From Enchytraeus crypticus (taxonomy: Eukaryota > Annelida > Clitellata > Enchytraeida > Enchytraeidae): a stretch of DNA of 64,000 nt. Every line of letters begins with the position of its first letter. The stretch's first letter is position 1. Positions 1 through 64,000 of the stretch are shown piece by piece. The stretch spans positions 259,501 through 323,500 of the forward strand of contig CAJHZI010000683.1 in assembly GCA_905160935.1 (NCBI GenBank). The letters are read 5' to 3'. The notes under the pieces were generated by a model that worked only from the letters and a program-made list of their open reading frames with translations, did no database searches and had not been told where the DNA came from. Both the position numbers and the translations under genes were made by a program.

Positions 1-9130: not shown

Positions 9131-9358
9131 TTATAGTACACAAAATTATGTGAAAGAAAAATTATAGTACGCAAAATTATATGAAAGAAAATATATAGTA
9201 GATACAATACCAATTCCCTAATACATTCTCGATATATAAACTATACGAACGATTTACAGAAAATTCTTATCAGAAAATTCTTATCATTGTTGTGTCCATT
9301 ATATTTTAATGTATTTAATCGTTATATTTTAGTCTAGGGCCTAAATATTGAAGCTCCC

Positions 9359-9473
9359 AGTAGATATATGGTACCTATAGTGGTCTATTTCTCTAAATCC
9401 TTATTTGAGCGAAAGTAGAGAGCGAAAATTAGGATTTAGAGAAATAGAGTACTATAGGTACCATATATCTACT
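9359..9473. repeat. Near-perfect 115-bp hairpin, MITE-like
   Basis: The first ~46 bases, starting AGTAGATATATGGTACCTAT, are repeated in reverse complement at the other end with only a few mismatches, around a loop of GAGCGAAAGTAGAGAGCGAA. No clear target duplication is seen. It is related to the copy at 8442-8554. Confidence 0.8.
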
Positions 9474-9771
9474 CATACATTTAGATATTGAATCTACATC
9501 TAAACCACAAGTAGATAGTGAATCTAATGTGAAGCTAAATTTGTTATGAACTGAGACAAAAAATATGAGATATTGTTATCATCAAATATACAGTTAATAT
9601 GCAATTAAACATACGTTTAAACTTAAAGCTAAACATACACCTAAGCATACACTTAAACATTCGCTTAAATATACATTTAAGCATACACTTAAGAATGCAT
9701 CTAAAAATACATTAATACATAGAAAACTAAATATACATATATATCTTACCGACATAGCCACTATCTGGAGC
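9474..9771. other. Gene-free AT-rich stretch with degenerate 12-base repeats
   Basis: From about 9595 to 9720 the sequence is a loose repeat of 'aaacatacactt' and variants. No coding signal is seen. It lies between the last hairpin and the first host SINE, so the right boundary of the Polinton-like element may fall here. Confidence 0.5.
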
Positions 9772-9886
9772 CAGTGGCGATGTCGGTAAGATATTCGGTC
9801 ACGGAATAGTAAGTGCGGGGTTCAAATCCTGGACTAGCCTGTCACTGACATGGCTTTCGAGTGAGGAAACTGACGTTAACATTTGT
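9772..9886 (+). mobile_element. tRNA-derived SINE, family S1
   Basis: It carries a box-B-like GGGTTCAAATCC and the family tail TCACTGACATGGCTTTCGAG through GAAACTGACGTTAAC. The head (GATGTCGGTAAG) is mirrored just upstream at about 9747-9764, giving a local inverted repeat. Other copies in this window share the same head and tail. Confidence 0.7.
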
Positions 9887-10061
9887 TTTATATTAGCATT
9901 TTATATAATTTAGCCATACATTTCATATATTCATATTATTAGATATCATATTAAACATACGTCTAAACATATATTTTATTTTAGACGCATGTACTTCAAG
10001 ATATGAATTTGGTTCGTAGTTTTATACGGAGTACGAGGTGTGCTTAATATGAGTTGAAAAC

Positions 10062-10258
10062 TCAACATCATCATCATCTTCCGATGAATCCTAGGGTAAA
10101 GTTATTCATTCGTTTTAGAAACTTTTGTAGCAATTTCAGCAGCCTAGGCGCTCACCAACCGAACGCCTTTACGGACGTTGCTTTGATCTCAATGCTTTGT
10201 CGCCTTTTACGACACGTGCAACCCACTGCTGGTCCATTTATAGCAGCCTGAACACAAC
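10062..10258 (+). mobile_element. Dispersed repeat, family S2
   Basis: A near full-length copy of a ~200-bp repeat: CATCATCATCTTCC, then TTTTGTAGCAATTTC, then CCTAGGCGCTCACCAACC, then CAATGCTTTGTCGCCTTTTA, then a CGACACGTGCA end. At least ten copies or fragments occur in the window in both orientations. One at 42 kb has an 18-bp target duplication, indicating retroposition. Confidence 0.7.
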
Positions 10259-10479
10259 TCGGATGAAACTAATCAAATGAATGAGAAAATCGGAAAAATG
10301 ATTCCAAAACTGAGCTTCAATAATTATCGCTTTCTGATGTCAAATTAAAATCATACAAGAACTTTAGCAATATGCAGTTAATGCTGAAATAGTTATATTA
10401 GAGAATCTAGGCTTGCAGGTACAGTGTGATAGTTTGCAAGACAAATTGAAACACGGAATTTGTGTCTCCTTAAAATATA

Positions 10480-10680
10480 TTTGTTTCGTAGACTTTTTAG
10501 AGCTTTTGCCATGATAGTAATAATAATAATCTCCGACAATTTCGACAAAGCGGTGTCATGGCCGGTGTCCGGTCTTCGAGGCCGCATTACAGGTTCCTGG
10601 CAGGTTATTAATAAACCTTTGCATGGTTAATCATATCTTTGATATTGATAGCGCCAATCGGCATAGAAAATAGAGAGATC
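10480..10680. mobile_element. Dispersed repeat, family G
   Basis: GGTTCCTGGCAGGTTATTA followed by GGTTAATCATATCTTTG and ATTGATAGCGCCAATCGG is shared with 33480-33660, and in part with 30660-30745 on the other strand. No coding capacity is seen; the class is unknown. Confidence 0.6.
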
Positions 10681-10809
10681 AGAGAAAGACGACACGAGTC
10701 TCGAGAAGACATCGAAGTTCTTCAGAAAACTTTTTATTTGAATCAAAAATCAGCTGTATAATTAAATGAAAGTCTTTGAAATAGGATATAACTGCAAGCT
10801 GAGCTCACT

Positions 10810-11115
10810 AATTCAAACTTCTTCTTCTTCTTTTTCTTCTTATTCTTCTTCTTATTCTTATTCCTATATTTGTTTTTTTATATTCTTCTTCTTCTTTTTC
10901 TTCTTATACTTATTCTTATTCTTCTTATTCTTATTCTTCTTTTTCTTTTACTTTTTCTTATTCTTATTCTTTTCCTTCTTTTCTTTTTCTTTTCTTTTTC
11001 CTTTTTTATTCTTATTTTTCTTTTTCTTATTTTTCTTATTCTAATTTTTCTTTTTATCCTTATTCTTATTTCTTCTTATTCTTATTCTTCTTATTCTTGT
11101 TCTTATTTTAGTCTT
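10810..11115. repeat. Pyrimidine microsatellite (TTC/TTA/TTTTTC)n
   Basis: Imperfect TTC, TTATTC and TTTTTC runs over about 300 bases. Long open frames of Phe/Leu/Ser/Ile here are a by-product of the repeat. It resumes at 11224-11270 after an S1 SINE. Confidence 0.9.
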
Positions 11116-11130
11116 ATTATTAATATTATT

Positions 11131-11230
11131 CAGATCAGTATGTGCGGGGTTCAAATCCTGGGCTCGCCCGTCACTGACATCGCTTTCGAGTGAGGAGACT
11201 GACGTTAACCTTAGCTATACCAGCTTTATT
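11131..11230 (+). mobile_element. tRNA-derived SINE, family S1
   Basis: GGGGTTCAAATCCTGGGCTC, then CGTCACTGACATCGCTTTCG, then GACGTTAACCTTAGC. It is inserted within the pyrimidine microsatellite. Confidence 0.75.
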
Positions 11231-11339
11231 ATTATTCTTCTTCTTTTTCTTCTTCTTATTCTTATTCTGTATAAGGCCCTGGGCTAAAATAGAAGATAAA
11301 AAAAGACTTTATTTAATTAAAAGAAAGATGAAAAATATT

Positions 11340-11712
11340 TAAAATAGTTCCTCTACGCTCTAGGAGGCCGCATTCGCCAATGTGCCACGAATGCATACAG
11401 CATTAAAGCGCTGGAGTGCGATAGATAGGCGCTGCCATAGAAAGGCTTTTTCACGCTGATCGCCTGTAATGGCACTGGTTCTCCTGCCTAATTCGTTTAA
11501 GAAGTCAGACGCGGCTGAGTTGATGGGGCCAATGTCTCAAAAGCAATTGGCAGGAAGATGTAGCTGCTAGAGACTGCGGCATATTTAAGTGTCTTACTAT
11601 TGGCAGCGGCTTCAGCAGCTGATCCAACAGCAGCGCATGAAAGGCTGCGATTGCTTGCTGAGAATGTGTCCGTCACAGTGACATCCCAGCTGATACACTT
11701 GCCTTCTGCATT
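11340..11712 (-). mobile_element. Retroelement Pol-type C-terminal remnant
   Basis: On the minus strand the sequence encodes segments of a protein tail common in marine invertebrate retroelements: CISWDVTVTDTFSAS, SSSYIFLPIAFE, SAASDFLNELGRRTSAITGD, QREKAFLWQRLSIALQRFNA. It is a decayed fragment rather than a working gene. Its upstream side runs into the (TTATTC)n array, which may be the element's own simple repeat or a later expansion. I cannot name the family from this piece. Confidence 0.55.
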
Positions 11713-12196
11713 CTTATTCTTATTCTTATTTTCCTTTTTCTTTTTCTTCTTATTCTTATTCTTTCTCTTATTCTTATTCTTATTCTTGTTTTTCTTTTTC
11801 TTTTTCTTATTCTTCTTTCTTATTCTTATTCTTATTCTTATTCTTATTCTTATTCTTATTCTTATTCTTATTCTTATTCTTATTCTTATTCTTATTCTTA
11901 TTCTTATTCTTGTTTTTCTTTTTCTTTTTCTTATTCTTCTTTCTTATTCTTATTCTTATTCTTATTCTTATTCTTATTTTCCTTTTCTTTCTTTTTCTTC
12001 TTAGTCTTATACTTATTCTTATTCTTATTTTCCTTTTTCTTTTTTTCTTATTCTTATTCTTATTCTTGTTCTTATTTTCCTTTTTCTTTTTCTTCTTATT
12101 CTAATTCTTATTCTTATTCTTATTCTTATTTTCCTTTTTCTTTTTCTCTTATTCTTATTCTTATTCTTACTCTTCTAATTCTTCTTCTTCTTCTTT
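11713..12196. repeat. (TTATTC)n hexanucleotide microsatellite
   Basis: Long, quite pure TTATTC stretches (notably 11820-11910) mixed with TTTTTC. It generates spurious Leu-Ile repeat frames. Confidence 0.95.
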
Positions 12197-12422
12197 TCGT
12201 AGCGTGTGTCGCACTCACACGACCATCGTTTAGACGTCACTTGACTGTTGGCGCAAAGAAATAGAATGTGTAATTAGTAGTTATTTATTCTATGGTTGGC
12301 GGTTTAGTTCTAGCTATAGCGTACAAGAGAACATTTACTTTTATTCATTTATTTGTAACTGAATCAAACCATACGCGATGCGTATACAACGAGACAGAAC
12401 ACAGATTTAAAAAAAACTAATG

Positions 12423-12545
12423 GTAAAGCTACTGTTAACGTTGGTTTCCTCACTGGAAAGCGGCGCCAGTAACGGGCGAGCGCAGGATTTGATTATTGAC
12501 ATATTGATTCGCGGTCGAATATGTTATCGACAACGCCACTCCAGC
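12423..12545 (-). mobile_element. tRNA-derived SINE, family S1
   Basis: Reverse orientation: GTTAACGTTGGTTTCCTCAC, GGCGCCAGTAACGGGCGAGC, and the GATGTCGGTAAG-like head near 12530. Confidence 0.65.
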
Positions 12546-12894
12546 CCATCTACAGTAAATAACTGGAAAATACAAAGTAAATATCAGTTTGATTGACAAT
12601 TTAATGTTCTAACTGTAGAGGTTCCAGAAGAAGCCGAAATAGTTGGACTGATGATTCAGGCGTTAAATAAATGGAAAAAGATTTAGAAATACTGGAAAGA
12701 TGGATATGACACGTAAAGGGGTGATATTGAATTGGTTAAAGGTGATATTGAATGGAAAAACGACATACTGTAGATTAGGATGAAAGCGGACCAAGACTGA
12801 TGCTAATGCAGAAAATTGATTTCTATATTAGTGTTTCTATTCAAAATCGAATTGTTGGTAATTAAGTTGTATAAATTATAATTATAACACACAT

Positions 12895-13135
12895 TATAGT
12901 GAGATGATAAAGTACGTTGATAACTATCACTTTTCAATATCACATGTTAAATCCGTTAGGCCATTTTGTCCATTTTCCGTGTAGTCAGTCCAGTGAATGT
13001 CCGAGATTTTACTCTCAGATCAGCGCGGCCGGGAATCGAACCCACGAGAGTTCAATTCATCTCAGGGTCTGTCATTTAAAACTTCATGACGTTATCTACA
13101 CCTCTAACCATTGCGCTATTGAGACATTCAGTTTA
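12895..13135 (-). mobile_element. tRNA-derived SINE, family S4, near full length
   Basis: On the minus strand a tRNA-like head has an A box (TAGCGCAATGGTTAGAGG) and a B box (GGGTTCGATTCCC). The body contains TCTGAGAGTAAAATCTCGGA and CATTCACTGGACTGACTACA, then GATAGTTATCAACGTACTTT. Copies or pieces occur at 31325-31440, 41665-41850 and 46270-46405. The head is a usable Pol III promoter in form. Confidence 0.75.
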
Positions 13136-14900
13136 CTATGTAAAGGCATTGTAAAATTTAGATTATATTTAATAGTTATTTAATAATATATAACTTTAGG
13201 TTTTTAATTGTCCAATTTAAACGTGACAGTATCGCTTATAAAGGACCCAATGTGACAGTAGACGCTGGGAGCTTTACTCAACAAAAGAGAGCGTCATCAG
13301 CGACGGTGTATCCCAAATTTTAAATAGTAAATTAAATTTTAAAACAAGCACTCAGCTAAAAGTGCCATCATAATTAAATTAGCCAAAATACAAGTCGCAG
13401 CTTCATGCTAACATCAGCTTCGTGTGAATGCCACTGTATATCCCGGTGAACATAAAGTTAGGTGTACAAAATCTCAGGGCTAGGCCAAGCCAGTATAACC
13501 GCCTAGAACTGGTAAGCAATTTAATCAATCAATTGATCAATAATGCAGAAGTTATTGATGCGAGTCTCAATTTGACGGGTTAATTAGAGTTCGCAAAGAT
13601 CTCATTTCTGTCGTACTGGTGCTAGGCTTCCTTTTATGTAACACTTGCAGTTATCGGTGGATTCATTTCACACTGCTTCATACCCAATTTATAATCCTTT
13701 ACTGGAATCGCTCAGAAAAATTAAATACAAGCTACTTTAAATTAATTATTCAACAAAGCCAAAACATAAAGTATTTAAAATCTTATCTATAATATAAACG
13801 AAATCGTAAAGTGTCGTACAATTAAATTATACAGTCAGTGAGTAACTTGTTAATAGCTGCAACATTGAGCATTTAAATATATTATACAAAGAACAAAATT
13901 TATAAAAACCACAGAATTTCCGCAGCATCCTCTATTTACATTCACAGTTTCCATACATCATTTAGCATTAGGCAGTTTCTTTAATTATCGACACTATAGC
14001 AACACTTGTAGGCCAGTTTGTCCGGTACCGGTTGATACAGAAGATCACCGATTTGAATCCCAGCCGATTTGACTCTAAAGTATCCCTTGTGGTACAGAAA
14101 CAGACGTTAAACTTACAATTTACTAATTTGAAGTGAAATGTGTGACATCAGTAATTAAAGCAGAAGTAGATGACGTCAAGTGTAACTCATCAGCTAAGAA
14201 CGGATATGATATATCTATAAGAAATCATTGTAACGCTCTCATTGGGGTTTAGCAAACGAACAATAGTGAAATAATCTAAGCATGGGGTTTGCTGAGTTGA
14301 TCGATAGAGTCTATTTCCTCAACACACAATGTTAGCATGAATATGTTGCTTGGATCTGACTTTCATTCATTCATTTGCTCACTCCTTTATTTCGCGCAAT
14401 AAAGGAGTGAGTGAGACTGAAGTTATAGTAAATCTAAGCCAATGCCAGTTGAACGTCCGTCTAGTCTCTCTAAGGATCATCACAGGGAGTCAGCTATAGA
14501 TTTAAACCCAGAACCCACTGAACCGCAGGCGATAAGCCTATGACACTGACAATAACCTGAAAGCTATCATCAGATAAATCGGATAATCTCCTCGCTTTAT
14601 AGCTACTTACCACTGTGACAGTAAATAGTAGCAATATTAAATAAGAATTTTAAAAACACAGAAGTTGTTGTCTCTCAATCCTAACCTTTCATTGTAACAC
14701 GCAGATACACATAAAACTCTAAACAGCTGCTGGAAGTTTCTGTACTTAGAATTTACATTTAAAACTCGCAGTTATATTGTGGCACGTAGTTTCTCAGCAT
14801 TGACCCCTACCCTCCATGAAGTCTTTGCTGTCACTCAGCATCAGATTTACATTTTATCCTCAAAAGTGCGATAAAAATATGTTAAATTATCGTATAAAAG
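13136..14900. other. Gene-free stretch with scattered repeat pieces
   Basis: No coding signal on either strand. A SINE-like piece with a B-box-like GATTTGAATCCCAGCC lies at 14020-14125. A perfect 14-bp hairpin (CTCACTCCTTTATT / AATAAAGGAGTGAG around a 6-base loop) is at 14378-14411. Confidence 0.5.
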
Positions 14901-14929
14901 ACAGTTTGAAAATGCACCATTCGTTCATT

Positions 14930-15446
14930 AGTACAGCTGCTTGACAGTTTGAGCAGCAACTGTTAGCAGCTGTTTAACAGCTAGAGCAGCAGCTGATTAG
15001 CTGCTAAAGCAGCAGCCGTTTAACAGTTAGAGCAGCAGCTAGAGCGGCAGCTGATTAGCAGTTAGAGCAGCAGCTGTTTAACAGATAGAGCAGCAACTGT
15101 TTAGCAGCTAGGGCAGCAGCTGTTTAACAGCTAGAGCAGCAGCTGATTAGCTGCTAAAGCAGCAGCCGTTTAACAGTTAGAGCAGCAGCTAGAGCGGCAG
15201 CTGATTAGCAGTTAGAGCAGCAGCTGTTTAACAGATAGAGCAGCAACTGTTTAGCAGCTAGGGCAGCAGCTGTTTAACAGCTAGAGCAGCAGCTGATTAG
15301 CTGCTAAAGCAGCAGCCGTTTAACAGTTAGAGCAGCAGCTAGAGCGGCAGCTGATTAGCAGTTAGAGCAGCAGCTGTTTAACAGATAGAGCAGCAGCTGT
15401 TTGGCAGCTAGAGCAGCAGCTGATTGGCAGCAAGAGCAGCAGCTGG
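14930..15446. repeat. CAGCAGCTG-type minisatellite with ~151-bp higher-order repeat
   Basis: Sub-units of about 21-24 bases (GAGCAGCAGCTGTTTAACAG and variants) are arranged in a higher-order unit of about 151 bases, repeated three times with almost no change (marker GATTAGCTGCTAAAGCAGCA near 14993, 15144 and 15295). The array begins three bases past the stop codon of the MARVEL gene, so it probably forms part of its 3' UTR. Confidence 0.85.
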
Positions 15447-15448
15447 TT

Positions 15449-18400
15449 CTATTGTTTGAGATCCTCCTCTCGCTGTTGTGGTATGTCTGTCATGGCGGTG
15501 TTGGTGTGACCTCCAACTCGGCGAGGTGGAGTGACGTCAGCGCTGTCAGACTCTCCTGAGCGCAGCAGCTGGAACACTGTGTCTATGGCCCAGACCACCA
15601 TGCAGAAAAACGCGAATGCCTGGAATTATAACAACGTTTGAGTACATACTACAACAACAACAACATGCTGAAGAACGCGAATGCCTGGAATAATAACAAA
15701 GTTTAAGTAAATACAACGATGGCCAAACGTGGCTATCGTTGTTTTATGCTTCATTGCACAATGCATTTCCAGAATTCACTTAACTGACAATTATAGTTTT
15801 TATAGGTAGCTGCAGGTTCGGATGAAGGGATCCTAATGTTAAATCTCTAAACCTCATTTCGATACAAATTGCATTTAAATTGGCTGATAAAGTGTCTTGA
15901 TGGCACTACGTTCACGGATTAATTGGCGAAGGGTTCATATCCTGTATTCTCCCGTCACTGATATGCTATCGTACATAAAACTGACGCTAAACTTGGTGTT
16001 AGACCAAGCAACCTTTTGACTACATTATCTGTGAGATGAGCCCGCGGCACGTAGGTGTCCAGGCACGTAGAGTGAGTGAACACTGACGATCATATACTTG
16101 ATTCAAATCCAGCTTTCTTTCTTTTTCAGCTTAGCCACTGAGAGGCTTTCAATAAAGGAGAGTACCTATGAACTATATTCTAGCCACTTAGTCTTTAATC
16201 TTTATCTTCAAGATTCTGCTCTATTGACTTGCTTGCATTATAAACCACTGCATTATACTGTATATTTAGTCTAAGCTTAATTTATGAAGTCTAAGCCAAA
16301 TGTAACCTCATTGACATTATAAATATTATCGTGCAGCCTTCCAACCCGTACAATAGCTGTAGTACACCGACAGGACAATTCTGCTTGGCAGTCTTTTTTC
16401 TTGAATGTTAAATGTACATGTATAATGTTTAATTGAGTATAGCATGCAAACGCATCTGTACACCTTACAACAACTACATAAAGAAAACCAAGACACAATA
16501 GAATACGCAAAATAACATCACAAATACAAAAAAAATATCATCATCAAAACATCTAAAACCCAGAATCCGAAAGATATTTAAAGTAGATAAGATCACGGAA
16601 TTTAAGTATCGGTGAACAAGTATCATTTAACGTTTGTTTCTTCCTCCACGGCTGATGACAGAGCAAGAGAGGGGGTACTTACTGCGGCAGCTGCAGCGAC
16701 GCGATCCTTTTGAGAGCTGCAGTGCTTGTTGTGGTGAACTGCGCAGATGATGCCGGATATAGTGAAAGCGATTGTCCACAGAGCGTAGAAAAACTTCTCC
16801 TACAATCACAGTAGTCACATTGTTATTGAAAGGCATTAATATTGTTGAGCATTAATATTACTGTCGTACTGCGAACTGAGTGCATGTAGACACAAGGTTG
16901 ATCATCAACCAAGTAGTTAAGATTTCTTGACGGCTTGATTGCTCGATTGATAAAGTTAAATTCTTATTGATTGATTGATTGATTGATTAACCGTTTCATC
17001 AATTAAGCAACCTGTACTTAGATAACCGGCCGATCAACCGATCGATAGACTAACTGATTGTTTGATTGATTGCTCGATTGATATATTAGCCAATGGATCG
17101 ATTGATAGATTGGTCGATTGATCGATTGATTAATTGATTGACTGATTGAGCAACTGATTGCTTGGTCGATTGACCGATTGATTGATTGTTTGATCCACAG
17201 ATCGACTGATTGATCGATTGATTGATCGATTGATCGATTGACTAACTAATCGATTGATTGATTAACAGATCGATTGATCCAGTATCGATCGATTACTTGA
17301 TCTATTGATCGATTGATAGATCGATTGATCGATTTATCGATTGATTGCTTGATTGCTTGATCGATTGATTGATTGATTGATCGATTGATTGATTGATCGA
17401 TCGATGAATCGATTGATTGATTGATTTATCGACTGATTGATTGATTGATTGACTACCAGGTATCCAGGCCAGCCCCAGTTGCATTCCATGAGGAAGTGGA
17501 GAGAGAGGCAGATGAAAGCCTTGACGAAGCCGAATATTGCCACAAAGCTGGCGTAGGCGAATGTATCGTGACGCTTGCCGTAGGGCCGACACGTGTGATC
17601 TACAACGGCTACAGCCAGGCCGAAAGCCGTCCCTGACAACATCTAAAAATAGTCATTTTTACACTTAATACAGCATCGTCCCTCACAACATCTAGAACAC
17701 TCTTAAACAATCGTTTCAACACAAGGGTAATAATTGAAACAAGATTACGTTGAGCCTGCTTACAACATAAGGTGGCGCATATTACCCACAGGTAGCCTTT
17801 AGGCATCCAATAGGTATTATGCTATCTCATTATATTAGGTTACATACGCATGTAGGTTAGATCACTTTTCTTTAAAATAAAATGTCTAAACGACCGCAGC
17901 TTCGTGGAGCCTACCTTATAGACATATTCATCATCTTCCCTTAAATAGCAGTACATGGTCCGAAACTCTAGATACGAACAGACCTTCTCCAATCCTCTCT
18001 GTCCCACTCCATATCGTCGTCAATCTCCTATTTAAATTAATTTCTAGACATATTTTGTGGGATAAATGAAATTACCTGAATTATTCCACTGAAATATTTC
18101 TTCCCGACATGGCAACATCCCAATAACACTATACGATGAAGATTTAACTTCCATTTTCTCGCTAGTAGGCGATGTCAGGGACGTCTCAGGCCGAAATAAT
18201 AGCCTTAATTTACATTAATACTAGTAATAATAATAACGACAGTTAGAGTGCTACAGTCATCAATGATAACATAGAGTACTATTGAGACAAAATCAAGCTG
18301 GCGAGCAAAACGAAGGTCCAAAAACGGTGCAAATTCCAAAATCCAGGAAATCAGTCCAAAGTAAAGGAATTTAAAGAAAATGAGGTTTAGGCACTGGTCG

Positions 18401-18597
18401 CAACTCATGGACATTGAATGGAAAAGAGAGATGGAAAAGATAGATCTTTAACTGCCTATGCAACTGCTCATAGGAAAGTAAAGGCCGATGTGATTCAAAC
18501 GAAATAGTGCAGTACTAACCAGTTCAAATATCTTCATAAGACCGGGGACTGTCTTAAGATAACCAGACTGGGTCTTGCATCTTGCGTAGGAAGACAT
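15449..18597 (-). CDS. MARVEL-domain four-pass membrane protein (CMTM/plasmolipin-like)
   Basis: Four exons on the minus strand: 18520-18597, 17457-17642, 16683-16799 and 15449-15619 (stop TAG). All junctions are phase 0, giving 183 aa. The N-terminus is short and cytosolic (MSSYARCKTQSGYLKTVPGL). Predicted TM helices are near residues 24-42, 57-78, 90-108 and 122-144. The third and fourth (FFYALWTIAFTISGIICAV; AFAFFCMVVWAIDTVFQLL) match the MARVEL consensus of CMTM, MAL and plasmolipin proteins, which work in membrane apposition and vesicle trafficking. The polar C-tail ends in QQREEDLKQ. The exon-2 donor (CTG|GTAGTC) runs straight into a tetranucleotide array. The exon-4 acceptor region is duplicated in its own intron. 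Subfamily is not settled. Confidence 0.85.
15597..15708 (-). repeat. Duplicated splice acceptor of MARVEL gene exon 4
   Basis: The real exon start (minus strand CCAG|GCATTCGCGTTTTTCTGC) at 15598-15640 is repeated with few changes at 15664-15708, inside intron 3. About 22 exon bases and the AG are included. Confidence 0.8.
15897..16002 (+). mobile_element. Diverged SINE, family S1
   Basis: GAAGGGTTCATATCCTGTAT, then CCCGTCACTGATATGCTATC, then AAAACTGACGCTAAACTTGG. It lies in intron 3 of the MARVEL gene. Confidence 0.5.
16960..17456. repeat. (GATT/ATCG)n tetranucleotide array
   Basis: About 490 bases of ATTGATTGATCGATTG-type repeat fill most of intron 2 of the MARVEL gene and touch its 5' splice site directly. 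Confidence 0.95.
17928..18032 (+). mobile_element. Dispersed repeat S2, fragment
   Basis: CATCATCTTCCCTTAAATAG, then AGACCTTCTCCAATCCTCTC, then CATATCGTCGTCAATCTCCT. It is in intron 1 of the MARVEL gene. Confidence 0.55.
18215..18480. mobile_element. Dispersed non-coding repeat, family C
   Basis: Shares AGAGTGCTACAGTCATCAAT, then ATTGAGACAAAATCAAGCTG, GCGAGCAAAACGAAGGTCCA and AAACGGTGCAAATTCCAAAA with copies at 26735-26900, 43640-43925 (a head-to-head pair) and 52385-52505. No ORF; MITE-like or SINE-like. Confidence 0.6.
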
Positions 18598-18599
18598 GG

Positions 18600-20080
18600 T
18601 GAATTCCACTTACGTTTAAATAGTAAAGCTCTGATTTTAATACGGTTTCTGCTGTCTCAGACGATGTCAGCTGATTCACCCGGCGCTTTTCAATAAGATA
18701 ATTTTTAGTTAGTGCTATATAGCTAAAATGTTTAAATTATTTCATAGACTCTGTATTTGATTCAGTATTTGACGCAGTATTTGAAACTGCTTTCTGAAAT
18801 ACAAAAAACACGTTATATTAAATTTAAGACAGTTATCTAATTATAACCAGTCATTTGTTCATTGCTATATTTTATAATGTTGAACACCTTTAAGGTGCTA
18901 TATTATAAAATAGTAAAGCCTACATTCGATTTATTACTACATGTATGTTTATTTACAATACTTGTTATGCTTGTAACGAAGCTGCGTATTTTTAATCTTG
19001 CATAGGTTCTTTAGAAGCAGAATTTCAACAAATGACGCAAAAACCGTGATATAAAACTATCAAGTTCTATGCTACGAAGTTCGCAAAGACTGAGAAGTCA
19101 CATACAACAAAACGGCGTCGTACGCTCTCAAGATATACCAACACTGAAATAACTACAAATCTCAAGCTGCTTTTCACCCGCATCCATATATCAATCTCCA
19201 GTCCTTTCGTGCCGTAACAATGCCCGAGCCAGATTCAACCATTATAAACCAGTTCGTTCTGAATTCCATTGTAGAGTAGGCTGGGGGAGAGATAGCAATT
19301 AAATTTACAGTTTAATTATACGCGAATCGTATAATTGGATGGATTCCTAGGAACAACTATTAAGTGATAGCGTCAGAGGCGCTGCTAGCTATTGTGAGCT
19401 AGAGTTCAGGGGAGATTTTCGCTGATGATGCCTTTAACCTTCTAATGTTGGATACAATTTTAATTCTTGCGATAAATTTACATAATTTAACGATTGAAAC
19501 GCTTAGTTGAATTCAACTGAATTTATTTTATTGTTATTTATTATATTATAATTAATTTTATTATAATTTTTATGGCTTGACAATCACAGACCTTTACTGC
19601 AAGAGCTAAAAGACTCTTTCCGCCAAATGTCTAAATTTTGGCCCGTCACTTGCCTTTAATCTTTTTTGTTGGTATAGTTACACACATGACATACCATATG
19701 TGCTATATAGTTTCCTTTCTTAGTTGCTGTTTTTGTTGTTTTCGTTAATTCCTCCATTCCTCTCCTTGGTTATTAGAAATCGTTGCCTTTTGGACCTGCA
19801 CTGTTTTGATCTCGCTTTCTCTTGTGTTCTTTGTATACTCAGTCGTCATCGTGTGGTATTTTTGCGCCTGTTTGTGCAGGGTCTGCAAGAGACGACCCTG
19901 ACATTGCCTTATGGCGAGGAACGAGTCATTAAATTCTTACTGATTGATTGAGTGTTAGGATTTGAGACAAAATACCATATCATTGTATCGTTTAAAGAGG
20001 TACAGTATGCTGCATTATTGCATTGTATGCAGCTGTAGGATGTGCATTAGCAATGCACAGTGTGCAGACGTAGTTTATGC
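18600..20080. other. Gene-free stretch
   Basis: AT-rich with no supported exon. A short open frame near 19720-19950 ends in CTGATTGATTGAG and looks like a retroelement 3' tail with a GATT repeat, but I cannot confirm it. Confidence 0.4.
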
Positions 20081-20084
20081 AATG

Positions 20085-20450
20085 TTAGAGCATAGTATGC
20101 TGTAGTACGGTATATCATAGTATTCATGGTATGCAGTGTTGTGATATGCCGAGGTATAGCATAGTAGGTGGCAGAACGCTATACCATAGTACAGCATAGT
20201 ATGCAGCGGTACGATATGCCACAATACAGTATAATAAGTAGCGGTACAGTATGCCATAGTATAGCACAGCAAGTAGTGGTACGGTATGCCATAGGACGCC
20301 ATAGTAAGAATGGGATGCCATAGCACAGGATAGAAAGTAGCGGTATGTCATAGTAAAGCATAGTTAGTACGGTATACCATGGTACAGCATAGCAAGTATG
20401 GTATGTCATAGTAAAACATAGTAAGTAGCGGTATGTCTTAGTATTGCATA
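20085..20450. repeat. Degenerate 'GGTATGCCATAGTACAGCATAG' minisatellite
   Basis: Units of ~40 bases built from CATAGTA, AGCATAGTA and GTAGCGGTA words. The same unit recurs at 29505-29660 in a SEC13 intron, 9 kb away. Confidence 0.75.
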
Positions 20451-20459
20451 TAATTACAG

Positions 20460-21100
20460 CTCCAAGGTAATTTCGAGTCACGTCCAAGAGAGCAAATCAA
20501 ATCAAATCCCTACAAACTCTCGGCACTACGTTCATCAAATGCTGCATTCACGGGCAATAAAAGCGTCTACATGCGTAAAATAAAGATTCCGTGTACAACT
20601 GAACAATGCATACGTTTACCAATTCTAACGCTAAATGCATGGCTGGAATGAATCACAACAAAGTATACGACATCTATACATAGTATACGTAGCACTGCTA
20701 CAGTTATTATGCGCTAATTCTACGTTGGTCTCTCGTAACCGCTTGGGTATTTACGACCCCTGCAGTGCAACTGGTCACCAGCACGTGCTAATTACACCAG
20801 GGATCTGATCCTGCGTTGAACGGACGAGAGGGCATCGACTCTGAATAGAGGTCATTGGACAATCCTACAGCTCAAAGTTCAGCGTTAGTTTAGTGAGGCG
20901 TATGTCATATTACTCCGGTAGTCAATGACATACAAATACATGCATATTCTTGCAATATTTACACTGCTAAAGACAAAAACTTTCTTGAAATATTCTTTAC
21001 CGACGTCTGAATGAAATAATTGATAATTCTGGAATAACTGACGCCGCTATTAACTCATAATCGGCATCTTCCCTTGATTCCAAGTTTAACTAGGGAATTA
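20460..21100. other. Gene-free stretch
   Basis: Mixed-composition, apparently non-coding DNA. No repeat family shared with the rest of the window was recognised. Confidence 0.4.
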
Positions 21101-21109
21101 CCCCCTCTC

Positions 21110-21960
21110 TCTCTTCTTTAGTGCATTGCCAATAAGCATTGCTCTAAGCGAGGAGAGATAAATATATATATATAAATACATGTATATATAATTTCTATCA
21201 TCTGCATTTTCTCTTCATATTAACAAACGAATTAGTTATCAAATATTTCAGAATCTCAAATTTCTGTCTTTCAATAAACTTTTTTCCTTCTTTTATTCTT
21301 CAATTACCTCTTTTACTTAAAAAATTTCCTCTCAGGACATGATCCATCCTGTACTTCTTTCTATTTCCTATAATATTTACCATCTGTCTATTTATACCAA
21401 ACATATTTAGCACTGCTTTCTTTTTAATTTAATTAATTGTTTTTAAATTTAAATTTTATTTGTAAGTTAATTTTGCCAGTCTATTTCTTCTTCTCCATTT
21501 TTCTCCACAGACAAATATCGAACTCTTCCAGTTTTCTGATACCCTTTTTTCCTAACGTCCATGTTTCACAGCCGTAAGCTACAGGAACGTGGTTCACACT
21601 AAAGTCTTTACAAGCCTTATCTTTGTGAATTTCTTGTCGAATTTTTTGTCAGTAATTCTATCCCATTAGTGAAGGCCTCTTTTGCTTGACCAAGTCTACA
21701 TTTTATTTCTGTTCCACAATTCCAATCTTCTGTCATCCTGTGCCCAAATATCTGAACCTCTTGTTACAGATCCTGTTCCGACTTCGTACCCAGTCCACTC
21801 CAATTTCTCTCAAAATTCCTAATATCGTCACCCAGTTCACCCTATCAAAAGCTTTCTCAAAATCTACAAAGCATATAAAACCTCATTTTCGCGATCTAAG
21901 TTGCGTTCACATATGAATCATATTATTCCTATAGCTTCTCTTTTACTGCATCATTTTCTC
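21110..21960 (-). mobile_element. Decayed LINE (non-LTR retrotransposon) reverse transcriptase fragment
   Basis: Read on the minus strand it contains RT segments FVDFEKAFDRVNWVTILGIL (near 21800-21890), QAKEAFTNGIELLTK, an FLYGCETWTL-like stretch, and a 3' 'RKYRMDHVLRGNFL' end near 21350. These are in the order expected of ORF2 C-terminal halves in Jockey/CR1/RTE-type elements. Several frame changes and stops interrupt it, so it is a pseudogene. Short 3' tails of a related element occur at 40240-40460, 46415-46500, 47325-47400 and 55215-55430. Confidence 0.7.
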
Positions 21961-22342
21961 TTCCAGAATCTCAATGCTTCTTCCATGTGTATATAGTTAC
22001 ATGTATTAGTTTGGCTTACATGCTTGAATCACGCGTTTGGTGCCATCGTCTTCATCCTCTTCCTCTATATTTGAAAGTTAGCTAATCAAGCTGAATTTAT
22101 TCCATTCGGTCCACAACGCCAATTAAAAAATTTTGTTAACTATTTAGCACAAATTATATTTAAGATTAATACGTTTCCATTTCGCTTAATTCTACTATGC
22201 TAATATATAATACTTATGTTAATAGTTAATATTATGTTAATACTTAATGTTTATATTTAACCTGAGTTGTTACGACCATAATCAGTTGGCGTTGATTATA
22301 CAAGCAGAAATACTGATATACATGTATTTAAAGATGCAATCT

Positions 22343-22500
22343 TTAAGTTACCTGCAGAACATCAAGTCGTTGCCAGATTTCTAAACCAATAGGTCCTATA
22401 CTCATCGCAATCCAAGTAAACAACGCTACATCGGCCTGAGCGAAGTTTAGGCGAGAACTAGGGGCTGTGCGCATAGACAGATCACGAATCCCAGGTGGGG
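22343..22500 (-). other. Possible isolated exon, unrecognised
   Basis: On the minus strand an open stretch (ADVALFTWIAMSIGPIGLEI, then WQRLDVLQ) ends in a good donor, CTGCAG|GTAACT, at about 22351. Composition is more coding-like than its surroundings, but I recognise no protein and find no partner exons. GCATGGTTGG repeats flank its upstream side. Confidence 0.2.
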
Positions 22501-22559
22501 CATGGTTGAGCATGGTTGGGCATGGTTGGGCATGGTTGGACACGGTGGGGGGCTTTTAT

Positions 22560-24600
22560 CTTTATATATTATGGAAACTTATGCCCTTTAGTATGGGCGG
22601 CATGTGACAAATGCGCAATAGTTAAATGGATGTTATAAATAGCCATGCTTACCTGTCGGTCGCATTTCACTCATATGATAATATTATGTTTATTTGTATT
22701 TTATTAGAGCCACTGCAGTAGTAAATGCCGAATCTGGCAACAATAGCACAGCATGTTGTTGACACGGCCATATACAGTAGGCATCGTGTTGTGCTAGAGT
22801 AGGAATAGATCTGTGGTGTGAATTAATTCAAACAAATAATACACTTTTTATTGCTATTTTGAACTGAAAACGATACGCTTACAGTGTATTGCCGCTTAAT
22901 AATAATTCAATAAATAGATTGCAACAACTTATACGAGTTATTTTAGGAAGATAACCACATAAGCGCTTATAGTTTTAAAACTAAATTAAGTTTGGTATTG
23001 ACATAGTTATAGCGCTTACGTTGGATAAACTATTTAATCGATGTTGTTCTCAGTTGAGAGTGACAGACGACTCTGTAAACAAGATTGTGTGCCTTAGACC
23101 TCTCAGGTATCAGTGCGTTGGAGAATATGAGAAGAGAGGGGGACTTACTTTACAGCTAACTATGACAGTGCTGTCTATTTATCAGCCATTACCATCTAAA
23201 TTATGTTAGAATATTCTAAACATCTGACTGATTGACTGATTGTGGGGATTAACTGATGATATGGTGTGGAACAGGGAGGACTAGAGAAAGTCTATTTGTA
23301 TCCCGACCCTAGTTAAACTCGGATTTAAGGGAAGATGATGATGATGATGATTATTATTATTATTCTCAGCATCTGGCTGGAGATCCAGAATTATTTTCAG
23401 AATGTTTGCTATCTCGCGAAAGTTCTTCCTTTACTTCGTATAGAAGCTAATTTTCCTGCCTGGGTGACACGAAAGGAATGCTACGCTGGAAATAAAGGAA
23501 AGGCAGCTTGCCAAAGGCTGCAACTTGAATAATCTATATACTGATCCACCAGGCTGCGAGTTAAATCGTTTAAATGAACCATTTATAATTGTAGAGGCTA
23601 TAGGCCTACAGTCATTCAATTGCATGTCCTTCAATTGTTACAATATATAAGTGTACAATCAATAGCCTTCATATCTAACCTATTGACGTCTCAAATGCCA
23701 TTTTTCTAAGCCTCTCTATATATCTGTCTGTCTGTCTGTCTCTGTACATCAATCTCTCTCTTTCTCTTTCTCTATCTCTCCCTCTCTCTATCATTCACTG
23801 CTTCACTGACTCACTCGCTGTCTCACTTCCTATCTCTTTACTCGCAGTCATGTTCTGGAGTGGTCTCTTTTAATTAGCGCACTATTTTTAAAAATAGCAG
23901 GAATAATGAATGACCTGCTACTACTCACGTGACTTCTACATACTCCTCACTCATGACCTTGACGTTGTCACCTGAAGGTCATACGATCCAGTTGAAATAT
24001 TGACAACTTTTAGTTGTGGTCTTGTGACCTATGGAAACAGTACAGGGTGGATAAAATTGTGGCTTTCCTTTTTTAAAAACAAGATAATATTACTATACAT
24101 AAACGGAAGTCCAACATGCACCTTTACATATAGACTATTAGACTATATAACATGTACTTTCTTCGCGGAATTATCAAGTTAACTAGAAAGTGAAGTACAT
24201 AATTGAATAGTCATTTGTCCTTAAATAGCCTATGGAAAAATACAGAGTTATTGGAGATATCTTATGTGGTAAACTATATCAGTATCAGTATGCTTGAAGT
24301 ATTAGCGTTTTCAAGAGACAGTATGTTTCTAGAAGTAGATAATGAATGTCTTTGGAAACTGCTACAGTCACTTTGAACCGTTAATTTCTCTAATCCGTGA
24401 CAACTAAGTTTCAGAATGATCTTCATAGCATCAATCTAACGGTAAAATGGTAATGTGTATGGCGAAAAAGCAATATTTCAGTTCTCAAAATTAGTTCAGT
24501 TCAAATATTAGTTTTCCAATTACAAATCAATTGATTAAATTCTGATCAACTATGATTAGTTTTAAATTGTAAGTTAATATCAATATGAATTGATTATCGA
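22560..24600. other. Gene-free stretch with an S2 fragment and microsatellite
   Basis: An S2 repeat fragment in reverse orientation lies at 23230-23345 (GGATTAACTGATGATATGGT; CCTAGTTAAACTCGGATTTA). A TCTG/TCTC microsatellite is at 23715-23800. Otherwise nothing is seen. Confidence 0.5.
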
Positions 24601-24637
24601 TGTGCTTCACTGATATACCATACCCTTGTGGTGTCCG

Positions 24638-24775
24638 AGTAGCTAAAGAATAGACCAATCGTGAACTGCATGTATCGTAAAAGTCTATAAAGCTCTAAGA
24701 TCCAAACTTACGTCAGAATGGGTATTCGGTTGGTGGGAGCCCAAGCTCCAGAAATTGCTACAAAATTTCAGTTTA
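24638..24775 (-). mobile_element. Dispersed repeat S2
   Basis: Reverse copy: GAATAGACCAATCGTGAACT, then AGAATGGGTATTCGGTTGGT, then CTCCAGAAATTGCTACAAAA. Confidence 0.65.
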
Positions 24776-24779
24776 TTTA

Positions 24780-27680
24780 AGCTTATGTTTACCGAAATAT
24801 CAATGGGCAAAAGCAACTAGCCAATTACATATGTACTTTCAGTTGGTATCTTGAAGCAGTTAACCCAGCAGAATTTCCTTAGTCTTCGTGCGTTTGCAAT
24901 AAAACTACAAGACACGATTTTCATTAAACTAGCACAACTATATCTTATAAAAACCAATATTTCAAACATTTAGGCCTATGTTTAACTGCTGAAATGCTAA
25001 ATTCTGATTTCTTTTAATTGATACTTTATTTTTTGGTTCACTCTGTACAGTGGAATCAATGGCTATACTGATATATTGCGATTCGTCTGACAAAGTCTTC
25101 GCAGCCACTGAATAGAAGAAATTCCGCAGTGAAGCCAAAGTTCAGCGAGCCAGGCCAAAAGTTATTTTGTTGAAAGAACGCAAGAATGCTTGTACTGATT
25201 CACTCAAGCATGGCATTTAATCTTGTGTATTAAATGTTTATACAAGTACGCTGTGGAGTTTGATTAATTGTAGTTTGTACACACTATACTGCTTTACACG
25301 TGTGTACAAATTGTGCTACTACCTGCAAGCGTAGATCTATGCTTTCCAAAGATATAGAATTATAAAATAAGATACACTGCAGAATAAGATATAGAAAAAT
25401 AAAGCAAAAGACATAGAATAACAATAATTTAATCTACCATGCGTTCAATGACAAGAATTACATAAAACCATTTTACACGTGCACACATGTACAGCACGTG
25501 TAAACATTACTTTACTGGGAACCTATGCGAATTATTAAATAATTAACGAATTTCACGGTGTTGTTCAGCTAATTAGTGTAGACCTAGGCCCTAAATGAAT
25601 AATGAACCAACCGGCTTATGGCCTATGTGCAAACTTATTTCACTGGACAAAGGAAGGAATTTAAATCTGTGAGAAAAGTCAGAGAACAATTCAGGCGATC
25701 CATGATTAGGAAATCAAAATGTGTACGGATGGAATTATTCATGCGCTCTAATTAAGCCATTCGATCAATATCTTAAAATGCCTTTTCTAGCTTTAGGCCT
25801 ACGTGTTTGCTTTTAGTGATCTTCCATACATGTACATGCATAGGCCTATGTACTTTACAGACTTCTTCCAAACGTAGGCCTATAGCCAATATTAAATATA
25901 AGCCTACGTATACCCGTAGAAGTATAACAAGATTCAGTTAAAGTCTCTCTTCAGTACACTGTCAAGTGGCAGGTTCAAGGTACATATTCATATTCAAAGT
26001 CTGCTTTCTAGCTCCATAAGAGCACTCCATAGATCAAGAAATTAATACCTTCACAAAGTCTATGCCTTATCCATACCTTATGTAGACTCTAGCATGGGAA
26101 AAGTATGGCTTCTGAGGTGGTTTTCCTTTGCCGTCTTCAGTTAGATGGATTAATTACCATTTAATTCTGGGGGAAAATATTTCATGGTGAGGTGGGTCCC
26201 CTCTTGCCATCATCAGCTCCTGCCTTAGTCGCCTCTTACGTACATGTAGCAGATTGTTTGCTGTTGCCCTATTCTGCAGTGGTCCAACCACACCCGAGCA
26301 CAACACGGGTTAAAGTACATCGTTACAAATACGGCCTGTTGATGCTATCACAAATAAAAAGCCCTATTATTCATTGAATTGCCAACATTTAATTTTATAA
26401 TTTATTATTTATAATATAACATTTGAAAATAATTAGGCTTCTGAGTTGGTTTAATTAATTAAGTTGTCTCTGCATAGCATCTTAGACGTCAAAAGCTCTA
26501 GCTGCAAATTTTAACAAAAGGCTATAATTAAGTCCTATGTGAAGAAAGTCTGATCTCTACAGATATATTTATTATATCCATGGATTGAAGAAAAACAGAT
26601 TCCTTATTTTAAACAGATTCCTTATTTTAAAGATCTTTGACTATACCTTATCTACAGTTTGATTTAAAATCTAAACATATTGATAGGATAGGCTACAGTA
26701 GCATAGGAGCTGGCTTCCCATTGTCATAATGATAAGAATAACAACAATTTATCTACTGTCATCTATGACAACATGCTTTGAGACAAATCCAAGCCGGTGA
26801 GCAAGAGGAAGGTCCAAGAACGGTGCAAATTTCAAAATCCAGAAAATATGTCCAATGATAAAAAAATGGAATTAAAGAAAAGATCTTCGAATGAAATTAT
26901 CTCAGAAAGCTTATGAAAGGCAACTTGAACTCATTTATTTAATAAAACAGCTTTTACTGCCTTATTAAAGAAATGTGTTAAAGTTGCTTGTCTTCCATAA
27001 AGTCTTCAGACTACTTGGGGTATCTTCATTAAAAATATTATACTGAAACTTGGATCTAAAGAGTTACTTTCAGAGAAAAGCATTGACTCAATATTTCGAT
27101 ACCAAAAATTGCGGACAAACATATTGAATATTCTTATTAATATTAGAGTTAAAATTAACAAGAAATGAAGTTGAATATAGAGATGCTATGCTGGCATCAA
27201 GAACAGTATTTTAAAGTACGTGGCGAAAGTAAACACAGCAAATGCCGGAAAATTTATAAAATAGACAAATATTGATGAGATTTTAAAAATAGGATATTTA
27301 GTAAATACTAATAGTATATTAGACTACTATTAAATGTATATCTAATCAAAGAATCTAGCTGTATTGTGTACTTATTCTTAGTGGTAAATAATTATACCAG
27401 CAAAACAAAATGTTATTAAGCTCTATTTGATAACTAAAGTCCAATATAGGTAAATGTTTTATCACTCAGGATTATCTAATCCATTTCAAAATCTCCACTT
27501 TACCCTTGTTAAAATTTAATTGACATATCCCAGATCACTTACGGCTAATAAGGTGACATCATACCAGTGGTGAGATGCTAAGCCCTAACACTCAAAATAT
27601 CTTAAACAGAATCTGAATCCATACCCTCAACATAACATTAAAAATTGAACAACTTTAAAAATTGAAAAAAGAACGCTTAA
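24780..27680. other. Gene-free stretch with repeat families E and C
   Basis: A family E repeat at about 25925-26300 (CTTCACAAAGTCTATGCCTT and ATCCATACCTTATGTAG) also occurs at 54010-54500. A family C copy is at 26735-26900. No exons are recognised. Confidence 0.5.
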
Positions 27681-27689
27681 ATGTGTTAC

Positions 27690-27775
27690 CAAAAATGCAG
27701 CGAGTTAGACTCGAACCCGGGACGTCAAGATCCAAAGCCGTGCGCTCTACCAATACGTCACTGCAGACCTCGATC
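27690..27775 (-). repeat. tRNA-like sequence, probably a pseudogene or SINE head
   Basis: On the minus strand a 7-bp acceptor-like stem (GCAGTGA / TCGCTGC), an A-box-like TATTGGTAGAGCGC and a perfect B box (GGGTTCGAGTC) are present. The 5' half of the D stem is missing and the anticodon stem pairs poorly. I do not call it a functional tRNA. Confidence 0.4.
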
Positions 27776-28237
27776 AGTTACTGCTTACAAGAAGTATTTA
27801 AGCGATAATAATAATAATAGTAAAGGTTTAACGTCTATTTCCTCGTCCAGGGATGATGTCAGGGACGTCCCCAACAGCGCACATCACTACAGATCAATTC
27901 TGTATTGATTTTGAAAAGAATTAGACGACAATAGATACAGCTTGAACGCTATTGCTCTGTTATTAAGCAAACTACAACCCCACCAGTAGTATAAAGTCAC
28001 CTTAGTAGCTACCTATTCCCAGGTCTTCCAGTCCTCAGGCATTCGTAAGTCCTCGCTACATCTAGTATTTACTAGAGAGAAACTATATTTTTGATAATAT
28101 TACATTTAGTACACTAGGGCTTAAAGAGAGTGCACGGCATCCTATCTAGTTGATCACATATGAGTTAACTATGTACCTAACTAAACTTGAATGAACTGTG
28201 AGTGTTTTTAGAGGTTCAGCAAAAATGCTTTTTATAC

Positions 28238-28380
28238 TCTCAACATCATCATCATCACCATTTTCCCTTGAATCCCAGTTCAGCTATAGTCAGGATGCGA
28301 ATAGACCTTTTTCTTTTGTTTTAGAAAATTTAGCATCAATTTCTGGTGCCTAGGCCTCACCAACTGCATGCCCTTTCTCA
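28238..28380 (+). mobile_element. Dispersed repeat S2
   Basis: CATCATCATCATCACCATTT, then CCTTGAATCCCAGTTCAGCT, then GGTGCCTAGGCCTCACCAAC. Confidence 0.65.
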
Positions 28381-28389
28381 TGTTATATT

Positions 28390-29388
28390 CCTAATCTATA
28401 TCACCGAATTAATATGTATATTTAGAATATTACTTATACATATTATATCTACAAATTCAAGACTACTAAACTTAAAGCAAAAGCCCCTAAGTTTAATTTC
28501 AGTTTCCTGCTCAACAGCATGCCACTATAGGGTTGATTGAGGAAGGTACTGTAGGATTGATGACATTTTGTAAATGTTTATTGTACTAACTAAGAAGGGA
28601 ATGAACTACTGTGCATATAGTCAAAACATTTTATTATTATTTTATTCTTATATTATTTGAGTATTCTATTATTCTGTAAATGACAGTTATTTCAACATGG
28701 AATAAAATGGTTGACTATATCTTAAAATTCGTGTGGCTGTATTCTTTTATGTACCTGTAATTTTAGGTGATTTATAAGTAACATTATTGAAAATATTTAC
28801 ACAATTGTATCGTCTAGTCAAGAAGTTGTTGCAGCTGAAATCTGTGCTGAAGAAATGGTAATAAATTAAATTAGTGGAAGGCTACTGTTTACTTACAAGT
28901 GTGACATTGTAATGTTGATCGAAGTAACTTTGTAATATGCATTTAGGCTTTTCCATGCTTCCTCTTTTAACTGTAATTATATGATATCACATTGGTTTCT
29001 TGGTGTAACCAATGGCATTTTTATTTAATTGTCAATCACTTATATCTATATGTATAAGTTCATGATGCTATCTATCCTTTTAACATTATTTGGACTGCTT
29101 CAATGCGTCCGCATTTACAATTAAGTGCTTATACTTTGTTAGATCTTAATCAGCTTGACATTAGCCATCAATTCTATATATATATTATTGCAGGATATAG
29201 ATTGCATTATATGATTGCTTTGATTGGAATTTGAAAGAACTTGACGATTCATGTACGATATTGTGCATATGGACAATTTCTTACCTACGGTGGTTAGGTT
29301 GATGATGGGTTTCTAGCTGCCGATGCTGTGCTCTTTCACTTTCAACTAAATTTATTCTATATAGTATTTAATTGCGTTTGTATTTTAG
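28390..29388. other. AT-rich stretch upstream of SEC13
   Basis: It should contain the first SEC13 exon with the initiator Met. A candidate ATG|GTAATA lies at 28856-28861 but cannot be confirmed. The last 12 bases are the acceptor tract of the first recognised exon. Confidence 0.3.
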
Positions 29389-32300
29389 GTGTCGGTGATA
29401 AACACAGTGGATACAAGTCATGACGACATGATTGTAAGTATTGTAACCATGACGACATGATTGTAAGTAGTGTAACCATGACGACGTGATTGTAAGTACT
29501 GTATATAAGTATAGTATAGTAAGTACTGTATATAAGTATAGTATAGTAAGTAGCGTTATGGTATGCCTTAGCATAACATAGTAAGTAGTGGTATGATGTG
29601 TCATAGCACAGCATAGTAAGTAGAAGTATGGTATGCCACAGTATAGCATAGTCAGTAACTGTAGTGTATCCATAAATACTGTACATTAGCAGACTATTTA
29701 TTAAATATTTAAAACAGTCTATAATTAATATAAAACAGTCATTATTTATGACAGTTTATGACAGTATGGCACGCAGATTGACTATGATTTATGACTGTTT
29801 ATGACAGCATGACACACAGCAAGACTATGTTTATGACTGTTTATGACAGCATGACACACAGCTAGACTATGTCTATGACAGCATGACGCACAGCTAGACC
29901 ATGTTTATGACTGTTTATGACAGCATGACGCACAGCTAGACTATGTTTGTGACTGTTTATGACAGCATGACGCACAGCTAGACTATGATTTATGACTGTT
30001 TATGACAGCATGACGCACAGCTAGACTATGACTTATGACTGTTTATGACTGTTTATGAGAGGATGACGCACAGCTAGACTAAGATTTCTGACTGTTTATG
30101 ACAGCATGATGCACAGATAGACTAAGATTTATGACTGTTTATGATAGCATGACGCACAGATTGGCTATGATTTATGCCTGTTTATGACAGCATGACGCAA
30201 AGATTGACTATGATTTATGCCTGTTTATGATATCATGACACACAGATTGGCTATTATTTATGTCTGTTTATGACAGCATGACGCTGAGATTGACTATGAT
30301 TTATGACTGTTTATGACAGCATGACGCACAGCTAGACTACTATGGCACACGGATGGCCACCTGCTCCTCTGACAGATCTGTGAAGATATTTGACGTGAAG
30401 ACGGCTCAACACATACTGCTCGCTGATCTGAGGGGGTGAGAAATTCTCGTGTTTTCTCTTCTTAGCCAGCGAGCCTAACTGTCTGCCATGTGTGGCTAAA
30501 TCACTGGCTGTGTTGTCAGTCTGTTTCATTCTAGCAGACTTCTATGGCCATGACTTTACGTGAGACTAAATTATATGTATTATATCTTTGTCACTGACAT
30601 TGCTTTTGAGTGAGGAAACTGACGTTAACCTTAGCTTTACCAGCTTTATATTGGTGCCATAAATAGCAAAGATTTGGTTAATCATCGAGAGGATTGACTA
30701 GTAACCTTACGGGAACCTGCAAAGCGGTTTCGAAGACCGTTCACTTATGTTGACCTATGTGATGACCCATGTGTAGTCACGTTTGATGACCTATGTGACA
30801 CCTATGTGATGACCTGTGATGACTTACGTGTATAATAACCTATATGATCACATGTGACACCTATGTGATGACCTACATGTAGGCACGTATGATGTCCTAT
30901 ACGATGACCTATGTGTAGGCACGTTTGATGACCTATGTGATGATCTATGTGATGACCTACGTGTAGTCACGTTTGATGACCTATGTGATGACCTATGTGA
31001 TGACCTACGTGTAGGCACTTATTATGACCTATGTGATGACCTACGTGTAGGCACGATGGACCGGTGTGGCAGTTGGCCTGGGCTCACCCGATGTACGGCA
31101 GCATCCTAGCGACGTGTGGCTACGACAAGAAAGTCATCGTGTGGAAAGAAACGGGAGGAAACTGGGCGAAACTCTACGAGCACAGTTATCACGAGTCATC
31201 AGGTGACATTTAAATGTAGCACAGTTATAATTGTAGCACAGTTATCACGAGTCATCCGGTGACAATTAAATGTAGCACAGTTATCATGAGTCATCAGGTG
31301 ACAATTAAATGTAGCACGACTTTGCTACAACATTCAGACATTCACTGGACTGGCTATACGGAAAATGGACTAAATTGCCTAACGGTTTAAACATGTGGTA
31401 CTAAAAAGTGATAGATGTCAACATAGTTGATCAGTTCACTATAATGCGTGTTTACTTTTTAGGTTCATGAATCAATTGTCAATGGTTTAGGTGTTGCATC
31501 TAAATTTGCTTCCGATTTAACTTTAATTAAACTGCATTCTTTCCTTGCTAAGTCTTCTAAACGATGAGTCTTACCTAGAGATTCTAAATTGATCTGTTCT
31601 AATTGTTTGCTTCCTATTTGCTATATTAAGTGGGTTCAGCAGAGTTGTCTTTTTCTATTTTTAAACCTCTAAATAATATTCCCACACTTTCTAACATTTA
31701 TCTACATTTATAGCAGAATTTCCTTATTTGTTTTTGTCATCAGATTTCATTGCTATTTTTTGTCTTTTTTATGTTTCTTTTAAACTTGATGATGCAGTTT
31801 TACTATGTCATTTAATCATAGATATTTGATGACAAAGATAATGTAGATGCGTGTATGTATATATTTGATGAAAAAGATGACGTAGATGTGTGTATGTAAA
31901 TATTTGAATGACAATGGTAACCTGGATGTGTGTATGTGGCTGCAGTTAACTCAGTGTGCTGGGCGCCCTATGAGTACGGCCTGATACTGGCAAGTGGTAG
32001 CTCTGATGGCTCCATCATTCTACTCTCTAGCACTGGTTTGTATGCCACTGTTTAATTGTGTCATAATATAAATACAATCATTCAAACGTATCTACTAATG
32101 TAAATACAATCATTCAAACGTATCTACTAATGTAAATACAATCATTCAAACGTATCTACTAATGTAAATACAATCATTCAAACGTATCCACTAATGTAAA
32201 TACAATCATTCAAACGTATCTACTAATGTAAATACAATCATTCAAACGTATCTACTAATGTAAATACAATCATTCAAACGTATCTACTAATGTAAATAAA

Positions 32301-35300
32301 ATTAATTTTTAAAGATTTTGGATGATTGTATCAACTTGCAGGTAAAAAAATATATACTAGGGTTTCTATCTGATGATGATGAAATATCATTGCTTGTATA
32401 AACTTTCGTAATCTCTTATGACGTTTTCTTGCTGTTGCATTATGATAATCTGCCTGAAAATATTTGTATTGGATACTGTCCAAGTCTGTTTAATTCATGC
32501 TTGAATTTAAATTAGCTTACCTGATAAAGGAAAGTTTGATTTTGTAGATTTTAATTTTGTTTTAAAAAAGGTGCTATTTTAATTTAATTTTTTTAATGCA
32601 TCGTATAAATTCTGCTGCTGCTTGCAGGTACTGGTGTTTGGGAAACCAACAGAATAACTGCTGCCCATTCTGTATGTACTAGTGATTGAATCTATCTATT
32701 AATTAATTAATTAGAGTATTGAATCGATCAATTAACTAATTAATTAATTAAAATATTTAATACACCAATTAATTAATTAATTAATTAAAGTATTGCATCC
32801 ATCAATTAACTAATTAATTAAAGTATAAATTAACTGTCTTATGTATTTTGAAAGAATACGTTAAAGAATGGTAATTAAACTACTAAAATGTTCGTGCACA
32901 GAGCTTATTTATATTACACTTTGCACTTGCACACTTGATGGCTTGTGTGGTCAATATGAAGATATGATGAAAGATAAATATGAAAAGATAAAAGAAATTG
33001 TGAAGGAACAGATAAACAAATCTGTTGTCATGGTTCATTTTGATAAAAACATTTTTACTGGACAGCGGTTACTGTCGTATAATATCGGACACCGATTAGT
33101 TTATTTACTTATTGATTAGTTGCCCATTTTGCTTTATTTAGTGCTCGGCTGATTGACTGGTTGACGAATTGATGGATGGATTGGTTGATGGATTGATTGA
33201 TTGATTGATTCATGGATTGATTGACGAATTGATTGATTCATGGATTGATTGATTAACGGCTGGATTGATTGATTGGTGGTTTGATTTCAGAGTGGCTGTA
33301 ACGCGGTGAGCTGGGCCCCGGCTATTCAGCCATCAGTATCAGCGGGCGGAGACGACACGTCTAAACTCTCAGCCAAGCGTCTCGTCTCCGGGGGCTGCGA
33401 CAATCTCGTCAAGATCTGGAGGCAAGTCATTCCACGCTGCTAAATTACTGTCTGCCATTATCATTAATTAATAATAATAATAGTAACCTCTGACAATTTC
33501 TTATAGCGGTGTCATGGCTGGTGTACGGTCTTCTAAACCGCTTTACAGGTTCCTGGCAGGTTATTATTAATCCTTTTCCATGGTTAATCATATCTTTGGT
33601 ATTGATAGCGCCAATCGGTGGCGAGCTCTGATACAAGAATAACCTTCCATGGGCCCAAGGGGATATCCATCATTATTATTAGTTAATTATTTTCTACTTC
33701 ACATAATGTGCTTATAAGCCCTAATCTAGTTCCCACAACGAACTTTTTGCGCGTTAAGGTATTTCATATAACTTGCATCTAAAGTTTAATCTATTTTACT
33801 TGACAAAATCCAAGCGTTGGTTAGATCTTTTAAGCTTTAATCTATTTTTAAAAAGAGAAAAGAAAGAAAGGACATTCAGAAATTCGGACATTACGGATGT
33901 CAGAAAGGGCATTCGGTTAGTGAGCGCCTAGACTCCAGAAATTGCTACAAAAATTTAAACGAATGGAAAAGTCTCAAATAGGAGATTGGCTGATGATATG
34001 ATGTAGGACAGAGAGGATTTCAGGCAGTCTATTCGTTTCCTGACCCTAGTTAAACTGGGATTCAAGGGAAAATAATTGATTGGCTAATTCATTGACGTGA
34101 CTGATTGATTAAGAGAGTGAGTGATTAATTAGTTATTGATGGATTGACTAATGAACAGGGAGAACGGAGGGGAGTGGATGGAGGAGCAGAAGTTGGAGGC
34201 TCACTCCGATTGGGTGCGTGACGTCGCCTGGGCTCCATCTGGTGGACTCTTCAGAAGTGTCATAGCTAGCTGCTCTCAGGTGTGTACGCTATCCGTTTAG
34301 CAGAGTATTGAAGCGGTTTTATAAGGCTCTCAGCATACCTAAACCACTTTTTAGACTCTCTCGAAATGCTCAAAGAAATGATCCAATTAATTACGTTTAA
34401 AATCTTGTAATTGTTACTCTGGTAATATGGCAGCACAACCTGAAGAGACACAAAAGTTAAGTGAAAATCATGTAAAAATCTCTGTAGTGGCTGGATGGCT
34501 GAATGGATAACATGCTTGCCGGAGAATTAGGAGGTCGTCGTTTGAATCTCATCTGCCCAGTCTCTGATAATATCCATTTTGATACGTAAACTGACATCAA
34601 ACTTATCTTTTTGTAGCATTTTTTACGTAATAGAAGTAATTGTATGTATAGTTGCATTTTTCACCTAATAGAAATTTGTCACCAATAGTTTGTCACATTT
34701 GTCTCCTAGTTAGAACTAGTGCTAAAATTCTGCTGATATTGTAAAGCCCTCATAAGACTCGTATATGCGTTTATTACAGTTGATATCAGTTCTAAGTGCT
34801 CAGTGTTACAGTTGATTTCAGTTCTAAGTGCTCTGTGTTGTTGTGGATGTGTAACAGGACAAGCAGGTGTTCATATGGATGAACGATGGGACAGGAGCCG
34901 GGTGGACCTCAAAGCTCTTGCATGGCTTCCCTGATGTGGTCTGGCATCTCAGCTGGTCCGTCACTGGCAACATACTAGCAGTGTCCAGCGGTGACAACAA
35001 GGTACGCCATTAGTTCTGTATTACTGAGGAAGACAATGGGAAATTACCTTAAGAGTCACTGGTAACATACTAGCAGTGTCCAGCGGTGATCACCAACAAG
35101 GTACGCCATTAGTTCTGTATTACTGAGGAAGACAATGGGAAATTACCTTAAGAGTCACTGGTAACATACTGGCATTGTCCAGCGGTGACAACAAGGTACA
35201 CCATTAGTTCTGTATTACTGAGGAAGACAATGAGAAATTACCTTAAGAGCCGTGTTTTATGGTTACAGTTACCTGTGTGCTGATAGTTATTATGTAAGCC

Positions 35301-36130
35301 TTGCACTACAGAACTACATGTATTTCAGATTTTAGTGTTACTATATTGCTACAGATCTGATCATACACATACCACAAGCAGAACATATTGTGCAGCTTCC
35401 TTGTCTCAACTGTCGCATTTTTATTTTAGAAAGATTTTACCAGTATACTTAGAACATTTCTGGAGCTATGTCTGTGCCTGGGTGCAGAATAATACGAGCA
35501 AGTGCAGTGGTAGAAGTAACGTCCATATAAAGCGTTCAACAAATAACATACTGCTCTGAAACATGTATTTTCTGTTAATAGTAATAACTTGCGGTTTACT
35601 CTAAAATAATTGTTAGTTAGTACTTTATATTATTCAGATTACCTATAATGAGAAGATGATTTCAAAAGCAATTATACTTTTTTTTACATTTTTTTGCATT
35701 CCATAATGATATTGGAACTTAAAAGTTGTTTTGAGCCTATGGGTATATTATGTATTGCAGATGAGCCTATTGCTTGCTATATTATGTATTGTTGTATTTC
35801 ATGTGAAACTATTTGTATATTATGTATTGTTGTATTGTACATGTATTATGTATTGTTATATGGTAGGTGAACCTATGCGTATATTATGTATTGTTGTATT
35901 GCATCTGTATTGTATTATGTATTGTTGTATTGCAGGTGAGTCTATTGCTATATTATGTATTGTTGTATTTCATGTGAAACTATTAGTATATTATGTATTG
36001 TTGTACTGTATTATGTATTGTATTACGTATTGTATTATGGTAGGTGAGCCTATGGAAGGAGAACATAGAGGGTCAGTGGTCGTGTATCAGTAACGTAGTC
36101 AAGGGTCAGGGAGCTCTGGGCACCAGCTAA
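29389..36130 (+). CDS. SEC13: SEC13 (COPII coat / nuclear pore / GATOR2 WD40 protein)
   Basis: Nine exons: 29389-29433, 30320-30435, 31051-31202, 31946-32035, 32628-32671, 33291-33421, 34159-34279, 34858-35001 and 36044-36130 (TAA). They encode 309 residues; only the Met-bearing first exon is not located. All phases join. Recognisable SEC13 sequence runs from [15 protein letters not shown] through [104 protein letters not shown] and [20 protein letters not shown] to [15 protein letters not shown]. That is a six-blade propeller of near-normal length. Intron 6 is GC-AG (TGGAG|GCAAGT). Six junctions carry tandem copies of themselves in the flanking intron. Identity is secure. Confidence 0.95.
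29419..29498 (+). repeat. Triplicated SEC13 5' splice site
   Basis: The exon end plus donor (CATGACGACATGATT|GTAAGT) is repeated three times at a 29-base period (29419, 29448, 29477). The first is the real junction. The third has one change (ACGTGATT). Confidence 0.9.
29505..29660. repeat. Minisatellite shared with 20.1 kb
   Basis: AGTAAGTAGCGTTATGGTAT and CATAGCACAGCATAGTAAGT units match those of 20085-20450. Confidence 0.7.
29735..30345 (+). repeat. 43-bp array built from the SEC13 3' splice site and exon start
   Basis: About 13 copies of a ~43-base unit, TTTATGACAG|CATGACGCAC followed by AGCTAGACTATGATTTATGACTG. The last copy is the real exon start (encoding HDAQLDY). Each upstream unit therefore holds a decoy acceptor plus 18-20 exon bases. 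In the standard unit the decoy frame meets TGA within ten codons. Confidence 0.92.
30590..30652 (+). mobile_element. SINE S1, 3' fragment
   Basis: GTCACTGACATTGCTTTTGA and GAAACTGACGTTAACCTTAG, in SEC13 intron 2. Confidence 0.65.
30745..31056 (+). repeat. Array containing the SEC13 acceptor GACCTACGTGTAG|GCACG
   Basis: TGATGACCTATG units fill the end of the intron. Six of them carry a GTGTAG(G/T)CAC acceptor-like core, the last being the real splice site of the exon that starts GCACGATGG. Confidence 0.85.
31180..31320 (+). repeat. Repeated SEC13 5' splice site (HSYHESS|)
   Basis: CACAGTTATCACGAGTCATC plus AG|GTGACA and a TTAAATGTAG linker recurs at 31181, about 31236 and about 31277, with one shortened copy between. 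The first is the real exon end. Confidence 0.9.
31325..31440 (+). mobile_element. SINE S4, 3' part
   Basis: GACATTCACTGGACTGGCTA, then GCCTAACGGTTTAAACATG, then GTTGATCAGTTCACTATAAT, matching the 3' part of the 12.9-kb copy. Confidence 0.6.
32065..32298. repeat. 32-bp minisatellite in a SEC13 intron
   Basis: Seven almost identical units of AATGTAAATACAATCATTCA plus AACGTATCTACT. No exon bases are included. Confidence 0.95.
32690..32830. repeat. (TTAATTAA)n-rich tract
   Basis: Runs of ATTAATTAATTA and spaced TCAATTAACTAATTAATTA in the SEC13 intron before the GCNAV exon. A GATT-rich stretch follows at 33160-33285 up to the acceptor. Confidence 0.85.
33480..33660. mobile_element. Dispersed repeat, family G
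   Basis: GCGGTGTCATGGCTGGTGTA, GGTTCCTGGCAGGTTATTAT and TATTGATAGCGCCAATCGGT, in parallel with 10480-10680. Confidence 0.65.
33888..34078 (-). mobile_element. Dispersed repeat S2, near full length
   Basis: TCAGAAAGGGCATTCGGTTA, then CTCCAGAAATTGCTACAAAA, AGGAGATTGGCTGATGATAT and CCTAGTTAAACTGGGATTCA, reverse of the 10-kb copy. Confidence 0.65.
34487..34605 (+). mobile_element. tRNA-derived SINE, S1-like
   Basis: A box-like TGGCTGAATGGATAACATGC, B box-like CGTTTGAATCTC, and the ACTGACATCAAACTT end. It is in SEC13 intron 7. Confidence 0.55.
34960..35248 (+). repeat. Triplicated SEC13 exon end plus 5' splice site (95-99 bp unit)
   Basis: The last 42 bases of the exon (from GTCACTGGCAACATACTAGC to GACAACAAG), the donor GTACGC and about 50 intron bases are repeated three times (34960, 35055, 35154) with a few changes. 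Only the first is the real exon end. Confidence 0.95.
35725..36055 (+). repeat. Array containing the last SEC13 3' splice site
   Basis: Units of TATTATGTATTGTTGTATTG ending in (C/T)AG followed by (G/A)TGA(G/A)(C/T)CTAT recur near 35757, 35868 and 35935. The last is the real TAG|GTGAGCCTATGG at 36041. Confidence 0.8.
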
Positions 36131-39100
36131 CCTCCTCTTCCCATGCTTCTACTTATCACTATGAAATAACTCTTGAGAGTTCTTCTTTCCTACTCGTAAT
36201 TATGTTCAGTTGTTACCGTCTTTGCCTTCATCCTCGAATGATGAAACAGACTTTAAACCATTATTATTATTTTAGTTATTTAAATACGGGTTTAAAACAT
36301 CCAGGTTTTGATAAGAACTATTTGAGCAATGCATACTGAATCGCCGCCTGACTACTCTAAGTCTTCCGGCTGCTTCAGAGTATTGCCAAAGATGACTGCG
36401 TTAAATCAGTGAAAGCCTGTGCCAAGACAGGCAAAGGCATTATTACTTTTATTATTATTACTGCTACTGTAACTTAGGCTCGGGTATTGGTGTGGTTGTG
36501 GAGTTTATACCTATGTTATACAGCTGAGGTTATCCACTAGAACATAACCTAACAGAGGCAACCTTCCATGTTCCATTATACTTTCACCTTCCATTCTATT
36601 TCATTTCACAAGGGCTTCAAGGGAACTGATAGGAAGTGTCTCAGGAAATGTAATGTTTGACTTTTACAAGTGTATGAATTTTGATGTTTGACGTTACGTT
36701 TGATCAAAAGCAGCCGTCATCCTATATAACCCCCCCCCCCCTCTGTCTGGTCCATTATATGATGCAAGCTGTTGAATATTCATAAGAATAGTAAATTAGG
36801 CGAAGTAATAGAATTCTGTGGATTATATCTAAGTTGCCAAAATAGATAAATTAATTTGCTATTTTATTTTGCATTTTATGCATTGGTGAATTAAGAAAAA
36901 AGGTATTCTATAGACATATAGAAACAAGAAATAGATAGTCAAGCAGTATATTTTAATACATAGTATGATAGTATCACATGCATAGTCATATTTCGTTCGA
37001 TGCTTTTTAATCAAAACAGACCAAATACTATAAATCTACAGATTGATGATCGAGGGATCGGTGTGTTTGTTAAACAGAAGCTGTTGTATAATGATCATCT
37101 GTGAGGATATCTATCAGTTTATTTAATCATCAGACAGTTCAGTCTATTATACAATTCAGCCTATTATGATCCATGTTACCAGTACTCTGAATGCTATAGG
37201 TTTTACTCTCTGGTCAGATCTGCCGGGAATTGATCCCAGGACCTCAGGAATAGCTGTCTAGAATTGTATATGTCTATCTTCCTGTGTGTGTTTCATATCA
37301 ATCACTAGTCATATAGAAATGAAATTAATGTCACACGTCTCCATTCTTTTTAAACAACAATTCATTTGTACAACAGATTTTTGCCAATTGAAATGGTTTC
37401 AATATATCATATTCCTGAAAGATAAATGCTTTCAATGGACATTTCAACTTTCAATTTCATGATGTCTGCAGAGTCGCCTAGCGTCCACGTGAATGCACAA
37501 ATTCTTGTAATCCATTTGTTACGGAACTTCAACTATAAGAATCTGAAACAATTTTCATCTCGGGGAAAACTTTAGCAAGAATGAGGTATAGCAACTTAAT
37601 AGAAATTGAACACACTCATTTGATTGTTAATGCTGGTATATAATTATACAGTCGTTGAAACTGTCTCTATTGATCAGCAGAAATTGAAAATAGTCAAAAC
37701 ATCAGACTGAAACGAAAGATTAGGAGAAGCAGAAATCAGCAGTGTTACTTGAATACGACACATATACAATTGCATCTATTGCTCGACAAGTGCTTCTATA
37801 TCAAATTAGCATTAAATCAAAAACGATTTATTTCCAAAGAGAAAACTGTCAGTGAGACATTAGCATCATCACTATCAACATTGTAGTCCCCTTACGTAAG
37901 TTTAATTATGAAGAAACTTACAAACCTCCGCATATATTTTTCCTTAAAGAGATACATTTATTTCAGAAATGATACTCTTTATATTCTAATTTTTATTAGA
38001 ACTATTTAGTTCCAAATATAACTGTAATTTTCTACAAATGTAACTTTCTAAGAAAGCTCCTTTCTCAAGGTCCAGTTGAGAGGTCCGAGGTTCAATTCCC
38101 AGTGGTTCACGAATTTTACTGTACTTAATAAATTTCTGTGTGATATGAGTATTAGGATAACGGAGATATGTTCGTGAGTTTCCTGTACAGTTTCCCCAAC
38201 CCCCATCAGTCCACCTTTCATGTCTTATTTCGGCTCTAGTAGCCCCCCCCCACCTATCCCAATCCACTAGAGATAATACAATGATATCACAACATATAAA
38301 GCATGTGTAATTTGAGCGAGACAACAAAACATACATATGTAATAAAAAGAAGGAATGCCAGGGCATAGAGTAACAGTAGTAAGATATTTAAAATCTCAAC
38401 TTTATTAACTGAAATACTTTAGTTCAAGCCTATGAACCTAAGTCTGTTTAGTTCTAGTCTGTGAGTTTGTGGATTCAATGGAAGATGATGATGACTTTAG
38501 TTCAAATCTATTTAATCAATAGTTCCAGTCTATTTAATCAATGTAATTCTCTTCAGCAGCTAATGCCATACCCTCTCGTGATCCCTGGCGTTTTCTAAGA
38601 CCTGAGCATCACGTCTGCAGTTAATATGCGCAAACACTCATTTTTTATCGTATCATCTCAATCAGTCTCAGTCTGGAGGTCTAAAGCAGGTTTCATTTGT
38701 TGATATTAATAGTATAATATACTTTACAATCAAAACATAGATTTGAGAATTAAACCCTAAGCTAACATTTGTGTTAGTCAAGCAGTCAGTTAAGAGCTGC
38801 TTCGTCAAATCTAAAACAAAACTTTCAGAATAATTTCGAAGGGAATCAAAAACACTTATTGCCAGAATAGATGAAGCATGCGTTAACTGTTAGTGCTCAG
38901 TACATGAGAATATTGAAAAGCAAATAGCAGTATGTTCATATATCACTGTCATAAACATAACAAACACAGAATCAAAGTCGTGCAAAAGCGACAAGTGAAT
39001 ACACATTAAACAGCACACAACTGGACTTCCTAAATTATGACGAGTCGAAAAATTACCCCATTGAAACTTTACGCGTTACCTGCAGCGGATTAGCCGCATA

Positions 39101-39384
39101 TAACAGTGTAAAGCTAAATCTACATTTTTAAAAGCATTTTGTGACTTTTTGTGCTCTCAGTATATTATGCTCACACCCATCCTCTCTCAATCGACTTAAA
39201 CCGTTAAAGGCAAGAACAAGTACTTTAGTCTAAGACATTTCAGTCCTTTAGCTCATTTCCCCTTTACTTAAATATACACATAGAAGGCTTTGTTCGTAGA
39301 CATGACACGGCATATGTTAAGAGTTAAAGCTGAAGGTAAGCTCATCTAGAACTACATCAGTTGGCAAGTGATGATGTATGGCAG
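36131..39384. other. Gene-free stretch between SEC13 and thioredoxin
   Basis: A C-rich run lies at about 36730-36742. SINE-like pieces with B-box-like cores are at 37190-37250 (GGGAATTGATCCCAGGACC) and 38060-38110 (GAGGTTCAATTCCCAGTGG, forward B box). No coding signal is seen. Confidence 0.5.
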
Positions 39385-42300
39385 TTAATTGACGTGCTGC
39401 TTGATCAGCTCCTTCAGTTTCTCCACATTGGCGCCCACTACAGTGCCGACCTGTTGTAATAGAGACATACAACTGTTCATGACAACATTCAGCACCGTTA
39501 CACGATAGTCTATCCAATCTTATCTAAAATGGTCAAAACTTCATGAGACTAGGGGCAGTTTCTTCGCTCGGAAGCGCATCAGTGATGAAGAGTCTAGAAT
39601 AAGATACAAGCTTTCATAAACAGGCGAATGCCATCATATTGTGTGCATTATTTAAATTTATTTTCACAAATAACGGGGCCCAAGTATATTAATATTTGTT
39701 ATGAAATAAAATGTAAGTCATTTATTCCTAATAAGCAAATCTAGAGAATAAAGCAAGTAAGTTGTCAAACAGTCTATGCAAATCTAAACAATTAGAAATA
39801 GAAGAAATCTAACAGAACATACCACAACACCTTTCTTAAACATCTTGAAGCTTGGCATAGCCTCTATCTGATATTTCAGTGCAATATCCTGAAAATATCA
39901 AAACTGAATATCACACCAAAATATTCTTCCGACAACCATTCAATCATACTAGTATAGATTGATAAATACTGGAATACATTAAATACGTTATTTTACAAGT
40001 AAAATACAAAAAACCACCATATGAAGCACAATAATGATAAAATACAGACAAAATATTGTGTAGGTACAAACTTACAAAGTAATAGTAAGAGTATGCTATC
40101 AATTTTCTCATCTAAAAATGAAGCCAGGAATAATAAGTACAGCAAGATTCTACCTTTCTTTAATATCAACCACTGTTTGCAGTGTTATTGCTACATTTTA
40201 CATATTAGCTAATTATTCATATTATATAATTAGTTAAATTACTGAATGCGACTCAGTAGCAATGTCTTGATATCGTCTTCTTTTAGTGCACTGCCTAACA
40301 GCAGATCCATGGCATGTAACCCCTCCACATATTTCTATCCTCTGCTGGTTCTTCTTATCAACATACAAAGAGGTTATGAATTCATCCAACATCCCACGTC
40401 TCGGTCTTCCTATAAACTTCCTTTCTTCCATTCTTCCTTCAATTACCTATTTTATTAAACCATACGAGTTACATATAGAATCAATTAGAAAATTATAACA
40501 AAATCATACAGAATTCACTAGAGTAGATTAAATTAATAAATGATGTAGAATTCATCTGTTATAGTAGTAAATACATGTTTAATTAAGCAATTTATTAAGA
40601 AGAGTTTTATCACTCACTTCCCCCTCATCAACATCCACTTTATACACTACCATACCCGGATTAGCATCGGCCAATTTCTGAAATGTATAAATTTATATAA
40701 TTATACCCAATCTATATAATAATTTATCATAATTTATTAATAATAATTTATATAAATTATTTCCAAATAAGTAAGTCAGAAGAAAGGTTAGTGAAGATGA
40801 TGACAAAAAAAAATAAGATTCTTTGACAGTTTTTAATTCTCAATTTTTGTGAAAAATTTATTCACTCAGCACCCCCCTACACTCAGAAGCATTAAGCTTC
40901 TTTAACTTGGGGGGGGGGGGGGGGGGGGCAGACCTGAATGAAATTTTAAAAAATTAGAGCATCTGTCATACATACTGATGTGACATTACACCCAAGAAGT
41001 TGCATTGTCATCAATTCCTATCTATTTTATTTACTATCTAAGTACTAAAAGTCAAATCTAAGTAAAAATATATAGCAGAAATATATAAGCACTATTCAAA
41101 GCAGCTCTAAAACTGAGCAATTCGCCATAAACTATCTTGAGTAAGAGGAATATCTAGTATACACACACAAAAAGGCATCATATAAGAAACATTTAACATT
41201 TTAAATTAGAAAGTTGGTAAAGATAAGATTAACGTCAGTTTCTTCACTCGAAAGCGATAAAATTAGTAATTTACTGTCAACTTATTTCTATAAATAAAAG
41301 AAAAAGATAAGAAAAAGATAACCACTCTACTGTTGACAACAACCTATTTGATCCCGCAATCTCTTTGGATTTAAGTATAATTTGGAAGAGGGGGGTTAAA
41401 TCTTTAATTCAAATTTTCTTTAAATCAGTTTTTCAAATTCCTTGCCATCAGTGGTTAAGTGAGAATTGAAAGCTAAGGTAACTGTCAGAATTCCTCCCCC
41501 CCTCCGTAATGCATTTACAGATCGCTTAGTATCTAAAATGGGCCTATAGCAGGCAACGCGCCTCAGAAAAAATGAGAGCTAGGGGATCACAGCTCACTGC
41601 ACTACCCTCAACTTTAACCACTGCTTGCGGTATAGAGAAGAAAAGTAAGTAAAAAAGTGAACACGCGATAAAGTGAGATGATCAACTGCGTTGATATCTA
41701 TCACTTTTAATACCACATGTTTGGCAATTTATTCCATATTATGAGTAACTAGTCCAGTGAATGTCCGAGATTTTACTCTCAGATTAGCACGGCTGGGATT
41801 AGAACCAACAAGGGTTTAAATCACACTAAAATCTGTCACAATAGAAGAGAATAAACTACGCAGCAAGTTACACATGATCTAGAGTCCACACACCTCGACC
41901 TCAGGCGCAATCATCTTGCATGGGCCGCACCACGTGGCATGGAAGTCTACAAGAACCGGTTTATCTCCAGCCTCCGAGAGCACCTTCTCAAACTCTTCCT
42001 ACACGCAAACAAGTCACAGTGTATATAGAAATCATCATCATCTTCCCTTAAATCCCAGTTTAACCAGGGTCAGGATACAAAGAGTCTTTCAATCCTTTCG
42101 TTTAAGTTTTCTTTTGCAATTTCTGGAGCCTAAGCGCTCACCAACTGAATGCCCTTTCTGACGTTGGTCTTGTTCTTTGTTCTTGGTCACAGTGTATATA
42201 GAAAATTCTTAATAATCACACACCAAAGTAATGAATGTCCAATTTACCCATGGTACTCGTTGTACGGCATTGTTTTACACTTGCTGTGTCTGGGTTGCTG

Positions 42301-43106
42301 AAGAATCAATCAATCATGGACTGCAAGTGTCGTAAAAGGCGACAGAGCACTGATATAAAAATCAATGTCTGAAAGGGTATTTGATTAATGAGCGATCATC
42401 AATGGAGTCAATATGACAGCGCTGGCACCACTATTTGTGTTGCCAGGGTCTATAGTTTACTGTGTTATAGACTGCTTTCTATATTATCTTGAATTAATTA
42501 TGTCTTTTGAAATTAACCTATGAACTTTGGATTTCATTCTTTTAAGCCATGTTGCCAGGGTCTATAGTTATAGACTGTGTTATAGACTGCTTTCGTTTTC
42601 TAGATTCTCTTGAATTAATTACGTCGTTTGATGTTAACCTATGAACTTTGGCTTTCATTCTTTCAAGTCTTTGGACAGGTTTGCATGATTTTTCACAATT
42701 TTTGGATCCTTTGGTTATTTTTGCTTTTGATTTGTTTTAAGAGTGTTAAACATCGTCATAGAAGATAGTAGCACTCTTAATTGTTGTTGTTGATTAATTT
42801 AACTACAAATTGTACCGGTAACCTGCGCTTTCAGACCAATTATTCTGTTATCTTGTTATGTTTAATGTGTTCTTCCACAAGCTGCAGTAATTCAGTTTCA
42901 ATACTTAGAATTTTATTTTTCCTAAAAATAGGTGCATAAACCAGTAGCCTCTCTAAAATGTGAAAAAAGAAGATAATTGGAAACATCATGAAAGACAAAT
43001 TCCAGGAATCGTACTCTGAAACTGCTGAATCACTACTTCATATAATTTTACAAAAATATTACTAAAAACTGGATGAACTTACCAAATTTGGAATCTGACG
43101 GACCAT
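39385..43106 (-). CDS. TXN: Thioredoxin (cytosolic type)
   Basis: Five exons on the minus strand, all phase 0: 43083-43106, 41894-41998, 40618-40677, 39823-39888 and 39385-39450 (TAA). They give 106 aa, the usual length of cytosolic thioredoxin. The active site WCGPC lies in [16 protein letters not shown] (residues about 27-42). The conserved cis-Pro is in [12 protein letters not shown], and the C-terminal helix is [15 protein letters not shown]. The enzyme reduces protein disulfides and is recycled by thioredoxin reductase. There is no signal peptide, so it is cytosolic or nuclear. The start (MVRQIPNL) is the first ATG in a short first exon, with donor GTAAGT. This is the one gene here whose splice junctions are not duplicated. 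An S2 insertion sits 33 bases into the intron upstream of exon 2. Confidence 0.95.
40240..40460 (-). mobile_element. LINE 3' tail fragment
   Basis: The minus strand encodes [20 protein letters not shown] and then [11 protein letters not shown], the 'GRPR' C-terminal tail typical of LINE ORF2 proteins. Its plus-strand form GTGCACTGCCTAACAGCAGA also occurs at 46430 and 47338, and inverted at 55400. Confidence 0.6.
40905..40930. repeat. Poly-G run of over 20 bases
   Basis: An uninterrupted G run in thioredoxin intron 2; a G-quadruplex former and a likely sequencing or assembly weak point. Confidence 0.9.
41665..41850 (-). mobile_element. tRNA-derived SINE S4
   Basis: GATCAACTGCGTTGATATCT, CCAGTGAATGTCCGAGATTT and ACTCTCAGATTAGCACGGCT, as in the 12.9-kb copy. 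Confidence 0.65.
42014..42204 (+). mobile_element. S2 retroposon with 18-bp target-site duplication
   Basis: An S2 copy (42032-42186) is flanked by direct repeats TCACAGTGTATATAGAAA at 42014-42031 and 42187-42204. This is direct evidence that the family inserts by target-primed reverse transcription. A second, reversed S2 piece lies at 42295-42400. Confidence 0.8.
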
Positions 43107-43639
43107 GTCGGTAGATGGTAGACTGAGAGACGAGGAAGGAAGTAGAAATGTTAGGCAGAAATTAATAATCTGTCAATACGAAACTTCAAGCCCTAACTAG
43201 ATATGAATCCTTGATAAATAAATATGTTAATTAGCATCACTTTCTAAGCTCTTCAATAACCCATTAGCCCTTAAAGGAACTCGAACAAAGTATTAAATAA
43301 ATTCTAACCTAGACCTTTGCTCCATGAGAAACTCTACGGTGTATATAAATATTATCTCATTTAAGCCTATCTGTAATTAAAATTTGTAAATTTATAATTT
43401 TTTATCAGCTGGTGTCGTTATTTAAGCATTTTGATATATTCCCTCCGAATTAAGGCTTCCGTTATAATTTTGCTTAATTTTAACAGATTCTCACATTCAG
43501 ATTACATTTTGAGCTTTTAAACAGTTTTTTTGACAGCTACTCTCCAAGGACGGGTCCGTGGCACATAACTCTTCCAATATCTTACTAATTTTACGATCCT
43601 CGCTCCATTCTATCATCATACGTCAACAAATTGCTAATA

Positions 43640-43925
43640 ATAAAAACAACAATTAGAGTGCTACAGTCATCAATGACAACATCTAGCACTATTGAGATAA
43701 ATCCAAGTCGGTGAGCAAAAATAAGGTCTAAAACAGTAGATAATCCATAAAATCAGTCTTAAGGTAGAGGAAATTTTTAAAAAAAGTAGGTGCGAGTATG
43801 TGCTGGTCTTTTGCACCGTTTTTTGGACCTTCTTTATGCTCGCCGGCTTGATTTTGTCTCAATGGTGCTCGGTGTTATCATTGATGACTGAGCACTCTAA
43901 TTGTTGTTATGTTATGGTCGCAACT
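43640..43925. mobile_element. Two family C repeats in inverted orientation
   Basis: The left arm carries AGAGTGCTACAGTCATCAAT and CGGTGAGCAAAAATAAGGTC. The right arm has the reverse (CTCGCCGGCTTGATTTTGTC, CATTGATGACTGAGCACTCT). Together they form a ~280-bp imperfect palindrome. Confidence 0.7.
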
Positions 43926-44189
43926 CATGGACACTGGATATAAAAGAGTGATGGAAAAGGTGGGTCTTCAACTGCTTAAGGAACACCTAATAGGAAAGTA
44001 CCATTTAGCTAACGTGAACAAGATTTGAATTTTACCTTAAGGTCAGAGATCTATGATTGATAATTTATATACAGTATGTTGTGTAAAATCGACTAAACAA
44101 AATCATCTGGGTTGAAATCCGAGGCGAGTCAGCAATTAGTCAAATCCGGGCTAAGTGAGATTAACCTAAAACCTGCGCGTATCACACAC

Positions 44190-44625
44190 TAGCTACACCT
44201 TGATACGTGTAGCTTATCACACGCTAGCTACACCTTGATACGTGTAGCTTATCACACGCTAGCTACACCTTGATACGTGTAGCTTATCACACGCTAGCTA
44301 CACCTTGATACGTGTAGCTTATCACACACTAGCTACACCTTATGCGTGTAGCTTATCATACACTAGCTACACCTTGATACGTGTAGCTTATCACACGCTA
44401 GCTACACCTTGATAAGTGTAGCTTATCACACACTAGCTACACCTTGATAAGTGTAGCTTATCACACGCTAGCTACACCTTGATAAGTGTAGCTTATCACA
44501 CGCTAGGTACACCTTGATACGTGTAGCTTATCACACGCTAGCTACACCTTGATACGTGTAGCTTATCACACACTAGCTACACCTTGATAAGTGTAACTTA
44601 CCACACGCTAGCTATAACGTGACAT
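44190..44625. repeat. 35-bp tandem array whose unit is a hairpin
   Basis: About 12 copies of AGCTACACCTTGATACGTGTAGCT followed by TATCACACGCT. Within each unit AGCTACAC and GTGTAGCT are perfect inverted repeats around an 8-base spacer. It lies 1.1 kb upstream of the thioredoxin start. Confidence 0.95.
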
Positions 44626-45326
44626 CACTATCAACTTCAATGATCATAAATTATTAATCACAGAGTGAGACGAAAACATCAAAAGGTCTGAAACGGAAAA
44701 GCGAAGGAAGCTTTGCTCTCTTTGTCATGTATAGCTAGTTTTGAACTAAGAAATAAATCATTTACGCAACATTAGTGCAGTTACATTATTATATTGAATT
44801 CAAAACTAATTAACTAAGCCATATTAAGCTGTATCGGTTCGAAATAATCTTTATAAACTAGACCTAATGTCAGAAATAACAGTAGCAGTTGAAACTAGCT
44901 ATTCAACCATCCATGAGCACAATTTGACGTCTTTACCACATTTATATAAATCAATTCTCAATGTATTACAATCAATAATATAATGATATAGTCAGTAACC
45001 ATCATCTATCCCTTCAAGTTAGTAAAATAAAATACATCAGTCACTGAATTGGAGAAAATCCATAGAATATTGTTACATATAGCTCGTTGTTAGTTGCATC
45101 AATTGCAAACGTCCACTATATGTAAAAAAAAATATGAGGAGAAAACAAATTTCACAGTATACAGTTAAAATATAATATAGGACAGATATAACTTAAGCTT
45201 TGCACTAAAGAGCAGCACATTAAGTATATCAAAGAGAGACAGTAAATGTAGGGACTCGTTTAGTGCGCAATCTTTGGTCAGTGGTAAGGAAGAGGTTTTA
45301 ATGGCAAGCTATTGGTAAAAACATAA

Positions 45327-45329
<3 letters not shown>

Positions 45330-45400
<71 letters not shown>
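45330..45400. repeat. (TA)n microsatellite
   Basis: About 35 uninterrupted TA dinucleotides. Confidence 0.95.
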
Positions 45401-45404
<4 letters not shown>

Positions 45405-46051
45405 TGTATACACTACAAGCTACATAAAATTGTGGATAAGGTTTTGACTTTTAAGAAGGCATTAATTTGCTGATCGACGGAGTGCTCCTTATGAAGCGTG
45501 ACAGCAGACTGTGAGTAGAAATAAAAGCCATGGACTTGCCATTAGTCAAAACACTATAGGGAGATACAGAGAAACACATAGGCAGTATATGAGTTACGAG
45601 CATTGCCGCAACCAACACAATTCTCACAACCGCACATGAACATTATGGAGTAATGAGTGAAGATGTGTCATAATGTGTGAAAGCCAATACACATCCAGCG
45701 CATCAATTCATGTAATTAATGTGTAAGAATGAATTAGACACACACAGCATTCATGTAACAGTACGAGTGCAAACACATATTTGAGCTATAGCACATTTTA
45801 ACGTGTTAGAACGAATTCATATACATACATACAAACACGTACACAATGTGTAACTCAGCTCAAATGACAACACATTGCACATAACTCAGGCCCCAACAAA
45901 TCTTCTACACGCAACAACTTCTCACAGCATCAAAAATTCACCACGAAGCAACAACTCCTTACTGCAATCTTATGTACAACAACAGAATAAAATATATATA
46001 TATCAAATAATAACAAAATCTATCCTCGTAATTCGGCTAAAGTTCTGCAGA

Positions 46052-46623
46052 TCATGTCGATTGTTCTTCCAGCTCCTGCGTGTCAACGACCACGTCAGCA
46101 GATGGTGCAGCAGCTGTAGCAACAGCAGCTGGGGCGACAACAGATGTCGGGCTGACAGCAGCAGCAGCAGCTGGGCTGGACTCAGAGTCATCGAGGTCAG
46201 GCCAGCTAGTGACGGGAGCTCTGCTGAGTCTCTCGTTGAGAGCCTTGAGCGCTAGCTGTCTGTTTAACAAAAACAGTAAACATGCATTATAGTGAAATGA
46301 TCAACTATGATATCTATCACATATAATACTGCATGTTTAAACCATTAGGCAATTATTCCATTTTCTGTATAACCAGTCCAGTGAATGTCCGAGAATTTAC
46401 ATGAATATAACAGTCTCAGTGCACTGCCCAATGGCAGGTCCCTGGGATGTAACTCTGCTATCCAAATCTATCCTCAGATAGATTTGGATGGTTAGAACCT
46501 CTTCATCTCTATATTTCAAATTTATCTCTTATATTATTATTTAGTAATCTTTGTTATATGATGTGGTTGCTACAAAATCTAGCATCCCTGTTCACCTAAC
46601 AATAGTTGAGATTAATATCAGTA

Positions 46624-46703
<80 letters not shown>

Positions 46704-49700
46704 ATATATATATATATATATAGCATAAAGCGGCTACATTTAAAGCGTCTACATTTACAGCGGCTACATTATTTAAAGCGGCTACATTTAAAGCAGCTAC
46801 ATATAAAGCTGCTACATTTAAAGATGCTACATTTAAAGCGGCTACATTTAAAGCGGCTACATTTAGAGCGGCTACATTTAAAGTGGCTACATTTATAGCG
46901 GCTACAATTAAAGCGGCTACATTTATAGCGGCTACATTTAAAGCGGATACATTTAAAGCGGCTACAGACCTCCTGCGCTCAGCGTCCTGGGTGTCAGTGC
47001 CTGGGAGGCTGATGAGGAGGGGGGCGGGGGTGGATTCAAACCTGCGCGAGGCCTGCTTCTTGCAGAGCTTGACCTTGACCAGCAACGAGAAGAGCGTGTT
47101 AGAGAGGACGGCAACCACGGGCTGAGCCACGTCTGGGAAGAAACTGTCACAACAATACAAGAGCATCGTATATACCACTCCTGATGTAAACTGGTACAGC
47201 AGAACAATTTAATTTTAGTTCAAGTTTAGTTTAGTATCATTTATTTGAGCCACGTCTGGGAAGAAACTGGTACAACAATACTAATTAACCATTAAGAACC
47301 ATGTGCGTACAAGACAATCCACGATTCTTCGTCTTTTAGTGCACTGCCTAACGGCAGGTTCACGGCAAAATTACTTTTCCAACCAATTCTATCCTCACCC
47401 TTCCTTTTTCAAATATGAAAACAATATTACAATATTAGTAATATAACTAATAATATAATAACTAACTCGTACAACGATACAATTTAATTTTAGTTCAATT
47501 TTAGTTTAGTATCATTTCATTTATTTGTTCATCACAGCACAGATTATAGAAACAATAGGAACGTGCATGTAGTTAGATAAACAAATAACAATACAAGAGC
47601 AATGTATATACCACTCCTTAGCAGTCACTGAGGAATAGACCAACCTGTACTGCACGTGAAATGAGAGATGCTAGGGAAGAAAAGATGACAGCAAACTGGA
47701 ATCAGAAGTAGCATATAACTCAAGCTGGAGGTTACATGTAAGTGTGATTAAGACAAGCCCGTTAGTAACGAGATTAACTTGTTAACCGATGGAGTGCACT
47801 TTAAGGAGCATAAAAGAAGACGGTGATTAGGAATACGTAGAAAGCATATAGAAGTATTACTACTCAAGTTTAAACAGACAGACAACTGTCAGTTACTACA
47901 CCGTTTATGGCATTATACCACCAGGCTACTTGACCTTCAAATTCCATTCTGCGCTCTTGTGGCATTATACCACCAGGCTACTTGACCTTCAATTTCCATT
48001 ATGCGCTCTTGTGGCATTATACCACCAGGCTACTTGACCTTCAATTTCCATTCTGCGCTATTGTGGCATTATACCACCAGGCTACTTGACCTTCAATTTC
48101 CATTCTGCGCTATTGTGGCATTATACCACCAGGCTACTTGACCTTCAATTTCCATTCTGCACTATTGTGGCATTATACCACCAGGCTACTTGACCTTCAA
48201 TTTCCATTCTGCACTATTGTGGCATTATACCACCAGGCTACTTGACCTTCAATTTCCATTCTGCACTATTGTGGCATTATACCACCAGGCTACTTGACCT
48301 TCAATTTCCATTCTGCACTATTGTGGCATTATACCACCAGGCTACTTGACCTTCAATTTCCATTCTGCACTATTGTGGCATTATACCACCAGGCTACTTG
48401 ACCTTCAATTTCCATTCTGCACTATTGTGGCATTTAGCATAGAGTGGCGCTTTATAAATATCCTTAATATAACTATTATATAATAAACAAATATATTAAT
48501 AGACAATAATTAATAATAATGACGCAGTAGAACAAGATCAACAGATAATCAAATCGCACAATATGGTGCGTAATAAAAACCCATATAAATTTCAATTTTT
48601 CATTTTCTAGTATGCAGAACAATAAGTACATACTACGTAATCAAACCAAATAAAAGTAAATACAAAAACAATTCATTAACTGAGATATACACCGTTCAAA
48701 CAAATTATGTAATAAGATTAGATAACTAACCTTGCAAATGAGAAACTGTCCGCCATATCTCCGATATTTCCGTTGCTATGACGCTGGTAGAACCTCAGAT
48801 ATATCCAGCTGACCACCAAACCCCACGCAAACATGACTGGGAACGGGGGGTCCACTCCACCCACCAGTCGAACCAATATGGCCGCTAGCAGGACCCAGAG
48901 GGGGACGTGGCGGTTGCGGAGCTTGCCGAACGGAGAATTAACGAGAACGTGGTCGGACATGGATTGTTTGACGGCCACGGAAAATGCTGCGAGGTATCCC
49001 GCTAACCCGTGAACATGCTGCCTGCGTGTTAAGCGTAGAGATGTTATAGTAGATTATATACATTATTATACATATTATAGTAGATTATATATTACTATAC
49101 ATGTTATAATAGATTATATATATATTACTATACATATTATAGTAGATTATACATTATTATACATATTATAGTAGACTATATATAACTATACATATTATAG
49201 TAGATTATACATTATTATACATATTATAGTAGACCATATATAACTATACATATTATAGTAGATTATACATGATTATACATATTATAGTAGAATGTGCGTA
49301 GAGATAAAACAAAATAAAGCAATTTTAAGACAAATCTAAAGTCAGTTTCCACTTCGAGATCATCTTCAGAAGGGCGACAGAGTATTTGAACTCTATACTT
49401 TCTGATTCACAATCTGAGCACTAGACGACACGTTACGTCTCAGATTAGAAATTATTCCTTTGAATCCCAGTTTAACTAGGGTCACGAAATGCGTTAAATT
49501 ATATCTATCTCAGATTACAAATTATTCATTGGTATAAATGTAAAAAACATATTATAAACCAAATAGACGAAATTTAAAATCACTTAATATAGAAGTATAA
49601 ATTCCTTTGTTCTCAACAAACTGCACAATGGCAACATATTTTAAAGTGAAGACGGTATAATTATTACATACAGACTCATACTAAATAATAACATTTTCGG

Positions 49701-51695
49701 CAAATTAATAATGACTACAACCTATAATAATTTCAATCCTTGAGGAGTTTAATAAATCAGAGCAAGAGAATATTAAAATCGCTGCTTAAATATAAATTTG
49801 AGAACATCCTATAGTACCCAATCAAGAGCAGTACTATCAAATATATCAATAACCAGGGTTCCTGCAGTTTAACTAGATTAAGTTTCATTAATTAAGGGAC
49901 TCAGAACAGAGATAGTCGATGGAACGTACTTGAAGAGATAGTCCGTGTTATCGGTGATGAAATAAACGAGTAGATAAGTGAGGGCAGTCAGGAATCCTAT
50001 GCTGACGTTAACTATGGCATAGAATCGAAGCATTTCCAAGGCTCCCCATAGAGGTTCCAGCAGCTTACCATACAGTATGACAACGATTAGATCACAAATA
50101 ACCATCCACCAGTGAACCTAACACATCAAAACAACATACACCAGTGAACCTAACACATCAAAACAACATACACCAGTGAACCTAACACATCAAAACAACA
50201 TCCACCAGTGAACCTAACACATCAAAACAACATACACCAGTGAACCTAACACATCAAAACAACATACACCAGTGTACCTAACACATCAAAACAACATCCA
50301 CCAGTGAACCTAACACATCAAAACACATGCACCAGTGAACCTACCACATCAAAACAACATACACCAGTGAACCTAGCGCATCAAAACAACATACACCAGT
50401 GAACCTAACGCATCAAAACAACATACACCAGTGAACCTAACGCATCAAAACATACACCAGTGAACCTAACGCATCAAAACAACATACACCAGTGAATCTA
50501 ACACATCAAAACAACATACACCAGTAAACCTAACACATCAAATCAACATCCACCAGTGAACCTAACACATCAAAACAACATCCACCAGTGAACCCAACAC
50601 AGCAATACAATTTATCTCTAGCAGCAAATCATTACATCTCAGTACAAGTCCAGTTCTTCATTCCAATACTTATGAGGACTTAGTACTTCAAAACACAAGT
50701 AACAGCAACCACAGGAATCCTAACATTTCAAAACACATTCAAATTCTAAAAAATAGTAATATTACTTCGAAAGTAGTTTCCCAATACCTTCATCAGTCTT
50801 AAACCTAGATTTAGCTTCAAACACCAGATCTTATAAGGAATTTTATTTATATTTATGTTACTTAAATTCATATTTATATAATATAGTTTTATTTGCCAAT
50901 ATTTTTCTAAAACGAATGGAAGAGATTCTGATAAGGTATGTGATAGAAAGGAGTGGAGAAGGTGTAATCGTATCCCGACCCTAATTAAACTTGAATTAAA
51001 GGGAAGATGATGAATCTAGTTTTTTTTTTTTTTTTTCAAGATGTATAATTAATTTCAGGTTTAAAATGTAAAATTAATAAACTGTATCCTCCTTGCACAA
51101 AAAAGTATATTCAGGACTTAAGTCCATCTGTATATTTGAAATCTAACTGCATTTTTAACTGAGACATAATAAAACACTCTCCTCAGCAAATGATGGGAGC
51201 ATCCCAGACTGACATCATCCTTGGATGAGGAAACAGACATTAAACCTTTATTATAGTAATAATATAATAATAATAATTATTATTATTATTATAGCTTATA
51301 CATGGAAATGATATATCAGAGTTAGCACTAAAAAAATCAAGAAATACATTAAAATATCAAAACCACATTTAGGCTACCTCAATGAGACTGTATGTGGCGC
51401 AAGTCCACACCCAGAAGTTCGGCGGAAGAAGGTTACCCGGTAGAATAGCGAGAACATCAACAGCCTGCGAGCTGAAAGAAATAAAATATCCGAGAACAAC
51501 CGCCACGCAGATAAACTTAACAATGAGAGAAGAACTGCCCAGGACTGAGGATGCCTGCGTACGAAGGAATGTTAGCTGCGATGCGTCAATGTGATAAGTG
51601 TTGCCCTGCTGAGCAGAAACCCTCGATAGAAGAGGGTCATATTGTGCTGAAAAAGCCTCAGTGTCAGGCCGCTGCGGATTCCGAAATCCAGACAT
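46052..51695 (-). CDS. TMEM115: TMEM115, Golgi rhomboid-like transmembrane protein
   Basis: Five exons on the minus strand: 51378-51695, 49930-50117, 48731-49021, 46970-47143 and 46052-46259 (TGA), giving 392 aa with matching phases (0, 2, 2, 2). It aligns along its length with vertebrate TMEM115: PGNLLPPNFWVWTCATYSLI, GKLLEPLWGALEMLRFYAIV, VVSWIYLRFYQRHS, GDMADSFSFA, FFPDVAQPVVAVLSNTLFSL, LLISLPGTDTQDAERRR and QLALKALNERL. It is a rhomboid-superfamily protein without protease residues, multi-pass and Golgi-resident, linked in the literature to retrograde transport. The N-terminus is ~45 residues longer than in vertebrates and the C-tail is Ala/Val-rich. NEDD1 starts 1.5 kb away, divergently. 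Two acceptors (exons 2 and 4) are duplicated into their introns. Confidence 0.95.
46270..46405 (-). mobile_element. SINE S4, 3' part, in TMEM115 intron 4
   Basis: GTGAAATGATCAACTATGAT, then AACCATTAGGCAATTATTCC, then CCAGTGAATGTCCGAGAATT. It is followed at 46415-46500 by a LINE tail piece. Confidence 0.6.
46625..46724. repeat. (TA)n microsatellite
   Basis: TA dinucleotides with a few GATA/TCTA interruptions, forming a near-palindrome in TMEM115 intron 4. Confidence 0.95.
46725..46969. repeat. 15-bp array at the TMEM115 exon-4 donor
   Basis: About 16 copies of AAAGCGGCTACATTT (minus strand GTAGCCGCTTTAAAT), starting within a few bases of the 5' splice site AGGAG|GTCTGT. Because 15 is a multiple of three, the exon-4 frame stays open through the array (NVAAL repeats). 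Confidence 0.9.
47122..47285 (-). repeat. Duplicated TMEM115 exon-4 splice acceptor
   Basis: GAGCCACGTCTGGGAAGAAA plus CTG(T/G) occurs at the real acceptor (47124-47148) and again at 47249-47273 in the intron. About 20 exon bases and the CAG are included. Linker sequence (ACAATTTAATTTTAGTTCAA) recurs again at 47475-47520, so the duplicated block is longer and has been interrupted by a LINE tail. Confidence 0.85.
47905..48435. repeat. 52-bp minisatellite in TMEM115 intron 3
   Basis: About ten nearly identical units of GGCATTATACCACCAGGCTA, then CTTGACCTTCAATTTCCATT, then CTGCACTATTGT. Left units differ (GCGCTCTTGT) and right units are homogeneous, the usual sign of recent spread from one end. 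Confidence 0.95.
49040..49295. repeat. ATTATACATATTATAGTAGATTAT tandem repeat
   Basis: About eight imperfect units of 20-30 bases, TMEM115 intron 2. Confidence 0.9.
50103..50603 (-). repeat. 32-bp array built from the TMEM115 exon-2 acceptor
   Basis: About 16 copies of minus-strand TTTTGATGTGTTAG|GTTCAC followed by TGGTG and ATGTTG. The first on this strand is the true splice site (GTTCACTGGTGGATGG, encoding VHWWM). Every copy has the TTAG acceptor and 11-15 exon bases. Confidence 0.95.
50900..51015 (-). mobile_element. Dispersed repeat S2, fragment
   Basis: AACGAATGGAAGAGATTCTG, TATCCCGACCCTAATTAAAC and AAAGGGAAGATGATGA, in TMEM115 intron 1. A poly-T run follows at 51020-51037. Confidence 0.55.
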
Positions 51696-53217
51696 CCTGT
51701 GTTCTCTTATTCAAATATGGATCTCCTACAAAATAAATTACATCAGATATATACAATACATTAAACTACAGGAGTGGGAATATAACATGAAAAAATATGT
51801 GAAAATATTACTCGGACCAACTAATAAATAAAGTTATAAAGTAATAACAAACATCGGTCGAAAAATTCACTTCTGGTCGAAGCATCTGTGAATTTTTTTA
51901 TTTTTGCTAATTAAGTCAAATACTCTGCCTTTCTGCAGATTAATCCACATCTAGTTACAATTTATGAGCTCCAAAGGCTGATCGACGGAGTGCACATTAG
52001 TGAAAGCAAAACACTCTTATTAGAAGTGTGTTCCTGGTATCAGCCCTTCTGCGAACTAACTGCAGCAGGGGATGGAGGATACTGTACCGATGGATTAAAA
52101 AATATTAGGAAAATAAAATTTCACGTAAATATTATGAAAAATAAGAATAATACGTCAAAACAACACTGACATAAAATTCAGTATAGTGTCCAACATCACA
52201 AAATATTCATCATTGAATGCATCAAATCATATTTTTAATTAATTATAAATTATTGGGCTAAGCTAAGACTAATATATCCAATGGCATTCAAAGTTCTGTC
52301 ACTATTTTAAGTAACGCATTATTCTAAATTTATTTACTATTTGGTTTACTTGCAAAAGAAAACAAGTAAGCTTGCTATGGATTTGTTTTCTGGATTTTGA
52401 AATTTGCACCGTTTCTAGGCCGTCTTTTTGCTCGCCGGCTTGATTTTGTCTCAATAGTGCTCGATGTTGTCATTGATGACTGTAGCACTCCAATTTTTGT
52501 TAGTTTTTTTAGTAGTATTTGTGTGTAAAAATTAAGTCCATTCTAATCCCCCTCAAAACTTACATTCTAAATATCCACAGATCGATGCGAACGATATTAT
52601 AGGACGCGCTGGTAACTATAGAGGTTTGTTGACATTTAGGATTTTTAAAAGTTACATCTATATTGTATTTTATGAGAAATTTTCTTTCTAAAATATACAA
52701 AAAAATTTATTAGGAAATTTAGTAAAAAGTGTAAACCTTATATAGCTATGAATTGAATGTAAAGATAATGCAGTCAAATGCGTAACCAAGATTAACAATA
52801 TATTTTCAGAGAAAATTTTGAATTTTTTAACAACGTCAATCAGATGATTTATTAAAGATACGAGACGTTGTATAGCATAGGACCTCACTTCATCGAATCT
52901 TTAAATGACATATTTATCAAGGTACATGTTTCCTCCAGCGATATTTCGAAAACTGAGTTACTTGCGTTTTACTAATTCTCATAAATTACATCTGCATATT
53001 TATATTTGGCATATATATTCACAGCATTTGTATATTCATTTATATTCACAGCAGATTTGATCTCTAAAATTGCAGCCATTCATGCTTCTTTCTTCAACGT
53101 ATTTCTGCATTTGGAATGTAATGATTTCTACTGATATTGGCTTTGGTTTTTGAGGAGCTTGATATTATTATGAACTTGAACTATACTCTGTATTGCTCTA
53201 ATGTTGTAGATAGGAAA
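51696..53217. other. TMEM115-NEDD1 divergent intergenic region
   Basis: 1.5 kb between divergent start codons. It holds a family E piece at about 51970-52080 and a family C copy at 52385-52505. No promoter element is identifiable by eye. Confidence 0.5.
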
Positions 53218-56200
53218 ATGAGTGATGAACAGTTTGGTGTGATGCTGGTCTCTGGTGGGGACACGTTAAGTATTTGGGATGGGGAAGTGGGTTACACTCG
53301 ACTTAAACAGTTTAACCCCCACTCTGCCCCAATCTCAAACTTCTGTTGGGCTCGAGACGACTCGGTATTATTCTAGTTTTCATGGATTTATTAGTTCTGT
53401 TACTCAATCAATTAATGAGAATTTAACTTGTGATTTCTCGCCAAAAGGCAATGTCAGTTTCGAGCAGACTTTGCATAATAATGTTCATTTTCTTGCCAAA
53501 GACTGTTTAGAGAATGTTTAAAAATTAATGAATTGCCATTCTGTATTACCACAAATATTTGTACAATTTTCATGATTAAGCACTGTAGTTCATTGTTGAT
53601 TTTATGATAAAGTTTCACCTTCCATATTTATAATGAAAAAGTCTTTGACTAAGATTTGAAACTAAGTGATGTAAAGATTTAAAACTAAAGATTAACTCTA
53701 AAGACTAAAATTTCTAGCTCTATGTTCAATGCAGAGATTTAAGACTAAAGATATAGATTTGAAAGTGCATGGTATCACTATTTAGATTATTGCAAGTGCT
53801 TCGACCTGCGGAGATAAGATTCACATCACATCATGCGCAGACCAGTCGCAAGATTTCTCACTGGCGCAAAAGGTTAAAAGATTTCTCTCTAAGATTACGT
53901 TTATTACGATATGAATCATATTATATAGTAAGATTACTTCACATCATATACACTTTTCTCTCACTTTCTCACAGCAGGTCCAAGGTTCAAATTCATAATA
54001 GAGTCTGCTTTAACTCTGCATAAGGAGCGCACTATAGATCAACAGGTCTTTTCACGAAGGTTTATGCCTTATCCATACCTTTGTAGCCTATACCCGGTCA
54101 CCTGATGCGATTACCCAGATCACGACCTGGTGATCACATGACAAAACTCTTCCACTTTACTCCATCAAGTGGCTGATCTTTGAGAGCAGGAGCTCCAGTC
54201 CGATTATTAAATGAAAACTATTCCGAATAGGAATATTTTTTTTTTTTTTTTTTTTCTTGGCAGGCACTGAGGTAGTTTGTCATTTGTTCTCCAAATTTTC
54301 AGCTCAGGTTATCTCTCAGTAGCAGAGCCTCCTTAGCTGCTTTGGTATTCAAAAGACCTAGCCCCCTACAACTTGGTCACGAGATGAGTGACATAGCTTT
54401 GGAAAATTATTGCTTCTGAGATGGTTTCCCATTGATTTCCTCTGTGCTGGCTTAGTAGCCTTTTACAACACGTGCAGTAAATGGTTATTCCATTCTTCAG
54501 TGTCCCCTAAACAGTAAATAAATGTCTTTTGCTCCTTAATCTCTAACTAAATCTTGATTGTTAGTATATTTACAGTATTTACCTCATTAATTTTGTTTTA
54601 AAGGAAGATTTTTTGTTTTCATATCCTGTTTTCTCATCATGTATCCTGTGGTCATGTATCCATTTCTTGCTTCAGTTCTTACTTCTCTACCGTTGATGTT
54701 TCGATTGAACAAGAATTGAAACAACTGAATCTAAATTTCTCGGTCATCCGTTTAATTGTGCATATCAAATATTATAAAATTGTCATTAAAAAATTATAAT
54801 CATTAAAATTTAATAAAATTATGAAATCAAATTAAATTGTGTTTTATGCATAGATTGATATGACATGCTTGGCTGTATGTAGATTGTATTTTTATGGTGG
54901 CAGTATGTAGATTGTGCATTCATTTGTAGATGGAGAAAACCTGCGTTGCAGTGTGCTCACATGCTGTATGTAGATTGTACATTCACTTGTAGATGGGGAA
55001 AACCTGTGTTACAGTGTGCTCCCAGGCGAGGAATGTAATGGCGGGGGGTGCCGATGGTTCAATTCACATCTGGGACCTTAGGTCCAGTAAACTAAAGAAA
55101 ACTATTCAGGTTATTTATTTACTATGTGTAGCAGTAGCAGTGTATAGATAATTACTATATTACTATAATACTATGTTTGGGTAAACAGGATTATTTTCTC
55201 GGAGAATGATGCCCCTGCCCAGTAAATGTTAGTCAAAGCTGAGGAAGGCATGAGGGCCCACCTCCTCATAAGCAGAATCCCCAAGAATAATGGTATATCA
55301 AAAGGAATGTTATAGATGATTTAAAGACCCACTCATTTGTGGACATGAAGAGGAAAAAAGAAGATAGAGATGATTGGAGGCATTATATACCATGGACCTG
55401 CCAGTTGGCAGTGCACTAAGAGATAGAGAGAGAGAGATATTACTATATACTAGATGGATTACTGCATTACTATATTACTTTATACTACTGTATTGTATTA
55501 AGTTATATTGTATTACTGTATTGTGATGCACTACAGTAATGTATTTTTTGTTTTTTATTGCTGCTGTTATTGTTTCACTAACAGGATCTTAGCAGTTCGG
55601 TTAGCAGCGTTGCGTTTAACTGTAACGACAGTCTTATAGCTGCGGGTTCAACCACCGGTGAGCTTTACATCGGCAACCTCGTCACTGGCCAGAAGTCTAA
55701 CGTAATCGGTTCAACTAACGGACAGGTAACACTTGCCCAGTCTCACTAAAAAATCTCTGCTACCGTGCTTGTTATATTTAAAGAATTCCGTAAAGATTGA
55801 ACCATATATTGACCACATATTTAACCCGTTTTGAAGCGGTTTGCCGGAGAATAGGCCAACCGTGAACTGCATCTGAAGCACTAAGATCCAAACCAAAATC
55901 AGAAAGGGCTTTCAGTTGGTGTGTGCCTTGAAGTATTGAATATATGGCTGTTGCCAATTTAGAATAGAATATGTTTCTGGCATTACTTCAGTATAACTTA
56001 TAATTAATTTAAAATTTTATTAGAAATCGTTATATCTGTTTTTATATCGTTATAAGTGTCTCCATCCCGACTCTACCTTTGTTCGGGTGTATAATTATAA
56101 AATAGCTACATAATTATAAACTATAATTATAATTATTTTTAAATTAATAAAATAACTAATATACGTATATGTAATGTAAGAATAAGTACAACCTTTGTTC

Positions 56201-59200
56201 AGGTGTATAATTATAATATAACTGCATAATTATGAGCTGTATCTATTTTTTATCATAATTATATAATGTAAGAATAAGCACAACCTTTGTTCATGTGTAT
56301 AATTATAATATAATTACTTAATTATAAACTATAATTATTTACTATTATCAATAAAAGAACTAATAATTATATAGTTAAAGAACAAGTATAGCTCTCTATG
56401 GCTTGTATTACAGGCTATACGTCAGGTGCGGTACAGTAGGGTGAAGAAGACGGTGCTGGGCCACGTCGATGACTCAGGAGCCGTGTGTATATGGGACGCT
56501 GGAGCCAGAGTGTTGACTCAGAGGTACGAGTCATCACACAAGTCTGCTGCCACAGGTCTCTCGTTCTCCCCCCTCAATCACATGTTGACGATGAGCATAG
56601 GCCTCGATAAGACCGTCGTTTGCTACGATATAACCAGCAAAAAGTGAGGCTTTCTGTCTCTTTCTCTCTCTCTATCTGTCTGTCTCTCTGTCTATCTCTC
56701 TCTATCTTTCTATTCAACATTTAACTTTAATCTTCTTTTACGCATTAATTGACTTCTTTTATAGGTTTACGTCTGCTATTTCTTTTTATCTGTATGGTTA
56801 AAGCCAAGACTAAAGCCAAGTTTAATGGTAAGTATCTTTGGACAGATTTTTTGGATATTAGATGTGGTTCAACCTTTTAGTTTTTTTGCTATTTGACTTG
56901 GCTTTGATTACATGGTGCTCATTGTTGTCTTTGAGGAGAGTTGTACAACTACTGTTATTGTTGTTTTCGTTTCTCTAATTGCTGTTGTTTTTACTCTAAA
57001 TTACGTTGTTTTGATGTAATTGCTGTTGGTTTTCCTCTAATTGTTGTTATGACTTAAATTGTTGTTGTTATTCTAATTGTTGTTGTTGTTGTAGGATATT
57101 AAAGACGCTGCAGTCTGACGCACCTCTCACCGCTATTGATTTTCTGCACGATGGCGCCACACTGGTCGTGGGCACTGCGCGAGGTCACATACACGTCTAT
57201 GATCTGCGCAGCTTCACTGCACCGCTGCGCACGATTCACGCGCAGAAATCTCCAGTCGTCTGCGTCCAGTACCGATTGAACTCTGGACCCACGTCTGCTG
57301 CTAGGGTCTGATTTACAACTCTCTGTCTAGCGTTGTTGTTGCTTTGTTGTTGCGTTGTTGTTGCTTTGTTGTTGTTTTGTTGTTGCTTTGTCGTTGCTTC
57401 ATATATGTGTAGCGCAGTACTGCTGTTTAAAGCAAAAGTAAAGCTAATGTTAACGTCAGGTTTCTCACTCGAAAGCGATGTCAGTGACGGGCGAGCCCAG
57501 GATTTGAACCCCGCACAATACTGATCCACAGTCGAATATCTTACCGACATCGCTAGTAGGATGTTTAGCGCCGTTCTGCTGTTTATGGCACTTCATCTGA
57601 GGTGGATTTTAGTATTAGTTTTAACCGATGAGGTCACTTGAGACTACTAACTACCCACCCGTGTGTTGTACTAGAGGTTTCTATTATGCGTGATATAGTT
57701 CTGAAATATTCAGTTTTATGATCCATCTTCATATGGTTAGAACCACAGGTATGTATTTTCATTGCAGTACATAGCGACTTAAACAATACATGAAAACCAT
57801 CGCAATATATTTTAATATTCATTTTCTTTCTATTTTGTCGTTGAACTAATCAAACGTGCTGTTATTCTGTGAATGGAGATTTGGGTAACCCCAGTATGAA
57901 GCAATACTCTACGATTGTCTCTTATAGCAGCTTACACGTAATGGTCTATTCGTATAATTAATTAATTATCATCAGCATTAATTTAATTATCTATTTATTT
58001 AATTATCCTTCATTTGATTTAATTACTGATTGCTGTTGTAGCTGAACGGCATCTTATCGGAGAAGCCCGTTGTGTCACGAACAGATCTGAGCTCAGCCGG
58101 TGAGCCGGCGGTGTATCAGCAGTCGTCTACTGAGCCGGTTTATCAGAACTCTTCGTCCTTGCTCGAGCCAGCTGCTCAACGCTATTCTAATGACTCGATG
58201 TTGTCCACTAAGAGCTTCTATAACGGTTAGTCTTGTTATAGTAGAGATCTTATTGCTCTATCACTATTCTAAGAATCAGTTCTGTTATACCAGTTAACAT
58301 CTTTTATATCGGTTAGTCTTGTTAATAAGCAAATTTTCATTTATTAGTTCTGTTCTATTGTGTAATTATAATCTATTATTGAATATAATCTATTAGTCTA
58401 GCAGAACTACTATATATTTGATGTTGCACGTTTTTTAAGTAATTCATTGGATGCACATAGAAGCTCCACTTTAACCCTATTACACATGTATCGTTATGTG
58501 TGATTATGTGTTGTAGCATATGGACAGAAGTCACATGATCCACACAGCAGCAATATTTCCAGTCTGTCCTATGCTAGTTTCTCGACCAATCAGGGGCGTG
58601 ATGACAATTCTAACTATCAGCCGAGGAGCACGCTGGATATAAGTGAAATATTCTCTCCTGTCAGAGAGGGTGAGTGGGGAGGGGAGGGGGTGTTATTTGT
58701 TTAACTAGTAGAATTATTATAATGTATTATGTCGGTAAGATATCCGACTGCGGATCAGTATGTGTACGTTTCAAATCCTGGGCTCGCCCATCATTGATAT
58801 CGCTCTCGAAAGATAAAGTAAATAATAGTAATTATCAAGATAGTCTAATGTAAAATTCTCACTATGCTTGCTGTATATTGATATAGTATAATTATTATTA
58901 TTAATATTGTACTGATTGCTAGATATTAGTGGCGTGAACCAGGTCGCTGGTTTGATGCTGTCTACGGGAGTCCATGCTGCTGACAAGGGCACAGGTTATT
59001 CCAATGTCACAGGCTATTCGACTGGGACTGCTATCTCTCCGCCTACTGCGACGAGTACGTCTTCTAACTTTAGTGAATCTAGGACTAATCTGTCACTAAT
59101 GTGCCTTTACTGAGTTATTGTGTGTTACTGAGGTGCTGAATGTTAGGCTCGTCTTTCGCATTTAGAACATTTGGGCAGATGCAATAAATCTTAACAGATA

Positions 59201-61069
59201 TATTTAGAAAATGTAATTAGTTTTGTTTGGGATTGAATTAGGCTATTAGTCTTTCTCTCCTGTAATTGCTAACTAGATACATGGTGATAATATCAACAAG
59301 TGGATGACGCAGTTCTTTTGAATTCTAATGAATCAGTTCTAGACCTCTGTAGAATTAACTTCCTAATGACATGCATTTACTAATTTTTCTAAAATAAACA
59401 GTTTAGAATTGAATTTATCTGGTTTTGCCTATTTTCAGACGACCTGTTTTCTCCGATACGACAGGATTCAGAAGTAGCAAGAAATCTTGAGGCTCAGATT
59501 TCTTCTGCTACGCCCGTGTTTACGTCAACCAGTAAGATAGTACCTTCTGCTTCAACGGCGTCCACAGTAGCGGGTGACATAACTGCGAATGGGTTTTCAA
59601 GTCACTCTGGTGCCGTGCTGGCCTCAAATCAACTTACTCCCAAACCTGCTTCAGACCTGGTAGGCTCATATACAACGAGTTTCATTGTTGTGAGTAGTGA
59701 TAATGTTTTTTACTGTAGCACTTGTACAAGTTATTATGAAACGTTGTCAACTTGTTAACTTTTATGTAACGATTTGTATACAGTATTGAAGAAATGCTTG
59801 CATGGTGTGACAAATTTTTATTGATCTTTCTTATTTTGTGTTAGTGACAAGTCAAATTATAGGTCTGTAATACATATTCCTTCTCAAAGTGAGCCTAGCA
59901 ATCAAAACAATCATTTGATTGGCCAACAGGCTGATCCCATGACGAAGGTGCTTCACCTGATGTAGCCTTCTTAATTCTTGTGCATTTGTCCTTTAAGACT
60001 GTAGCCTTCTTGGTGATTCCGCAGGCTTAGTAAATAAATGTTATCTTAGGATAGCTTTCCTCTGCTCTACTTTAATATACTCTTTAGAAATAAAATAGAA
60101 ATTCTTTGAAATTGAAATTATAAATCAATAAAGAGTTTAGAAGAACTGAGAGATGAAGTAGACATGACATGTTGTATCAATGCTGTATGTGTAATTATGT
60201 ATAGAATGTGAGGTCTGTGAGAGATCTGACTGGAGCCGGTGAATCATTTCTTGACGATACTCTAGAAAACTCTTCCAGGTCCTCCAATAGATCTCACGCT
60301 CACTCCACTCATCCTGTCGACTCTCTCGCCTCCAGTCTGCCGCCTCCGTCTTCTACATCCTCCGTGTCTTCCCTGCCTCTCTCCGTATCACTTTCGTTTC
60401 CTACACCTCAATCCCACTCTGGAACTTCTTCCATGCCTCCACCTCAATCCCTCCCTATCACATCATTTCCTCCTCAATCCACGCACCACGCAGCTATGGA
60501 CACGGAGGAAACACCAGATGGCAGTAAAGCCATGGGGACACGCCCACTCATGCCGAGTGAGTTCCAGGCGGAGTTTATTCTGCGTATGGTGCGGGACGAG
60601 CTGGAGGAGTTCAGAGAAGAACTGAGGCAGACACAGCTCTGTATGCACGTCGACATGCTCAGACAGTTCCAGCTCCAGCAGGTGGGATTCTCCATTCTTC
60701 TATTTTATGACTTTTCCATTTCATGATTTTCCATTTCATGATTCTTCCATTTCATGATTCTTACAATTTCATGATTCTGACAATTTCATGATGATTCTTC
60801 CATTTCATGATTCTTCCATTTCATGACTATTCTATTAAAATTGTGAAAAAGACAAATTCAATGGTAGATAATTTTATTTCACGTTCAGTTTAATTGTATT
60901 ATATTAATTGTAGCGTGTTGTGCTAGTCTTGTATATAATGTTGTTGTTGCTCTGTTGTTTGCAGGCTGAACTGAAGTCATTGATAGAGACGTACTCTATA
61001 AATCACGACCTCGTGGCCGAGGTTCAGAAACTGAGAGCGGAGAATGAGCGACTGAAGAAAGCTTACTAG
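53218..61069 (+). CDS. NEDD1: NEDD1, WD40 adaptor of the γ-tubulin ring complex
   Basis: Twelve exons: 53218-53364, 53786-53872, 54993-55109, 55585-55725, 56414-56643, 57095-57305, 58042-58225, 58517-58669, 58923-59054, 59439-59659, 60205-60681 and 60965-61069 (TAG), encoding 734 aa with consistent phases. The N-terminal half is the NEDD1 propeller: GGDTLSIWDGEVGYTRLKQF, ASTCGDKIHITSC, AGGADGSIHIWDLRSSK, SIGLDKTVVCYDITSKK, ARGHIHVYDLRS. The middle is Ser/Pro-rich and disordered. The C-terminus has the γ-tubulin-binding helical region (AEFILRMVRDELEEFREELR; HDLVAEVQKLRAENERLKKA). It recruits γTuRC to centrosomes and spindles. Start: MSDEQ aligns with the family start; an in-frame upstream ATG at 53137 precedes a possible acceptor. 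Donors of exons 2 and 6 are weak. Confidence 0.93.
54010..54500. mobile_element. Dispersed repeat, family E
   Basis: CACGAAGGTTTATGCCTTAT, CCATACCTTTGTAGCCTATA, and a GAGATGGTTTCCCATTG end shared with 25925-26300. A poly-T run of 22 at 54236-54257 interrupts it. NEDD1 intron 2. Confidence 0.55.
54900..55021 (+). repeat. Duplicated NEDD1 exon-3 acceptor (63-bp unit)
   Basis: CATTTGTAG|ATGGAGAAAAC through CAGTGTGCTC at 54922-54958 is repeated at 54985-55021, where it is the real exon start (ACTTGTAG|ATGGGGAAAAC). About 29 exon bases are included. A partial upstream TGTATGTAGATTG unit shows a third, shorter copy. Confidence 0.9.
55215..55435 (+). mobile_element. LINE 3' tail fragment
   Basis: ACCATGGACCTGCCAGTTGG and CAGTGCACTAAGAG are the reverse complement of the tail at 40.3 kb. 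NEDD1 intron 3. Confidence 0.5.
56085..56400. repeat. ~110-bp AT-rich tandem repeat, three copies
   Basis: ACCTTTGTTC(G/A)(G/T)GTGTATA followed by ATTATAATATA and AATGTAAGAATAAG, near 56090, 56192 and 56283, in NEDD1 intron 4. Confidence 0.8.
57429..57555 (-). mobile_element. tRNA-derived SINE S1, full length
   Basis: Minus strand GATGTCGGTAAGATATTCGA, then GTGCGGGGTTCAAATCCTGG, then CTGACATCGCTTTCGAGTGA. Similar 25-base sequences on both sides (TAGCGCAGTACTGCTGTTTA / TAGCGCCGTTCTGCTGTTTA) may be an aged target duplication. Confidence 0.75.
58728..58815 (+). mobile_element. SINE S1, 5' half
   Basis: ATGTCGGTAAGATATCCGAC, TTTCAAATCCTGGGCTCGCC and CATTGATATCGCTCTCGAAA, in NEDD1 intron 8. Confidence 0.65.
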
Positions 61070-61084
61070 TTCTATTTGTAATGT

Positions 61085-61258
61085 CACTCATCATCATCAT
61101 TTTCCCTTGAACACCAGTCTAACTAGGGTCAGGATTAGAAAATTTTGTAACAATTTCTGGACCCTAGGCGTTCATCAACCGCATGCCCTCTCTGATGTTG
61201 GTTTGGATCTTATTGCTTTGTCGCCTTTTACAACACGTGCAGTCTACGGCTGGTCTGT
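61085..61258 (+). mobile_element. Dispersed repeat S2
   Basis: CATCATCATCATTTTCCCTT, AACAATTTCTGGACCCTAGG, GCTTTGTCGCCTTTTACAAC and ACGTGCAGTCTACGGCTGGT. It lies just after the NEDD1 stop, so probably in its 3' UTR. Confidence 0.7.
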
Positions 61259-61665
61259 GTAACGTCATTATGATGAATTAAAACTGCATAATTACTAATT
61301 AACCATTGATACATCATATATAACGGCATGCGTAACTGTGATCATCCGATAATATGATTAGTATATCAGTGTATTTCATTGTGGTAAAATCATCGTTACT
61401 GAAATAACTTTTTGTGCCTTTAGATATTATGAATCTGTTTATCACGACTTTTTCTACTACGTACGTTCAAGTTGCTTAGAGTTAGAGCTGTGGTACAAAA
61501 CCAAATGTCTTGTTTGTAAAGTGTGTGGTACAAAACCAAATGTCTTGTTTGTAAAGTTTGTTGTACAGAACCGTATGTCTCGTTTGTAAAGTCAAGTTTT
61601 GTATCATTGTGAACAGTGAATTTATATAACTAAAGGCAGTTTTGTGTATCAGTTCAGTGCCAGAA

Positions 61666-61671
61666 AATAAA
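61666..61671 (+). terminator. Candidate NEDD1 polyadenylation signal
   Basis: AATAAA about 600 bases past the NEDD1 stop and 480 bases before the convergent NDUFB11 stop. Position is plausible; use is not shown. Confidence 0.35.
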
Positions 61672-62147
61672 CTACAACAATAGCTAGCGGGTTTTACTCT
61701 AGTCTCTGAGCTTCACTGATCAGATAAAAAGTTACTCAATGATTACTATTAATCAGCAACTTGTCTGAAACTGTTATGCACCAGATTTAGCCCATGATTA
61801 TCTACTAGCAATATCCTTCGTTAAGCTACCACAATTAAAATATTCATCTTCCTATAAAATAAACTTATAATGCAAAGTTTATCATCTGTTTTTGTATCAC
61901 CGGCGATACTACAAGAGGTACGAGATTTGAGCCTACGGCCCCTGCTTCTGAGGCAAGCCTGGTATTCTTTCAGCCGTCCAATCGGTATCCTTCACCAATA
62001 ATTAATTTATTTCTACTCTAGAGTAGATCTGTAGGTAATCTGTAATTACAAAATTTCTAATATTCCATTTCACAAAAATAAGACAATCAGAATTTCGTTC
62101 TGTCTTAACGTCACGTTGGCCTGATAGTAGCTGCGTTCAGTCAGTGC

Positions 62148-63577
62148 TTATATAACAATCTCAAAGTCGGCCAGTTCCTCCTCTGAGGGGAGTATGATCT
62201 TATCCTGACTGATGAGGTCAGGGTCAATCAGCGGCAGACCTTTCCTCTCCCTCCTCTCCAGCTCCAGGTAAGCCTCCCGCTGGGCCCACGACCTGTCCCT
62301 AGACAACAACAACAACAACAAGGTTAAACAACAACAACGAGGTTAAACAACAAGCAAACAACCTGTCCCTAAACAACAACAATAATAACGAGGTTATACA
62401 ACAACAAACCCACGACCTGTCCCTAAACAACAACAACAACACAGTTAAACAGCAACAATAACAACACATGTGAAAACAACTTCAGTCTATAAGTGTATCA
62501 TCAGCTCCTTAATCTAAGCAAGACAAATAACATCAGCTTCTTATAACAGAAGCAATAGAATAATGGCCATTAAATTTCCAGGCAGTTTTAAACAATTGGA
62601 CGAACACTTTTGAAATGGTAATCACAGTTATATAAAAAGTCAAAATAGGTAATTTATATATAATGGGAGCCTTAAGACTAAAGTTCAACGAAAATTTGCA
62701 ATAGAGATACAACCTCCATTTTCTAACACAAAATAACTTCAATACATCTCAAATGAAATGCACAAATACACGCAGAAAATTTATAAACACAATGAATAAA
62801 CTAAGTTATATCCATGACATTTAACTCTCTGATAGATGAGCTTGAGTAATGAAAAATTGCTGAAGAAAATCTGAAATATGTAACACATGTAGACTTTGCA
62901 TCAGTGAGAAATAGTCAATCAAATCTTTAATTTTGTCATTTTTAGTTTAAAATATTTTTACGGCTTGGTCTTTAAGATATTTTTACAGATGCACTTTAGC
63001 CGATGCAACAAGTCTGGTATTTAATCACTGGATTTCATCATTATAGTTTTATACCTCGGTTGAGTAAACCGGTACACAGCTCAATATTATTTATCAATAG
63101 CCTATGGGTAACAGAATAGATCTGGAGAGAGCTCTGCAAGCTGGAGGCACGTATGCAAGTTGTTCACCAGTGAAGCAGTTCATGCATGTTGCCAATTCAG
63201 TGCTCTCACTAAATCAAACAGGAAGTCGCCTTTAAACTTGGCTTTAGCCTTAGTTGATGGGCAGAAAATATCTTAACATCACTCAGGCAATGCCACAGAG
63301 TTAATTAACTTAGGTCAGATATTAATTAATCAGTATAAGTTCGAGTACCACATATAAATGCACCTTATCATCGCTGACTACTCGTAAAATGTATAAATAT
63401 TGAAGAGCAGGGAATTGGAAAGTTAGTAGTTCTAAATGAGAACCTCGACGACGGCATGTAAGCGAGAAGAAATCCACCCCAGCAGAGCAGGACAGTAACA
63501 CCAAAGAACATGAGCAAGTGGTGCGCCCACTCGTCCTCATCTCTGTCGACCAAGCTGTAGCCGAAACTTATCCAGTT
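62148..63577 (-). CDS. NDUFB11: NDUFB11 (complex I ESSS subunit), C-terminal two exons
   Basis: Two exons on the minus strand: 63444-63577 and 62148-62298 (TAA), joined in phase 2, encoding the last 94 residues. The 5' exon(s) with the mitochondrial targeting region lie beyond the window. The single TM helix is HLLMFFGVTVLLCWGGFLLA, preceded by NWISFGYSLVDRDEDEW. The conserved tail is WAQREAYLELERRE, KGLPLIDPDLIS and KIILPSEEEL. This is an accessory subunit of the membrane arm of NADH:ubiquinone oxidoreductase. NEDD1 is convergent, with stops about 1.1 kb apart. The acceptor of the last exon is copied twice in its intron. Confidence 0.92.
62285..62430 (-). repeat. Triplicated NDUFB11 last-exon acceptor in a CAA-rich tract
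   Basis: The real site (plus strand CCCACGACCTGTCCCTAGAC at 62285-62304) is echoed at 62359-62378 (ACAACCTGTCCCTAAACAAC) and 62409-62428 (CCCACGACCTGTCCCTAAAC). Each copy holds the TAG acceptor and 9-14 exon bases, linked by (CAA)n and GAGGTTA. Confidence 0.85.
62440..63440. other. NDUFB11 intron
   Basis: AT-rich; no further exon or clear repeat family recognised. Confidence 0.5.
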
Positions 63578-63639
63578 CTGCAACAAAAAAGTTCAAGTAG
63601 AGCGCTTGGAAAAGGCTATAGCCACGTTAGTGTCAGTTT

Positions 63640-64000
63640 CCTGTTGCAATAGTAAGTCAGTGACAGGATTGCAATAGTAAGTCAGTGACAGGATTGCAAT
63701 AGTAAGTCAGCGACAGGATTGCAATAGTAAGTCAGTGACAGGGTTGCAATAGTAAGTCAGTGACAGGATTGCAATAGTAAGTCAGTGACAGGATTGCAAT
63801 AGTAAGCCAGCGACAGGATTGCAATAGTAAGTCAGTGACAGGGTTGCAATAGTAAGTCAGTGACAGGATTGCAATAGTAAGTCAGTGACAGGATTGCAAT
63901 AGTAAGTCAGTGACAGGATTGCAATAGTAAGCCAGCGACAGGATTGCAATAGTAAGTCAGTGACAGGGTTGCAATAGTAAGTCAGTGACAGGATTGCAAT
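63640..64000. repeat. 25-bp minisatellite running off the window edge
   Basis: About 14 units of TTGCAATAGTAAGTCAGTGACAGGA with a G/A change in AGTCAG(T/C)GACAG(G/A). A higher-order pattern of about five units is visible. It lies in the next NDUFB11 intron. Confidence 0.95.

Follow-up and report, generated by a model that had tools for sequence, protein, structure and literature searches.

Tandem repeats that span exon-intron boundaries are known from amphioxus genes, where they have been named 'mirages' and where RT-PCR suggests that regular splicing is undisturbed by them (PMC3087553). Routes to new introns that also involve such duplications have been described, namely intron gain in the potato RdRp gene via tandem duplication of an intron-exon segment, as well as the Rogers model of intron gain through duplicated AGGT-containing exonic segments (PMC4974935). 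In the potato case a cryptic donor gave rise to both a new intron and an additional exon, whereas the copies described below, from the annelid Enchytraeus crypticus, lie inside an old intron and leave the modelled exons unchanged. Likewise, the Rogers model as given there shares with the annelid arrays a tandem duplication that copies splice dinucleotides, but differs in that the annelid unit includes intron sequence and creates no new intron. The first-pass annotation knew of no description of intron growth by junction-anchored arrays on this scale; as the amphioxus mirages show, the kind of structure itself is not new. The gene of the original mirage report is said to be Adh3, and Reed and Maniatis reportedly used laboratory pre-mRNAs with duplicated splice sites, which resemble the annelid arrays in setting identical splice sites in competition.

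Six genes were modelled in the window, by which we mean the whole 64,000-nucleotide stretch analysed (the surrounding assembly comprises 524 Mb). The placed exons of MARVEL, SEC13, thioredoxin, TMEM115, NEDD1 and NDUFB11 have no internal stops, with the first exon of SEC13 and of NDUFB11 unplaced. Exons of SEC13, TMEM115, NEDD1 and NDUFB11 match human proteins, and the MARVEL and thioredoxin models match their Pfam domains. These models contain 64 junctions (33 acceptors and 31 donors, with GT at all donors bar one GC), the number at which they had been estimated. A match was called at each junction where the splice dinucleotide and at least 5 exon bases are repeated no more than 500 bp into the adjoining intron. 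Under this uniform rule, 13 of the 64 window junctions are copied into their own intron, namely 4 donors and 9 acceptors (Table 1), with thioredoxin alone among the six genes having no copied junction. The first-pass annotation had listed eleven such junctions, three donors and eight acceptors, without coordinates for each case; judged by gene and number, all eleven are recovered (six in SEC13, two in TMEM115 and one each in NEDD1, NDUFB11 and MARVEL), and two weaker cases are added. Its further statements that 5 to 42 exon bases are copied, and that the functional site is whichever copy adjoins the intact exon, both hold in the models. A search of viral contigs that used the Polinton capsid-like protein as query returned no relative.

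Table 1. Junctions in the window with copies in their own intron (positions are those of the window).
Feature	Position	Strand	Unit or copies	Exon bases	Functional site	Remark
MARVEL acceptor and copy 65 bp off	15599..15714	-		21	exon start 15619	
MARVEL acceptor and copy 49 bp off	17628..17694	-		15	acceptor at 17642	score 15, weakest; extra to first-pass count
SEC13 donor array	29419..29503	+	~3 copies, 29 bp	15	donor after 29433	
SEC13 acceptor array	29744..30339	+	~14 copies, 43 bp	up to 20	exon start 30320	
SEC13 acceptor array	30751..31055	+	12/48 bp units	5	exon start 31051	
SEC13 donor array	31179..31317	+	39/56 bp units	24	donor after 31202	
SEC13 donor array	34960..35249	+	3 copies, 95 bp	up to 42	donor after 35001	
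SEC13 acceptor array	35751..36056	+	38/69/107 bp units	~11	exon start 36044	
TMEM115 acceptor and copy 123 bp off	47123..47281	-		21	exon start 47143	copy 47266
TMEM115 acceptor array	50103..50610	-	16 copies, 32 bp	15	exon start 50117	
NEDD1 acceptor, duplicated	54903..55021	+	63 bp unit	29	exon start 54993	
NEDD1 donor and copy 86 bp off	58215..58324	+		11	donor at 58225	score 18, weak; extra to first-pass count
NDUFB11 acceptor array	62285..62458	-	51-70 bp units	8-14	exon start 62298	

The sample from outside the window consists of 183 introns from 20 other loci, which are unlinked and lie on contigs between 0.3 and 4 Mb in size. These were retained by a local-similarity filter from 202 aligned introns (67 + 103 + 32), the losses from the 67-intron set including two positives (the ENO_a donor at residue 270 and the ENO_a acceptor at residue 316); ENO_c and the AAA locus L038 yielded no good intron. 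Four of the listed AAA loci were sampled. Outside the window, 36 of the 183 acceptors and 6 donors are matched, which together with the window brings the counts to 45 acceptors and 10 donors, each out of 214. An acceptor-only match is present in 41 introns and a donor-only match in 6 (p = 2e-7), and among 26 genes acceptor matches outnumber donor matches in 17 and the reverse is seen in none, with 9 ties. About one sampled acceptor in five carries mirage-type copies, and the bias is one of acceptors rather than of junctions in general. Since donors are not favoured, the proposal of a duplication process at splice junctions in general is unsupported in that form, the three donors originally listed all belonging to SEC13; the observation that the arrays span junctions and recur is borne out by the same pattern in unlinked genes. 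One sampled copy, in CCT8, lies 387 bp distant and is single rather than a strict tandem repeat. Three MAT2A paralogs with common intron positions have matches at five different positions.

Across 169 exons, starts are copied in the upstream intron in 25 cases and ends in the downstream intron in 5, with no wrong-side and no reversed copies. We therefore reject RNA-templated exon copying, as the copies also mostly include the intron sequence preceding the AG. None of 102 exon middles is copied into the flanking introns and the copies reside in existing introns, unlike the conversion of an exonic AGGT segment into a new intron. In dinucleotide-preserving intron shuffles, 0 of 640 had any junction at score 12 or above, under a scoring looser than the final rule, one which admitted simple repeats with a mismatched dinucleotide at three junctions; thus, the copies reflect something other than chance similarity. 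Chance, mis-placed exons or assembly artefact would fit the weak calls at the MARVEL acceptor 17642 and the NEDD1 donor 58225 as well as the CCT8 copy, but as a general explanation is very improbable given the shuffles, the protein and Pfam matches of the exons and the repetition of the pattern on unlinked contigs.

In structure, the annelid arrays resemble mirages in having units of tens of bp to ~160 bp, in occurring at either the 5' or the 3' boundary, in bearing AG or GT in many but not all copies and in keeping the functional boundary. The tandem units span the boundary, apart from a few single distant copies, and the 42 acceptor-spanning arrays have a median period of 53.5 bp (range 18-124 bp), which falls inside the roughly 10-160 bp reported for mirage units. 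AG is kept in 127 of 143 acceptor copies and GT in 18 of 19 donor copies, and the copies have a median likeness of 93%, compared with 81-100% for the BflGb6 mirage. Relative to amphioxus mirages, which are reported from a few lancelet genes, what is new is the phylum (the host being a clitellate annelid), the frequency and the 4.5-fold acceptor bias. A cephalochordate host, which is the reported setting of mirages rather than a structural requirement, is argued against by the mitochondrial code, in which AGA falls mainly at Ser/Gly and AAA mainly at Lys positions, and by COX1, for which the nearest named sequences among the best 120 matches listed are Mesenchytraeus cf. pedatus (93%), Lumbriculus variegatus (93%) and Enchytraeidae (92%).

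The position of the acceptor within the unit is variable (quartiles of exon part over period 0.20, 0.45 and 0.65, n = 48). Periods that keep the reading frame are rejected, as the best shift is a multiple of three in 19 of 45 cases, not clearly more than one third; GC-rich exon edges are rejected as the cause of arrays, since interior arrays have a GC content of 0.303 and introns of 0.332. Recursive splicing at AG|GT was likewise set aside, exons starting with GT being found at 11 of 45 acceptors with a match and 27 of 169 without, a weak difference. Selection might retain extra 3' splice sites or UG-rich tracts as helpers that recruit splicing factors, a reading with which the acceptor bias, the UG-rich acceptor regions and the higher median copy number of acceptor arrays (4.9, compared with 2.7 for interior arrays) are consistent. 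However, the AG of acceptor copies changes at much the same rate as the bases beside it (mismatch of 7.3%, compared with 10.6% in neighbouring intron and 9.3% in neighbouring exon), a near-neutral decay that is slightly biased because calling each array required one AG-bearing copy, and 169 of the 214 acceptors lack a copy altogether, making such selection quite unlikely.

The verdict on whether junctions exceed other intron positions varies with the null chosen. The first-pass annotation had staked its process on a junction rate above that of random anchors; the pooled rate (55/428, 12.9%) does not exceed the 12.0% and 13.3% of randomly placed intron anchors that have a copy to one side. Window junctions reach 20.3%, compared with 16.6% and 17.1% of interior intron anchors showing a copy on one specified side (11.2% and 12.7% outside the window), and with 4.5% and 5.1% showing it on that side only. 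Interior anchors lie in arrays in 9% of cases at a TG+GT content below 0.2, 17% at 0.2-0.4 and 53% above 0.4. Similarly, 2 of 61 acceptors are matched where the last 30 intron bases have a TG content under 0.2, compared with 43 of 153 at higher content (2 of 49 and 43 of 131 within array-bearing genes). Without TG matching, the acceptors outside the window exceed plain intron coverage (p = 0.0006), whereas a TG-matched coverage null expects 42.9 acceptors for the 45 seen, and 30.3 donors for the 10 seen (p = 1e-5). This null is generous, as its array count includes the arrays that themselves span acceptors. A strict null, counting last-unit overlap only, expects 9.1 acceptors, a fivefold excess, and 10.5 donors; arrays of at least 2.6 copies across acceptors number 37 against 1.7 expected, and two-copy arrays 11 against 4.1. 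TG-matched acceptors thus behave much like interior sequence under the generous null, such that a junction-started process is possible but not required.

The reading that we favour, while putting it at about an even chance, is that these are mirage minisatellites, tandem arrays at the DNA level that take in a boundary by chance, in which intron arrays grow until stopped by exons, donor copies being selected out and acceptor copies tolerated. Local tandem duplications fill the introns, above all in TG-rich sequence. Arrays would grow within introns and halt at exons, so that their ends gather at intron ends; indeed, array ends concentrate at both exon edges, those on the donor side falling for the most part in intron bases 1 to 30. 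The last copy of a duplicated acceptor is still joined to the whole exon and could give the right mRNA, so that the copy would be harmless. A duplicated donor, by contrast, would place an extra downstream donor in rivalry with the real one, and the donor deficit suggests that such alleles are usually lost. This leaves more acceptor than donor arrays, introns lengthened by ~300 bp and acceptor copies whose decay shows no sign of selection. Introns with an acceptor match are longer (median 923 bp, n = 45) than those without (638 bp, n = 169), so that the suggested lengthening stands, although its proposed junction-started cause is not required. Against tolerance weigh the strict-null excess of acceptors, above all in multi-copy arrays, and their excess over plain coverage. 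At TG of at least 0.2, moreover, 43 of 153 real acceptors are matched, compared with 338 of 2,125 interior AGs with a left-hand copy (88 one-sided), albeit at a coarser TG match, and the purging of donors is seen only under the generous null.

The same excesses, together with the TG dependence, are what would be expected if tandem duplication or later expansion begins preferentially at 3' splice sites, perhaps through the TG-rich DNA ahead of the exon or polymerase pausing there. This confines the original idea to acceptors; we judge it rather unlikely because the donor intron side is likewise enriched in array ends, breakpoints have no fixed position relative to the acceptor, and the TG-rich interior is also array-rich, TG matching abolishing the excess under the coverage null. 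Only tentatively, and with appreciably more doubt than belief, might TG-rich acceptors, unlike donors, be taken to breed arrays actively by a mutation or expansion that has duplicated about one in five of them, in parallel to lancelet mirages, and to be a continuing source both of longer introns and of material for new ones.

Whether by growth and tolerance, as we prefer, or by seeding, the arrays leave strings of look-alike splice sites in introns. If, by extrapolation, the sampled rate of about one in five applies genome-wide, the annelid would carry a very large natural set of duplicated acceptors, offering a ready test of how the spliceosome chooses among near-identical sites and of why donors and acceptors differ in this respect, with intron lengthening caught in progress. 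The arrays would also supply boundary duplications of the kind from which introns have been suggested to arise in amphioxus and reported to arise in potato, and mirages in an annelid suggest either an old bilaterian origin or repeated origin wherever minisatellites are common.

Under a uniform rule, which requires an intact splice dinucleotide and at least 5 exon bases to recur at most 500 bp into the adjoining intron, 13 of the 64 splice junctions in the window are duplicated. These include, by gene and number, all eleven junctions that the first-pass annotation had described as duplicated into their own introns, together with one NEDD1 donor and one MARVEL acceptor, and a score of 12 was reached in none of 640 intron shuffles. 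Their 33 acceptors and 31 donors derive from models of the six host genes, located to the right of the Polinton/Maverick-like element, with frames that are open through the placed exons. SEC13, NEDD1, TMEM115 and NDUFB11 were modelled by alignment to human proteins and reading of the sequence, and the MARVEL and thioredoxin genes by a coding-potential scan followed by reading; for SEC13 and NDUFB11 the models omit exon 1. Pfam confirms MARVEL, DUF1751 (TMEM115), ESSS (NDUFB11) and thioredoxin. A custom spliced aligner recovers identical introns for SEC13 (8/8) and TMEM115 (4/4); it erred in NDUFB11 and the poorly conserved part of NEDD1, where the models are based on reading. A single SEC13 intron is of the GC-AG type, the remaining 30 placed donors of the six models being GT. 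In TMEM115 and the MARVEL gene, arrays start a few bases inside a donor and exclude it, and comparable arrays stop shortly before some SEC13 and NEDD1 acceptors. By eye, the units of an intergenic minisatellite and of one in a SEC13 intron are alike; querying window positions 20000-21000 returned 96 further matches (64-89% identity, over the first ~460 bases), and the intergenic minisatellite is therefore dispersed as well as tandem.

Positions of individual features, in window coordinates unless a contig handle of the assembly (C259, C373, C400) is given
Feature	Position	Remark
Polinton/Maverick-like element	1-9130	left end of window; also with other small ORFs
Integrase core	686-1501	Polinton/Maverick-like element
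Double-jelly-roll (DJR-like) capsid-like protein	3920-5305	Polinton/Maverick-like element
Opposite-strand ORF	8705-9130	Polinton/Maverick-like element
MARVEL gene array	17055-17452	TGAT units
Intergenic minisatellite	20154-20450	
SEC13 intron minisatellite	29538-29657	
GC-AG intron, SEC13	33421-33423	
TMEM115 array	46726-46966	15 bp units
Chaperonin-like match	C373:1699388-1700899	single open frame of 554 residues
Chaperonin-search locus	C259:219813-222410	894-residue open frame
Chaperonin-search locus	C400:245545-248142	894-residue open frame

Across the genome assembly (524,188,772 bases, 802 contigs), loci were chosen by protein match with their introns then unseen: nine from a six-protein search, nine of the chaperonin family and four taken from those listed for the AAA family. 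The 22 loci provided 202 aligned introns, of which 183 in 20 loci were kept by a local-similarity filter applied to both sides. The two chaperonin-search loci on C259 and C400 have equal scores and may represent a recent duplicate or two haplotypes. Duplicated acceptors outnumber donors in the six-protein loci (10/59 versus 2/59), in these and the chaperonins combined (30/159 versus 5/159) and in the AAA genes (6/24 versus 1/24), giving 36/183 acceptors versus 6/183 donors outside the window (Fisher p = 7e-7). Thus, the duplication of junctions is real, but the first-pass annotation assigned it to junctions generally, whereas it belongs to acceptors (45/214, compared with 10/214 donors, window included). 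The bias is not due to a few genes, since acceptor hits exceed donor hits in 17 genes and the reverse holds in none (9 ties), with gene-bootstrap 95% limits of 0.147-0.282 for the acceptor rate and 0.019-0.083 for the donor rate. Genes free of hits also exist, such as RACK1 (0/5) and CCT6 (0/11).

Interior intron anchors outside the window have a copy within 500 bp on the left in 11.2% and on the right in 12.7% of cases, and on one side only in 3.1% and 4.5%. Since it is the last unit of an array that holds the junction, the one-sided values serve as the strict null and the first pair as the generous null. The strict null disregards outward array growth, and the generous null is raised by the very arrays found at acceptors; the true background probably lies between them. 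With both ends pooled, 55/428 junctions (12.9%) are duplicated, which is not above the generous null, and the mutational process starting at junctions that had been proposed is not needed. Outside the window, acceptors alone exceed the generous null (36/183, p = 0.0006) and donors fall under it (6/183, p = 1e-5). Arrays favour TG-rich sequence. The last 30 bases of the 214 introns are UG-rich, TG making up 15-20% of dinucleotides versus 8% in intron interiors, and differ in this from a plain pyrimidine tract. A TG-matched generous null predicts 42.9 acceptors and 30.3 donors, compared with 45 and 10 observed, and the TG-matched strict null 9.1 and 10.5. Using a coarser match, interior AGs with TG-rich upstream sequence have a left-hand copy in 338/2125 cases (88 one-sided), compared with 43/153 real acceptors. 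From 98 interior arrays, 5.8 spanning arrays are predicted per end type, while 48 are observed at acceptors and 10 at donors; the excess at acceptors comprises mainly many-copy arrays (37 versus 1.7) and less so simple duplications (11 versus 4.1).

In 190 introns, the right ends of arrays concentrate around acceptors, between positions -30 and +50, at 2.6-8.4 per kb per intron (versus 0.45-0.85 deeper inside), and left ends in the first 30 intron bases past donors (2.6-4.2), where arrays extend into the exon less often than at acceptors. Introns without an acceptor hit carry repeats over 9-14% of their last 150 bp, versus 4-11% after hit-free donors, a small difference indicating that most of the repeat richness of intron 3' ends consists of acceptor arrays. 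The position of the acceptor within the repeat unit is not fixed. Median intron length is 923 bp with an acceptor hit versus 638 bp without, and the median array measures 309 bp (37 acceptor-hit introns). We also took 169 exons of 60-400 bp, well aligned on both sides, and, dropping the dinucleotide rule, searched for the 40 bases at each of their ends up to 600 bp into the flanking introns. Exon starts were found 25 times in the upstream intron and exon ends five times in the downstream intron, with no copies on the opposite sides, none reversed and none of exon middles (0/102). An AG precedes the exon piece in 24 of the 25 upstream copies. It follows that the copies stem from DNA and are local and directed. 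Some hits are not strict tandem repeats, one CCT8 copy being 387 bp off. The MAT2A paralogs share intron positions and yet differ in where they are hit: one at residue 317, another at residues 30, 183 and 256, and the third at residue 56, indicating separate origins.

Among acceptor copies of at least 75% likeness (43 junctions), the AG is retained in 127/143; its mismatch rate of 7.3%, slightly biased because calling an array required one copy with AG, compares with 10.6% and 9.3% at neighbouring positions. Nothing in this near-neutral decay suggests that selection favours or disfavours the acceptor copies. We suggest that arrays would spread through an intron until an exon halts them, and that duplicated donors would compete and be removed, while duplicated acceptors would be harmless and stay. 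A process favouring acceptors could yield an identical pattern, and the best lead for such a process is the TG dependence of acceptor hits (2/61 at low versus 43/153 at high TG content).

COX1 on the assembly contig C802, compared with human, has TGA at Trp (13/15), ATA mostly at Met (12/20), AGA mostly at Ser/Gly (8/11) and AAA mostly at Lys (5/8). In the list of the 120 best matches, the named sequences closest to it belong to Mesenchytraeus cf. pedatus and Lumbriculus variegatus (93%) and to Enchytraeidae (92%), with earthworms coming next; codon use and nearest matches thus point to a clitellate annelid as the most likely host, not a lancelet. The amphioxus "mirages" are tandem repeats across exon-intron boundaries, reported in Adh3 and globin genes, with RT-PCR suggesting regular splicing, copy number varying among haplotypes and a model of intron gain being offered (PMC3087553). 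The repeats described here match that structure. In a potato gene, a boundary duplication of this type has become a new intron (PMC4974935). Minisatellites account for 2.65% of an earthworm genome, and the accessible part of that paper contains no mention that we found of repeats at boundaries (PMC12130307). In searches of open-licence papers, based mostly on their listings and on queries that were not annelid-specific, we found neither mirages outside amphioxus, isolated examples like the potato gene excepted, nor a genome-wide rate. What is new is the phylum, Annelida, and the unexpected frequency of a known kind of structure.
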